NCBI GenBank assembly: GCA_943736015.1
Contig: OX031068.1
Location: 24,436,296 to 24,500,295, forward strand
DNA: 64,000 bases
Direction: 5' to 3'
DNA from: Tridacna crocea
Taxonomy: Eukaryota > Mollusca > Bivalvia > Cardiida > Cardiidae
A program made the translations under genes and the position numbers. The notes below the pieces were generated by a model, which did not search any database, was not told the origin of the DNA, and saw only the letters and a list, made by a program, of their open reading frames with translations. Shown in pieces: positions 1-64,000 of the stretch (the stretch's first letter is position 1; each line of letters opens with the position of its first letter).

Positions 1-946
1 ACGTCACAGGTGTGATATCGGGCCCTTGTTATAACGTCAGTGTGCGTTTTTGGTAAGACTGTTTTTTTTTTGTAATCGTTCTTTTAAATGATCTGAAAAA
101 GTCTTTAGACCTCCAAAGCGTACAATGCCTAGGGACTTTTTTTTTTTTGTCAAAGCTTTTGTTAACTACTTATAATAATGGAATAGACTTCGACCAACTA
201 TTAAAACCCAATCACTTTTTGATATTTGGTCAAAGTGTTTGTGCATATAGACATCTGCTTCCTGTCTAAAACATCAGAATATTAAATGTATTCATCTAAT
301 GTCTTTGATAAATACATGAGAGTCTTTGTAGTCCGTTTGTATCCACCCAAGCCAGCCTCATTCTATCTTCATATCGTACTTACTTTTCAATATAAGTTAC
401 GAAAATGCGCAGGTCCGATATCACTTCCTGTGACGTAGGTTGTAACCCTTGGTTTTGGTACATGTTTACGAGTGAAAAAGCCGTCGCGTAGAAACATGTT
501 ACCCTTTACATGACAACAATTTGACATTCTTCCCGCGTTTTCAAGTCGCATGATCTTGTTTAGCTGTCTTCTTTCTCTGTTTAAACGAAATTCTTATTTT
601 CTCTTTTATTTAGATTAATTTGCTCAATGAAAAATTACAATTACTAATATTTGAAAGGTCATTTGCAACCATGGCAAATAATTCATATAACAGTTATTCT
701 TTTCTGAAATTCGCAATATAAAAATGAACCACGACTATTTCCTATTTCGGTTTTCTGATTTCGCTTTATCTACGAAACCATGACGAAACAGACTGTCTAT
801 CAGAAAAATGGGTTAAGACAGCAAATTCTGTGGCAGTTTGCCCTTTAAACTCAGCACTGTTGGAGAGATCTAATGACCTCTCCCTGAATAACTCGTCATC
901 TTTTTTCAGAGCAATGGACCTACTAAGATTGTTGCGCAGACAATTT
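1..946. other. No recognisable feature
   Basis: No exon, repeat of the listed families or long ORF. It lies 3' of gene A and could hold a tail exon, but none is evident. Confidence 0.45.
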
Positions 947-998
947 CATTTATTTATTTATTTATTTGTTTATTTATTTATTTATTTATTTATTTATA
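947..998. repeat. TTTA microsatellite
   Basis: About twelve TTTA units with one GTTTA interruption. Confidence 0.95.
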
Positions 999-1848
999 TG
1001 TACTACTCATTTTCTATTTTTCTTTTGACAAGGGTCTCACATCCTTAGGAGCGTACAAGTATTCAAACATTTTTTGACTCTCTTAGGTCCCTTAAACCCC
1101 CTCCCCCCGCCCCAATTTTCTGCTCTAGCACATAGCCCTCCTTTTTTTTAAAACCAATTTATCTAAGTTATTGCATGTGTATTTTGTCTGTCATGCAGCA
1201 TATATCACATATGGAAGTACGCAAATTGAATTGATCCATACACACATTTTCTCACATACCCACTATGTTTTATCATTGTATTTGTATTTAATCTCAGCTC
1301 AATTTTGTTATTTGTCGTTTACAACGAAGTTTTCATGTGATCTGCCGCAAATTAAATGGAATTGTACTGCTGCCAACCTGCTGAGATTAAATGTTAAGAC
1401 CACAAAATTTCATATTTTTAAAAATTGAAAGCACGAACACTCGGACGATAAATTAGACCACGGGAAATGTATTTTAAGATAATTTAGAACACGTTGTGGG
1501 TAAAGAAGAAATTCCCCATCATTTTCTCCTTTTCTCATAATAGTTTCAAAAGTTTTTTTTTCTCTTCTTCCAATGTTACATGTATGATAAAACTCGATAT
1601 TGTAGGACATTAATAACTACTAAATCAAAAACACCCATGGATAGCAGTATGAAAATTGTCACTCTTCAACTCTTTGATAGCAATGCATTTATGAATTTGG
1701 TCTTCGCCACTTTATCTGGCTGGCAAATTGATGAAATCTCTGATACCGAGTTCTGTCTTTTTCTGAAATAGAAAATGATAGAAAAAAAAATCAGTTAACT
1801 CTCTTGAACATACAATTAGAGCTCGAGCTCATGTGTTATTTACTTCAT

Positions 1849-2033
1849 TTAAGAGTTTGCAGACGACAATTTAAATTTTGATAAAAATGGCAGAAGTTCT
1901 CCAAATAGGTAGAAAACACTGTTGGAAAAGGAGAAATTGCTCGTTACGAGCAATTTCCCCTTTTCCCACAGTGTTTTCGAAAGACTTGTACTGCAGACAC
2001 GTAAAAAAAAGGGCTTGTTTGGGAAAGGGTTAA
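1849..2033 (+). mobile_element. TTAA MITE, subtype with CTCGTTACGAG loop, left end truncated
   Basis: Palindrome around 1917-1976 with stem of the F1 family but loop GCTCGTTACGAGC in place of GCTGGTTACCAGC. Right end GGGAAAGGGTTAA is intact. Confidence 0.75.
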
Positions 2034-2039
2034 ACCATA

Positions 2040-2405
2040 TAAATATGTCATATTTCACGTGTCTATTTTTTAGAAATATTATAGGTAAAGAAATGTCATA
2101 TTTAAGCTGGCGGGTAATTATTTTCCTGTCACAGTGAATAGTTTCCTCCTGCCGAAAATCTGGAACTACTTTTTTATTCTACTGTGCTAAAAATAGAATT
2201 AAAGTGGCATTCGTTGACAAAATAATCAGAGGAAATATGATATATAATTTAATCCATCAGTCTGTGGTTAATATGGGAACTGTTTGCCTCAAAAAGGGAA
2301 AGGTTCGCGAAAATAACTCGTGCCTTACGGCACTCGTTATTTTCGCAGACCTCTTCCCTTTTCGGCAAATATTTCCCCATAATAACCACAAACTGATTAA
2401 GTAAT
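2040..2405 (+). repeat. Dispersed repeat shared with 50465-51085, with terminal hairpin
   Basis: The stretch is similar along its length to 50465-51085 (CCTGCCGAAAATCTGGAACT and TTGACAAAATAATCAGAGG in both). It ends in an imperfect palindrome, 2256-2395 (GCCTCAAAAAGGGAAAGG against CCTCTTCCCTTTTCGGC). The copy at 50 kb carries an extra 248-bp MITE. Confidence 0.75.
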
Positions 2406-2413
2406 TTCTATAT

Positions 2414-2829
2414 TTACCTGTATTGCCGCGAGGTGATATATACTATGAGAATGAGGAGTATAACACACACCAATGCTAAAGTAACACCAAGTAGAATTCT
2501 TAAATCATTCAATCCTACGTTCTTGAAACCGTCTTGTTTAACGCGTGAGGACGGAGATGGTGAGGTTGGAAAATCATCTTTACTTGTCTCCCTTGTTGAT
2601 AACACAGGTTTAGTCGCCTCCCCTGGTCTATGTATGGACGTTTGAGGTTCTTCAGAACTTGAAACAATATCTGTAGTCGTCGCATTTGTTACAGTAACAT
2701 CTGAGGTCGTTTTACTTGGTTCGGTTGTTGTTGTAGGTTGGGCAGTTGAAGAAAGATTGAATTTAGGTAGTTGTACTGAGGAATTTGCTGAAGAAGAAAA
2801 CACTTTTAACCGTTGTGACGCTCGTACTG
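2414..2829 (-). CDS. Gene A exon 4: Ser/Thr stalk, transmembrane helix, short tail
   Basis: Acceptor TTTCTTAG at 2830, then 138 codons in phase 1. The first ~85 residues are rich in Ser, Thr and Pro with sequons NSS, NLS and NAT, expected to be O-glycosylated. A hydrophobic helix follows (ILLGVTLALVCVILLILIVY) and a tail ITSRQYR. The stop TAA overlaps a perfect splice donor (TACAG|GTAAAT), so the tail could be longer in a spliced form. No continuation exon was recognised in 1-2413. Confidence 0.78.
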
Positions 2830-5800
2830 CTAAGAAATCAAAATGGCAATAAAATACAAAATTTACACTCTATTTTTGCTATTTTATCGTAAATATTAAT
2901 ACACCAATTAAATGACAAAATCTGATACAAAACGTGATTGGTCAAATACAATTTAGGGGCCTGAGACACAATGGCGTGTATTATCCGGCCATTTCGTAGC
3001 CCTTGTAGGTTAATCGGTAATAAATGGTCAACGCAGGCTGACATGGGTTAATCCTTATTAACCCTTTACCCCATAAGGCATATCTATGGTATTTCTAGTT
3101 GATCCTAAATAACAGCAAGGATGAAGCTGAACATTTCTTATGTGTATATGATACCTTTTGATAGCATAGAAAACACTGTGGCAAAAGGTGAAATTGCTCG
3201 TTACGAGCAATTTCACCTTTTGCAACAATGTTTTCCAAAGGCTCCTACAAGCAATGTGTAGAAATGAGTATCTATGGAGTAAAGGGTTAATACTGATCAG
3301 CTTTCTGCATGTCCAACGACCATTCTACCTCATGATTTAGTCAATTTTTTTTGTTCAAACAAAATTGACTTTATGGATTCATAGTTACGTGATAACTTGC
3401 TTGCTTTAATGGACCACGGAGATTCATTTAACCCTCTTTTGCCAAAGCATAATCTAGATATCGTCGATTTTCTTCGAAAACCTCGTAACTACAGCTTGTA
3501 ACAAGCTGTAGTTACGAGGTTTTTTAACCTTTTACCACCCAATCCCGACTTTTATCGACCCTGAGAAAGAAAGCCTTGAAAACATTGTGCGAAAAGGAGA
3601 AAATGCAGGTAACCAGCATTTTTCCTTTTCCCACAATGTTTTCAACCCTTTCCAAACCAAATCTTAATATTTGATTCACATTTATTTTGTCGCCTGCAAA
3701 TGCTTTTAATTTGGACTAGTCTAAAATTTGTCGTTTGGTAAAGAGTTAAGTAAACCGACGATATATTCAACGGCTGAAAATGCATCCTAACGAGACCTGA
3801 AAGATGTTCATCCTATAGCCTATCAAAAATCTTGAACAAACTATCGGACAGTATAGATCAAAGATCAGACTGCACGTTTTGTGAAGTCTGATCTTGATCT
3901 ATGCCGTCCGCAAAGGTCACTGCCTTTTGCTTAACTCTTTACCAGACGACAAAAATTTTAGCCTTTTCCAAATTGAAAGCATTTGCAGACGACAATTTAA
4001 ATTTGACTCAAATAATGGAATTTGATCTTGACAGGGTTCAAAACATTGTGGGAAAAGGAGAAAATGCTGGTTACCAGCATTTTTTCCTTTTCCCACATTG
4101 TTTTCAAAAGGCTTCTTCCTCAATGGTGTTAAAAGTCGTCATTGTGTGGTGAATGGTTAAAGCGCCGAGAGTCTTATTCAACGAACCGCTTCTAATAGAA
4201 ATACCAATCAGACTATAGCAACATCAAGGCTGTGTGACCACAATGTCTTACATAGCAGTTGAAGATTCAGATATAAGATCAGACTGGATGCTCTGTGCAA
4301 TCTGATCCATGCCCTCCACAAAATGGAAGAAAAAAATGTGCTTTGCTGTTGAAAGGTGAAGACTGAATTACACAAGTTTACCGAAGCAGATCCTGGTTGA
4401 AAAAGGAACAACTGGATTATCAAACACCAGGAAACCATTGCACGTCTTAATTTGCATAGGCTGGGTCATTCTCGTGCAGCAGCCCTGGCTGGTACTTATA
4501 CACAATGACACATTCGTCATGGTTCCTGGCTGTGTAGGAATACGATCTGTGAAGAAAGGTGTATTTTACAATTCTAAAATCAACAACCACGTGTTTTAAA
4601 TGCCCCTAAAGAAGAGTTTTCTTTTTTTTTTCAAAACATTGTCGGAAAAAGAGGAAATGCTTGTAACATTTTGACATTTAACTTTCTGGGAGAAACATGT
4701 CCCATCATCTAGGCCATCTTTAATTTGTCTTATGCAGTTGCTCTGTATTTAGACAGTATATTTAGAATTTTTGTCTGGTAGCAAGATTACAGAAACTAAA
4801 AGCTTGTCAAAATAAATTTAACAAGAAAATATTGATGCGTAACTTCAATGGCGCCGCAAATCAGTTGTTTCTGAAATAAGGCACATTTCTTACATCTTTC
4901 AAAAAATGACCAATGCAAATTTATGCAGAACTCGATGAGAAATGAACTGAGAACCCCTAGATAATCTGTAGAATGCAACTCAAAACTTCAAAAAGAAAGA
5001 ACCAATAATGATAAGACACAATCATCTAGCTTCTAAATTACCTAATTGATATTAAAAACAGGTTATGAAATGATCAAAGTGGTTACGAAATTATAGAAGT
5101 GAGTACAAAATGATCAAAATAAAAAGTAAATTTGGGTACGAAATGGCTTATGAACGGAAAGACCTAGTTACGAAATGGCTGCCTCCATAGGTACTTTTCA
5201 AAAGCGAATAAAAATATGGCGCCGCCGCTCATGCGGCGCAACAACAAGAGGCAAAGCACCTGACTGAAGGACGGATTCTTAAATTGGTTTTAAAAATGCA
5301 TTTTCAACGGTACTTCAGTTATATATCACAGAGGTCGATGTGACTGTTCAAGCTTTTCTTCGAGTTCATTAACCCTTTACCACACAACCCTGACTTTTAA
5401 CAATCCTGAAGAACAAAACCATTTGAAAACATTATAAGACAATTCTCTCCATTTGAGCCACGTTAAAATTATCGCCTGCCACTGCTTTCAATTTGGACCA
5501 GTTTTACATTTTTGTCGTTTGGTTAAAGGTTAACCATATTTCGGACAACACAATATCTCGGTCACTGGACACTTTCTCACATTAACAGTACAGTAGAATT
5601 TGAGCCATAGTCTCGCAAACGTGATTTAAAAGCATCTTCTTAATGCATCGTACGAAGTAATTTATCGAATAGTTATGAATCTACAAAACACATTTTGTCC
5701 ACCGTTGAAACTTTTTTGCTATCGGTCAAAACTTTACATGTGAAAGGACCAATTTACGTAATAATCCAGTCGGTTGTGGATCTATAATTATGTGATGAGA

Positions 5801-7195
5801 TGCTAGCTGTAGTGCAACACTGAGATGCAGGCTATCTATTTTTGCCATAGCGCGGTTCAAGTAGACTTTCGCAAACAGGAAAACAGAGTAGAAGATTGCA
5901 TTTACTAATTGTGTGTTTGCAAGAATAGTTCACAACACAGCGGATTCTGCAGATTCAAAATTAACCCTGTGCCAAACAATCCTTGGTTTTTACGACCCTG
6001 AGATGGAGGTTTTTTTGAAAATATTGTGGGAAAAGGAGAAATTGCTGGTAACCAGCATTTTCTCCTTTTCACACAATGTTTTCTATCCTGCTTGAAGCAA
6101 ATTTCAATTTTTGAATTATGCTTATTTTGTCGTCTGCAAGTGCTTTCAATTTGGACAAGTCTAAATTTTTGTTGTTTGGTAAAGGGTTAACACTTGTATT
6201 ATCTGACAACTATTGGGCCTTTAAAGCTTGCCTTTTATCCAGATCTGTTGATCGCAGCCGCACTGGGGACTAGTTGGACACGTGGTTGTGATAAGACCGC
6301 TTTGTGTTGCCACAAATCTTGTCCATCCAACTGGGATTCGATTGCTTCTGCACAATGTGGACGTCTGGTTATAGTCTGTTATCATAGTAGTGTCGTTCAC
6401 GGCTGTATAGTTACTGCACGGGTCATTCTGACATAAGACTGGGTAAAAGATACAGATTATTAGGCCTATATAGTGAAGTTTGACAACTAAAAGTATACAA
6501 TAGGTTTTGAATTTAAACGTGAACGAAAATTAAAAAAATGACGAAAATGACATGATGAAAAATGGAAACCGTATTTCTCTATTAACATCTTGTACAGTAT
6601 TTTCAGAATTAGGTTTCAGTTTGCATATACATGTATGGTGACTAGATTGGTATGATGTAGCACCGAGGTGCATTAAAACCTGCCCCCCCCCCCCCCCTCC
6701 CCCGTTTTGCGAAAGCACAACTCATTTAACTTTTTACCAAACAACAAAATTTTAGACTGGTCCAAATTGAAAGCATTTGCAGACGACAAAATAAACGCGA
6801 CTCAAAAATTGAAACTTGACTTTAGAAGAGTAGAAAACATTGCAGGAAAAGGAGAAAATGCTGGTTACCAGCATTTTCTCCTTTTCCAACAGTGTTTTCA
6901 AAGGGCTTCTAAAAGGTTGTAAAAACCAGGAATTGTTTGGTAAAAGATTAAAATATGTTACTTGTGTACCGATGCATTATGTCCATTGTGCAAATGTCGA
7001 GAAATAAAAAAGATAACTCATTTAGATATAAGATTAAGATCGATTTTCATGATTCTAACTCTTACATTCACAATGAAAAAAGTAGCAATGAAACAACACT
7101 TAAAAAGTCGAAGACATTTTTTTTTTTGACAAAATCACACTACTAACGTTACCTTTCCTGGCCTGCAGGACGATACACAACAATAAAAGAAACAT
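2414..7195 (-). CDS. Gene A: D8C-domain type I membrane glycoprotein (4 exons, complete model)
   Basis: Spliced model: exons 7195-7153, 6438-6232, 4546-4382 and 2829-2414 on the minus strand, every intron in phase 1. The protein is a 14-residue hydrophobic start (MFLLLLCIVLQARK), a cysteine-rich D8C domain in two halves (starting at NDPC; second half with GCC and ending RICF), a Ser/Thr/Pro stalk, and a membrane helix (ILLGVTLALVCVILLILIVY) with a short basic tail. D8C is the domain of uromodulin, GP2 and OIT3, secreted or surface glycoproteins of which GP2 binds bacteria; no zona pellucida domain follows here. I infer a small, probably O-glycosylated cell-surface protein exposing one D8C domain. 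It is the leftmost of a same-strand family (B, C, D). The second intron has a GC donor. The last codon before the stop forms AG|GTAAAT, so a further tail exon is possible. Confidence 0.8.
3058..3290 (-). mobile_element. TTAA MITE family F3, complete
   Basis: Founding description of F3: TTAA at both ends, terminal ACCCTTTACCCCATAAGG and GGAGTAAAGGG, and a central palindrome CATTGTGGCAAAAGG-type stem with loop GCTCGTTACGAGC. About 230 bp. Other copies: 43759, 45474, 58008 and a left-truncated one at 63255. Its stem resembles that of F1 but the flanking arms are unrelated. Confidence 0.85.
3424..3770. repeat. Hairpin repeat F9 interrupted by a MITE
   Basis: ACCTCGTAACTACAGCTTG and its inverse form a perfect 40-base hairpin at 3479-3521. 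The MITE 3524-3749 sits in it; the uninterrupted relative at 8300-8395 reads straight from the hairpin into TTAATAAACCGCCG, giving an empty site at TTAA. Confidence 0.7.
3524..3749 (-). mobile_element. TTAA MITE family F1, complete (type description)
   Basis: F1 is the dominant repeat of the window, about 225 bp: TTAA at each end, terminal CCCTTTACCAMAC inverted for about 12 bases, one arm reading CAGACGACAAAATAAA and the other CTACTTTTGACGCCC, and a near-perfect central palindrome of about 65 bases made of GAAAACATTGTGGG, AAAAGGAGAAAATGCTGG and their inverse. No coding capacity. TTAA duplication and CCCTTT ends fit piggyBac-like or Kolobok-like non-autonomous elements. Strand given is that of the CAGACGAC arm. 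Confidence 0.88.
3846..3925. repeat. Hairpin repeat F2 (type description)
   Basis: Core is a palindrome of AGATCAGACTGCACG and CGTGCAGTCTGATCT flanked by GGACAGTGYAGATC and its inverse. Full copies (38572-38774, 11885-12097, 32848-33062) extend to TTAACCCTTA and GGATAAGGG ends, so F2 is probably a further TTAA MITE. This copy is only the core, abutting the F1 copy at 3931. Confidence 0.75.
3931..4160 (+). mobile_element. F1 MITE, complete
   Basis: TTAACTCTTTACCAGACGAC to GAATGGTTAA; full central palindrome. In intron 2-3 of gene A. Confidence 0.88.
4265..4335. repeat. F2 hairpin core, diverged
   Basis: AAGATCAGACTGGATGC opposite GCAATCTGATCC. Lies directly next to gene A exon 3 on its 3' side. 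Confidence 0.5.
4382..4546 (-). CDS. Gene A exon 3: D8C domain, C-terminal half
   Basis: Between a TTCACAG acceptor and an AAC-containing GTAAAC donor lie 165 bases, phase 1 at both ends. It encodes RIPTQPGTM, then CISTSQGCCTRM, QIKTCNGFLVF, and ends FSTRICF. The C-x(6)-CC...IK-C..F pattern is the second half of D8C (uromodulin-type C..CC..IxVKxC). The cysteine before the end, present as PCTRLCF in genes B and C, is replaced by PFSTRICF here, balancing the extra cysteine in exon 2. Confidence 0.82.
4780..5255. repeat. Duplicated block, second copy at 36810-37395
   Basis: Shares AACAAGAAAATATTGATGC, CGCAAATCAGTTGTTT and GGCTGCCTCCATAGG with 36.8-37.4 kb. The part 5060-5180 is a loose tandem of TACGAAATGGYC words. 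Both copies lie in or beside D8C genes. Confidence 0.75.
5369..5533 (-). mobile_element. F1 MITE lacking the central palindrome
   Basis: Both TTAA ends and arms are present, but the hairpin is replaced by GAAAACATTATAAGAC; an internal deletion of one stem arm. Confidence 0.8.
5961..6190 (-). mobile_element. F1 MITE, complete, 41 bases past gene A exon 2 donor
   Basis: TTAACCCTGTGCCAAACAAT to GTAAAGGGTTAA. It lies within the intron that uses the GC donor, so insertion so close to the splice site was tolerated. Confidence 0.87.
6232..6438 (-). CDS. Gene A exon 2: D8C domain, N-terminal half
   Basis: Acceptor CCCAG at 6443-6439, then 207 bases in phase 1 encoding NDPCSNY, a VNDTTM turn, GWTRF, and CPTSPQCGCDQQIWIKG. 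DPC, GW-RF, CP..QCG and IW are the hallmarks of the first half of the D8C domain and align with exons at 18409-18618 and 27639-27842. The donor is AAAAG|GCAAGC, a GC-AG intron; the two paralogous exons use GTAAAT at the same codon position. There are five cysteines here against four in the paralogues, the extra one being in QCGC. Several N-x-T/S sequons. Confidence 0.85.
6675..6705. repeat. Homopolymer C tract
   Basis: About 15 C followed by TCCCCC; intron 1 of gene A. Confidence 0.9.
6726..6951 (+). mobile_element. F1 MITE, complete
   Basis: TTAACTTTTTACCAAACAAC to TAAAAGATTAA; in intron 1 of gene A. Confidence 0.86.
7153..7195 (-). CDS. Gene A exon 1: signal peptide
   Basis: ATG at 7195-7193 opens MFLLLLCIVLQARK, a compact leucine-rich signal sequence, and ends in phase 1 at a GTAACG donor (AAA G|GTAACG). 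This fits the phase-1 acceptor of the D8C exon 715 bases downstream. Too short to appear as an ORF; recognised because hydrophobicity, phase and donor agree. The upstream promoter could not be defined. Confidence 0.7.
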
Positions 7196-7199
7196 CTCA

Positions 7200-8299
7200 G
7201 ATGATGAAAATACGCTATGAACATACATAACTCGTCTCAACAACCCATTAAAGATAGGTATTTATCTGATTGCATTGAATTGCTCATACGTGCCTTGCCC
7301 ATGACGATAAGGTTCACCTAAAAAAAAAGTACAGCGTGGTAAAGTAATTTATTAGCGAGTGCCAATCCTGTTTTGTTTGCACATGTTCAATACCATCGCA
7401 GCCATGATAACATGATCAAAGCCGAGAGTTTGCCAATGAAAAACGACTAAGATAAACTTAGATAACACGTACAATTCAAAGTCCAAGAACGAAACAGGAA
7501 GTGCCATGTCTCTTTATGACCTTGACCTTGAATATTGAAAATGAAAAAGCAAGCACATTATAAGAAGTGGACCGAATAAGTAAAATACTAGATCTGTTCC
7601 GGCTAAGGATGTTATGGCCAGTTGTCGGTGAGACAGACAGTCGGACGGACAGACGGACAGATTGGCAGGCGGGCGACTGAGCGCAAGGAAGGACAGACAG
7701 CTTTGGGTACTTTTGGTATCAAATAATACAAAGGGTGTTCTATCTTATCTTTGTATATGAACGAGTTGCCAATATTAGGTATCTATGGGTCTTTAACCAA
7801 AATAGCCGTGATTTAGCTATTTCTCTTTATTTTCTTCCACTTACTAACAATATCATTTATGTGAATTATTAGGTGCTTGTTAATTTACGTTTTTATTACA
7901 TAGCTAGGGGTAGGGCTGAAAGTACATTATACGAGCTAGGTGTGTGCGCTGTGCGGCCTCCCTATGCGAAGCTGACCATTGCCATCAGGGAACAGTCCAG
8001 CTACAGCTGTCCTTTGGCCGTGCCTATATACAAATAAGTTAAAAAAGGTCCCGCCTCCCGAAATATCGCAAATACGTGTACGCCAAAGATTATAGAAATG
8101 GCTTAAAACAGAAAGACACGTGCATGACATCAGGAATTTTAAAAAGAATTATAATCTCAGGCTACTAGAGCTTTCGCTAGTACCGTGTATTAAAAAATCA
8201 GATGAGAAAGAGAGCTTTTCGAACTGTCTTTGGAAAAAAGAGAAAATTCTGACACCATTAAAGCACTTTGCTCGTTGCCAACAATTTATCGTTGGTTTA
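7200..8299. other. Upstream flank of gene A, nothing definite
   Basis: A run of CGGACGGACAGACGGACAG at 7640-7665 is low complexity. No TATA or initiator could be tied to gene A. Confidence 0.4.
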
Positions 8300-8395
8300 C
8301 TTAAAAGACCGCGTATCTACAGCTTGAGACAAGCTGTAGTTACGAGATTTTTTTTAATAAACCGCCGATATTCAACCCTAATGGGACCAATTTCA
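8300..8395. repeat. F9 hairpin repeat, uninterrupted copy
   Basis: CTACAGCTTGAGACAAGCTG hairpin then TTTTTTTTAATAAACCGCC; matches the two sides of the MITE at 3524-3749. Confidence 0.65.
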
Positions 8396-8432
8396 ACATA
8401 TGAGCCACCCGTAGAGTGTTGTCTGCAAATAT

Positions 8433-8661
8433 TTAACCCATTACCAAACGACAGTATTTCAGACTGCTCCGAATTGAAAGCATTTGTAGACGACAAAATA
8501 AAAGTGACTGAAAATTTGAAATTTGTTTTGTGACAGGTAGAAAACAATGTGGGAAAAGGAGAAAATGCTGGTTACCAGCATTTTCTCCTTTTCTCACAAT
8601 GTTTTCAAAAGGCTTCATTCTCAGGGGCGTCAAAAGTAGGGATTGTGTGGTAATGGGTTAA
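8433..8661 (+). mobile_element. F1 MITE, complete
   Basis: TTAACCCATTACCAAACGAC to TGTGGTAATGGGTTAA, with perfect TTAA pair. Confidence 0.88.
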
Positions 8662-8956
8662 GATGGACAATTGTTGGTTTTTTTTACGTCTAGTATAAAT
8701 TCATCGAGGTAGATTCCAACACATGTTCACACAAATATGACGATATTTCTGTGCTGTGACTGGTTGAAAGCAGCTGTAGGAAGTGTTTTACGATTTAAGT
8801 TTACAGATAAAGAGTTTTCGTGGATTCTTGCCCAGTCTATGGTATTCAGGCCTTAGTATTACTGAATTAACGAACCTCTGCAAGCCTAATGGCCAAGCCT
8901 TGCATCTCTGTGATTGCGCTATTGAGAGTAGATCTATAGTTGATTAATTGATCGTT

Positions 8957-9188
8957 TGGTGTTAAACGTTGTTTTCAACATAACCTCAGTTATATCGCAG
9001 CGGCCAATGCTCCTACCAATCCTTTCCTGGAGTCTCTTTTACCAGTACTCAGCAATATTTCTTTTCAAAGCCGCTGGATTGCTTTCCCACATAACCGTCG
9101 TCATGATAGTAGTCAGCGGTGAGAAAGGAATGAATCCTGTAGCAATGACTGTCATCAATCCTCGGAAATAAATTGGCCGAACCAGGGA
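8957..9188 (-). mobile_element. SINE-like repeat S3, truncated copy
   Basis: TGGTGTTAAACGTTGTTTTC, then CAGTTATATCGCAGCGGCC and TCCCACATAACCGTCG match the S3 copy at 47233-47520 in order. The tRNA-like head is missing here. Confidence 0.65.
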
Positions 9189-9405
9189 GATCTTTGGAAG
9201 ACTATCTTCTCTTCATGCCAACAAAATGTTCTTTTGTTGTATACATTCAGTGCTCAAAACTGGTGATTCAGACACATTTGGTCGTTCTTCGGATAAATCT
9301 GAGCATTGTATGTATTCACTGTTCTAGATGAGTTATCCTGTCGAATATAATTTGTTATCTGTTGTCATATTGCCATATCAATTGTCTTTTGTGTGTGCTC
9401 TAAAT

Positions 9406-9542
9406 CATCCTCGGATACCCCGGGATCTCCCTATTTGCTACGCTACATCGACCCTGGGACAATTGACTGATAAAACTTTGAATCAGTCGCCGAAAATCGA
9501 TGTAGCGTAGCAAATAGGGAGATCCCGGGGTATCCGAGGATG
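9406..9542. mobile_element. Palindromic MULE-like element, short form, 9-bp TSD
   Basis: Terminal inverted repeats start CATCCTCGGATACCCC and continue about 40 bases. It is flanked by a perfect 9-bp duplication GCTCTAAAT (9397-9405 and 9543-9551). 137 bp, an internally deleted form of the element at 10033-10395. A 9-bp duplication with long inverted repeats fits Mutator-like elements. Confidence 0.85.
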
Positions 9543-9659
9543 GCTCTAAATGGGCTAACCGGTTCTTTTTTGACCGGGTGCTGCATGCCTGTATTTGGCC
9601 ACTGCATTCTGTGGTCTATACATGCGGTGGTGACACACTTGGTCGCTTTGCGAATCTCT

Positions 9660-9950
9660 TAACCCTTAGGCTGGCAAACGCGACTCGCAGACCTTTTGCA
9701 GACAGCATAGATCAAGATCAGACTTTGCAGAAGGAGCAACCTAATCTTGGTTCTATACTGTCCGCTAAGGAGATATGTCTTCGAAAACACCTTTGAAATA
9801 GGGAAATTTGAGTTTTATGCTATCGGTTGGAAAGTTTCGTTTCTTTTATTTAGAGGAATACATGTTGATGCGTTATCTGCGTCTCTTTCTCTCCAAAATA
9901 CCTTTGAAATAGGGAAATTTTGGTTTTATACTATCGGTTGAAAGTCTTAC
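9660..9950. repeat. F2-family copy with internal duplication
   Basis: TTAACCCTTAGGCTGGCAAA, a broken GATCAAGATCAGACTT hairpin, and two copies of ACCTTTGAAATAGGGAAATT at 9788 and 9901. Similar to 48095-48290. Confidence 0.6.
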
Positions 9951-10032
9951 GTAGTAAGACATGGGTTAGTTCGTAACCTGCATCTAAAATGGCGATGCCA
10001 GCTGACGCATTTGGTCGCCTGTCCGATACCTG

Positions 10033-10395
10033 CATCCTCGGATACCCCAGGGTCTCCCTATTTGCTACGCTACATCGACCCCTGGGACAATTAGTTGAGT
10101 TTCCTTCGCTTTACCGCTGGCCAAATGCTGGCTTTTCATTGGCTCCATCATCATTTTGTGATGGGCGAGTGTACTGTACGCTATGACGTTTCGTATCGAT
10201 TTTCGGCGGCTCGCTTTACCGCTGGCCGAATGCTGGCTTTTCATTGGTTCTATCATCATTTTGTGATGGGCGAGTGGACTGTGCGGTATGACGTTTCGTA
10301 TCGATTTTCGGCGGCTGATCCAAAGTTTTATTAGTCAATTGTCCCAGGGTCGATGTAGTGTAGCAAATAGGGAGACCCCGGGGTATCCGAGGATG
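10033..10395. mobile_element. Palindromic MULE-like element, long form, 9-bp TSD
   Basis: Inverted repeats of about 62 bases (CATCCTCGGATACCCC to GGGACAATT), perfect 9-bp duplication CGATACCTG (10024-10032 and 10396-10404). The interior holds two direct copies of about 105 bases, starting CTTTACCGCTGGCC at about 10111 and 10213. No transposase. Confidence 0.87.
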
Positions 10396-10861
10396 CGATA
10401 CCTGTATCTTTTGCCTTCATTTATCGGCGATACTCTTATGTTTGGACTGTGGTAGGATTCCTTATGCATTCTGTGCTGTAAATTGGAGAACTGAACGTTG
10501 GTATTTGGACGATTGTCGGATTTCTAAATGCATTTTTTTCTCTCTCTCTATCTCTCTCGTAATTGGCGCCCCAGTGCAGTCTTGACAATTGACGGATTTC
10601 TGAATATGTTAACTATTTTCAATGCTTTGGATTGTCGACGACGAAGTATTTTGACTTGTTTTCGAATTTCTAAACCCGTTGTAGACATTCATTGTTCTAG
10701 GTTTTCGATGCCGAAGAGTTTGGTCGGCTGGCGGACTCCTACATCTTTTAGGTACATTATGTTGGCCATGCCGCCACATGAGGTGGATTTGTTAGAATTT
10801 ATATACATTACTTGATGTCTTTGTTCGTAGGATGGTATATAGATTGAAAGCCATACTGTGG

Positions 10862-11092
10862 AAAAAGGGTATCGTCACCCAATCCCGACTTTTAACGACC
10901 CCATGAAAGAAGCCTATTGAAAACATCATGGGAAAAGGAGAAAATGCTGGTAACCAGCATTTTCTCCTTTTCCCACAATGTTTTCTTCCCTTCCCAAAAC
11001 AAATTTTAATTCTTCATTCACCTTTGTTTTATCATCTGAAAATGCTTTCAATGTGGACCTGTCTAAAATTGTGTTGTTTGGTAAAGAGTTAA
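10862..11092 (-). mobile_element. F1 MITE, left end worn
   Basis: CACCCAATCCCGACTTTTAA to GTAAAGAGTTAA; palindrome intact except CATCATGGG in one arm. Confidence 0.82.
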
Positions 11093-11135
11093 TCCATCTC
11101 CCAGATGCATAATACCAAGCACATAATTTGGTGTC

Positions 11136-11364
11136 CTTAGTTTAAATTTATTTATTTTACATCGATTGAGAAACAAGTTCTTACAACTTATACTAATCCC
11201 TCTCGATTCTGCTTCCTGGGAACTACACCGGTACTCGCGCCAAACGTGTTCACGAGTCAATGAAAAGTCCCAAAGTTGACACCCGCTCCCGGGTCTGGAA
11301 CTCAGGACCTTTAGGTTATGAGGCCGACGCTCTACCTCACGACCTCGGACACCACCAAATATCC
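11136..11364 (-). mobile_element. tRNA-derived SINE S1 with 16-bp target duplication
   Basis: On the minus strand: GGTGGTGTCCGAGGTCGTG, an A-box-like GAGGTAGAGCG, B-box-like GAGTTCCAGACC, a body AGGAAGCAGAATCGAG and an A/T-rich 3' end. Flanked by a perfect 16-bp duplication CACATAATTTGGTGTC (11120-11135 and 11365-11380), the mark of LINE-driven retroposition. A second copy is at 42442-42646. Confidence 0.85.
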
Positions 11365-11884
11365 CACATAATTTGGTGTCATTAAAATTCATTCCGTCTG
11401 TAACAACCGACTGAATTACGGACTGCACTCGTCCTTTGTCCACAAAAAATGGCTAATCGTTAAAAGTTTCGACTCGGGTCAGACTGCACGGGCTGCGCAA
11501 ATTGACATGGGTCGATACCTTTGACATTTGTATCAAACCCTGGTTCACAGAGCTTAGCTCATTTATCGGTGTCCTCTTCGTTAGATGGTATAGATTTATA
11601 TAAGAAATTTACATTTATATGCGCTTGCTGCTGGGAAAGAACTCGTGGCGGTAAAAAAGTGTGTTCCGTGTTCGATTAAGTGTGTCAAACATGGCAAATG
11701 TGGTTTATACAATGTGGTTTATCGCGTTTTAATGTGGTTTATATGAATTTGAATCTAGTTGAAATACTGAAAAAAAAAATCTTTTCATCCTAAATAAAGC
11801 CATACCTCCCTATCCGTGTGTGGCCATGGTGGAATGCACGTTTTTTCTTTTGATTTCCTTTTGTGCAAACAAAGTATTTTGTAT

Positions 11885-12097
11885 TTAACCCTTAACTTGC
11901 TAAACAGGTGAAATGAAACCTTCAAGCCGTTAGTGAAAAGTTAGATTTTGATTTACTATAGGTAATTTTGGGGGGACAATATCTCCTCATCGGACAGTGC
12001 AGATCAAAGATCAGACTTCACGTTCTGTGCAGTCTGATCTTTGATCTGCACTGTCCGCAAAAGGTCGGTGAGTAGCGATTATCAGCGTAAAGGGTAA
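11885..12097. repeat. F2 element, near full length
   Basis: TTAACCCTTAACTTGC to CGTAAAGGGTAA with a long palindrome GACAGTGCAGATCAAAGATC and inverse at 11993-12058. Confidence 0.78.
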
Positions 12098-12254
12098 AGA
12101 AGTGTCCTGTCATTATTATCAAAGTGTTCTGCTTGTTTATTGTATTAGAGTGGTATTTCTGATAATCTCACATCATTTTCTTATCTAAGGAGTGAGGTAA
12201 TCAATGAAAATCCCGGATGTGTAGATCAATGAAAATTCTACAAGTAATACGGAA

Positions 12255-12500
12255 TCAATCAATCAATCGATCGGTTGGTTGATCAGTCCATCAATTCACC
12301 CATCAATGAATACGTCCGTCCATCCAGCCAGCCAGCAAGCCATCCATCCATCCATCCATCAGTCGATCAATCAATCATTCAGTTCGAAAAAGAGAGTTTG
12401 TCTGTGTGTCGGTTTGTTTGTTGACCCATCCATCCATCTATCCGTCCGCCCATCTATCAATCCATAAATCAGTCGATCGATCAATCAATCAGTCAATCAG
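12255..12500. repeat. ATCA/ATCC imperfect microsatellite
   Basis: Runs of CAATCAATCAAT, CATCCATCCATC and GTCCGTCC in three stretches. Confidence 0.9.
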
Positions 12501-12546
12501 TCAGTCATACATAAAAAGAAAGTTCGTTTACCGCCTACTCTCAAGG

Positions 12547-12768
12547 TTAAGCTATCCTGTGGAAAAGGTTAAGCTACCCTGTGAGAAAACATTGCGGGAA
12601 TAGGAGAAAATGCTGGAAACCAAATACTAGTTACCAGCATTTTCTCCTGTCACACAATGTTTTCAACGTTATCAAAGTCAATCATCGAATCAGCCACGTT
12701 TGAATTGTCTTTTACCAACGGTTTTAATTTGGACAAGGTTACTTGTTGTCGTCTGGTAAAGAGTTTAA
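12547..12768 (-). mobile_element. F1 MITE with 12-base insert in the palindrome
   Basis: The loop reads GCTGGAAACCAAATACTAGT before TACCAGC, so the hairpin is off-centre. Confidence 0.75.
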
Positions 12769-12879
12769 TGTTACTTTAACCTGCTTTCAATAGCACAGAT
12801 CACATGCACATGTCAGGTGCATATCTACATTGAAGTAAAAGAAAAGGTTAACCAAAGCGTTGAGAACGCTGAAGTGGTA

Positions 12880-13555
12880 TTTGTCCAGGAAGCCATTGTG
12901 AGGAATCAATAATTTGAAAGAAATATTATTTAAATATTGGCTTGAAAGTCAACCTACGAATCAAATGAATACAAAGACAACGAAAGGATTACATACATTT
13001 GTGTATTGGTGGTCTCCCTTTGATCATAAGGAGGAGTCAGGAGTAACGTCCTTTAACAGTATGATACATGATGGGTAGAGAGAGATACCATGTAAATATA
13101 TCGAATAGATCTAAGTTTGTACCTGAAAACTATGATTTTGAAATATCTTTGGCCGTTCACATTACTTTCCAACATTACATTTTTTTTTGTCTATAAATAT
13201 TCAAATGGAGTAGCGCGCAGTCATTATATGAACAAGCCGTGGGATGAACTGGTTTTGGGACGAAAAAGCCCAGGACCAAGCGATCGTTAGAAGAATTTCG
13301 TAACATTGCGCTAGAAAGCTATGAGCGAGTGAAGCTATTTTCAATCAAAATTAGTATTTCTACGATCGATGGCCTCACCAAGTGTATTTTATTATGTCAT
13401 TTCGAATTACATATCCGAGTGCTACCGAAAAGCTCATTTGCCTGAGAAAAATTGGGTTTATTTTCTTGGGTTTTGCACAAAATACTACACATCGTGTTCA
13501 AAATTCAATATTGAACTCATTATGGTATTGTCTTCGACAAAAATTATTCGATATT
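12880..13555 (-). repeat. Dispersed repeat R2, inverted partner of 32022-32720
   Basis: Matches the reverse complement of 32.02-32.72 kb along most of its length, e.g. GTAGCGCGCAGTCAT, GGCCATCGATC, TTGTCGAAGACAATACC, and AAGGAGGAGTCAGGAG. About 0.68 kb; no ORF of known type. Confidence 0.75.
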
Positions 13556-13984
13556 TCGATGGTTAGTATTGAAGCCATGGTACTGCCTGGACAACAAAGT
13601 CTTGCTTGCACGCTTTGACATCCTTTCTTCCACCAGTACTAGACTCAAGGTCTTTTACATAGTGTCTTACCAAGTGACTCTACAGGGACCGAATCTGGAC
13701 ATTTCTGAACATAAGACAAACGCATTTGCGTGTTTTTATGATCATTTAGGAAGTCTGCTTTTGCAAACATTACGAGGAAAGCAGATAATTATGGTAATCA
13801 TTATTTGTCCCTTTTTTTCCATCAATTCTTTCCATAATTACTTGTGTGACACCTGTGCACTACAATGGCGCAGCTTCAAACTTAGAAATAACATCTAATT
13901 TTCCGTTTATTCGGATTATTCTCATATCAGGGTCCTCGTACGCCATGCATCCTTAAAGACAGGGCACCCTGTTGGGATTTGTGT
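13556..13984. other. No recognisable feature
   Basis: Open frames of up to 109 codons, no similarity recognised, no splice context suggesting an exon. Confidence 0.5.
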
Positions 13985-14118
13985 AAGATCGCCTTCGACT
14001 AAGACTCGGTTACTCCGTAATCGATGCGGAGAACTAACTTGTATCGACCGATCGATTACGGATTACCCGGGAGTATTAGCCGAATCCATACGGTTTTCTG
14101 GCGATGGGGAATAATGAG
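13985..14118. repeat. Foldback repeat, partner at 57800-57900
   Basis: Left arm GACTAAGACTCGGTTACTCC and a right arm that is its imperfect inverse (GATTACCCGGGAGTATTAGC). The same words occur at 57.84-57.89 kb. Confidence 0.55.
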
Positions 14119-14422
14119 TATATTTTCAGCCCTAACATTGCCTCGGTTTTGTTGTAGTTTTTATTTTTGTTGGTCACTTAATAATTTACTCATCATTGGC
14201 TAAAAGAGTGGTCAGGATTGGTGCGAACCATTTAAACCATACTTACTGAAAACGGGGTATACAGGTCTTACGCATCTGCAAAAAGTGTCACTCAAGTCAG
14301 CCTTCGCAGGCTGATCTGAATCGAGACTTTTTGCTATTGGTCAGTTTTTTCTGCATATCTAGAAACTGTTCGTTCGTTTTAAACAAAATGGTTTAAATGG
14401 ACCCATAATTATAGGAAGAACA

Positions 14423-14622
14423 GGGCCTGTATTCACCAACCATTCTTAAGAACGTTCTTGATCTTATTCTCCAGAATTTTCTACATTTGTAAGTAACACA
14501 ACATCTGATTGGCTAAAGCATTCGGTTTAGCCAATCAGAAGTTGTATTACTTACAAATTTGGAAAACCTTGGAGAATAAGAATAAGAATATTCTCAAGAA
14601 TGGTTGGTGAATACGAGCTCTG
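14423..14622. mobile_element. Foldback element F5, complete (type description)
   Basis: About 200 bp, almost wholly palindromic: GGGCCYGTATTCACCAACC and inverse at the ends, then TTCTTAAGAACGTTCTT, CAGAATTTTCTACA, and at the centre CTGATTGGCTAAACCR next to its inverse. The centre therefore carries an inverted CCAAT-box pair. Terminal duplication not clear. Confidence 0.82.
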
Positions 14623-14718
14623 ATTGGTATAAGTCGTCATGGGGATGCCACAGGCCTAATAAGCGTGGCTCACTTGTCTTTGTCAAGTAGTAGGATTATG
14701 CTTATCTGTCATCTTAAA

Positions 14719-14946
14719 TTAACCCTTTCCCAAACGGCAAATTTTGGACCAGACCAAATTGAAAGCATTTTCAGACGACAATTCAACTCTTGCTGAAAAG
14801 GTGATTTCTGTGTATGATAAGGTAGAAAACATTGTGGGAAAAGGAGAAAATGCTGGTTACCAGCATTTTCTCCTTTTCCCACAATGTTTTCAAAAGACTT
14901 CAATTTCAGAGCCGTAAAAACCAGGGATTGTTTGGTAAAGGGTTAA
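14719..14946 (+). mobile_element. F1 MITE, complete
   Basis: TTAACCCTTTCCCAAACGGC to GTAAAGGGTTAA. Confidence 0.87.
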
Positions 14947-15208
14947 AGTATGCAGGATTACCTGAAATGGCAATGTTCCGATATTTTTTTAACGCGATGT
15001 CGTTTCTTGAATACCCATTCACGTGACCACAAAATTCTAGATTTGCCAATGTGAAAAATATTAGCAGACGAAAAAATGAAATTGGCTCAAAATGTGAAAT
15101 GTCTTTTGAAAAAATATAAAAAATGTGATTGGAAAACAAGAAAATGGCGGTTTTATTTGAAGAAAACATAACAAAGCAAAATAAGTAAAAAATAATTATA
15201 CCAAAATA

Positions 15209-15332
15209 AACACATACATACATACATACATACATACATACATACATACATGTATACATACATACATGTATACATACATACATACATACATACATGTATA
15301 CATACATGTATACATATATACATACATAGAGT
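15209..15332. repeat. CATA microsatellite with CATGTA interruptions
   Basis: About 30 CATA units; open in several frames, which explains Tyr/Val/Cys-rich ORFs here. Confidence 0.95.
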
Positions 15333-15656
15333 ACATAAGAAAATAATAAAATGGTGGTCACCATTAATTTCTTCTTATCCAACAAAGTTTTCAAAAACCT
15401 TCATAGATTTACTCAGGGTTGGTAAACAGAATCAGTTACGTGTTTCAACTTTAACCGTCATAGGATGCTGATGCATGGTACCATCAACATATTTTATTCA
15501 ATATATGTTGACTTATTTTATATCAAGTTCAACAAAGCAATGCCGCTGAAAAAGTATCGGAATGGAAACATGAAAGCAAAAATACATGTGCATGTATTTC
15601 CTTCCCCTAAAACAGTCACGAGATGTAATAATAACATAAAATCGAATCAGATGAAT

Positions 15657-15800
15657 ATGTGACCTATCACGCAAAAAGGGACCTTCAGGGAACTGCGTCA
15701 CTCAACCTTGGTCAGACTGCGCAAATTGCACAGGCTGACCAGGGTTGACAATTTTCGCTTTAATGACATTTTTTATATGAAAAGTGGTTATTTCACCTGA
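15657..15800. repeat. Palindromic repeat F7 (type description), partial
   Basis: TGTGACCYATCACGCAAAAA at one end and AAAGTGGTYATTGTACC at the other, with central palindrome CCTGGTCAGCCTGCGC and inverse. Full copies: 36141-36317, 24528-24708, and 43021-43376 with a MITE inside. Confidence 0.7.
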
Positions 15801-16004
15801 TAACCGATAAAAACGACAGGCTTTTAGAATTACTTTCTTGCTTATTTTAAACTGACGAATTTTACTTATTAATTCATTTTATCCAATTGTATTCAAGCGT
15901 TTCGGAAACTACCAACAGAAACTTTCCTTTGCAATATATATATCTTTTTTTGTTATTATTTCATTATAAACTCCAATTTTAAGGAGGTTGTTCAAACTAT
16001 TCTC

Positions 16005-16227
16005 TTAACTCATTACCAAACGACAATATTTTGTCCAAATTGAAAGCATTTGCAGACGACAAAATAAACGTGACTGAAAATTTGAAATTTGTTTTGTAAA
16101 GAGTAGAAAACATTGTGGGAAAAGGAGAAAATGCTGGTCACCAGCATTTTCTCCTTTTCCCACAATGTTTTCTGAAGGCTTCTTTCTCATGGGCGTCAAA
16201 ATTAGGGATTGTGTGGTAATGGGTTAA
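16005..16227 (+). mobile_element. F1 MITE, complete, inserted at the gene B stop codon
   Basis: TTAACTCATTACCAAACGAC to GTGGTAATGGGTTAA. The right TTAA (16224-16227) supplies the TAA of gene B's GTT TAA; the other TTAA is at 16005-16008. Confidence 0.88.
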
Positions 16228-16786
16228 ACGATATTCTGTGGTCGAAACACAGTTTTGCTATTTGTATCTGAGCGTATTAGGCCTACTCTACTTCCCCGGT
16301 ATAAACGATATCCAAAATAAGCTACCAACACAAGTAACACACAATCGACTATGGCGCCTAAAATTACAAAAAGAGTCATCAGGTTATTCCGACGCTTGCA
16401 CGCATCATTTTTGCTTTTTCGATCAACAACTGGTCGAGCTTTTGTACAGTTTTGTTTATTTGAAAGGTTCCCCACCGTAGCAGATGAAATTACATTCTGT
16501 CGCGGTACCGTCGTCTTACCATAAGGCACCGTTAATTGTGTTGTAGTATGTAGTAAATTTGGTGTTGTTTGTGGTACTGCAGTTATCGTAGACGTTTGTA
16601 TGTAGGTCGATGGTAGTAATGATACACTTGTTGAAGCAACTGTTGGCTTCAGAGCTGGACTGGTCGTAGAAGTGTGCCCTGCAGTAGTAGTTGTGATGGT
16701 TGTGGTAGTAGTTTTTGCAGTTGTCGTTGTTGTCGTTGTTGTTGTTGTGGACGTCGTTGATGGCGTTGTTGTTACAGTTAAGTCAC
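16224..16786 (-). CDS. Gene B last exon: mucin-like Thr stalk, TM helix, cytoplasmic tail
   Basis: 187 codons from acceptor ATTTCAG, phase 1. Begins GDLTVTTTPSTTSTT and runs into a nearly pure threonine tract, then Ser/Thr/Pro/Val sequence with NLS. A basic CKRRNNL segment precedes the helix LMTLFVILGAIVDCVLLVLV, and the tail YRLYRGSRVGLIRSD follows to QNIV. The stop is GTT TAA, whose TTAA is the target site of the MITE at 16005-16227. The poly-Thr tract is a threonine-codon microsatellite and may vary in length. Confidence 0.82.
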
Positions 16787-18618
16787 CTGAAATATTATAG
16801 TAACTGACATGAAACACGCGAAAAGGGGTATTCGGGCATTTGCGAAAAGTGTTGTCTTGGATCAGCATGCACAGTCTGCACAGGCTAATCATAAACGAGA
16901 CTTTAGGTTTTTATGTAGTTTCCTGTTTTTGCGGAAGTCCACTGAAGAACAAAATCTAATATAGATGTAAAGTGCCACCTTGGATCAGCCTGCGCAGAGT
17001 ACGCATGCTGATCCGAGACGACAATTTACGCAAATGTCTGAGTGCCCCTTTTCACGTGTTGCAGGTCATATAAATATGATATGATAATGTATTCCAAGAT
17101 ACTATCAGAGATTTCAACATAAGTCCATCATGGAAAGAACATTTTGAAGCTTGCTGGTTGAACAATCATGAAAGAGAAGATGGTTCGCTAAAAATATTAT
17201 GCAATATTTCCAGACACACGGACTGGCCGAAAGACATACGACAGACACCAAGCATGATATGACTTTAACCAATAGGGCAAAACACAAACAAATGTTGCTA
17301 AGCAAAGTGAAAGTATTTCAATACTCACGAAAGCATAGACGGGTGCATGGTCGTAATGGCTGAAGATAAAACGTAATAAAACTTGTGCAGTTTTTGACTT
17401 GAAGGCTTGTTTGTTGTCTGCAACAATTCGTCTGGTCTTTGAGACATACAGGTATTGGTTTTATACCATCGGATGTACTTGGAATTGGCCCTAAAACATT
17501 TGTATCAGTAAGATGATTTTTTGGTTCTGTTCTGTTCTTAACAGTTGTATTTTTATACTATCTCATATTTGACATTAAATGGCAAAACAGATGAGGAATT
17601 TTTGAATGTGCGCAGACGGTTAGCCTCTAACATTTGTCATCGGTTAATCAAAGGCCATGGTAAATACATGTATTGTGTCTACAGAGGGACGCATAGGATG
17701 ACATAAGATCCGCTTACGAATAATCACTTGTTTTTGCCGATTGGGGTAGATTTACCTTTCTCGTGTCTCTGTCTTTGTTTATTTTGGAGACAATATTAGG
17801 CCTTCTTAAAAAAAGAACTAATTCTAGTATTATAGAATAAAGCAAGCAAGTAAAGAACTAAATAAGATGCTAGCTTTTGTATTGTCAAGACTTAACTCTT
17901 TACCAATGACCAAATTTTTGACATTGTAGAATGAAAACATTTGTATCGAAAACAAATTACAAAGTAATATAATTATGATTTCTGTCTCTGAGGGATTAAA
18001 AACAGTGTGGGGACATGAGCAAATCCGAATAAAATGTACTGAAAATGGTTTAGCTCAATTCTCTTTTTTACTCAAGCAGCTTGATTTTTTCAATTCTTCA
18101 ATTGTACCCCAGACTGCACACAATACTGTTATGGCGAGATAAACAAGGATTTTTGGGAGGAGGGGATTCGCACTGCTGCCTTCGTGTGAACATACGTCAC
18201 ATAATCAGCGTCTATGTCAAACTTTCTTGCATAGCTTCAGGTGCTGTATCCCACACCTTTTCGAGTTGTTCTATTGAAGGATGTATAGTAAGACGTGAAA
18301 ACCCCGCAAACGTTAAAGTGGTGTTCTAAAACTTTGCTTTTGAACAAGTTTTGGGGTAAAAAAAATCTTCATTTCGACAAATATGGTTCAAATTGATTAG
18401 CGATTTACCGTTCATCCATATTTGTTTATCTGTTCCACACTGGTTTCCTGTCGGACAAACGCTTGATAATACTCCATCTGAGTTGCCTATAAATCGGTAC
18501 CATCCTTGAGAGCCTAGCGGTGTACAAATGGGAGTATTACTCGTGTAACTTGTCAGTAGTGTTGTGTCATTCAAGGACTGATAGGTAGTACACGGATCCG
18601 GTGTCATCTGTCCATGTG
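16224..18618 (-). CDS. Gene B: D8C-domain membrane glycoprotein (3 exons found, start exon uncertain)
   Basis: Exons 18618-18409, 17490-17329 and 16786-16224, all introns phase 1. Product: D8C domain with ten cysteines (DPC, IC, VC, QCG; VC, NCC, NC, PC, LC), a threonine-rich mucin-like stalk, a membrane helix and a ~30-residue cytoplasmic tail. The D8C domain is closest to gene C by eye; the tail type matches gene A. An in-frame ATG upstream of exon 1 (ORF start 18664) gives a weak hydrophobic leader (MKLVRSVITYLA), so either that is the start or, as in gene A, a separate signal exon lies further right; a candidate is at 22675-22621. I infer a surface glycoprotein. The stop codon coincides with the insertion site of a MITE. 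Confidence 0.75.
16812..17064. repeat. Palindromic repeat F6 (type description)
   Basis: Ends AACACGCGAAAAGGGG and CCCCTTTTCACGTGTTGC, two internal hairpins of CAGCCTGCGCAG-type with inverse. In an intron of gene B. Others: 34476-34686 and 40790-41025. This motif style is common in heterodont bivalve genomes (recollection, not checked). Confidence 0.75.
17329..17490 (-). CDS. Gene B exon: D8C C-terminal half
   Basis: 162 bases with acceptor TGTTTTAG and donor TTTC|GTGAGT, phase 1-1, the same length as gene C's exon at 26593-26754. Encodes IPVCLKDQTNCC, LQVKNCTSFITFYLQ, PLRPCTRLCF. LQVKNC..F..FYLQP..PC..LC is the consensus end of the D8C domain. Found by comparison with gene C rather than as a long ORF. 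Confidence 0.87.
17890..18010 (+). mobile_element. Decayed F1 MITE fragment
   Basis: TTAACTCTTTACCAATGACC start and a GAGGGATTAAAAACAGTGTGG stretch; no palindrome left. Gene B intron. Confidence 0.45.
18409..18618 (-). CDS. Gene B exon: D8C N-terminal half
   Basis: 210 bases, acceptor TTATTTAG, donor AACG|GTAAAT, phase 1-1. Encodes MTPDPCTTYQSLNDTT, then ICTPLGSQGWYRFIG, CPTGNQCGTDKQIWMNG. The GWYRF and QCGT..IW motifs match vertebrate uromodulin D8C closely. Four cysteines. Confidence 0.88.
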
Positions 18619-18712
18619 CTAAATAAGTAATTACAGATCTGACTAGCTTCATATTCACAGCCATTTTTTAAGAACGTCTAACTATATATGTCTAAAAAGA
18701 ATGACATTATGT

Positions 18713-18940
18713 TTAACCCTGTTCCATACAAGCCCTGGTTTTTACGTGTCTGCAGTGAAAGTCTTTTGAAAATACTGTGGGAAAAGGAAAAATTGCTCGT
18801 AACGAGCAATTTCTCCTTTTCCCACAGTCTTTTCTTCCCTGTTAGAGAACTTTCTGGCATTTTCTCCAAATCTACGATTGTCGTCTGCAAACTCTTTTGA
18901 TTTGGAAGAGTCCAAAATGTGTTGTTTGGGAAAGGGTTAA
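18713..18940 (-). mobile_element. TTAA MITE, CTCGTTACGAG loop subtype, complete
   Basis: TTAACCCTGTTCCATACAAG to GGGAAAGGGTTAA, stem ATACTGTGGGAAAAGGA and loop GCTCGTAACGAGC. Just upstream of gene B's first D8C exon. Confidence 0.86.
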
Positions 18941-19459
18941 AAGGGTAGAAATTCAACATTTTTCATTTTCCCACGATGTTGTTTTGAAAAGTCTTTATTT
19001 TCTCGTGTTCGTGACAACTATGAACAAGTTTCCAAGTCCCCTGCCACCTGACCGTACAACGAATTCATTCACAGTACTGCAAAGTTATACCTTTTCAAAG
19101 CGCATTAGGCGAAATTTGCCTGTTTTATAGTCCCACGAATCGAGAATGCTGACGAAATAGAAATTCCCTTCCGGGTGCCCCAATTTAATGAAAACTGACG
19201 TCAATGGGAACTGACGTGCAGTTCGGTGCAAAAACGTGCGGTCCAGTGATCGATCGACGTCGCCATTTTGGATGTTGTGTTGCACGTGCAGTGATGTTTA
19301 CGGGGCACTCAAAAGTGAAACTGGCTTTACGTGGTTTTTGCCAGGGTACACGATATGTTAACCAATCAGATCACGAAAAGTTTCATTGCAGTATAATGAT
19401 AAAATATTATTGTCAGAAACAGCAAACAATCGTCTCACGTCAAATGAGTCTAAATTCTG

Positions 19460-19612
19460 TATCAGATTCTCCTGAATTTTCTAAATTTGAAATTCACACG
19501 ATTACTGATTGGCTAAAACATTTGGTTAGCCCATCAGAAGTTGTGGTACTTTCAGATTTCGATAATCTTGGAGAGTAAAACAAAGAATGTTCTTAAAAAT
19601 GACTGTTGACTA
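19460..19612. repeat. F5 foldback, partial and diverged
   Basis: CTGATTGGCTAAAACATTTG then GTTAGCCCATCAGAAG; the outer arms are degenerate. Confidence 0.6.
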
Positions 19613-19987
19613 TGGACCCATATCGTTTTTTCTTCAACAGATGACGAAGATTTTAGGTTTGATCTGTTTTAGGATGAAAGAACTTTTATCGCTAGGCATA
19701 CTCATACTTGACGTCTCTCTCTCGATATTCTGTCATGCAAGATCCCAAATTTTCCCACCCTGGTCGAAGCAAATACGAGTTCCATGGTACAACTTTATAT
19801 AATTACTACTTAATATTCTAAATGTAGTGAGACGTTACAAAGTAACAAACAAAAAAAAAAACCTACAATAAGGGGCAGTACATTGATAGAAACTGAAAGA
19901 CCATTCAGGTACAAAACAGAGCAATACCCTAGAGACAGAATATCCAAACTTATTTTATGACGACAAACTTTAAGGATAAAAAAACCT

Positions 19988-21147
19988 GGGTCTGTTTTCA
20001 TCAACCATTCTTAAAACCATTCTTTGTCTTATTCTTCAAAATTTGTCAATGTGAAAATAACAGAACTTTTGATTGGCTAAACCAAATGGCAAGACCGTTC
20101 TTTGTCTTATTCTTCAAAATTTGTCAATGTGAAAGTAACAGAATTTCTGATTGGCTGAACCAAATGGCAAGACCGTTCTTTGTCTTATTCTTCAAAATTT
20201 GTCAATGTGAAAGTAACAGAACTTCTGATTGGCCAAACCAAATGGCAAGACCGTTCTTTGTCTTACTCTTCAAAATTTGTCAATGTGAAAGTAACAGAAC
20301 TTCTGATTGGCCAAACCAAATGGCAAGACCGTTCTTTGTCTTATTCTTCAAAATTTGTCAATGTGAAAGTAACAGAACTTCTGATTGGCCAAACCAAATA
20401 GCAAAACGATTCTTTATCTTATTCTTCAAAATTTGTCAGTGTGAAAGTAACAGAACTTCTGATTGGCCAAACCAAATGGCAAGACCATTCTTTGTCTTAT
20501 TCTTCAAAATTTGTCAGTGTGAAAGTAACAGAATTTCTGATTGGCTAAACCAAATGGCAAGACCGTTCTTTGTCTTATTCTTCAAAATTTGTCAGTGTGA
20601 AAGTAACAGAACTTCTAATTGGCTAAACCAAATTGTAAGACCGTTCTTTGTCTTATTCTTCAAAATTTGTCAATGTGAGAGTAACAGAACTTCTGATTGG
20701 CTAAACCAAATGGCAAGACCGTTCTTTGTCTTACTCTTCAAAATTTGTCAATGTGAAAGTAACAGAACTTCTGATTGGCTAAACCAAATGGCAAGACCAT
20801 TCTTTGTCTTACTCTTCAAAATTTGTCAATGTGAAAGTAACAGAACTTCTGATTGGCTAAACCAAATGGCAAGACCATTCTTTGTCACACTGTTCAAAAT
20901 TTGTCAATGTGAAAGTAACAGAACTTCTAATTGGCTAAACCGAATGGCAAGATCATTCTTTGTCATATTCTTCAAAATTTGTCAATGTGAGAGTAACAGA
21001 ACTTCTGATTGGCTAAAACAAATGGCAAGACCATTTTTTGTCTTTTTTTTCAAAATTTGTCAATGTGAAAGTAACAGAACTTCTGACTGGCTAAACCAAA
21101 TAAGACAAAGAACGTTCTTATAAGAATGGTTGGTGAATACAGACCCC
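19988..21147 (+). repeat. F5 foldback expanded into 14 tandem 78-bp units
   Basis: The two ends are the F5 termini (GGGTCTGTTTTCATCAACC and GGTTGGTGAATACAGACCC). Between them one F5 arm is repeated 14 times at exactly 78 bases, each with TTCTTTGTCTTATTCTTC and CTTCTGATTGGCTAAACC. Because 78 is divisible by three, one frame is open for 388 codons (26-residue repeat such as FFVLFFKICQCESNRTSDWL); I regard this as a by-product, not a gene. Confidence 0.9.
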
Positions 21148-21196
21148 GAACACTTTATGCCGAGTCCACTAGCTCAGTAAGGTAATATACAGGGCT

Positions 21197-21425
21197 TTAA
21201 CCCATTGCCATACAATTCCTACTTATGACGACCCTGAGTAAGAATCCTTTAGAAAACATTGTGGGAAAAGGAGAAAATGCTGGTAACCAGCATTTTCTCC
21301 TTTTCCCACAATATTTTCTACCCTTCACAAAACAAATTTCAAATGTTTAGTCACTTTTATTTTGTCGTCTGCGAATGCTTTCGATCTGGAAAAACCTAAA
21401 ATTTTGTTGTTTGGTAACGAGTTAG
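21197..21425 (-). mobile_element. F1 MITE, right TTAA mutated to TTAG
   Basis: Full palindrome; left TTAACCCATTGCC intact. Confidence 0.86.
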
Positions 21426-21569
21426 ATAAGATAGTTTACTGGATTAAAGTCAAGCACTCAAAATTATTACGAAAGAATTATTTTCTCAACTACCGTTGAT
21501 CATTACCTCGACGATGGTTACGCTATAGAGTAGCCAATGTTTTGGGAGAATGCTGTACAAAGTACTGGT

Positions 21570-21757
21570 TTAACCCTTTCCCAAACAATCCCTGGTTTTT
21601 ACGGGTCAGGAAAAGAAGCATTTTGAAAACATTGTGGGAATAGGAGAAAATACCCTATCATATAGAAAAATCATCTTTTTAGCAACTGTCAATTTGTCAT
21701 CTGAAAAATGATTTCAATTTGGTCTGGTCCAAAAGTTGCCGTTTGGGAAAGGGTTAA
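21570..21757 (-). mobile_element. F1 MITE, half palindrome deleted
   Basis: TTAACCCTTTCCCAAACAAT to GGGAAAGGGTTAA; only the left stem arm remains. Confidence 0.82.
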
Positions 21758-22192
21758 AAAAAAGGAAAAGTATGAATGAGTGCAGTGACCGACACAATAT
21801 TACTGAACTGGTGTTGAAATGGCAAGAAACGTCATGCATACAAATAAACAAACATATAAATCAATTAGATTTTTATCATAACGTGGCTTAAACTGAAATG
21901 TAATAAAGATGTAAAATTACATAACAATGTCATTGACCACGTTTCGTGACGCTATAATTATTATTAGTAGTAGTAGTAGTATTTAGACAATACAGAGAAT
22001 GAAAAGAGTACGTACAAAATGGTCAAATAAATGTACCTTTGGTGGTAAAAAAAGTAAAAATGAAAATCCAAAACTTCCTTCTATGCTTTCTGTCGTCCAT
22101 CGTGTATTTGGTGAGGCGCATACGATTAAGGTAGCGAAATGCCCGATATCAGTTGTGTTTGGTGTATACATAGTTCTTATCAAGATAAAGGG

Positions 22193-22290
22193 TTAAATTT
22201 AGTTCTGTGCACAGGGTTAGATCAGATTACACAGAACACAATCTGATCTTTATTCACACTGTCCGATATTGTAGTATCTTTTACGACACC
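22193..22290. repeat. F2 hairpin copy
   Basis: GATCAGATTACACAGAACAC and AATCTGATCTTTATTCACAC, followed by TGTCCGATA. Confidence 0.6.
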
Positions 22291-22299
22291 AGTCTCTGA

Positions 22300-22583
22300 T
22301 TAACCCTTTACCAAACAAAAACTGGTTTTTACGACCCAGAGGAAGAAATGTTCAATAACCGATTACCACACAATCCCTACTTTTGACGCCTCTGAGACAG
22401 AGCCTTTAGAAAACATTGTGGGAAATGGAGAAAATGCTGGTAACCAGCATTTTTTTCCTTTTCATACAATGTTTTCTACCCTTCATAAAACAAATTTCAA
22501 ATTTTCAGTCACTTTTATTATGTCGTCTGCAAATGCTCTCGATTTGGACAAACCTAAAATTTTGTCGTTTGGTAATGAGTTAA
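22300..22583 (-). mobile_element. Two F1 MITEs fused: truncated end plus complete copy
   Basis: TTAACCCTTTACCAAACAAA and about 50 bases of one copy run into a second start CGATTACCACACAATCCC; the latter carries the full palindrome and ends GGTAATGAGTTAA. Confidence 0.8.
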
Positions 22584-22620
22584 AGTGAAAACTGTAATTT
22601 GTAATATGAGAAACATTATC

Positions 22621-22675
22621 CTGCAAATAACAATAAGCCTATAATCGTGATACCAGATGGAAAAAAGATATCCAT
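22621..22675 (-). CDS. Candidate signal-peptide exon for gene B (weak)
   Basis: ATG at 22675-22673 gives MDIFFPSGITIIGLLLFA and then one base of a split codon, so it would be phase 1 like gene A exon 1. The following bases are GATAAT, not GT or GC, so splicing would need a rare GA donor or the sequence has changed. Equally it may be chance in AT-rich DNA. Confidence 0.2.
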
Positions 22676-22858
22676 CTATTCATGCACAATGATACAAATA
22701 TGCTGATATTAGTGCTAAGTGTATTGCAGCAGGCATTTTTTTTCACAGAACGTGCAGTCTGATCTTTGATCTACAGTGTCTGATAAAAAATACCATGCTC
22801 CAAAAAAAGTTTGAAGTAGCATTTTCCGCGTTTTTCTCTATCGGCTTCAAAGTTCTAT

Positions 22859-23091
22859 TTAATTCTCGACCAAACAAGCCCTGGTTTTCAAGATCATCAT
22901 GGGAAGAAGAGCTTTTGAAAACCATGTGGAAAAAGGAGAAAATGCTGGTTAACCAGCATTTTCTCCTTTTCGCACAAGGTCTTCTATCCTTTCAGAGACA
23001 AATTTCATAATGATGAGACACTTTTATTTGTCGTCTGCAAATGCTTTCAATGCGGACCAGTCTAACATTTTGACGTTTGGTAAAGAGCTAA
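22859..23091 (-). mobile_element. F1 MITE, diverged ends
   Basis: TTAATTCTCGACCAAACAAG to TAAAGAGCTAA, palindrome intact around 22916-22985. Confidence 0.82.
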
Positions 23092-23149
23092 GTTAATAAT
23101 CAGGATAAAGGTTAAGAGTTAAGCCATTATGAAAGATACAATTATTGGT

Positions 23150-23328
23150 TACTGTTTACCAAACGACAAAATTTTAGACTTGTCAAAATTAAAAGTATTT
23201 GCAAACGACAAAATAAATAAGAGTTAAAAATTGAAACTTGCCATTAGAAAAGTAGAAAACATCTAGGGAAAAGGAAAAAAAAATATGGTTACCAGCATTT
23301 TTTCCTTTCTCCACAAAGTTTTCAGAAC
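23150..23328 (+). mobile_element. F1 MITE, right end lost
   Basis: TTTACCAAACGACAAAATTT start, imperfect palindrome with AAAAAAAAATATGG in one arm. Confidence 0.75.
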
Positions 23329-23329
23329 T

Positions 23330-24440
23330 ATTCTATATAAGTGATGCACCAATGAATGCCCAGTGGTAGGAAATAATAATCAGTGAGCTAATGGATAGAC
23401 AGTTTCTTGTTTTTCTGACCTATGCTGTGAAGAGAAGGCTCTATAGTTCGACAAATGTAAATGCTATTTCGCGAAATGCTACCTTGGGATCATTTAGAGA
23501 ATAACAAACCCGGAGTCGTTTAAAAATGGTTTTAATCAGCCCCTCTTTGTGTATATCTTAATGTGTGTTTTTTTTCAGTTTTGGTAAAACTGTTATACTG
23601 TAAACAGAACAGAAACTTTATTGAATTTTCACAATTGTTTATTGGGTACTTTCCCATGTCATAGACATGCAATACGAGCATAAAATAATGTAGAGTGTAA
23701 ATCACAGCAATGATTTAGTTAACAAAGTGAAATCTATTCTAACTATGCCATAAGGACAATAACAACGTTGACTGCATAAATGTGGTCCATGATTGATGGT
23801 GAAAAAAACTTTCAAATACCATGGAATGATATATTATAAACATCCTTATCATTTCAATGAAAGGCAACTTCATCTTAGTCTCGAACTCTATAAAGGGACA
23901 CCATTTAGAAAAAAAGGTCTAAACAACTTTATTCACTGGGTTTAATACAATACCAACCATTGTGTTGTTTGTAGAAGTGATAAATACAATCCTGACATCA
24001 ATGAGTTCTCATAAGTCAACAACAAGAAATATCTTTAATTCCAGCAAATGCCATTAGATTTTGAAAAAAAGCTCAACAGATGTCTTCATTAATATTCTGA
24101 TTTTCTTCGCTGACACAACTTATAGATACGATAAATTATCATGGTAAGGCACAATATTTGTCATGGAATCTATTCTGTATCATTAAGATCATAATCAGTG
24201 ACAATTTTATGAACTATGGATACTGTTTTTTGGTACCAGCCCAATTGTCAGATATGGAGAAGCTGAAACAAATTTGCAAAAGGCAACCTTGAAACTATAC
24301 GTAAATAATACTGTCAATTTGAACTAGACAGAATTGTTGTGAATAGAAAAGCTCTTGACGGCGAAGATTTCTCCATTCAGCCATAACGCTGCAACGGTAA
24401 CTGGTGGACTATCGCTGAAATAATCAGGTTCAAAGAACAA
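23330..24440. other. No recognisable feature
   Basis: AT-rich, no ORF above 60 codons, no known repeat of this window. Possibly old, decayed repeat. Confidence 0.5.
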
Positions 24441-24527
24441 ATATGTGACACATCACGCAAAAAGGGACCTTCTGCGAAATCTGAACATCAATCGGATGAA
24501 AACAGATCAACGAAGGTGCAGATCAAT

Positions 24528-24708
24528 TTAAGTTGATAATTAAAAAATGATTGTATAACAAGGTACAATGACTACTTTCTATACAGAAAATGTCATTAAA
24601 GCGAAAAAGTGTCAACACTGATCAGCCTGCCCAATTCGCGCAGTTTGACCAGGGTTAACACTTTTCGCAGTTCCCGGAAGGTTCCTTTTTGCGTGATGGG
24701 TCACATAT
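24528..24708. repeat. F7 palindromic repeat, part of a duplicated block
   Basis: AAGTTGATAATTAAAAAATG to GCGTGATGGGTCACATATG. Same position relative to gene C's last exon as 36141-36317 is to locus D. Confidence 0.75.
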
Positions 24709-24795
24709 GCAAAGAGCTTCTAGAGAATTCAGACTCTTGACCAGGTAGATGTAGATTCATCCGCAAAGTTGTTTAGGAAGAATCATAAAAGTAGT

Positions 24796-25024
24796 TTAAC
24801 GCTTTACCACACGAGAAAATTTTAGACTGGTCCAAATTGAAAGCATTTGCAGACGACAAAATAAAGGTGACTAAAAAAAAGAAATTTGTTCTGGAAAGGG
24901 TAGAAAACACTGTGGGAAAAGGAGAAAATGCTGGTATCCAGCATTTTCTCCTTTTCCCATAGCGTTTTCAAAAGACTTCTTTCTTAGGGGCGTCAAAAGT
25001 AGGGATTGTGTGGTAATGGGTTAA
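24796..25024 (+). mobile_element. F1 MITE with a verified empty site
   Basis: TTAACGCTTTACCACACGAG to GTGGTAATGGGTTAA. The duplicate block at 36.38-36.40 kb lacks it: GTAGTTTTAATGATATT there against GTAGTTTAA[MITE]TTAATTAAATGATATT here. Confidence 0.9.
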
Positions 25025-25169
25025 TTAAATGATATTTCTTCAAAGGCTTTCTAGCCTTTTAATTTTTTTACCCTTGAAATGCTGGAACAGTTGTAGTTGT
25101 TTTTGTAGACAGTGTAGATCAAAATCAGACTGTACAAAACATGTATTCTGATCTTCGATTTACACTGTC

Positions 25170-25294
25170 CGCTAATGTGTTACCGAGGCTCGACTCCAAC
25201 CAAAGAAAAAGGCGAATGTGCACGAGGGAAAACAAAACAATTACATCGCACTATCGTCATCCATATTTCATCAGTGTCAAATCGTGCTTCAGGA
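25170..25294 (-). other. Gene C 3' flank, probable 3' UTR, duplicated at 37.57-37.70 kb
   Basis: The sequence just past the gene C stop is conserved with the sequence past the locus D stop (CTCGACTCCAACCAAAGAAA and CAAATCGTGCTTCAGGATTA in both). It carries no ORF of note; taken as 3' UTR and part of the duplicated block. Confidence 0.45.
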
Positions 25295-25497
25295 TTATGA
25301 ACCACAACAAAGGTAGACAAATAGGACGCTTGCGATTGTAAGGACAACTTCAGGCAGGACTGAAGAGGAAGAGGAATAAGCAGTAGTCGTAGTCAGTGGT
25401 TCTGAAGTCGTAAATGTCTCGTTTGTCGGAGAAGCTGTAGATGGAATCATTGATGGGTCAAATGCTGTTGTGGGCTCTGTTGGTGGCACTGCCGTTC
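25295..25497 (-). CDS. Gene C last exon: stalk and GPI-like hydrophobic C-terminus
   Basis: 67 codons including the stop, acceptor ATTTCTCAG, phase 1. Residues from TAVPPTEPTTAF to TTTTAYSSSSS form the stalk; LPEVVLTIASVLFVYL is the terminal hydrophobic stretch, ending CCGS. The length (about 15) and the absence of charged residues after it favour a GPI signal over a spanning helix; this is inference. Confidence 0.78.
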
Positions 25498-27842
25498 CTG
25501 AGAAATGTAAAGGTAAATGACGTCATATTTCCATCTGGTTGTGAGGCACGTGCAATTCATCTAGGCAACAAGAACATGTAAATCGGTTTTTTCACTGGTC
25601 GTACCAGTGTAATATCGAAAAATATTTTCACTGCTATTTCTCGATATCCTACTAGAAAACATGAAATAGACTTGAATATTTATCATTTATCAACACCTTT
25701 TCTGAAAATTCTTATCTTACCCTTAGAAATAAACTTTAAAAAAGAACAGGTAGTCTACAGTAACTTGTTCTTAACATTTAAGGACGCAAAGAAAAAAGAA
25801 AACAGCTGTCCTGTCTTGGGTCCCAAAGTTCCAATCTAACGTTGCCGAATGGATGTTCAGGGGTGAGAGAAAAATTCAGAGGAATTAAATCATAGGTATT
25901 GAAGATAACAACTTTTTACGCTTCTCATAACTATCCTCGCTTTCAATGTTTTCTTTTACCACTAATATAAAAAAAAATTCTAGCACACACGAGATAGCAG
26001 ACTTTTGAAACCATTGTGAGAAAAGGCGAAAATGCTGGTAATACAGCTGCGTATTAAACAGAATAGTACCTGATCTGGAACAAATCTGGAATCTGCCTAG
26101 ACCAAACTAATTCTGTCTAGACTAAATTAGGATTCCATTTTGGCTTGGCAGCTTAACAATCTGCGCAAACCAAACTGGAATATTTTGTCATTGAATATAG
26201 TGTGACTACATATAAAGCATCTTATTTAACTTAAATTACAGAATTAAAGAAGTTTTAATCAGAAATCGAGAGTAAGAAGAATTTTTAAATGTTGAAAACG
26301 GAGCAATTGTGTAAAAAATACAAGTAAATTGCTTTAATTAAAAATGCCTCTCAGTTGTAAACATATGTGGACTAATATGATTAAATAATTTTAGAAAACA
26401 ACCCATTTTGGTCTAGACAAAATTGTAATTCTAATTAGGTCAAGTCAGATTCTGGATATGCCTAGATTCCAATCTGGCCTACGACATGTGCATTGCTATC
26501 CATGTAATATGCATGTGTAGCCTAGTCTAAGTTAGTCTATAGATACAGAAAGTTGTTAGTAAGCAGTCATACGAGATACCACCAATACATACGAAAGCAC
26601 AGTCTGGTGCATGGTTGTTGAGTACTAAGATTAATAACTATAAAGTCTGTACAGTTTTTTATTTCAATGTTATTTGCTCGGATACAACAGTGTCCTTGAT
26701 CCGCCATACAAATCGAGACTTGTGTACTATTATCCGTTATGCTTGGAATAGTTCCTGAAAAAGAGAGCATACACTGTGTAATGCAGGTTGGGACTTATAC
26801 TCATATAGCTGCATGTAGCTGCTTGTTGCAGCCAACTATATATTGGTGTTTGCTGGCTGACTTACACTAAGGGTTGGGGCAAAATGAGGAATAACCCCAA
26901 AAGACTTTTTACATTTAGTTTCATGTTTTTTTAATTCTATTTCACACATTTTATAAGACGATTTCGATCACCATCCATAGTGTCATGGTTCAACATCCAG
27001 TAGCATTGTGGCTAACCGATTATCAGCCTGGCCCAATGATATTCTAGAACTGTGTCAAGATAAGGTAATTACCTTATTTCCAGAAACCTTTACACTTTTT
27101 TTCGAACGGTTTTCTAATTGTAACCCTTACGACTCAATATTTCCACACATACGTAAACTTGGACGGTTTACTTTTCAACTTATTTTCGAGGTAAAATCAA
27201 TACGGACCCATACAACAAACCCGACTATTTTTTCGTGGCAACATATTTACAAAATTACTATGGAAGCTTAAGGAATATTGATTGAAAAAATGGGATTATA
27301 TTACAACAGAAAAAATCATCTGCACTTTTTTCTCCAGAATCAAACATCTCTTATTATTTAAACATCACGCAGAACATACTGGTGAAAGGAGCGTGATTTC
27401 GAGATTGTAATTGCTTTTGCTGCAGTACTCAGCTTGGTAAAATGCCAAAAGGCATTAAGTCATGCTTATGTTTATTGAGCATAACACACATGTATCAGTC
27501 TATAGGCTTGAATAGATTTTAAAGTGCATGTCGCGGAAACCTAGTGAAGTTAACCTATTGTCTCGATATTCTGCTTATAAATCCGGGTTTCGTTGCAAAA
27601 TCATCTTTTCGATCTGACGGATTCGAAGAAAGATTTACCGTTCATCCATACTCTTTTATTGGTTGTTCCACACTGGCTGTCTTGAGGACAGACGTTTGAT
27701 AGTAGTCCATCTGGGTTGCCTCCAAACCGGTACCATCCTTGAAAACTCTGCCGTGTACAGTTGGTTGTACTGTTCGTGTAACTTGTCAGCATCGTAGTGT
27801 CATTCAAGAACAGGTAGGAGTCACATGGATCTTGTCCTTGTA
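25295..27842 (-). CDS. Gene C: D8C-domain glycoprotein with GPI-like tail (3 exons found, 5' end missing)
   Basis: Exons 27842-27639, 26754-26593 and 25497-25295, phase 1 throughout. Product: a D8C domain closest to gene B, a Ser/Thr stalk of about 50 residues, and a short hydrophobic C-terminus (VVLTIASVLFVYLCCGS) with no basic tail after it. Small residues (SSSSSV) precede it by a few positions, the layout of a GPI-attachment signal; vertebrate uromodulin and GP2 are also GPI-anchored. The signal-peptide exon was not found in the repeat-rich 28-37 kb. Its last exon and 3' flank are duplicated at 37.6-38.2 kb. Confidence 0.74.
25990..26041 (-). mobile_element. F1 MITE fragment
   Basis: GACTTTTGAAACCATTGTGAG then AAAAGGCGAAAATGCTGG only. 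Gene C intron. Confidence 0.5.
26042..26540. repeat. Possible old inverted repeat in gene C intron
   Basis: TCTGGAATCTGCCTAGACC near the left and GGATATGCCTAGATTCCAA near the right are loosely inverse, with GTCTAGAC words between. Weak. Confidence 0.35.
26593..26754 (-). CDS. Gene C exon: D8C C-terminal half
   Basis: 162 bases, acceptor CTTTTTCAG, donor TTTC|GTATGT, phase 1-1. Encodes GTIPSITDNSTQVSIC, DQGHCCIRANNIEIKNC, TDFIVINL, QQPCTRLCF. Six cysteines in the expected C..CC..C..C..C pattern. Confidence 0.87.
27639..27842 (-). CDS. Gene C exon: D8C N-terminal half
   Basis: 204 bases, acceptor ATTAAAG, donor AACG|GTAAAT, phase 1-1. Encodes QGQDPCDSYLFLNDTTML, then NCTRQSFQGWYRFGG, CPQDSQCGTTNKRVWMNG. 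Four cysteines in the gene B spacing, with NDT and NST sequons. Confidence 0.87.
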
Positions 27843-27925
27843 CTTTAATAAAAATCTAAGACCATTACATGTGTTCTAATTATTTGTTTCATTGACTAGC
27901 ATTGAACAGCTTTTTCAAGATTATA

Positions 27926-28125
27926 TCACCTTCATCATAGTGGCCAGTGCACCTATCCATGCTTTAATAGAGATTCTTTATCATTACTTCATACACTGTC
28001 TGGCCAACCATTGACTGCTATTCCACATAAATACCGTTGACACCATGTCAAGTGATGAGAGAGAAACAAATCCTGCTGCTAAGACTATCACCAGTCCTCA
28101 GAAAGACATTACTTGAGCTGGTGAT
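27926..28125 (-). mobile_element. SINE-like repeat S3, diverged fragment
   Basis: GTGGCCAGTGCACCTATCCATG, TTCCACATAAATACCG and AATCCTGCTGC follow the S3 order but with many changes. Confidence 0.5.
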
Positions 28126-28603
28126 TTCTTTATGATAGATTTTATAGTAGTAATAACAATATTGGTCGAAATGAAGTCTTTGATCGTAGTGATGAAATTA
28201 CTGATAATAATTGCAATAATCATCATAATAATGATAATACTGATAATCATACAAGTTAAATCGTATTGATAACAATATTTGTACTGTTAACGGAAGTTAT
28301 GACATTAACCATTGTTCATAATAGTAAATTTGTAAAGACAAAATATTGATGATACTAATAACTTAGTGTTGACCATTCTGACAATTCTGACAATTTTTAT
28401 CGAAATGCTGACCATACCACAGGCCTCTGAAATTCCATTGGGCTATCAAAGGATAACGAAATTTCCATTATCGGACACTGTTACTATTAATACCACACTG
28501 GGGATTCCCTCTGTGTCGGATTTACTTGTCTATGTGCAATATAGAAGGAGTCGCCGATGTATCATTTTCAAAAACGGCATCAAGGAAAATTTGAGAATAT
28601 ATA

Positions 28604-28848
28604 CTCTCTCAAAAAAGAAACGCAACATACAGAAAATAGGAAATTTACTTCATATATTATTTTCATAATTTATGATATAAATAATTTACACAGGAATGCA
28701 AAAATTGGCACACTTCTTGTTCATGAGTTCTTTTACCTTGGAATATCACAGTTTGTCACATATTGTCAATAAATCACTCATAAATTGTCAATATCTGGTA
28801 TAATATTTCAAAAAGATAATCTGATGTTGCGTTTCTTTTTTGAGAGAG
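28604..28848. mobile_element. TA-flanked MITE, Tc1/mariner type
   Basis: Perfect 25-base terminal repeats (CTCTCTCAAAAAAGAAACG..) with TA on both sides, 245 bp, AT-rich interior. Sister of 50672-50919 in length and in the AAAAGAAACGCA core. Confidence 0.85.
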
Positions 28849-29104
28849 TATATTTCGTGATATACAGGCGATGCACCAATGTGCAATAAGTGTTCGATGA
28901 TAGATCAAGGACAATTTTAGTGGTCCGTGATAGACCAATAGAGGTTCAAAGGCCTGTGACCAAAGTGATGGAATTGGTAACTTTTCTCGAAGTATTGACC
29001 ATACTGATAATGTTGAGAACTTTTATTTAGCTGTTGACCGTACTAATTACAATGATAACTTTTATTGAAGTGTTAACTATACTGATGATACTAATAACTT
29101 TGGT

Positions 29105-29525
29105 CTTTATCGGACGACAGAATTTTAGACCGGTCCAAATTGAAAGCACTTTCAGACGACAAAATAAACGCAACTCAAAAATTGAAATTTGTTTCCAGCA
29201 GTGTAGAAAACATTGTGGGAAAAGGAGAAAATGCTAGTTACCAGCATTTTCTGCTTTTCCCATAATGTTTTCAAGAGGTTTCTACATCAGGGTCGTAAAA
29301 ACCAGGGTCCGTATTCACCAACTATTCTTAAGAACATTGTTAGTCTTATTCTTCAGAATTTTGTCAATGTGAAAGTAACAGAATGTCTGATTAGCTAAAC
29401 CACTTGGTGTAGCCAATCAGAAGTTCTGTTACTTTCACAGTCAAAAACCTTGAAGAGTAAGACAAAGACTGTTTTTAAGAATGGTAGGTGAATACCCACC
29501 CAGGGATTGCTTGGGAAATGGTTAA
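29105..29525 (+). mobile_element. F1 MITE interrupted by an F5 foldback
   Basis: Left end worn (TTATCGGACGACAGAATTTT), full palindrome, then AAAACCAGGG, the F5 element, CCCAGGGATTGCTTGGG and GGTTAA. Confidence 0.82.
29305..29497. mobile_element. F5 foldback nested in F1
   Basis: GGGTCCGTATTCACCAACTA to TAGGTGAATACCC. CCAGGG borders both sides, a possible 6-base duplication of the F1 sequence. Confidence 0.82.
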
Positions 29526-29690
29526 TAATATCTTAATGTTGGCCATCCTGGTAATGCATTTTGATTACAATTACGACGTTTGTGTTGATACTGTTTTATT
29601 GCTGATTCTGTAATAATGAACATGAACTTTATCCTTTCAGCGCAAAACATATAAACTGAACATACTATCCAGTAAACCTCCGAACGGGTT

Positions 29691-29835
29691 TTAACTCTTT
29701 ACCAAACAACAAAATTTTAGACTTGTCCAAACTGAAACTATCAAAGAATCACATTCGAAATGGCACTATTTGGGGTTTTTCTGTGGGCTTGAAAAGTACC
29801 ATTTCAGTTATTCAGCGGGAGAAGGGTAAAAAGAG
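29691..29835. mobile_element. Junction of F1 fragment and F2 right end
   Basis: TTAACTCTTTACCAAACAAC then, after about 50 bases, TTCGAAATGGCACTATTTGG and CAGTTATTCAGCGGGAGAAG of F2. Confidence 0.55.
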
Positions 29836-29855
29836 ACTTGAAAACAACCTATACC

Positions 29856-30086
29856 TTAACTCACTACCAAACGTAAAAATTTGAAACTTGTCCAGATTGG
29901 AAGCATTTGCACACGACAAAATAAATGTGACTTAGAAATTGAAACTTGAGTTTAGAAGAAAAGAAAACATTGCGGAAAAAGGAGAAAATGCTGGTTACCA
30001 GCATTTTCTCCTTTTCCCACCATGTTTTCAGAACACTTTTTCCTCTGGGTCGTAAAAAACCCAGGGATTGTTTGGTAAAGGGTTAA
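29856..30086 (+). mobile_element. F1 MITE, complete
   Basis: TTAACTCACTACCAAACGTA to GTAAAGGGTTAA. Confidence 0.86.
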
Positions 30087-30994
30087 TCCCTCTATGTGGC
30101 GGCAAACCTAAATAATGCGTTTGTTCGAAAAAAAATATTTTTTCGTCTGATGCTTTCTGAAAGTATAGAAATAATTGTGAAGATGGCAATCTGTTTATAT
30201 ACAGTCTGTTTAAGTGTATGTCGCTGGCAGAAAACGAAGTTTAAAACGCGGAAAAAGGTACACTAAGGATTGAGCCACTCGACAACTTTTGATCTATTGT
30301 AAAAATTCTTTTTTGAGCGACTAATACCTGAACCGACCAAACACTAACAAATTGTCGTCTTCCAAACAATTTCCACACGTCTAAATGATATGAATTAAAT
30401 GCATTTTAACTCATATTATTGCCTACTTTGGACTTTCTTGAAATTCCTTATTTAATGTCTTAACAAAAAAGCTTCATCTGAATATTTTGGTCTTCCGCGT
30501 TGCATTGATTCAGACATCAGATTTTAACCGGAAAGATCTGTAGTATCAATACTGGTCACGTCTGAGTGTACTTTGGCAAAGAACTGCATAATCTCGACCA
30601 AGTACAGGTGAAACCCAGGAAAAGTGATAAATAGGTGAGATGTCAGTGTGATGCGACTATAATTCTGTTGAAGAAAAAGTGAAACCGAATTAAATGAAAA
30701 CAAACAAGCAATTAGACTAACAAACCTTTGACAAGGAAAAAAATAGTAATTAATATCCAAACATTTCGTGTGCACGCCTTTCCTTCCATTGCTAGTCTGG
30801 TGTGGTGCATCCTTGAGATGGAAAGGCCTATTTATCAAAGTACTGGAGAGTGCTTGAAAAGTTATCACTCGAAGTATTATAATAACTCTTTCAGAGCCAA
30901 AAATATAACTCAACATCTATTGAAGGCTGAAAGCACAATAATTAACTGCAACTGAGAATACTTCTTATCACACAGGCTTGACTAAACAAGTGGA

Positions 30995-31070
30995 GGACAA
31001 AGGTCAAGATCAGACTGCACTATCTGTGCAGTCTGATCTTGATCTATGCCGTGCATAAAAGCCCCTGTTT
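30995..31070. repeat. F2 hairpin core within SD1
   Basis: GGTCAAGATCAGACTGCAC and GTGCAGTCTGATCTTGATC perfect inverse. Confidence 0.7.
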
Positions 31071-32021
31071 TCGCCTAAGGTAATGAAAGGTTGAAAAAAA
31101 AAAGTTACACAGATTTGAAATTTACCCTTATCCCACCAAACGAGACCGTGCATATTTTTCTAAGTACTGACAAAGATCAGACTGTAAATAAGTGCAAAAT
31201 GATCTTAATCCATGTTCACCGCTTTTTTGTGAACGGGTTCAGCCACATCACATCCATTAAAAAGTCCATAAAAGGAATAAATTGTATATGTTCGTGATAG
31301 TCAATAATTAAAATTTAAGCATGATTTGGGTTAATCTAAACAATGATACTCATCTTGTTAAAGCCTTTTCAAGATGACAAAATTTTAGAATTATCAATGT
31401 GAAAGAATCTGCAGACGATAAATTCAATGTCATTCAAATAATGACTTTTTTCTTGGGAACTTGGGAAGGGAATAAAACATCGAAGGAAAAGAAGATGATT
31501 TTGGTAACCAGGGCCGTTAACAAACGGAATTATGTGGTAAAGGGGTGTTTAACAGTATGAGGAAAGAAAATGATATCACACAAAGTAGATGCTTCCTTTC
31601 TCTAAAACTTTTAAAGATCACATAAAATTTCATTTATTTATTTCCTTTTTTCCTCCTTTTTGGTGGTTTTAAAAAAAAACTTCAATGAAGTATGCCTAAA
31701 ACTCATGTTTGTTTAGCTACTTATCATTAAACAGTATTCGGTTTGTTTTAGAGACATTATCGAACATGGTCAATTTTATCTTTTAAAGCGTGATAAAAGC
31801 AACTTATTTTGCACTCATCCCGATTACATTTCAAAAACATGTACTGACCCGAAGTATTGAGAAGCAAGAGGATCATAAGCACGCTGTATCTGTCTTCGGA
31901 CCAAAGAGGTTGGCTGTAACTTACTTTGACTGTGACAATTATCCACCGTAGAACTGCTAGCCACTCATCGCCATACGGAAATAGCAAAAGCATCGTTAAT
32001 GACATAGGAATGTCTTGGTTT

Positions 32022-32720
32022 TTGTGGTATTTGTCGAAGACAATACCACTATGAGTTCAAGATTGAATTTTGATAACCATGTATCTTATTTTGTGCAAAG
32101 CCGAAGGAAATAAACCCAGTTAAACTATTTTTTTTCTCAGGCAAATGAGTTTTACGGTGGCAATCAGATATGTAATTTGAAATGGCATATTAAAATACAT
32201 TGGGCGAGGCCATCGATCTTTGAGATACTTATTTTTGATTTAAATAGCTTCTCTCGCTCATAGCCTTTTATTGGCGCAGTGATACAAATTTGCTTACTGA
32301 CCCTGGGCTTTTTCGTTCCAAAACCAATTCGTTCCATGGCTTGTTCGTCCCATGATTGCGCGCTACTCCATTTGATTGCTCATGAATATTTATAGATCGA
32401 GGTAATTGATTGTAATGTTGGAAATTAAATGTAAAAGGCTAGAGATATTTCAAAATTATAGTTTTCTGGAACAAGCTTAATTTTGTTCGATATATCAACA
32501 GGATTTTTCTCTCTATTCGTCATTCATCCCACTGTCAAGGGGCGTTACTCCTGCTTCCTCCTAATGATCAAAGGGAGACCACTTATACAAAAGTAAACCA
32601 AACTTTGTCATGAGTACTCTCCCTTCAATCGAAAATGTATTAATTTGCTTAGTGGGTTGACATTTAAGCCAATATTTGAACAATATGTCTCTGCTTCTTT
32701 CAAACTATTAATTCCACTCA
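32022..32720 (+). repeat. Dispersed repeat R2 inside SD1 copy 1
   Basis: Inverted relative to 12880-13555. Absent from the same point of SD1 copy 2, so it is a mobile unit inserted after (or lost since) the duplication. No clear terminal duplication. Confidence 0.7.
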
Positions 32721-32847
32721 TAAGGGCCAACAAGAGTGTTGTCTGATGTAAAAGGTTTTTTTGGATCAGGAATACTCATTAATTAAACAAACCGTAGGTC
32801 TTATTCAGACACAGACACAACAAATCTTTATCATGATAACAAGATTA

Positions 32848-33062
32848 TTAACCCTTATCATGCTAAGTAACTAAAATGAAAAATTCAAGTCGATAGTAAT
32901 GACCCGAATATTTTTACTTCAAAGTTTTGTTTTAGGGATAAACATCTCCTTATCGGACAGTGCAGATCAAAGATCAGACTGAACGTCCTGTGCAACCTGA
33001 TCTTGATCTACCTTGTCCTCAAAAGTTCAGCGATTCGCGCTTATCAGCCTAGGGGCTAAGAT
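32848..33062. repeat. F2 element, near full length
   Basis: TTAACCCTTATCATGCTAAG through hairpin GTGCAGATCAAAGATCAGAC to TTATCAGCCTAGGGGC. Confidence 0.72.
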
Positions 33063-33296
33063 GGTAAGTTATGGGAATCAAATATAACAGCTAGAATCAT
33101 ACAGAACTCTGAGCAGACAGCCCCATACAATTCTGACAGATAAAATCAGAATACAAAGGAAAACACTGATAAGAACACAATTTAAAACAATGATTATAAA
33201 GAAGAAATTGGTAAACATTAGAAACAAGATTTATCTAATGCAATCTAACGGACACGGAGAGCTAGGAAAGAAGGAACTATTTAAAGCATTATCTTT

Positions 33297-33644
33297 CGAT
33301 AGATGTCATTCTACAAATACACATCTATCTAATTTGGGCATCTTGGGTATACAGAACCGGACTACTTTTCTATGCGGCAACCGTTACTTTGAATTTCAAA
33401 CTAAATTAAACGTAAATTCAATAAAATGCTACCTGATGCGGTTCATCTGGCTATGATGGACAGTTTAGAGAAATATGGAGCTAAAACAGGCCTGATTTTC
33501 TTCAAACGTATTGCAAAAAGCCATTTTCTCCATTGCTACTTTAGTATAGCACGTATTACTACCATTCCCCTTAATAATGAAGGGATAGGGTGCGATGCGT
33601 CATATAAGACAGGTCGAATCTTCGAAGAATATGCGCAGACAACG
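33297..33644 (+). mobile_element. R1 element, diverged copy
   Basis: CATTATCTTTCGATAGATG to GAAGAATATGCGCAGACAACG; 348 bp. Flanking duplication no longer visible. Confidence 0.75.
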
Positions 33645-33649
33645 CTTTT

Positions 33650-34150
33650 CAATTAAATGGCTGACCGAAAAAAAAACACCGAAACGTCGTTCATACATAT
33701 CGTGAGTGTAGGTGACCAAGGACATTCAGAACTGCAGATAAACATACGGCTGAAATTGTGAAAGTAATAACCAGCACAGAGAAGACAGTGAGCTACGTAT
33801 GAAAGCATAAAACAAAGGCAAACAATCGAAGTAGAATTTGACTGAACATTGAGAAAAGCTGACACAACACAGATTTACACATAGAAAGAAAAAAACTGAA
33901 CCAAGTGATACGTGTTCTTAATATGCGGTACCTTCAGAGGCAAAAATCTTTTGACAAGTCATAATCTAACAGACTTTCAACAGTAGGGTACTGGACTTTC
34001 TGCCCTAAAAACAGTGCACGTGCGCGTTTTAAAGCGAAATTCTGGGATCGTATTTACATGGCAACGAACAGCGTTCTAAAAAGGTCTATAAACGTGAACA
34101 TCAATTAAGCACTACCCAAAGTAAGTGACACATTACCTTAGCCTGCGAGG
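33650..34150. other. No recognisable feature
   Basis: ORFs up to 70 codons without similarity; no repeat recognised. Confidence 0.45.
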
Positions 34151-34156
34151 TGCCCT

Positions 34157-34330
34157 GGGCCCGTATTTACCAACCATTCTTGAGAATATTCTTAGTCTTA
34201 TTCCCTAAGGTTTTCTAAATTTGTAATTGATACAGCTTCTGATTGGCTAAGCCGAATGGTTTAGCCAATCAGATGTTGTGTTACTTACAGATGTAGAAAA
34301 TTCTGGAGAATGCTTGGTAAATACGGGCCC
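34157..34330. mobile_element. F5 foldback, complete
   Basis: GGGCCCGTATTTACCAACC to GGTAAATACGGGCCC; perfect hexamer ends and CTGATTGGCTAAGCC centre. Confidence 0.82.
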
Positions 34331-34475
34331 TGATCTCATTTCAGCGTTTTATTTCCAGCGTGAGGAGGAGGGTTGCTGCGCAGTTACCGTATTCGAGAGG
34401 ATACACCTGTTGCTGATGTCACCTGTGTTGTTGGCTAAGGCATAGAAACTGAACGTTTTATGATAATGACTGTCT

Positions 34476-34686
34476 TGCAGCACACGAAAAGGTGTATTGG
34501 GACATTTGCGTATTCCGGGCAGGCTGATTCGAAATGACAGTTTCCTTTTTTTGTAATTTTCTGTTTTGCGCAAGTTATTTGTAGCACAAAATCTAATCTA
34601 GTCTTATCAGTCTCCGCGGACTGCGTAGGCTGATCCGAGACAACATTTTACTCATATGTCCGAATGCCCTTGTCCGCCTGTTGCAA
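34476..34686. repeat. F6 palindromic repeat
   Basis: CACACGAAAAGGTGTATTGG to CCGAATGCCCTTGTCCGCC with TAGGCTGATCCGAGAC. Confidence 0.65.
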
Positions 34687-35016
34687 GCCATGTCGTGTAC
34701 GTTATACCATTGACCTAGTTTCTGTGACCAAAGTTTTGGACATGATCTTTGACGTTTCCAGTGTCTCTAGATCTGACTGTCAATTCATTTCGGCAAAAAG
34801 TAGAAGCAGTGCTTGTAGTTGATGGATTGACTCGTGTTGTGTATAGTCACTAGTGATAATACCATAATTATCCTCATAAGTGGTGTTACTCACTGCGAAC
34901 TCCCAGTTTTTCACTGATAGGAATATACATGTAATAAAACTTCGACTAAATGACGGAAATGATGCTTTCAAGCCGAATGTAAAAACCGAAATCTCTCAAT
35001 TTCATAGTTTTATTAT

Positions 35017-35052
35017 TATTTTTTTTTTTTTTTTTTTTTGGGGGGGGGGGGT
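35017..35052. repeat. T-tract followed by G-tract
   Basis: About 23 T then 12 G; the same T-then-G pattern is at 45078-45108. Both sit at the left edge of F2 copies. Confidence 0.9.
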
Positions 35053-35160
35053 GTTTAACTCCTTATCAGACAGTGTAAACTTATATCAGACTGCATGTTT
35101 TGTGCAGTCTCATCTTGATCTAAGTTGTCTGCAAAAGATTTTTGAGTTCCTCTCAAGTGG
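35044..35160. repeat. F2 hairpin copy
   Basis: TTAACTCCTTATCAGACAGTG and ATATCAGACTGCATG with CAGTCTCATCTTGATC. Confidence 0.65.
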
Positions 35161-35282
35161 AATCACCTGTACAATCTTTTACTGCACAGTCGGTCACATG
35201 TTAGTCGCTTGCAAAAAAATGAACTTTAAAAATAGGTCAAAAGTCGCCAGATCTTGCATTTTTTTAATTAACCTAGTTAATT

Positions 35283-35710
35283 AGCCTAGTTTTAAAATGC
35301 ATTTTTCCTAAGCGACTTGTCTGACGACATATTTGGCCAAAAGAATCTTTCTCTTATAAGCTTTAGTGTTCTGTCTTTCCCTGGTTGACCAACATCATTA
35401 TCCAACCCTTTTAACACATTATTCTAGTAGCAACTGGATATTACTAACTTTTCAACCTTGCTATCATTGTGCATCACCACACGGAATAGTACACCTCTTT
35501 TCATCTTCAGGCTCTTAAAGTTCTTTCTCAGAAGCAAATCTTCATTTGTATGGTTATACTTCGGTGTGAATTTATTTATCACCGCTTTCCTGTATCTGTC
35601 TAGCGTTGGATCTTTTCTGTCTTTGTCGTATTTCTGATATTTTATGGCGAAAATTTTACAAAAATGCAAAAAAATGCAAAAAAATTCATCCTCATACTCG
35701 CAAACCATTC
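35283..35710 (-). mobile_element. Ty3/gypsy-type LTR retroelement fossil, pol fragment
   Basis: Minus-strand similarity to the stretch of Ty3-type pol between RNase H and the integrase zinc-binding region (RKDPTLDRYRKAV, LLLRKNFKSLKMKRGVLF). No LTRs, gag or reverse transcriptase were seen nearby. It is a broken, isolated remnant of about 0.4 kb. Confidence 0.7.
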
Positions 35711-36665
35711 GACAACAAGAGAAATTAGAGATTTACTATGGCCCAGGTCGACACCAACGGGAGACACATTCTATTTTTACATGTGTAATTTGCTCATTTA
35801 CATACAGGAACTACACAGACGAAGCTTCGAACATGGCGTCTGAAGAAGACATAATGGACATGTTACATGTTTGTTATGTAATGGAATTTTAAGCGTTATT
35901 AGTCACGTGTAAGTCACTTGACATTCCCACAATGCTTTTTTGATTTTTGGCACGAAATCTAAAAATAGCTTAAGAAGCTACGTAGCATTTATAGGGAATA
36001 CCATCAAAACAGTGTTTTTTTTTTTTGTAATTTTATGAGTCTCACTTATTGGTGATTTGTATTGTTTTTTCATATATATTTCAGTGATATATATATATTT
36101 TAATTTGGTTAGATGTTAAAAACCTAAATACCCACTTTTAAGTTGATAATTCAAAAATGATTGTATAACATGGCACAATGACCACTTTTCATACAGAAAA
36201 TATCATTAAAGCGAAAAGTGTCAATCCTGGTCAGCCTGCACGAATTGTGCAGGCTGACCAGGGTTGACACTTTTTGCAGTTCCCAGAAGGTCCCTTTTTG
36301 CGTGATGGGTCACATATGCAAAGAGCTTCCAGAGAGACTTTGACAGACTTATGACCAAGTAAATGTAAATTCATCTGCAAAGTTGTGTAAGTAGTTTTAA
36401 TGATATTTATGCGAAGGCTCTCTAGCCTTTTAAATTGTTTGACCCTTGAAATGCTGGAACCAGCTTTAGTTGTTTTTGTAGACAGTGTAGATCAAAATCA
36501 GACTGCACAAAACGTGTATTCTGACCTTCGATTTACACTGTCTGCAAATGTGTGACAAATTCTAGCTAAAACTGTCTTTAAATAGCAAAAGTTCAGGTAT
36601 TTTTCTGTCAGAAAAAAGAACTAATTTATAAAACCAGCGGTCTTTGCGCTGGCACTGTTTTCAAC

Positions 36666-36764
36666 AGTAGCTCAATACCAGCGCTTTCTCATTTTCCTAC
36701 AATGTTTTGAAAGGCTTATTTGGTCAGAGTCGTTAAGACTCGGGATTGTAAGGGAAAGGGTTAA
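36666..36764 (+). mobile_element. F1 MITE, right half only
   Basis: CCAGCGCTTTCTCATTTTCC to AGGGAAAGGGTTAA. Confidence 0.65.
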
Positions 36765-36809
36765 TTACACATGGCAAGTAGAGCATCGAAGGAAATTAAA
36801 TAATAATTG

Positions 36810-37395
36810 TCGTTGCTAAAGTGAAGTTCTCATTTTCAATAAGTCAACAAGAAAATATTGATGCATAACATCAAAGGCACCGCAAATCAGTTGTTTGTGA
36901 AATAAGGCACATGAAAGCATTTCAAATTAACCAAAGTAAATTCATGCATTACTAGGTGAGAAATGAAATGAGAAGTCCTAAACAATCCATAGAATGCACA
37001 TTTAAAAACTTAAAAAACAACAACAACAAAGAATCAATAATTGTAAAAGACATTCATAGCCATTCCTCAGCGAATTTTAACATAATTTCAATTGGAATTA
37101 TGTAGAAAAGGAGTTGTCATTGAAACAACCCAAGAAAATAGTGTTAAAACTAGGTTCTAAATTACCAAAATGATAAAAAAAAAAAAACTGAGTATGAAAT
37201 AACCAAAGTGGGTGCAAAATGGTCGAAAATAAAAAGAATAGGTGGATACGAAAGGACCAAAAACTGTACGAAATGGCCTAGGTACGAAATGGCCCAGTTA
37301 CGAAATGACTTGAAGACGAGTAAACAATATAGCTGCCTCCATAGGTACTTTTCAAAACCGAATAAAAACATAGTGCCGCTGCTCATGCGGCGCCA
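36810..37395. repeat. Duplicated block, partner of 4780-5255
   Basis: Includes the TACGAAATGGCC word cluster at 37190-37310 and CTCATGCGGCGC near the right end. Confidence 0.75.
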
Positions 37396-37697
37396 CAATG
37401 AAAGGCTTTTAACATTTGAGTTTTAAAAAGTGTAAGAATTACGTTTCAGGCCTTCGAAATTAAAAGAAAATAAAAAATCATCACTCATTCAATTTATTTG
37501 TGATGTGAAAGTACCCTTTCTTGCAAAGACTCCTGCAAAGTTTCGAATACTTGGACTGTTTGCCGTGTGCGAGATCGTTAATTTACCGAGGCTCGACTCC
37601 AACCAAAGAAAAAGGGAGACATGTACGAAGGAAAATAAAAAAATTATATCACACGATCTTCTTCTATATTTCATCAGTGTCAAATCGTGCTTCAGGA

Positions 37698-38209
37698 TTA
37701 TGAACCACAACAAAGGTAGACAAATAGGACGCTTGCGATTGTAAGGACAACTTCAGGAAGGACTGAAGAGGAAGACGAATGAGCAGTAGTCGTAGTCAGT
37801 GGTTCTGAAGTCGTAAATGTCTCGTTTGTCGAAGAAGCTGTAGTATATGATTCAAGCGCTGTTGTGGACTCTGTTGGTGAGATTGTCGGTGATGTAGCTG
37901 TAAATGATGACCTAGTCGCATTTGGTGTTATGGACGTCGATGCTGTCGTGCTTGGTGTTATAGACGTCGATGCTGTCGTGCTTGGTGTTATGGACAGCGA
38001 TGTTGTCGCATTTGGTGTTATGGACGCCGATGCTGTCGTGCTTGGTGTTATGGACGCCGATGTTGTCGCATTTGGTGTTATGGACGCCGATGCTGTCGTG
38101 CTTGGTGTTATGGACGCCGATGTTGTCGCATTTGGTGTTATGGACGCCGATGCTGTCGTGCTTGGTGTTATGGCCGTCGATGCTGTCGCATTTGTTGTTA
38201 TGGACGTCG
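37698..38209 (-). pseudogene. Locus D: orphan last exon of a gene C paralogue with mucin minisatellite
   Basis: Acceptor TTTTATCAAG then 170 codons in phase 1, ending in the same stalk and GPI-like tail as gene C (SSSSSVLPEVVLTIAS, then VYLCCGS and stop). Between acceptor and tail sits a Thr/Ser/Ala repeat of ten residues, about ten copies, alternating ITPNATTSAS and ITPSTTASAS. No D8C exon was recognised to its right up to 48 kb, so it is either a partial duplicate or a gene whose 5' exons are diverged or distant. The frame is fully open, so it could still be used; 'pseudogene' is the cautious label. Confidence 0.55.
37912..38205. repeat. 30-bp coding minisatellite (60-bp higher-order unit)
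   Basis: About ten tandem 30-bp units, alternating two types so that the clearest period is 60 bp. Read on the minus strand in the frame that continues into the GPI-like tail it gives the mucin repeat; another minus frame and a plus frame are also open because 30 is a multiple of three. Confidence 0.9.
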
Positions 38210-38571
38210 CTTGATAAAATTAAAAAAAAAATTACAAGATAAAATTTGAAAAGGATTAGATTATAATTCGTCAGGTTATAGTCTGTAAAGACAATTAGAA
38301 AATCCAATTTCCATGCGTTTTTTTGAAGTGCCAAGGGTCCCGCTCACACTGTTTAAAGGATAACTGGTATACTACTTACTGTTGGCGCAATATTTTTTTT
38401 ATTTACATAGAATGCATAAGATATACCCAAAAGTAATCGAGCCATTAAAATTCGTGAAAGAGCATTAGGTTTATAGATATCGCAATTGTCCATAACTGTA
38501 CAGACACACCTTGTAAATATTACTTTCGATTTATTTGGTAGAAATGATCACAATATTTGAGTTAACCCTTA

Positions 38572-38774
38572 GGGTGCTAAGTGCGACTCACCGACCTTTA
38601 GCGGATAGTGTAGATAGAGATCAGACTGCACAGAACGTGCAGTCTGATCTTGATCTACTCTATCCGATGAGGAGAAATCATTTCCCAAAGCATACCTTTC
38701 GAATAGCAATATTTGGGTGTTTACTATCGATCTGAAATTTTCTTGTTAGTTATTCAGCAGGATAAGGGTTTTAA
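38572..38774. mobile_element. F2 element, complete
   Basis: TTAACCCTTAGGGTGCTAAG to CAGGATAAGGGTTTTAA, hairpin GATCAGACTGCACAGAACG. Best full-length F2, about 200 bp with TTAA on both sides. Confidence 0.8.
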
Positions 38775-38952
38775 AAAGCTCATAGTGAAGACAGTTCTAA
38801 TTATAATTGTAACTTTGATAGTAATGATGACAATAGCAATGGTAAGAGTATTTTTGATCGCAATGGTGACAACACTGTTTTTTGAACAAAGTACAATACT
38901 GATGATTAAAGTAACTTTGATAATATAGGTATTACTATGTTAATTATAGGCT

Positions 38953-39178
38953 TAACCCTTTACCACACAATGACGACTTTTGACGACCCTGTGATAGAAG
39001 CCTGTTGAAAACATTGTGGGAAAGGAGAAAATACTGGTAACCAGCATGTTCTCCTTTTCCCACAATGTTTTTTACCTTCTCAAAACAAACTTCAATTTTT
39101 CACTCCCATTTATTGTGTCGTCTGCAAATGCTTTCAATTTGGACCAGTCTAAAAATTTGTCGTTTGGTAAAGGGTAAA
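38953..39178 (-). mobile_element. F1 MITE, right TTAA changed to GTAA
   Basis: TTAACCCTTTACCACACAAT to GGTAAAGGGTAA, palindrome with ATACTGGTAACCAGCATG loop. Confidence 0.86.
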
Positions 39179-39345
39179 GATGAAATGCGCCATGCCCTGT
39201 TAGAAGGGGGTTAATATGTCTGCTTAAAGTTTGGCTTAGCCTGCACAGTCCACGCTAGCTGACCTTGGCTGAAAGTTTTTGCCTATAGTATATTTTCTGA
39301 ATGCCCAAGGAACAGTGTGCCTCATGGCGCTGTAGTTTGGTATAC

Positions 39346-39703
39346 CGTTGTCTGCGCATGCCATATTCTTCGAAGATTCGACCTGTCTGATATGACATAT
39401 CACTTTCCCCGATATCGGGGAGACTGTAATGATACGAGCTATAAAATAGCAAGGGAGAAAATGGCTTTTTATCAATACGTTCGAGGAAAAATCAGGCCTG
39501 TTTTAGCTCCAAATTTCTCTAAACTGCTGATCATCGCTGAGTGAATCGCATTAGGCAGCGTTTTTTTTTTTAGTAAACGTTTATTTTAGTTTGAAATTCA
39601 AAGTAACGGTTATCGCGTAGAAATGTTGTCCGGTCCTGTGTACCCAGGATGCCCAAATTAGATAGATGAGTATTTGTAGAATGCCATCTAGCGGGAGATA
39701 ATG
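39346..39703 (-). mobile_element. R1 element with 10-bp target duplication
   Basis: 358 bp, ends CGTTGTCTGCGCATG and GCGGGAGATAATG (weak inverted repeats). Perfect duplication TTTGGTATAC at 39336-39345 and 39704-39713. Same element on the plus strand at 52920-53275. Confidence 0.87.
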
Positions 39704-39779
39704 TTTGGTATACAAAACGAATTTTATGGAACTATGATAGTGTGGTGAATGGACTGGTATCATGCATTACAGAGATTAA

Positions 39780-39991
39780 TTAAGTCTTTACCAAACGAAC
39801 AAATTTATAGACTAGTCCAAATTGAAAGCATTTGCAGACGACAAAATAAATGTGGCTGAAAAATCGAAATTTGATTTGGGAAGGGTAGAAAACATGGTGG
39901 GAAAAGGAGAAAATGCCTACAATCTACGATGTTTTTAAAAGATTTCTATCACAGGGTCGTCAAAAGTAGTCATTGTGTGGAAAAAGGTTAA
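39780..39991 (+). mobile_element. F1 MITE, right stem arm deleted
   Basis: TTAAGTCTTTACCAAACGAA to GGAAAAAGGTTAA; GGAGAAAATGCC then jumps to ACGATG. Confidence 0.8.
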
Positions 39992-40072
39992 GCCTCCTTT
40001 TCAAAGACCACGAATCGAGTCGTTTTTCCCCCCAAAAAAAACTGATTAATTTTCGTTCCATAACCTCGATGT

Positions 40073-40296
40073 AGCAGACGACAAAATGTTACACCTGATC
40101 AAAATGAAAGCATCTGCAGACGAGAAATCAAATCTAGGTCATGAGATGATTTCTTTCCCTGAAAGAGGAGAAAACATTGTGGAAAATGAAGGAAATGCTT
40201 GTATTCAGCGGTTTTTCTTTTCTTTTCTCACTATGTTTTCAAAAGACCTCTTTCTCAGGGGCGTTTGAAATACAGGGTTGTCAGTAAAGGGGTAAA
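40073..40296 (+). mobile_element. F1 MITE, strongly diverged
   Basis: GCAGACGACAAAATGTTACA, AAAACATTGTGGAAAATG and TTTTCTCACTATGTTTTC remain; ends lost. Confidence 0.65.
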
Positions 40297-40789
40297 AGAG
40301 CTCTGATAAGTAACTGGGTTTGTGTTATATGTCATATGTAAAATGTAAAATGTAAAAAAAAAAAGGTACATTTGAATGTTTCAGTTCTGCGTGATCCAGT
40401 GTTTTGGGCGTTAGATTTCTAGCAAGACAATCCTCGCTCGAACTCCTGCGCTGGTCACATGAAAGTGTCCTTGGGCAAAGCTATGCAAAACCCAAGCCGC
40501 TTTCCGGTGAAACCCAGGGACAGTGATAAATAAGTGAGCTGTTGCCAGGACGCGACTGAAATACTGTTGAAGGTAGAGTGAAACCGAATTCAAACAAATC
40601 AATCAACAAGCAAACAGAAAAACAAACCTTGGACAATGAAACAAATAGCCATTAAGATCCAAAACTTTCGTGCGGACGCTTTGCCTTCCATTGCTAATCT
40701 GGTGCGATGCATCCAAGTGATGGAATGGTCATAACATCAAAAGTACCGCAGTATACTTGAAAAAATTATCATCCGAAGCATATGATAGC

Positions 40790-41025
40790 TGCAACACGCG
40801 AAAAGGGACATTTGGACATTTGCGTAAAGTGTCGTCTCGGATTAGCCTGCGCAATCTGCGCAGGCTAATCCGAGATGGCACTATACAACTTCACTAGATT
40901 TTGTGCTGCAGGAAATGAGGTAAAAAACGGGAAATGTCGTTTCGGATTAGTCTGTGCGGACTGCGCAGACCGATCCGAGACGACATTTTACGTAAATGAC
41001 CGAATGCCCCTTTTTACGTAGCTGT
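40790..41025. repeat. F6 palindromic repeat, best copy
   Basis: GCAACACGCGAAAAGGGAC to CCGAATGCCCCTTTTTACG, with GATTAGCCTGCGCAATCTG hairpin. Confidence 0.78.
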
Positions 41026-41129
41026 AACTCTTTCAGCACCAAGTATTTAAACTCGGCATTTTTCGGCGGTTAAGAATGAAATTCACTGAATCTTGAAAAG
41101 AAAAATTAACATACAGGTATTACCTAACA

Positions 41130-41215
41130 AACACACGACGTGGATCCAAGATCAGACTGCACATAACATGTAGTCTGATCTTGATCTGCGCCGTCCCTAA
41201 TAGTCCGTGTCTTAA
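41130..41215. repeat. F2 hairpin core in SD1 copy 2
   Basis: CCAAGATCAGACTGCACATA with its inverse; equals 30995-31070 in position. Confidence 0.7.
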
Positions 41216-41725
41216 CCAATGTCATTCAAAGGGTTGGGAAATTATCTCTCAGATATGAGATTTACCCTTAACCAACCAAATGAGGCCATAAAAAGGTTTT
41301 TCGTTTTGGGAGAAAAAGATCAGGCTGTAAATAACTGCGAAATGATCTTGATCTAAGTTCACCGCTTTTGATACGAATGGGTTCATCCATCAAATGTCCA
41401 TTAAAGGAATGAACTATATATATCTGTGAGTGTTGATAATACAAATAAAGCACGATTTGGGTTGAGTCTTGACAATGATACCCACCTTCTAAAGCTATTT
41501 ACGAGACGAAAAACTTCAGAATTTGCCAATTTGACAAAAAAAAATGCAGCCAAAAAATTCAATGTGGTTCAAATAATGATTACGTTTCTTTGAAAAAGAA
41601 TTAAACACCGTGAGAAAAGGAGATAATCCTGATAACACGTGACTGTGTTTAACAAAAAAAAAAAATCAGTGACTATGCGATGTAGGTGTTTCCTTTCTCT
41701 AAAGCTTTTTAATAGCACATAAAAA

Positions 41726-41796
41726 TTCATGGTTTATTTATTTGTTTATTTATTTATTTATCTATTTATTTATTTATTTATTTATTTATTTACTGA
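41726..41796. repeat. TTTA microsatellite
   Basis: About 17 TTTA units. A shorter run is at the same place in SD1 copy 1 (31630). Confidence 0.95.
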
Positions 41797-41821
41797 CTTT
41801 TTAACCTTTTTAGATGGTTTT

Positions 41822-42053
41822 TTAACCCTTTATCACACAATCACACCTTTTAACGACCCTGACACAGTATAGCCTTTTAAAAACGTTGTGGGAAAAGGAG
41901 AAAATGCTGGTAACCAGCATTTTCTCCTTTTCCCACAATGTTTTCTATCCTTTCTAGAACAACTTTCAATTTCTTAGTAATCATTCAATTTGACATCTGC
42001 AAATGCTTTCAATTCGGAATTACATAAAATTTTCTCATTTGGTAAAAGGTAAA
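41822..42053 (-). mobile_element. F1 MITE with empty site in SD1 copy 1
   Basis: TTAACCCTTTATCACACAAT to GTAAAAGGTAAA. Copy 1 at 31668-31690 runs GGTTTTAAAAAA directly into TTCAATGAAGTA. Confidence 0.87.
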
Positions 42054-42417
42054 ACGCTGCAATGAAGTACTCCGCAAGCCCATATTTGTTCCAGAACTTA
42101 TCATGAAACAGTGTTCAATATTTCTTTATTTGGTTTTGTTTTAGTTACAGTATCGAATATTATCAATTTTTATCTTTTAAAAGTCGATAAAAGCAACTCC
42201 TTTCGAACTCACCACGATTATATTTGAAAAACATGTATTGACCCGAAGTATGGAAAAGCAAGAGGACCATTACTACCCTATATCTCTCTACGGACCAAAA
42301 AGGTTGGCTGTAATTGACTTTGACTGTGACAAACATCCATCAAAGGTTTGTAAACCACTCAAAGTCCGTATATAAAAAGTAAAAGTGTCATGGTTGGCCC
42401 CTAAAATGTCTTGATTT

Positions 42418-42866
42418 TTAACTCATTACCTAACGACAATCCGTGGTGTCCGTAGTTGTGAAGTAGAGCGTTGGCCTCGTACCCACAAAGGTCCCGAGTT
42501 CGATCCCGGGAGCAGGTGTCAACTTTGGGATTCTTCATTGGCCCACTGGTGTAGTTTCCAGGAAGCAGAATCGAGCGAGATTTGTATAAGTTGAAAGAAC
42601 TTGTTTCTCAATCGATGTAAAATAAATTATGCTTAAACTAACTAAACTAACGACAATCTTTTAGGCATGTCCAAATCAAAAGCATTTGCAGACGACAAAA
42701 TAAAAGTAACTGAAGATATCAAATTTGTTTTGTGAAGGGTAGAAAAAACATTGTGGGAAAAAGGAGAAAATGCTGGTTACCAGCATTTTCTCCTTTTCCC
42801 ACAATGTTTTCTACAGGCTTCTTTCTCAGGGTCTTTAAAAGTAGGGATTGTATGGTAATGGGTTAA
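42418..42866 (+). mobile_element. F1 MITE split by a SINE
   Basis: TTAACTCATTACCTAACGAC, SINE, then CTTTTAGGCATGTCC and the full palindrome to GGTAATGGGTTAA. Confidence 0.87.
42442..42646 (+). mobile_element. tRNA-derived SINE S1 nested in an F1 MITE
   Basis: GTGGTGTCCGTAGTTGTG, AAGTAGAGCGTTGG, CGAGTTCGATCCCGGGAGC (B box) and body as in the copy at 11136-11364. Flanked by a 12-bp duplication CTAACGACAATC (42430-42441 and 42647-42658) that is MITE sequence. Confidence 0.87.
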
Positions 42867-42967
42867 TTATCATAAAATATTTCGGTCGTGACTTTCTTTA
42901 TAACCGTCCAACAAGAGTGGTGTCTATTGTAAATGCTTTTAAAAAATCGGGAATAGCTCATTAATTT

Positions 42968-43010
42968 TTTAACTCTTTAGCAAACGACAAATTTTGGACT
43001 GATACAGGTC
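42968..43010 (+). mobile_element. F1 MITE left-end fragment
   Basis: TTAACTCTTTAGCAAACGAC then GGACTGATAC only. Confidence 0.5.
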
Positions 43011-43020
43011 AGTCTAAGTT

Positions 43021-43376
43021 GATAATTCACAAATGATTGTTTAACTCTTTACCACACGAGAAAATTTTAGACCGGTCCAAATTGAAAGCATTTGCAGAAG
43101 ACAAAATAAAGGTGACTGAAAAATTGAAATTTGTTCTGGGAAGGGTAGAAAACACTGTGAGAAAAGGAGAAAATGCTGGTTACCAGCATTTTTCCTTTTC
43201 CCACAGTGTTTTCAAAAGGCTTCTTTCTCAGGGGCGTCAAAAGTAGGGATTGTGTGGTAATGGGTTAACAAGGTACAGTGACCACTTTTCATACAGAAAA
43301 TGTCATTAAAGCGAAAAGTGACAACCCTGGTCAGGCTGCGAAATTCGCGCAATCTGACCAGAATTGACACTGAAGC
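43021..43376. repeat. F7 palindromic repeat carrying an F1 MITE
   Basis: GATAATTCACAAATGATTGT, MITE 43041-43267, CAAGGTACAGTGACCAC, then CCTGGTCAGGCTGCG hairpin. Elsewhere F7 reads GATTGTATAACAAGG without a break. Confidence 0.78.
43041..43267 (+). mobile_element. F1 MITE, complete, nested in F7
   Basis: TTAACTCTTTACCACACGAG to GTGGTAATGGGTTAA. Confidence 0.87.
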
Positions 43377-43377
43377 T

Positions 43378-43520
43378 GGGTCCATATTCACCAACCATTT
43401 TTGAGAATCTTCTTTGTCTCATTCTGCATATTTTTTCAAAACTTGAAAGAAACACAACTTCTGATTGGCTTAACCAAATGGTTTAACCAAACAGAAGTTT
43501 CGTTACTCAAAAGCTTCTGA
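43378..43520. mobile_element. F5 foldback, truncated
   Basis: GGGTCCATATTCACCAACC, centre TGATTGGCTTAACC; right arm cut by the next F5 copy. Confidence 0.7.
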
Positions 43521-43524
43521 AGCT

Positions 43525-43724
43525 GGATCCTCATTCACCAACCATTTTTAAGAATCGTCTTTATCTCATTCTCCATATTTTTTCAAAACTTGAAAGAAAC
43601 ACAACTTCTGTTTGTCTAAACCAAGTGGCTTAGCCAATCAGAAGTTTCATTATTTTTGATTTTTGGAAAATCTTTGAGAATATGACAAAGACCATTCTTA
43701 AGAATGGTTGGTGAATGTGGACCC
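43525..43724. mobile_element. F5 foldback, complete
   Basis: GGATCCTCATTCACCAACC to GGTTGGTGAATGTGGACC; directly after the truncated copy. Confidence 0.78.
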
Positions 43725-43758
43725 TCTGGTGTCGTCCGAGGTACATGTATGGAAAGAG

Positions 43759-43987
43759 TTAACCCTTTACTCCATAGATACTCATTTCTACACATTGCTT
43801 GTAGGAGCCTTTGGAAAATATTGTGGCAAAAGGTGAAATTGCTCGTGACGAGCAGTTTCACCTTTTACCACAATGTTTTCTACACTATCAAAAGGTGTCA
43901 TATGCTCATAAGAAACGGCTTAATCCTTGCTGTTATTTTGGGTCAGTTAGATATACCATAGAAATGCCTTATGGGATAAAAGGTTAA
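43759..43987 (+). mobile_element. F3 TTAA MITE, complete
   Basis: TTAACCCTTTACTCCATAG to GGGATAAAAGGTTAA; loop GCTCGTGACGAGC. Confidence 0.86.
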
Positions 43988-44114
43988 AACACCGAATAAA
44001 TCCAATTGACACGTCCATTCTAGAATAAAACCGAAATGAATTATTTGCAAATTTATGGCTGTGGTGTTTATGTATAGTGTAGATTAAAGATCAGACTGCA
44101 CGTTTTGTACAGTC

Positions 44115-44343
44115 TTAATCCATTACCACACGAGAGAATTTTAGACTGGTCCAAATTGAAAGCATTTGCAGACGACAAAATAAAGGTGACTGAAAAATTG
44201 AAATTTGTTCTGGGAAGGGAAGAAAACACTGTGGGAAAAGAAGAAAATGCTGGTTACCAGCATTTTCTCCTTTTCCCACAGTGTTTTCAAAAGGCTTCTT
44301 TCTCAGGGGCGTCAAAAGTAGGGATTGTATGGTAATGGGTTAA
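44115..44343 (+). mobile_element. F1 MITE inserted in an F2 hairpin
   Basis: Flanked by AGATCAGACTGCACG, TACAGTCTTAA on the left and TTAATCTACACTTG on the right, i.e. two parts of F2. Confidence 0.84.
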
Positions 44344-44524
44344 TCTACACTTGCCCTAAAAATCTATAGTATTCGGAAAGGCGCTTGCAAGGTATATAAG
44401 ACACAGTTGTATTCTTATGCTCGAGACAATAACCTGTCAATGTTGGTTGAGACGGTAGCAAGAAGCATTTGGGGATAAATCGTTGCAAATTCTCAAATAT
44501 GGCGGTTCGATAGTGGAAGATTGT

Positions 44525-44625
44525 CAGTCTTTTTATTGCATATGTGATCCTTAGATCAAGATCAGACTGCACAAAACGTTCAAGCTGATCTCTGATCTAC
44601 ACTTGTCCGCTTCCTTACTCTACAT
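44525..44625. repeat. F2 hairpin copy
   Basis: GATCAAGATCAGACTGCAC and AGCTGATCTCTGATCTACAC, then TTGTCCGC. Confidence 0.65.
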
Positions 44626-44649
44626 TATGACCGAACTGCATCTTGATCC

Positions 44650-45070
44650 GCAAGGGACTTTTTTTTTCTTTTACAAGTCTTGGAGATATTGCAGTTTATC
44701 TACATGTATCTAGTTATGAAAAAATCACACTTTATTCTGCTTACTAAAAGAAATCAAGCTCCCTTGGGTATAATAAATACCCAGTTTTATTTCAAGCTTT
44801 TCGGTAGATTATCGAGAAATAACAGTGAAATATTTTTCGATAATTCACGGTTACGACCACTGAAAATATCGATTTTGTCTATTATAACTCTTCAATTGAA
44901 GGCGGAAACAATTGTTTTCCGCGGTGCCACTTGTGAAAATATTACCGATGGTGTGCACTCGATGAAATGAATATCAATCTTTTTACCGTAAAAAACAAAT
45001 ACCCTATAGATCTAGATGTATTTCTTCTTTTATAAATAAATACATGTACATATAAATATTTTCAAACGTG
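44650..45070. other. No recognisable feature
   Basis: One 96-codon open frame (44680-44970) in AT-rich DNA without recognised similarity. Confidence 0.45.
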
Positions 45071-45077
45071 CTTCAAA

Positions 45078-45235
45078 CGTTTTTTTTTTTTTTTTTGGGG
45101 GGGGGGAGGAAAGGTGTCACCTCATCGGACAGTGTAGATCCAAGATCAGACTGCACGTTCTGTGCAGTCTGATCTTGATCTACATTGTCCGCAAAAGCTC
45201 AGTAGATAGCGCGTAGCAGCCGAATGGTTAAAGGC
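45078..45235. repeat. F2 element after a T/G tract
   Basis: CATCGGACAGTGTAGATCC hairpin with CTGATCTTGATCTACATTG, ending GCCGAATGGTTAA. Confidence 0.72.
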
Positions 45236-45473
45236 AGACGTATTGTAACCAGTTCACCATCAAATTTTCCTCGTGTAATCTACCCGCAGTCGGTCTATAC
45301 CCCACTTGTGCTTTATCTCACCCTATCTCTCTAAGTTTCGATAAAAACAGAAAAATAAACAAGTGATTCACAATGCACTTGAAGCAAATGACATAACTAA
45401 TCTTTCCTCATGTTCTGCCTGAACAAGATTATGACACCGAGAAAAAAAGTTTGTGTCGACATGTTTTAAGCCC

Positions 45474-45701
45474 TTAACCTTTACTCCATAGATACTCATT
45501 TCTACACATTGCTTGTAGGAGCCCTTGGAAAACATTGTGGCAACAGGTGAAATTGCTCGCGACGAGCAATTTCACCTTTTGTCACAATGTTTTCTATACT
45601 ATCAAAAGGTGTCATTTACACATAAGAAAAGCCTTCATCCTTCCTTTTATTTTGAATCACTTAGAGATACCATAGATATGCCTTATTGGATAAAGAGTTA
45701 A
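45474..45701 (+). mobile_element. F3 TTAA MITE, complete
   Basis: TTAACCTTTACTCCATAG to GGATAAAGAGTTAA; loop GCTCGCGACGAGC. Confidence 0.86.
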
Positions 45702-46221
45702 AGCCCAAATAGCGGCCAAAATATGAACAATATGGGTTTTAATAGTAATTGAATTTAAACTATACCATCTGAAAGTATTGGTAATTATTGTGAAGATGAC
45801 ACCATGGGTCCAAGTGCTTGTCGCCGGCAGAAAAATAAATTTTAAAAGTAGGCCAAAAGATGCCAGTTTTTTTTTTTTTCTTCCAATTCACCTGATTCTA
45901 AAACTCATTTTTTTTCTGCCAGGGACTTTCACTTAAACCGAATGAGCTATATAATAATAGATAGTCGTTTTGACAATGATTTCCATATTTTCAAAAGGTA
46001 TACTTTATATTCTAGTGCATTTTTACACCCCCACATTGTATACTTTTGGGAGCTATTGGTGCTTTAACTATTTCAGCACAAAATTTTAAAAAAAATAAGG
46101 AGCCTCCGTCAAAAACCAAAAATACAGACCACTAAAACCAAGAAGTGTTTTTTCTTGTACAATCTTTGTCTTGATTTTCTGGGTTTGGCATTTTTCAAAT
46201 AAATACTCTTATCTTTATATC

Positions 46222-46445
46222 TTAACCAAACAACAAAATTTTGGACTGGTCCTAATTTCAAAGCATCCTGCAGACGACAAAATAAATGTAACTCAAAATT
46301 TGAAATTATTTTCCGGGAGGGTAGAAAGCATTGTGGGAAAAGGAGAAAATGCTGGTTACCAGCATTTTCTCCATTTCCCACAATGTTTTCAAATGGCCTC
46401 TATCTCGGGGTCGTAAAAGCCAGGGATTATTTGGTAATGGGTTAA
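46222..46445 (+). mobile_element. F1 MITE, complete
   Basis: TTAACCAAACAACAAAATTT to TGGTAATGGGTTAA. Confidence 0.85.
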
Positions 46446-46861
46446 AGGGTTAAAGTCAACGTGCAGACAACGTGAATTCAAAATTATTTACTATTTACCA
46501 AACCCCGAGGGGCACTATTTTTGAAAAACAGTATTTGAAAAAAAGAAAATGCTGGAAGCCATGATGCTTTCTACCATTTCAAATACTCGTCACAACTCGG
46601 CCGTTTCCGTACCTCACATAAACCGAGGTATGCCGAATGCATTTCAAATAGAAATCCAACTACACTGGTCCACATATAACCTTTCGTCTGCAAGTGAGCC
46701 ACGCGCTGGCAAAAGGGGGCTTAATGAATCCCCTCGATGTATTATACCAAACAAGCTACCATAATATAACCACAGATCCATTACAGCAACTTTCTTTACC
46801 ATCCGACCTAATCAAGAGGTAGACTGGTCTTTGACATGCTGAAAATTAACTTACATCGAAA

Positions 46862-46926
46862 AGTTTCGGGCCAGGCCGGCCTGCACGGAATGCACAGGCC
46901 GGCCTGAACCGATACTTTTCGCCGAT
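46862..46926. repeat. GC-rich hairpin
   Basis: CAGGCCGGCCTGCACGG and its inverse, within AAAAGTTTCGG / CCGATACTTTT. Unlike the AT-rich surroundings; an F6/F7-like unit of its own. Confidence 0.65.
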
Positions 46927-46929
46927 GCT

Positions 46930-47120
46930 TTAACTCATTACCAAACGAAAGCATTTGCAGACGATAAAATAAATGTGAAACAAAAATTGAAATTCCATTT
47001 GGGAAGGGTAGAAAACATTGTGGGTAAAGGAGAAAATGCTGGTTACCAGCATTTTCTCCTTTTCCCACAATGTTTTCAAAAGTTTTCTGTCTTAGTCGGG
47101 ATTGTGTAGTAAAGAGTTAA
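46930..47120 (+). mobile_element. F1 MITE, left arm shortened
   Basis: TTAACTCATTACCAAACGAA goes straight to AGCATTTGCAGACG; palindrome and right TTAA intact. Confidence 0.85.
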
Positions 47121-47232
47121 GTCTCCTTTTTAACAGAGCATGGCCCACATGCTTTGAACTTGAACAAATCTAAACTTTTATCGTTTGCCTGTTTGTACGA
47201 CCTTTCTGAAGAAAACATGGCGATTGATTGTA

Positions 47233-47520
47233 TGGTGTTTAACGCCGTTTTCAACATTATTTCAGTTATATCGCGGCGGCCCGTGCACCTTTCTATGCTT
47301 TCCTGCAGTTTCTTGTACCTGTACTCCGCACAATATTCTTTCCAAACCACTGGCTGCTTTCCCACATAACCATCGGGGGAAAAATGGTCAGCGGTGGGAG
47401 AAGAATGAATCCTGTCGCAATGGCTATCATCAATCCTTGGAAAGAAATTGGCTGAGCCAGGGATCGAACTCTCGACCCCCGTGTTCTCAAGTCCTATACA
47501 CTACAGACAAAGCTATACCA
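47233..47520 (-). mobile_element. SINE S3 with tRNA-like head
   Basis: On the minus strand starts TGGTATAGCTTTGTCTG and has a B-box-like GAGTTCGATCCCTGG, then a body to AACGGCGTTAAACACCA. The body words recur at 8957-9188 and 27926-28125. Confidence 0.75.
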
Positions 47521-47527
47521 TTGTGAG

Positions 47528-47663
47528 AAATAAAGAAAAGCATTTTTCTCCTTTTCTCACAGTGTTTTCTACCCTTTCAAATACGTATACTACGTCCTGA
47601 ACTAGAATCAGATTGTCATCTAGAAATGCTATATAATTGGACCAGTCTATGGACATTTGTTTA
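47528..47663 (-). mobile_element. F1 MITE fragment
   Basis: AGCATTTTTCTCCTTTTCTC, ACAGTGTTTTCTACCC and ATTGGACCAGTCTA. Confidence 0.6.
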
Positions 47664-47667
47664 ACCA

Positions 47668-47980
47668 GCCGATATAGCTCAGTAGGTAGAGCGTAGGACT
47701 CGTGAACACAATGTTTCGGGTCACAACAGGTTGTGGGTTCGAATCCCCGGCTGGCAAACTAAAAATTATTAATAGTCTTTCGGATGAGACATAAAACCGA
47801 GATCCCATGTGACGGTGCTACACACCGAGCACGTTAAAGAACCAGGCGAAGCTCTCAGTAGTTTCAACCTGTATCCTTGCACTATCCCCCGTAACAACTA
47901 ACTGTCTTCTGGGGGCGTCGCTCAGATGGGCAACCGGTAGCGACGATAAATAAACGCGAATAACCAACCAACCAACATTT
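47668..47980 (+). mobile_element. tRNA-derived SINE S2
   Basis: tRNA-like head GCCGATATAGCTCAGTAGG (A box) to GGTTCGAATCCCCGGC (B box), with an over-long middle so not a working tRNA. The body contains CTTTCGGATGAGACATAAAA and GTGCTACACACCGAGC, a core I recall as shared by many metazoan SINEs. Ends in an ACCA run. Confidence 0.82.
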
Positions 47981-48094
47981 GTTTTCAGTGTGACTTTGGT
48001 AACTGATAAAGGAGCCCTGTTTTTTACGTCCTCTACTGTTTACATTGGTCGTCTGTCTGCGCTTATCAGTTGGCACAAAGACATATTGATTTTA

Positions 48095-48278
48095 ACCTTT
48101 AAGTTTATAAATGTGACTCACTGATCTTGTGCGGACAGCGTAGATCAAGAACAGACTGCACAGAACATGCAGTCTGATCTTTGATCTTCACTGTCCGATC
48201 AGCAGATCTGTTTCCTCCAAAAATACCTTTGAAATAGGGAAAAAAATAATATCGGATTGAAAGATTATTTTTTTATTT
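48095..48278. repeat. F2-family element
   Basis: TTAACCTTTAAGTTTATAAA, GTAGATCAAGAACAGACTGC hairpin, ACCTTTGAAATAGGGAAA; like 9660-9950. Confidence 0.68.
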
Positions 48279-48280
48279 AT

Positions 48281-48514
48281 TTAAATCAACTATTGACTAC
48301 ACAATCCCAACTTTTAAGGACCCTTAGAAAGAAGCCTTTTGAAAACATTGTGGGAAAAGAAGAAAATGCTGGTAACCAGCATTTTCTCCTTTTCCCACAA
48401 TGTTTTCTACCCTTCCCAAACTGAATTTCAATTTTTCAGTCACATAAATTTTGTCGTCTGCAAATGCTTTCAATTTGGACCAGTCTGTAATTTTGTCGTT
48501 TGGTAAAGAGTTAA
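48281..48514 (-). mobile_element. F1 MITE, complete
   Basis: TTAAATCAACTATTGACTAC to GTAAAGAGTTAA; 440 bases upstream of the convertase start codon. Confidence 0.85.
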
Positions 48515-48952
48515 GAGGTTAAGGGTTGATTTTTATCTTTACTTTACGTAATGAAACACCCAACCAGGAAAACCTTCTCGTGCAGATCTCGCCACACCAA
48601 AGATAGTGATATCTTAAAACTTTTGGGCCCACTTATCAATTCAAATAAAAGTCTTTGTCAACTACTAAAATTAGAAAGGAACATAAATACTGATTATTTA
48701 AACCATTTGGTTTGGCAAATCAGGAATTATTGTACTTCATCGCACTAAATTTTCTTTTTTTAAAAGCAAACTTAGATTAGAATTTTGAATTTTGAGTAAT
48801 TACGAGAAGTAACCCTCATATAGTGAATGTACATGTTAGTGTCTCAAAAAATAAAGAACGTTTCTTCATTTATAGACTTCATCGTGACAACGTAAAACTT
48901 CTATTCATTGGCAATAAAAATACAACAGTGAATAATTAACGTTAAGAGAGGA

Positions 48953-49126
48953 ATGGAGAAAATGGTGTTATTCTTAACAGTAACAGTGTTAATTTTTGGA
49001 CACTTACATTTGTCAACGATGGCTTCAGGGCCAACCTACAGCAATCAATGGGTTCTGAAGGGAGATCTCTCGCGGTCTGACATCGCCAACATAGCCAGAC
49101 GGTACGGGTTTCGGTTTGTAACAAAG
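48953..49126 (+). CDS. Convertase exon 1: signal peptide and start of prodomain
   Basis: 58 codons from an ATG that opens a good signal peptide (MEKMVLFLTVTVLIFGHLHL), cleaved probably near TMASG. The prodomain starts YSNQWVLKGDLSRSDIANIA and RRYGFRFVTK, matching the N-x-W-A-V...IA..GF pattern of furin-family prodomains. Donor AAAG|GTATGT, phase 0. A second ATG three codons on is possible but the first gives the longer leader. Confidence 0.88.
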
Positions 49127-52100
49127 GTATGTGTTCTGTTTATTTCGTTTCCCCCCCCCCCCCACTGTGTTTTGATTTTCTTTGTTGGGCATATCATGGG
49201 TTTAGGAGGCAGCGGGCCCGTATTCACCAACCATTCTTAAGAACGTTCTTTGTCTAATCTCAGAATTTTCTACATTTTAAGTAACACAACTTCTGATTGG
49301 CTAAACGGAATGCTTTAGCCAATCAGAAGTCGTGTTACTTAAAAATTTAGAAAACCTTGGAGAACAAGACTAAGAATATTTTCAAAAAAAGTGAATACAA
49401 GCCCAGGACATGTATTTGCCAACCATTCGAGAGAATAATCTTAGTCTAAATCTCCAAGATTTTCTAAATTTGTAATTAACATAACTTCTGATTGGCTAAA
49501 CCGAAAGGTTTAGCCAATCAGAAGTTGTGTTACTTTCAAATATAGAAAATTCTGGTAAATAAGGCAAAGAACATTCTAAAGAATGGTTGGTGAATACGGG
49601 CTCTGACGGCTTTGAAGACATAATTCCTACATCGCCAAGATTGCCGGGCGATTTTTTGTTTGGGTTTGTTTCACAGGTTTGTTTGTGTATATTTCTTTAT
49701 TTTAATTTGGTTTCTATGTTGGCCACATACGTAATTATTATTTCTGGGGTTTCGGGGCCAGCTTGCAGCAACCAATGGGCTCTGAAAGGATATCTCTCAC
49801 GGTCCCACATCGCCAACATTGCAAGACGGTCTTGATTTCGGTTTGTGCCAACGGCCTGTGTTGTGTTTATTTCTGAACTTTACTTTACTTTAATTGTCTT
49901 TGTTAAGCACATACATAGCCTACGTCGTAGGTTCCTGGTCAGCTTTCAGCCACCAGTGGGTTCTGAAGGGAGCGCTTTCACGAGCTGACATCGCCAAAAT
50001 AGGCTGACCGTCTTGGTTTTGGTTTGTGCCAACGGCCTGTGTTGTGTTTATTTCGGTACTTTACTTTGGACTCCAGTGTTTGGTTTGGAGCCAGCTAATA
50101 ATCACCTGTGGGGAATCTCTGACAATCTGATATCGCCACAATAGCCAGACAATATTGATTTTGGTCTGTGATGTGTTTACAGTGGTACATGTATTTTAGT
50201 AGTTAGATTTTCTCTATAAGGCATATACATGTGCTGTTAATTCATCTACAAAAAGAATCGACACATTCTTCAATCCGCGCAGGTTGCTGACCCGTGTCGG
50301 TACTTTTAGTAAAATTTCTGAATGTCCAAGGACCATTTTACCTCATTTCATCAGCCAGTTGCAAGGCGACTTGAATGAATTTTATTGATCCATAACTTGT
50401 TACATAGTAACAAGCTTGGAATAACGCATCACTTACCTGCATAAGGTCTAAACCCATTATAATTATATTTCATGTGTCTATTTTTAGAAATTTTATGGGT
50501 AAAGAAATGTCGTAATTTAAGCTGGGGTGAATTATTTCCCCCGTCATAATGAATAATTTACTCCTGCCGAAAATCTGGAACTAATTTTTTTGTTCTACTT
50601 TGCTAGAACTGGAATCACTAGTTTTCAAAGTGGCATTCCTTGACAAAATAATCAGAGGAATTATGAGTATACTAGGACGAAAAAGAAACGCAGTGTACCG
50701 TACGAAATATTGAACAAGCTTTTTTTTCACTGAGGAGGGGGTACTGTCAATAAGAAGCCATTTTCTCATTTGCTTTTTTTGCCACACTGAAATGTAATTT
50801 CGTCAAAATATTCCTAACTGATCAGCAGTAAACATAAAATCATAATTTAGAATCCTCAATCAAGTTATACACCTCTAAATTACCTTGAAAGGTTACCCTG
50901 CGTTTCTTTTTCGTCCTAGTATTTATATAATTTATTTCATCAGCTTGTCGTTTATATGGGGAAACATTTGCCTCAGAAGGGAAAGGTCTGCGAAAATAAC
51001 TGGTGCCTTCCGGTACTCCTTATTTTCGCATACCTTTCCCTCTGCGGCAAATATTTCCCCATATTAAACACAAGCTGATGAAATAAACTGAAATGTTTTT
51101 TTTTTACTGAGAGTGGCTTATGTGTTAATGGTTTTTGGACAAGTCATTAGCCACCAGTGGGTTCTATATATAGGAAATCTTTAACCCTTTACCAAACAAT
51201 CCCTGGTTTTTACGACCCTGAGATAGAAGCCTTTTGAAAACATTGTGGGAAAAGGAGAACATGCTGGTAACCGAATTTCAATTGTTGAGTTACGTATATT
51301 TTGTCTTCTACAAATGCTTTCAATTTGGACCTGTCTAAGATTTTGTCGTTTGGTAAAGGGTTAGAATTCCCAAAATGCCAATATTGTCAAAGAGTAACTG
51401 TTTCAGTTTTTGTCACAGGTTTGTGTGTTTTACCAGACAACGTAATTTTAGATTTTTCCGAATTGAAAGCATTTATTGACGACAAATTCAGTCTGGCGAA
51501 ATTATGATATTTATCCTAGAACGGATAGAAAACATTGAGGTAAAAGTATGAAAAAGATAGATAAACTAAAAACTATCCTTGTTTCAGCTACTTGATGATC
51601 ATTTCCTTTTTGTGAAGAAAAAGAGTGTAGAAGCATCAAAAGTAATGTCACGATATTTGGCGAAACGACTGAGTCGAGAGAGACGGGTGAGCTTTCCCTC
51701 TTGTAAAGTTCAGTTATCATATGTAACACATTTAAATATGACACATTATGTGGCATCTAATCTGAGCCGACTAACCCGAAGTAGTTGGCGACACCGGTAG
51801 CAGTGGTGCCACACCACCGTTTTTTTTTTGTCATATTGAAGATTGAACGAATTCGACCATCTTTGAAGCTTCACAGATCGCCAACACAAGCACCCTAGAA
51901 TTTGTCCTCCCCAAAACACCTGTTCTCTGCTATGACCCCAATCCTTTGTTCCTTCGGTGACAAAAAATAGTCCGATAAATATACAATAAAAATAGATCTG
52001 AGTGGTCCCCCACTGCCTAAATTTAAAGCAAACAATACGCCCTGTAGGCTTCGTGAAGCTGTGACATAAAAATGCTAAACTGAGACATTTTACATGGGAC

Positions 52101-52548
52101 ACACTATCTGTCGGAAGCAGTCTCGCAGTGGTGCAACACACTATGAGAGATTTGAATATCGAATCTCTGTATTCAATGATCCTAATACAAAATAACAGAT
52201 TATTAAAGCAGTCAAAGCTGAAAACGCTTCAACAGAAAGCCTGTCTATGACGTCATATTGAGAATTATCTTGTGAACTTCCAGCATCGCCCTCGTGGATT
52301 ATTCATTGTGCCTCAAAACTCACAACTGTGGTTTATTGAACGATAAACCACGATTGAAAGAAGATTATTTCTTGAACAAACTATCACCCTCGTGGATTAT
52401 AAATTGTGCCTTACCCCTGACTGCCGTGGTTTATTGAACGATAAACCACGTTAATAAGAAGATTATTTCAATTCTAACTTGACCAACTCTTAATGAAAAG
52501 AAAACAAGTACTTAGAGTGAAAACATGGATGCAGATTATATTCCATTG

Positions 52549-52584
<36 letters not shown>

Positions 52585-55500
52585 TATTCAGAATGACGTC
52601 ACTCTATAAAGAACAACATAGATTTTACCACGCTTTCGTTGCATAGTGTTTAAAGTGCCGAATTCACTTGCCATGTTAGATTTTTTTAATCATCAACCAT
52701 TATTTTCCAATAAACTACCAAAAACATGAAATACATGTAAATGAATGTAGCTTTGATGATGGACAATCATCACGTGACCATTGCAGGTGGAGAACGTATC
52801 TCAACAGACGTGGCAACGCCGATCTTTAAAGCAAGGAGCGTTTTCAGTTAGTGATACAAAATGGCCGTTGATGTGGTACTACGTAAGTTATTTTTTCTTC
52901 AAATAAGCCATATGTACCGCATTATCTCCCGCTAGATGGCATTCTATAAATACTCATCTATCTGATATGGGCATCCTGGGTACAGAACCGAACCACTTAC
53001 CTGCGCGACAACCGTTACTTTGAATTTAAAACAAAAAAAGGTTTACCCAATAAAACGCTACCTCGTGCAATTCACTCAACTATGATCACCAGTTGAGAGA
53101 AATCTGTTGCTAAAGCAGGTCTCATTTCTCTTCAAACGTATTGTTACGTAAAAGCTATTTTCAACATTGCTACTTTATAGAGCGTAATATTACAGTCAGT
53201 CCGCTTTCGGGGCTAGTAGTGATGCGTCATATAAGACAGTCGAATCTTCGAAGAATATGACATGCGCAGACAACGATATGTACCGTGAAAAGGGAGGTTA
53301 ATGCATCTGCAAAAAATATCGGCTCGTGTCAGACTGCGCAGTTAGCGGTTTGGTATATTTCTTTTTTTTTTCCCAATTTTCTGCATGTCAAAGGACCAGT
53401 CTACCTTATGATTCAGATAGTTGTGTGACAAAATGGGTATTATTGGGTCCATTATAATGTGATGAGAGTTTGGTGTAATGTGTCATGGTCATGAACATGC
53501 ATTTTTCCAGTGCCTATTTCTTTACCAGACGACAATATAGAACTTCAGCCATGCTCTTGCAAAAAGGGGTTTAACACATTACCACACAATCGATCCCTAC
53601 TTTTGACGGCCCTCAGAAAGAAAGCCTTTAGAAAACATTGTTGGAAAAGGAGAAAATGCTGGTAACCATCATTTTCTCCTTTTCCCACCATAGCCAACTT
53701 TCGCGGACATGGAAAAATCGATATCGGCCAATTTTACCTGCATTTTTTTATATAGAATTATGAAGGGCCTAGGTAAATAAACGCTTATAACTTCATCAAT
53801 TTTCAGAATTGAAAATTATCTCAAGTGAGGTAAGAAAATTCAATTTATTCTCTTTCAAATGAACTTAGTTTTAAAAATTTCGAAAAAGAAACTTTTGGTC
53901 CTTTTTTAACTTAAAAATTGTAGGTATGGTTTATATAGAATAAAGAGGAAAAACGCATTTTCCGAGGTCAAAAACTGTAATATTTGTTTAATTTTCTTTC
54001 GTTGTGTTGAAAAGTCAAAATTATCTCAAGTGGAGTGAGTTACTTTATTCATTTCTCTTTCAAATGGTATAATTTTGAGTCATTTAAAAAAAGAAACTTT
54101 TGGTCCTTTTTACAGTTTTTTAATGCCCCTATCCTATTTTTTTCTTTTTCCGTGAACGTTCGGATTATGCCGGACTTCGCCGATATTGGCCGAGTCTTAC
54201 TGTTAGATAAGGCAGCCGGGTATCTTTATTGTGTTACGTAAAGTTTCATTGACAAACGGACCCCCTGCTATGTTTATAATATACATGTATCCACATGATT
54301 ATAAACTGGAATTTACACCCGGGTTGTTTTCAGATCGGATACTGTTTGATCCTGACAGTATACCTAAGATGTTTTATTATGTATCCTATTTATCTAAAAG
54401 ACCAGAATTTAATACTTATGAAATTATTTCCTTTACAATGATTAAGATTGACATATGAAATAAGAAAATGTACGTTTGATGATATTTTTCAACTTTTCAG
54501 CTTTTTAGAAATTAATGCTTTATATACATATATATATTTTTTTTCTGGCGACAGCTCACCAACTCATGTTTCCTTGCTTTTTTTCACATCGGTCTTTGAT
54601 CTGTCGTATCATATAGAAGGCCTTTGAGAACATTGAAGAAAAATATTTTAACGCTGGTTGCCAACATTTTCTCCTTTTCTTACACTATTTTTAACTCAAT
54701 AAAAGATAAGTTCCATTTTTTCCATGTTTTATTTGTCTTAAGAAAATTACTTCATTCTGAACAAGTCTGAAATTTTGTCTTTTGGTAAAGATTCAAATAA
54801 CAAGCTTAACCTGTTACTGTATAAATACGGCATCTAACGACCCTGCTGTTGATTGTTTAGGATAAAATATGGAAACAGGCGCATTATCTTTTTACAAGTT
54901 ATCTTCTACTTTTCAAACAATATTGTCTACATCACTCAATTGGTTTCTTCTGCAAAGAGTATTTACCATTCAAAGAATGACAGCACTAGATCAAAATTGA
55001 CAACTTTTCTTTTACATAAATCAAACAGTTTCTCCCTTCTTTCAAATGTTCCCCCCCCCCCACCCCTCCCTTTAACATCTTTAATATTATAATAGTTCAT
55101 TGGAAGAATTAACCTAAACATTGAGGTTCTTCCATCTTTAAAACGATACAACCTGCAAAAAGCATAACCGATATGAGTGAATAAAAGATGAAAAAGAAAA
55201 AAAATGACGTAGACTATGCATGTACATGGAAATGGGAATAATACAAGCTACTTCTACTTTACCAGTAACCTAAAAAGTTACCTGCTGCGTAATCATTATT
55301 TATTATTTCAAGAGATAGTATTTAGTCAACCTTGTATTAAGAATGATTTACATGTATCTTGGTTTGACACCGGTTTTTAACACAGCTTGCTGGTGAATTC
55401 TACTGATGATTAGTTGAAATGACACCATACGTAACTTTTTTAGACGAAGAAATACCTTTTTATCTTTATCATGCCTGTAAGCGGCGCTAGAGTGTAGCAT

Positions 55501-58500
55501 TGGATCAGTTCACAAGTGCTGATCTGTTATGATACTTTCAACACGAACCTTTTAGTAACTTTCTGTTGAGTCTCATGCACATTTTTCCCCATGTCGGATG
55601 CAATAAAAAGAATCTTAAGTATATATAATATATCTGCAGCGTTTTCAAACTTGTGTGATAACAATAGCTTGGACCTACTTTTATGTATAAAGATATAGTT
55701 TAGTGCATAGATAGACCTCAGTTGTTCCGAAATACTTATACTTAAACAGCCTTTAGACTCGCTCAAAATGGAAACATCTTTTATTGATAGTAGTGGACAT
55801 TGTAAGCAAATGCAACATCCCCCATTAAGCCAAAATACAAATCGGCGCCACACAGTACATGGAGTGTTTGGAACGAACCATTTTCTTTTATTTGTTCGAT
55901 GAAAACCAACTTTGAATGAATGCTTTTTTATATGCCGAATCTGTAACTTTTCGTCTGCGTAAAACCATGTAAATTTCCTCTGATGGTTCTGAGTAGCTGT
56001 TGTTCAAATTATTTTATGTGCTATAACAGTTTTATTTCTCCGCCTTCCCAACCTTTTTTCTGGTAAAAATCGTAGAAAGCAGAAATTACAAAAATCAAAA
56101 CCATCAAACCACACATACACACAAAAGACAAAGTTTACCCAATCAAGATATAACCATTAGCTATTTACTAAACGACAAAATATATTATGATTTTTTTTTT
56201 TTCAAGTTGAAAGAACTTACTGACGAAAAATACGGCACATAATAAGACTTGCTTTCGAGAGGGTAGAAAACACTGTGGGAGAACAGGAATCGTAGAAAAC
56301 ATGTTATATACGATCCCTAGGGAAAATGAGAAATTGCCCACCACAAGTATTTTCTCTTTTTCTTGCTTTTTCAGGGTCGGATGGGTCTTTCTTTCTCAGG
56401 GTCGGATTGGTAATGTAACTGCCACATAAAGCAAATTTTCTCATCAAAAAAATCCAATGACGAAATTTTGGACACCACCAAGTTAAAAACATTTGCAGAC
56501 AACAAATCAAATGCAACTCAAATGATAATGTCTGTCTTTGAAAAGGTAGAACATTTTAGGAACAGGAGAAAATTTTCTCCCTTTCCAGCAAAGTGTACTA
56601 AAGCCTTTTCTCTCAGGTACGTTAGATTGCTGTAGTGTGAAACTGGTATTCTCAAAAGGCCAAATTTTCTGCTGAATTCAACTTGTTGATTTTGCCATAA
56701 ATATCAAAGATTTTTTTAACCAAAATTATTTTCGCCTTATAGAATCAATCAGGTTCAAGATCAGACGGCTTGTTTTATGCAGCCTGTTATAAATCTACAT
56801 TGTCAGCAAAAGTGCATTTGGACGGATGAGATTTCAGGATCAGGCTACAAAAAGTGCATTTGTCGAGAGCAGTTTTAGGACCGATCAGTTTATGTCTCAG
56901 AGAATCAAAACTTAACCCTTAATCTGAGGATAAATGAAGTACAAACCGACAATTTCAATGTTTTTTTTTCTCAAGAAAAATCTCGCTTTATCAGATGTTA
57001 TTTCAATATGCTGTCGAGTCTAATAAGGGTGCGCATTATGTGCAGTCTGATAGTGATATTCAAGAGCCACACTGGCTGTACCAGACAAAGGGCTTAGGTT
57101 AAAGTCGAAAAAAAAAAAATCCTGCCAGGACAGATATACCGTCTTGGCAAGGATTGTGAATTTAAAGCTGGCCACTGTTACGTAATGTTACGTTTCTCTT
57201 ATCTTTTATCGCTGCAGGCTATTTAATATCGATTACTTGTATACACGATGTAAGTTCGCCAAACTCCGGAAACTCCCGGACCTTTACGTATGATATCGAT
57301 TATTTTCATCGATTTGTTGATATGCGAGACTGCTGATAAGGCATGTCCGTGAAAGTTGGCTATGAATGTTTTCTACCCTTTACAAAACAAATTTCAAATT
57401 TTCAGTCACTTTAATTTTGTCGCCTGCAAATGCTTTCGATTTGGACAGGCCTATGATATTGTCGTTTGGTAATGAGTTAATGTACCTCCATGATGTATTA
57501 TATAAAGCAAGTCATGAAATCCATTACTTAATTTCATTTTGCTTAACAACCGGCGTGGTAGGGAAGTCCATAGTAGCAAAAGAGTTTTGACGCAGTTCAG
57601 CGTGCGCTAACTACGCATGCGGGCATGGTTCGACATTTTTTCCCCCCGCAGATGCATTAAACACCCCTTTTCACAGAGAATGGTTCATATGTTTTACAGT
57701 TCATATGTTTCACAGTTCATATGTTTCACAGTTCAAATGTCTCACAGTTCATATTTTCTCACTTGTTAAAATTAAGGATAGTGTACCAAAATGGAATATT
57801 CGAGTAAGATCGCCTTTCATCGCCAAAAAAAACGTATCTACGGATTCGGCTAAGACTCGGGTAATCCATAATCGGTCGGTCGATTCCGTATGTCTGTGCA
57901 TGTCATATTCTTCGAAGACTCGACTTGTCTGCAATGACGCATCACTGATCCCATATGCTACACCTTACCTGCCCAAACGTTATGGGTTATGTGCAGTCTG
58001 ATCTTTCTTAACCCTTTACCCCATAAGGCATTTCTATGGTATCTCTAATTGACCCTAAATAACAGCAAGGATGAACCCGTTTCTTATGTGTATATGACAC
58101 CTTTTGATAGCATAGAAAACATTGTAACAAAATGTGAAATTGCTCATCACGAGCAATTTCACCATTTGCCACAATGTTTTCCAAAGGTTCCTACAATCAA
58201 TGCGTAAAAATGGGTATCTATGGAGTAAAGGGTTAAATAAGCCTCTGCTATTAATTCAGTAGGCCTAGTCCTCTCTTTCATGTAAGTCTGATTCAAGACC
58301 AAAAACAATCAGCAAAATGTATGTCTGTACTCGTTCACAATTTGAATAAGACAGGACAATGATAAATTATCCTATATATATGCTTGCTTGATTTTTTATT
58401 TTTACAGAATGGTCCACGTGCAGACATGGGTGTACAGAAGTCATGGTCACAAGGATATAACGGCAGTGAAATAACCATTGCTATTGTAGATGACGGGGTA

Positions 58501-61500
58501 GAATACTTACATCCAGATTTGAATCAAAACTATGTAAGTTCAAACGCCCAGGCCGTGTCATACTGGATATAGAAATATTATAATGACGAACGGAATGGGG
58601 CAAGATGCCTCAGAATAAACATTATGTAATGGCCGCCGTATTTCAAAATCCGCAATCAAGAGCAGGGAAACAAAGTACTCTCTACGAAGTGAACTGGCCA
58701 CCGTTGTATACCGTGTATTACAACAGGCACAAGCTAATCGTACCGTGCCCTGTGATTGGATAATTGATACGGCCAATGAAACGGCTCGAAACATATATCG
58801 AGTAACCTGACAATGTGCTCAGTTGACTTTATTTCATTCTTATTTTGATTATTATGTTATTAATAAATAGTAGAATACAGGTATTCATAGAGCATAATTT
58901 ATAACTTTCAGATAAAAGGACCTTTTCCATCTAGAATGATCTTTTTTTTTTTAGATAAAAAGGAGAGGGAAATCTGAACATTCCATTGTGAGAAAAGGAG
59001 GAATTACTTGTAACAAGCAATTTCTCCTTTTCTCACAAATTTTTCTAACCTACATAGTACTTATTTTCAGTTTAAATGCTCTTTAAAATGTCGTCTGCAA
59101 TTTGTTTCAATTTGGAATAGTCTAAAATTTGGTCGTCTGGTAATGGGTTAATTAGATACTTTTATTTCAAATCCTCTCTAAAGTCTTTATTCATTTAATT
59201 TTTTGACTATTAGACATCTGAACAACTGAGTAATACATAAATATTCGGCAAACAATTTTCCCCCCTTTTAATTTTTTCCCCCCAAACACTTGTTAATAAA
59301 TGTTGAAACATGCTTCTTTATTCCTTACAAAACAAAGAAATTAAATGTTAAGGGAGAATTAAAAGATGATTAGACGGCACATGTGTTTTATTGCCCCTAG
59401 GCTTATCTCTGCAGGCTTCTTCAAAGGGACAACAGACTTTAATCTTTGAGAATTGCAACCTACAATTCAATTTATAAGATAATTGATTATCTTATTACCC
59501 TTTCTGCTTTATCAAGTACAAACTTGTGCATTATATTTGTTATTTTGATGTTAATTTTTTTAGTAAAAGTTCAACGTCAGCACTTGAAAATTTTTCATGT
59601 ATTCATTAATTTAGCTTTTATTATAAACATAATAATCAAATAATTTACTCTTATAATCATTAACATATTTTTTCTATCAAATTTTAGACATTCACCTATC
59701 GTTTGTTGAAATGATACCATGCATAAGTAATTATATTATGATCACAAAACAATCACTTTAAAAGACAGTAATATCGAAAATTATTTTCATAGCTATTGCT
59801 TTTTAATACACCCACCAAAAACATACACACAAAAATCAAGAGACGCTACTCTAAGTTACTACTTGCACAGTTACCCCGCATAATACGGGCAGAATTCGCC
59901 CCGTTTCGATTAGCCTGTACCTGTCCCTATACACGTAGTGTATCAGGGGCGGTAACCAGTCTATCTACGAAGGAGAATTAGAAGAAAAGTTTTCGTTGTA
60001 AAAATCAGACGACAAAATTTAAGACGAGATCAAGCACAGGAATTTGATATTTTAGAATGGAAAAAAAGATAAAATATGAAAAAACTTACCCCCTGATATG
60101 TACAGAAATAGAAGAAATGCAACGCTTCGATTACCAGCGACATCACAAAAATGTCCAATCCACCAAATTCTGCAACAAAAGAGTGATCACCATTTCCTTT
60201 ACTCTAGTAACAGATACACCATAATCACAGGAGTTTGACATTCTATAAGTAAAATAAATGATCAAATATGAAAAAAAAAAAAATTTCCCCTATATAATAT
60301 AAACACAAGGAATGCAACGTCTCGATTGCCGGTGTAATGCAGAAAAATGACCCCCATTGTTGTTGTTGTTGTTGTCTCAGGTAATTTCCCACACTAGCAC
60401 TGTGGCACTCCTTTTTTTGAAGGATATTTTTCTCGCGAATGAGAAGGGTTTTTCAGTCAATGAATTAGTAATGTAACATTTATCCTCCACCTTTTTTTTT
60501 TTGTGACATTTATGTACATGTGCTATGTTATTATTATATACGCATATCTGACAGGCGCAGATTGGAGTAGAGAGAAAGAATCGGATACAAGGAAATCCGG
60601 GTACCAGACCCTAGCTCTTTTTCGAATAGATTTCCTTGGTTCTTTTACATGCTCAGTGTATAGCACCGATACATGCGAGGCTACCTCTGGGTTTCTAACC
60701 AGTTCACCTCTTGTTGGGTGGGAGACACGAGGTGTCTCTGAAAAACATCCTACCAGACCGGGATTCGAACCCCAGACCTTCGGATTGGTAGTCCAACGTG
60801 TTAACCACTAGGCCACCGACCCACCCAAAATGACCCCCATTACAAAATGACCGTGGGTCATTTTTGTAATGGGGGTCATTTCTCTGCATTACACCGGCAC
60901 TAGCACAAGACAGCCTTTCCCACCCACAATTACCCATGAAACAAATACTGATCACAGTTTCCTTTAGCCTTGCAATAGACAACAGAAAAATGTACCTGTG
61001 ACATTTGTCGATTCCTCAGTAGACACCTTTTAATTGGAGATATCCGTCATATTTTACAATTTTTTTGAAAATTTCTATTCATCGAGGAGGCAATTTGCTG
61101 ATGTCACGGGAATAGCCAGGAACCATATTTTCGGATTACGTATAGAGTCAAATATCTTCTTTAAAAGAGAATATAGTCAAATACTTTTGTTTGTTACTTC
61201 TAGAAAAATCTTAAGTATCATGTGATGTCCATGAATATTATCTAAAAACGAAATAAATAATATAAATAATAAAAGATCACTGGGGTATCTCATTATTGAG
61301 ACTAGTGTTATCTGATACTAGGGTAAAGGAAATTGTGATCACTCCTTTTTAACACCGATTACGTAATCGCTGTTTAATAATTTTGGTTTTATATTGTTTC
61401 AATGTTTTTTTCTATGCGTCATATGATGAGCACTCCCTGGTGACCAAAAATTCACTGTCCACCTTTGCTTTTCAAATCCAAATATTCCGGGGTGTCTGTA

Positions 61501-63569
61501 CTTTTGTTTATTGATATATTACCTTCCTCGGTACTTTTATTATGTTGGTGAATTTGGGTGGGAAGAACATTTTTGTGTTGTTGCTGGTCATCGAGGTGTT
61601 GCATTCTGTGTGTTTCTTTATATATAGGGGAGTATATTTTTACTTATTTTATTATATATTTTTATCATAGAATGTCAAATTCCTGTGGATCAAGTTGAAA
61701 TTTGAAAAGTGCAGATGAAAAATTACGTGCGGCTCAAAAGATGAAACTTGTCTGTGAAAGGATAGAGTCTAGAAAATACTGTGGGAAAAAGAGAAGATGC
61801 TGGTTACCAGCATCTTCTCCATTTCAGGGAATGTTTTCAAAGACTTTCCTTGACAGAGTCTTTAAAAGTCAGGATCATTTTCAAAGGTTAAATAATAGTA
61901 AGCAATATCATGATCACCCTTATTCCACAATGTTTTCAAAGTCATCAAGCATCAGTTTGTTCAAGGATTGTGGATACATTGTATTTGGTTTGTTTTAGGT
62001 GGTAACAATATTAATTAATTTGTTACCAAACGACAAAGTTTTGGACTGGACTAAATTCAACGTACCTGCAGACAACAAATTAAATCTTGGTATGATGATG
62101 ATTTGTGACTTTGATAGGGTAGAAAATATTGTGGGAAAAGAAGAAAATGCTGGTTACTAGCATTTTCTCCTTTTCCCACAATGTTTTCTATAGTCTTCTT
62201 TCTCAGGGTCATTAAAAGTCGGGATTGTGTGGTAAAGAGTTAAGTGAATTTAATTAAATTCATGTCTTTTCAACAGGTCGGTGGGCTTGATGTCTACAGT
62301 AATGATAACGACCCAAGACCAAGTTTCGGCAATACGTAAATACTTTAATTATGTAACTCTATACCAAACAGTCCAATGTTTTAATCAACCTGAAAGTGCA
62401 GAATGGAGAAAATGCTAGTGACAATCTTCAATCTAGAGCACGCCATTGTGCCACTGGCCCCCTTGAATCTCAAATGGCCAATTCTTAACCCATTACCACA
62501 CAGTTACCAGCATTTTCTCCTTTTCCCATAATGTTTTCTAAAGGCTTCTTTCTCAGGGGCGTCAAAAGTAGGGATTGTGTGGTAATGGGTTAAAACAATG
62601 ACCAAATATGTCAGTTTAAGGTAAACTTTCAAAAACTCTGCCATCCTGTAGCATAAGTATCCTGTAGTATAAGTATTTGGTTTTTCTGTTGACCACTTTC
62701 TTGTGATACTAACAATTTTTTAACTAACTGTCAGGAACTTGCATGACGGAGGCCATTTTGGTTGAAGCTGGCTTTTCTTTTGGATTGTATTTCTTGTGGC
62801 TTGAACGAGGAATAAGGACCGGCATAGTTGTGCTTTTCAAAGTAGTATTTTCATCAGGTTTCACATTTTTCACCCCATTAAGGCTTTTTTTTTCTTTTAA
62901 AATTGTTTGGCTGCAAGATGTCTGAGGGAATTAATTGGTTAACAGTATACCACATTCTCCAGTTTTAGTCGAGGAAGAAGGTACCAAGCATTTTCTTCAT
63001 TTCCTTCAATTTTTTCACTTTTTAAAAGATAATTTCATGTTATTGGGCTTTATTCAGTTTTTCTTCAGCAAATTTACCACACAGTCCCACATTTTTAACA
63101 ACCCTGAGAAAGAGAGCTTTTTGGAAACATTGTAGGAAGAGCAGAAAATGTTGGTAAGCAACATTTTCTTCTTTTCCCACAATGCTTTCTTCCCTGTTGC
63201 AGACAAATCCAGCCATTTGAGTGAGATCGTATTTGCTTTCTCTAGAATTTTATATCTCTATTGACCCTAAATAACAGCAAGCATGAAGCCGTTTCTTATG
63301 TGTATTTGACACCTTTTGATAGTGTAGAAAACATTGTGGCAAAAGGTGAAATTGCTTGTCACGAGCAATTTCACCTTTTGCCACAATGTTTTCCAAAGGG
63401 TCCTACAAGCAATAGGTGAAAATGAGTATCTATGGGGGTAAAGGTTTTAAGTCATTTTGAATTATGAAAAGCTGTTATTTCAGACATGGTACAGAATGTG
63501 CAGGAGTCGCAGTGGCTATTAAGAACAATCAGTGTGTCATAGGGGCTGCATACAAAGCTAAATTTCAAG
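48953..63569 (+). CDS. Proprotein convertase, subtilisin/kexin family (exons 1-6, 3' end beyond window)
   Basis: Exons 48953-49126, 51588-51686, 52787-52882, 58408-58533, 62277-62335 and 63484-63569. The first four joins are phase 0, the fifth splits a codon after two bases, and all donors are GT. The joined protein reads as a secretory convertase: signal peptide, prodomain (YSNQWVLKGD, IARRYGF, DDHFLF), the domain start TKWPLMWYY, then GITIAIVDDGVE-type catalytic Asp and HGTECAG catalytic His. These enzymes cleave precursors after basic residues in the trans-Golgi or secretory granules. Catalytic Ser, oxyanion Asn and P domain lie beyond 64000. The prodomain boundary reads QRRSLKQG instead of the usual R-x-K/R-R, which is odd. 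Which member (furin, PC1, PC2, PC5/7-like) cannot be settled from this part. Confidence 0.88.
49214..49403. mobile_element. F5 foldback in convertase intron 1
   Basis: GGGCCCGTATTCACCAACC to AGTGAATACAAGCCC; begins about 90 bases after the exon 1 donor. Confidence 0.8.
49405..49602. mobile_element. F5 foldback, adjacent second copy
   Basis: GACATGTATTTGCCAACC to GGTTGGTGAATACGGGCTC. The two copies abut. Confidence 0.8.
49740..49900 (+). pseudogene. Decayed copy of convertase exon 1 (copy 2)
   Basis: Encodes GPACSNQWALKGYLSRSHIANIARRS then a TGA where exon 1 has the Tyr-Gly codons, followed by recognisable FRFV. The GTATGT donor has become GCCTGT. The upstream side lacks a signal peptide ORF in frame. 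A non-functional exon duplicate. Confidence 0.75.
49918..50070 (+). pseudogene. Decayed copy of convertase exon 1 (copy 3)
   Basis: Reads SHQWVLKGALSRADIAKIG then a TGA. The flank after it (GCCAACGGCCTGTGTTGTG) equals that of copy 2, so copies 2 and 3 arose from one another after losing the donor; spacing between them is about 180 bases. Confidence 0.75.
50075..50195 (+). pseudogene. Decayed copy of convertase exon 1 (copy 4)
   Basis: Degraded: GGAGCCAGC, CACCTGTGGG, then ATCGCCACAATAGCCAGAC and a trailing TTTTGGTCTGTG follow the order of copies 2-3 with a deletion in the middle of the QWVLKG stretch. Confidence 0.6.
50465..51085 (+). repeat. Dispersed repeat, partner of 2040-2405
   Basis: Ends in the palindrome 50940-51080 (TTATATGGGGAAACATTTGC opposite GCAAATATTTCCCCATATT). 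Interrupted by the MITE 50672-50919. Confidence 0.75.
50672..50919. mobile_element. TA-flanked MITE, Tc1/mariner type
   Basis: Perfect 22-base terminal repeats CTAGGACGAAAAAGAAACGC.. with TA at 50670-50671 and 50920-50921; 248 bp. The repeat copy at 2.2 kb lacks it, an empty site. Confidence 0.88.
51128..51178 (+). pseudogene. Remnant of convertase exon 1 (copy 5)
   Basis: GTCATTAGCCACCAGTGG then GTTCTATATATAGG matches the ISHQWVL part of copy 3; the rest was lost at the MITE that starts at 51181. Confidence 0.5.
51181..51364 (-). mobile_element. F1 MITE, right stem arm and part of flank deleted
   Basis: TTAACCCTTTACCAAACAAT to GGTAAAGGGTTAG; jumps from GCTGGTAACC to GAATTTCAATTG. Confidence 0.82.
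51428..51560 (+). mobile_element. F1 MITE fragment just upstream of convertase exon 2
   Basis: TTTTACCAGACAACGTAATT, ATTGACGACAAATTCAG, AGAAAACATTGAGG. Its right end is within 30 bases of the exon 2 acceptor. Confidence 0.65.
51588..51686 (+). CDS. Convertase exon 2: prodomain, middle
   Basis: 33 codons between TTGTTTCAG and CGG|GTGAGC, phase 0-0. LLDDHFLFVKKKSVE corresponds to the G-D-Y-Y-H-F...K/R segment of furin and SRYLAKRLSRERR to the L..R/E..V stretch before the cleavage site. It carries a secondary basic cluster (VKKKSVE), where related enzymes have their second prodomain cut. Confidence 0.82.
52285..52480 (+). repeat. Two tandem ~100-bp units each with a 9-base hairpin
   Basis: CCCTCGTGGATTATTCATTG and CCCTCGTGGATTATAAATTG start the units; each has GTGGTTTAT-TGAACG-ATAAACCAC. 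Confidence 0.8.
52549..52586. repeat. TTAC microsatellite
   Basis: About nine TTAC units. Confidence 0.95.
52787..52882 (+). CDS. Convertase exon 3: prodomain end and mature N-terminus
   Basis: 32 codons between CATTGCAG and TAC|GTAAGT, phase 0-0: VENVSQQTWQRRSLKQG then AFSVSDTKWPLMWYY. The V...QQ and DPKWP-QWYL signatures of the family are matched by VENVSQQ and DTKWPLMWYY. The position where others have R-x-K-R is LKQ. Confidence 0.86.
52920..53275 (+). mobile_element. R1 element with 10-bp target duplication
   Basis: 356 bp from CATTATCTCCCGCTAGATG to GCGCAGACAACG, perfect duplication ATATGTACCG at 52910-52919 and 53276-53285. It starts 37 bases after the exon 3 donor of the convertase gene. 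Confidence 0.88.
54590..54795 (-). mobile_element. Old F1 copy inside the 3.67-kb element
   Basis: GGCCTTTGAGAACATTGAAG, TTGCCAACATTTTCTCC and GAAATTTTGTCTTTTGG. Confidence 0.6.
54800..56150. other. Interior of the 3.67-kb element, no recognisable gene
   Basis: AT-rich; a C-tract at 55050; the longest ORF (55527-55853, minus) has no recognised similarity. Confidence 0.5.
56155..56660 (+). mobile_element. Two or three decayed F1 copies in the 3.67-kb element
   Basis: TTTACTAAACGACAAAATAT, GTAGAAAACACTGTGGGAG, ACATTTGCAGACAACAAATC and GAAAAGGTAGAACATTTTAGG in that order. Confidence 0.6.
56755..57095. repeat. F2 remnants
   Basis: TCAAGATCAGACGGCTTG with CAGCCTG, and GTGCAGTCTGATAGTGATA. Confidence 0.5.
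57800..57945. repeat. Foldback/R1-like fragment
   Basis: CGGCTAAGACTCGGGTAATCC as at 13985-14118, followed by TCATATTCTTCGAAGACTCGAC as in the R1 end. Confidence 0.55.
58008..58236 (-). mobile_element. F3 TTAA MITE, complete
   Basis: TTAACCCTTTACCCCATAAGG to GGAGTAAAGGGTTAA; loop GCTCATCACGAGC. 170 bases before convertase exon 4. Confidence 0.86.
58408..58533 (+). CDS. Convertase exon 4: catalytic domain with active-site Asp
   Basis: 42 codons between TTTTTACAG and TAT|GTAAGT, phase 0-0. GVQKSWSQGYNGSEITIAI is the A-W..GYTG..V.V.I block, VDDGVEYLHPDL contains the catalytic Asp, and NQNY ends the exon as N-Y does in furin and PC2. Confidence 0.93.
58955..59151 (-). mobile_element. TTAA MITE, CTTGTAACAAG loop, left end lost
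   Basis: CATTCCATTGTGAGAAAAGG palindrome with loop ACTTGTAACAAG, right end GGTAATGGGTTAA. Confidence 0.75.
59152..60325. other. Convertase intron 4, no recognisable gene
   Basis: AT-rich; short hydrophobic ORFs of low complexity. From 60080 there is a loose repeat of CAACGCTTCGATTACCAGC at 60122 and CAACGTCTCGATTGCCGG at 60316. Confidence 0.5.
60328..60898. mobile_element. Foldback element carrying a SINE
   Basis: 31-base inverted ends (GCCGGTGTAATGCAGAAAAA and inverse, one mismatch). The right end contains a second palindrome (AATGACCCCCATTACAAAA, 60829-60881). Interior has a TTG run and SINE S4. Confidence 0.75.
60546..60829 (-). mobile_element. tRNA-derived SINE S4
   Basis: Minus strand: GGTCGGTGGCCTAGTGG (A box), GGGGTTCGAATCCCGG (B box), then a body with GTGCTATACACTGAGCATG and AAAGAACCAAGG that matches the S2 core at 47815-47850. 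The 5' part forms a tRNA-like head, not a functional tRNA. Confidence 0.78.
60900..61685. other. Convertase intron 4, no recognisable feature
   Basis: No long ORF, no repeat of the families above. Confidence 0.45.
61686..61892 (+). mobile_element. F1 MITE, diverged, ends lost
   Basis: AATACTGTGGGAAAAAGAG palindrome with loop GCTGGTTACCAGC. Confidence 0.72.
62015..62243 (+). mobile_element. F1 MITE, complete, 33 bases before convertase exon 5
   Basis: TTAATTTGTTACCAAACGAC to GTGGTAAAGAGTTAA. It leaves only a short stretch for the acceptor's polypyrimidine tract. Confidence 0.87.
62277..62335 (+). CDS. Convertase exon 5: linker between Asp and His motifs
   Basis: 59 bases between TCAACAG and AATAC|GTAAAT. 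Encodes VGGLDVYSNDNDPRPSFGN and two bases of the next codon; matches D-V...D-x-D-P-x-P of the family. Too short to stand out alone; identified by phase and by the flanking catalytic exons. Confidence 0.85.
62485..62593 (+). mobile_element. F1 MITE, left half deleted
   Basis: TTAACCCATTACCACACA then directly GTTACCAGCATTTTCTCC to GGTAATGGGTTAA. Confidence 0.82.
63065..63235 (-). mobile_element. F1 MITE, partial
   Basis: TTTACCACACAGTCCCACAT, stem GGAAACATTGTAGGAAG, loop GTTGGTAAGCAAC. Confidence 0.7.
63255..63449 (-). mobile_element. F3 TTAA MITE, left end truncated
   Basis: ATTGACCCTAAATAACAGCA to ATGGGGGTAAAGG; 35 bases before convertase exon 6. Confidence 0.78.
63484..63569 (+). CDS. Convertase exon 6: active-site His
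   Basis: 86 bases between TTATTTCAG and CAAG|GTAAGC. Starts with the last base of a Thr codon, then HGTECAGVAVAIKNNQCVIG, AAYKAKFQ. HGT-C-AG is the catalytic His signature; N-N..C..G.AY.A is conserved after it. Ends in phase 1 with the gene continuing right. Confidence 0.93.
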
Positions 63570-63836
63570 GTAAGCATTGTGAACATTGCAAAGATGTGGT
63601 CAAATTTGGGCCCCCTCCAATTATGTAATTGATGCAAGTGAGCAACAAAAATATTGTTGTCTTAATATCAGAATTTTACTTGAATTTCATGTTGGGCTCA
63701 TGGTACTTTTAGAACACTTGTAGAATTTTTTATCTTACTATTAATTTACTTAAGAATAGTAAGTTTCATTAGCCAAGTCAGTTAGGTTTGCATCATTTAT
63801 ATGGTTAATTATCCAGTAACAGGGAAGGTAAAGCCC

Positions 63837-64000
63837 TTTTAACCTCTACCAGATAACCCTGATGTTTAATGACCTTCCAAGGAAACGGTCTTTTGAAAAC
63901 ATTGTGGAAAAAGAAGAAAATGCTTGTAACCAGCAGAAGACAAATATGGCTCGAAAACTGGAATTAACTTTCTGGTGGGTAGAAAACATGGTGACAAAAG
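63837..64000 (-). mobile_element. F1-like MITE running to the window edge
   Basis: TTAACCTCTACCAGATAACC, GAAAACATTGTGGAAAAAG; then a second partial copy in the other orientation (GCAGAAGACAAATATGG, GTAGAAAACATGGTGAC). Confidence 0.6.

Follow-up and report, generated by a model that had tools for sequence, protein, structure and literature searches.

Passages of PMC8930769 report that the ten cysteines of the D10C domain pair as C1-C8, C2-C9, C3-C6, C4-C10, and C5-C7, and that the glycan bound by FimH sits at N275 of uromodulin (UMOD) and at N65 of GP2. In the decoy module of these proteins, it is a high-mannose N-glycan located at the groove. Zebrafish has a tandem cluster of D10C genes, one of which protects against E. 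coli (PMC11415648). For Nematostella, passages of two reports describe a uromodulin-like transcript that is induced by wounding (PMC4229989) and two uromodulin-like transcripts that rank with the most highly expressed of nematosomes, bodies able to engulf E. coli (PMC4877951).

The present study concerns a 64,000-nucleotide stretch of Tridacna crocea DNA (the window), whose minus strand carries four last exons (A, B, C, and D) and six D8C half-exons arranged in three pairs; the domain that a pair encodes is more precisely a D10C. On balance, we lean towards four tandem minus-strand genes, A to C with a single D8C and D without one, in which the D10C head would serve as an adhesin decoy or microbe-binding receptor. 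Like UMOD and GP2, genes B and C have the ten-cysteine D10C pattern, and predicted N-glycan sequons fall at the N65- or N275-equivalent position in A and C; a GPI-type end as in UMOD is also predicted in C. In contrast to UMOD and GP2, the genes as modelled here are without EGF and ZP modules and would present one domain on a mucin-like stalk, and A and B end in a transmembrane helix rather than a GPI signal. Furthermore, the D8C exon directly follows the signal-peptide exon in the models of A, B, and C, which therefore lack the β-hairpin with its own disulfide that precedes D10C in the UMOD/GP2 decoy module (a missed exon is possible). LZP/OIT3 and VWDE are multi-domain proteins of a different architecture. 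They share the same D10C domain, as aligned in PMC8930769.

The teleost omcin cluster resembles our locus in its tandem D10C genes and copy-number turnover, and omc5 is predicted to be GPI-anchored with a variable number of D10C domains; however, passages of PMC11415648 give omc5 an EGF IV, a ZP module, and five D10C domains, whereas a gene of our locus has at most a single D10C. Omcins combine D10C and ZP in a tandem cluster, of which our locus has the cluster and not the ZP. The Nematostella genes may be compared as invertebrate, uromodulin-named, and linked to wound or immune cells; the source passages do not mention D8C.

Gene models

Complete in-frame models of A to D were assembled by reading exons and splice sites in the window, all of them on the minus strand. 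The first-pass annotation of this DNA had described four same-strand last exons and three sets of two D8C half-exons joined throughout in phase 1. All of these were recovered, the last exons at the positions given there and the half-exons, for which it had no coordinates, at those listed below, and phase 1 holds at every internal join of the predicted exons, qualified by a GC donor in exon 2 of gene A and a weak donor in exon 3 of gene C. Genes A, B, and C are read as four-exon genes, encoding a signal peptide, one D10C domain that would be split across two symmetrical phase-1 exons, a Ser/Thr/Pro-rich, presumably mucin-like stalk, and a membrane end. Self-comparison for the first exons was swamped by repeats, and a signal-peptide scan found candidates instead. 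Upstream of B, C, and D, these are mutually homologous 28-codon exons with phase-1 donors.

Gene B comprises the signal-peptide exon (22037..22121), the first and second D8C halves (18409..18618 and 17329..17490, from the profile search and gene model), and a last exon (16224..16786) for a Thr-rich stalk, a transmembrane helix, and a basic cytoplasmic tail of ~25 amino acids. Its exon 1 passed the relaxed scan only; by homology to the exons of C and D, it ranks third of 551 ATG-started open 28-mers and was equalled in 0 of 20000 shuffles. Gene C, by the same evidence, has its signal-peptide exon (MHHTRLAMEGKACTRNVWILITIFFLVK) at 30726..30810, found by the scan and by homology to B and D, its D8C halves at 27639..27842 and 26593..26754 (the latter with the weak donor, score 0.8), and at 25295..25497 an exon for a short stalk and a GPI-like hydrophobic end (LPEVVLTIASVLFVYLCCGS).

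Gene A is the least regular of the models. Profile search and gene model place its D8C halves at 6232..6438, with the GC donor AAAAG/GCAAGC, and at 4382..4546, and its exon 4 (2414..2829) encodes a Ser/Thr-rich stalk, a transmembrane helix, and a very short tail. The TAA stop of exon 4 sits within a strong donor, CAG/GTAAAT (8.7), so this may not be the last exon of gene A. The candidate exon 1 (7153..7195; predicted signal peptide MFLLLLCIVLQARK, phase 1 end) comes from the candidate scan only, with a donor score of 7.7; it differs in sequence from those of B, C, and D, and no homologue of it was found in the window. At the same thresholds, the remaining minus-strand phases yielded 6 and 4 donors and the three plus-strand phases 2, 2, and 6, and donors above 7 also occurred in plus-strand phase 0 (n = 2). 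That the scan gives chance candidates as well counts, with the missing homologue, against the model of gene A. An alternative in-frame ATG lies upstream at 7228.

By eye, A and B show the type I transmembrane pattern, a helix followed by basic residues. C and D end in SSSSSVLPEVVLTIASVLFVYLCCGS, their last 25 residues being free of basic ones, and present the small-residue region, hydrophobic end, and missing cytoplasmic tail of a GPI-type C terminus. The division into transmembrane (A, B) and GPI-like (C, D) types made in the first-pass annotation is thus supported; the membrane end would be a transmembrane helix for A and B and a GPI-like signal for C. Along (A,(B,(C,D))), the two kinds of end need one change only.

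Since the D10C domains of UMOD and GP2 are accompanied by EGF and ZP domains, the D8C pairs might belong to one or more larger genes whose EGF and ZP parts lie in unrecognised exons or outside the window. We consider this quite improbable: A, B, and C are each flanked by a candidate signal-peptide exon upstream and by an in-frame terminal exon with its stop downstream, and a Pfam scan of the three stop-masked minus-strand frames from 2 to 47 kb gave no ZP or EGF match, although such scans are insensitive to intron-split domains and left the D8C halves themselves unreported. When the exons of A, B, and C were joined, D8C was the only domain that Pfam found, in agreement with the earlier description of stand-alone D8C glycoproteins without ZP.

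The domain itself

On the joined proteins, Pfam PF23283 (D8C_UMOD) matches A with 30.4 bits (4.6e-07) and B with 32.2 bits (1.2e-07), both above the curated cut-off of 27 bits, and C with 22.2 bits (1.6e-04), below it. Human GP2 is the best PDB match for each (A, 1.7e-09; B, 2.6e-14; C, 9.7e-13), and human uromodulin is matched as well. The domain identity first proposed from the letters alone therefore stands. When every stop-to-stop piece of at least 15 amino acids, on both strands of the window, was searched by profile, each D8C half turned up three times and no fourth copy was found.

Read against the pairing given in passages of PMC8930769, all ten D10C cysteines are present in order in B and C. 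Gene A lacks the conserved ninth cysteine in exon 3 but carries two additional ones, and it may therefore fold differently. Between B and C, the D8C dN/dS is 0.32, which indicates that the domain is constrained. A sequon occurs at the GP2 N65 position in A (DPCSNYT) and at the UMOD N275 position in C (INLS), and B has neither. The chance of a sequon by shuffling is 1.5 to 2.7% per site, for a match that is post hoc and concerns two of six sites examined.

Gene D and the diversification of the cluster

Gene D has a signal-peptide exon at 40628..40712 (64% amino acid identity to that of C), found by the signal-peptide scan and homology, and a last exon at 37698..38209, in which 30-bp repeats coding SITPSTTASA/SITPNATTSA precede a GPI-like end almost identical to that of gene C. 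Neither tblastn nor the profile search found a D8C pair for it in the window. The earlier picture of a D8C receptor family with GPI-like members C and D thus fits C; gene D has no D8C exon between its signal-peptide and last exons and is not read as a D8C receptor. It would be a tandem relative of C that kept its signal-peptide and last exons and lacks both D8C exons, and its product may be a small secreted GPI-like mucin built of repeats. As all joins are in phase 1, gene D stays in frame without these exons. Its signal-peptide exon, at 40.63 to 40.71 kb, was absent from the first-pass annotation.

A reading to which we give slightly less than even weight is that D, and possibly C too, is a decaying, non-working partial duplicate that lost its D8C exons and retains the others as relics. 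The want of any D8C half-exon in D agrees with this, as does a C/D signal-peptide dN/dS of 0.47, drawn from just 15 differences. Furthermore, the stalk of D consists of a minisatellite in which more than one frame is open, which makes its open frame weak coding evidence. On the other hand, D has kept its signal-peptide exon, the donor of that exon, and its last exon undamaged and in frame, and the GPI-like end is nearly the same as that of C.

Genes C and D share two blocks. The 3′ block (24527..25295 in C, 36137-37697 in D) is 88.2% identical over 527 noncoding columns, each copy being broken by a repeat insertion. The 5′ block (30552..31945 in C, 40451-42339 in D) is 78.7% identical over 1078 columns in three pieces; it is mostly noncoding and contains the signal-peptide exon. 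Identity is thus higher in the last-exon flanks than in the 5′ flanks (Fisher p 1.8e-6), which suggests that the last-exon block was converted or re-duplicated later than the 5′ flanks. This is the only sign of exchange in the cluster. The 5′ block of D holds another candidate first exon (42336-42213, donor 10.1), which was rejected since its ATG and donor are not conserved in C.

The first-pass annotation had explained the family by swapping of the last exon. However, as a candidate signal-peptide exon and a last exon go with each of A, B, and C, these read as separate tandem genes. Last-exon swapping is thus only partly supported, and gene duplication, through which the family would have diversified, accounts for most of the diversity of the cluster. 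A single transcription unit with mutually exclusive last exons, in which a D8C pair is spliced to either a transmembrane or a GPI-like end to yield one receptor with two forms of anchor, would stay in frame, as every last exon accepts phase 1. It is nonetheless highly improbable: 0.5 to 1.6 kb downstream of every D8C pair lies a last exon belonging to it, every pair has a candidate first exon of its own, and D lies upstream of all D8C exons of the window, out of reach by ordinary cis-splicing. Within the tandem-gene reading, we entertain only tentatively a stronger modularity, whereby D dropped its D8C exons and survives as a minisatellite mucin with a GPI anchor, gene conversion continues to pass the last-exon block between C and D, and head, stalk, and anchor evolve as separate phase-1 cassettes.

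Function

The exons, phases, and homologies, together with the missing D8C of gene D, are direct readings of the DNA, from which we infer the splicing, membrane anchoring, and function of A to D. Genes A to C likely encode epithelial adhesin-decoy or microbe-binding surface glycoproteins. The stalk would hold a glycan-bearing D10C head away from the surface of an epithelium or blood cell, where the head, as a monomer, would serve as adhesin decoy or microbe-binding receptor. Instead of binding microbes, stand-alone D8C proteins might be structural, in epithelial matrix or wound closure, as could be argued from passages reporting a Nematostella uromodulin-like gene induced in wound ectoderm (PMC4229989) and uromodulin among the matricellular factors of adult Nematostella mesoglea (PMC12549020). 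We regard a structural role as unlikely, since the models lack the ZP polymerisation module and hence a filament-forming part, and single heads on membrane stalks seem to fit binding better than matrix building.

If the binding role is correct, the uromodulin/GP2 head would work alone on the cell surface, without the filament-forming ZP module of vertebrates, and the cluster would be a clear case of domain loss via symmetrical exons. It would also bear on whether the use of D10C as an adhesin decoy predates its union with ZP.

Other features of the window

Pfam gave no match on ten other open reading frames of the window, and neither did Rfam and tRNA scans of the window. A MATH match at ~20.2 kb lies inside a 78-bp array, and it was taken as chance or low complexity together with two matches below the cut-off, MbeD_MobD and PF25706 on protein D (E 0.025). 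We also considered whether the stop of gene B was created by the adjoining repeat; copies of that repeat start with TTAA, and the stop may thus predate it.

Exons and predicted membrane ends of the D8C genes

In the first-pass annotation, one strand between 2.4 and 38.2 kb carried four last exons as well as D8C half-exons in three pairs, with every join in phase 1. On the minus strand, the last exons were found at these places, all three pairs are present, and phase 1 holds at each internal join. Profiles of each half of D8C (more exactly D10C, the uromodulin/GP2-type domain) were run with filters off on every open piece 15 aa or longer from both strands of the window. Three copies of each half were recovered, and the next best pieces reached only E 0.31 and 1.3. 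The D8C exons of genes A, B and C (named, like D, by their last exons at 2.4, 16.2, 25.3 and 37.7 kb) are therefore genuine, as the protein matches below also indicate, and a fourth pair was not recognised anywhere in the window. In the Pfam check of the joined proteins, A (30.4 bits) and B (32.2 bits) exceeded the D8C_UMOD cut-off of 27, while C (22.2 bits) alone failed it. The top PDB match was human GP2 for C (9.7e-13), B (2.6e-14) and A (1.7e-09), and UMOD was matched by all three too.

The predicted minus-strand models comprise 7195-7153, 6438-6232, 4546-4382 and 2829-2414 for A (276 aa); 22121-22037, 18618-18409, 17490-17329 and 16786-16224 for B (339 aa); 30810-30726, 27842-27639, 26754-26593 and 25497-25295 for C (217 aa); and 40712-40628 and 38209-37698 for D (198 aa). 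Intron-exon boundaries were called from similarity, phase and simple splice-site scores, and the last base of the C and D models was placed at the stop codon. A, B and C would encode, in order, a signal peptide, a single D8C, a Ser/Thr/Pro-rich stalk (47-56% S+T+P) and a membrane end. This anatomy of the genes, as read, is very probably correct. The two kinds of end proposed previously are borne out: A and B finish with a hydrophobic helix and then basic residues, and C and D with a tailless hydrophobic run, like GPI signals. The last exons of A and B show weak likeness (tblastn E 0.002). Since the stop of A falls within a strong donor (CAG|GTAAAT, score 8.7), exon 4 of A may continue into a further tail exon. 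Two splice sites are unusual: a GC donor (AAAAG|GCAAGC, 6223-6232) closes the first D8C exon of A, and the donor that follows the second D8C exon of C is weak (score 0.8). The GC-AG type donor in A sits where B and C carry GT.

First exons were sought by a scan that required an ATG, a hydrophobic stretch and a GT donor in phase 1. At equal thresholds, 11 distinct phase-1 donors emerged on the minus strand versus 2 on the plus strand; the other phases gave 6 and 4 donors (minus) and 2 and 6 (plus). Thus, as candidates arise in other phases and on the other strand too, a lone one proves little. The candidate exon 1 of A (MFLLLLCIVLQARK|G, 7195-7153, good donor 7.7) came from the scan alone. Those of C (MHHTRLAMEGKACTRNVWILITIFFLVK|G, 30810-30726) and D (MHRTRLAMEGKASARKFWILMAICFIVQ|G, 40712-40628, upstream of the D last exon) also came from the scan, and that of B (MRLTKYTMDDRKHRRKFWIFIFTFFTTK|G, 22121-22037) from scanning the B region with relaxed settings, which gave one donor; all lie on the minus strand. 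The B, C and D signal peptides are equal in length and end phase. Scored against C and D, the B peptide ranked third, behind only C and D themselves, whether the pool was the 551 open 28-mers that start with ATG or all 28,558 open 28-mers (score 94, next best 41), and none of 20,000 shuffles reached its score. Judged by this rank, score and shuffling, together with the shared length and phase, the first exons of B, C and D are homologous. A further phase-1 signal-peptide-like candidate (MCGLMVLIFVISAFYDFYQKK, 56116-56053, minus strand, donor 4.9) bears weak likeness to the transmembrane part of gene A (tblastn E 0.032).

Between B and C, dN/dS across D8C was 0.32 (120 codons, with 69.3 nonsynonymous and 41.7 synonymous differences); A was too distant for dS. 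The signal-peptide exons gave 0.47-0.60 from few sites and are little informative.

A copy without the domain, and the order of the family

The first and last exons of D are homologous to those of C. The one-domain architecture proposed for the whole family stands for A, B and C but not for D, for which no recognisable D8C exon was found in the window. The D first exon stops after codon base one and its last exon opens with bases two and three; the phases therefore fit, and the frame survives omission of both D8C exons. The predicted product has a signal peptide, about 10 repeats of a decapeptide (SITPSTTASA/SITPNATTSA type) and a GPI-like end. Since the repeat is open in several frames, the open frame of D is weak evidence of the predicted coding.

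Two blocks, each broken up by other sequence, are common to C and D: a 5′ one (30.55-31.95 kb in C, 40.45-42.34 kb in D) and a 3′ one (24.5-25.5 kb in C, 36.1-37.9 kb in D). Without gaps, identity was 848/1078 (78.7%) over three 5′ pieces, including the 85-bp signal-peptide exon, and 465/527 (88.2%) over three 3′ pieces of noncoding sequence, a difference with Fisher p 1.8e-6, although some stretches of the blocks look like dispersed repeats and rates could differ. The overlapping last-exon part is identical at 176 of 191 positions. These values are suggestive of a last-exon block younger than the 5′ region, which would fit either gene conversion or that block having been duplicated a second time. 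Of the last-exon swapping envisioned previously, a suggestive sign is seen only between C and D; the D8C and first-exon identities give no sign of exchange between A/B and C/D. D8C identity is 55% for B-C, 38% for A-B and 36% for A-C; first-exon identity is 64% for C-D, 36% for B-C and 32% for B-D. By these identities the family order is (A,(B,(C,D))), on which a single change of end would account for both end types.

Domain features and a proposed role

In GP2, the D10C disulfides are C1-C8, C2-C9, C3-C6, C4-C10 and C5-C7, the domain is preceded by a beta-hairpin, and FimH binds a groove glycan at N65, the corresponding site in UMOD being N275 (PMC8930769). All ten cysteines are kept in B and C. 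In A, C9 is missing and two additional cysteines occur (LCQNDPC and QCGC), so that C2 of A may pair elsewhere. Unlike GP2, the A, B and C gene models leave no room for a counterpart of the hairpin. In A, the N65 position is filled exactly by N-Y-T (DPCSNYT versus DPCQNYT in GP2). C has N-L-S where UMOD has N275 and, at the N232 position, an N-G-T created across a splice join; B has a sequon at neither the N65 nor the N275 position. Cysteine-preserving shuffles gave a 1.5-2.7% chance per sequon site, and two of six sites are filled; this coincidence at the groove sites, being post hoc, is only suggestive.

With its D10C head bearing N-glycans and held at the membrane by an O-glycan-rich stalk, such a protein could act as a surface decoy or microbe-binding receptor, a function that we propose tentatively for these genes. 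Omcins form a tandem D10C cluster, and omc5 mutant zebrafish embryos have lower survival with E. coli (PMC11415648). In Nematostella, a uromodulin-like gene is wound-induced (PMC4229989); furthermore, nematosomes engulf E. coli, and two uromodulin-like transcripts are among the top-expressed there (PMC4877951). From these zebrafish and Nematostella cases we infer the step to the present genes by analogy.

D8C itself is already known. Many genes named uromodulin-like are present in invertebrate genomes, so stand-alone D8C genes probably sit in databases undescribed. In literature mostly outside subscription journals, the titles and abstract openings of the D8C/D10C matches listed make no mention of stand-alone D8C genes, and no match combined D8C with the word invertebrate. 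What sets these genes apart is a known domain without its usual partners, and one copy without the domain.

Repeats in the window

A dense family of ~230-bp palindromic elements with TTAACCC... ends extends across the whole window (e.g., 15993-16234, 24796-25025 and 44113-44347); the TTAA ends are reminiscent of piggyBac-type MITEs. Altogether, 45% of the window (29,089/64,000 bases) resembles another part of it. The stops of A and B adjoin repeat edges, a foldback element from 2413 (contact 2413-2416) and a MITE-like repeat from 16228 (contact 16224-16228), respectively; with repeats this common here, both contacts could be coincidental. A 78-bp repeat array of ~14 copies (19935-21170) lies in the first intron proposed for B; a 396-aa open frame within it is a spurious product of the repeat, and a weak MATH match arises from the same array. 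An integrase zinc-binding fragment (PF17921, ~35.32-35.39 kb, minus strand; 22.4 bits, under the cut-off of 25.5) is probably a retroelement relic.
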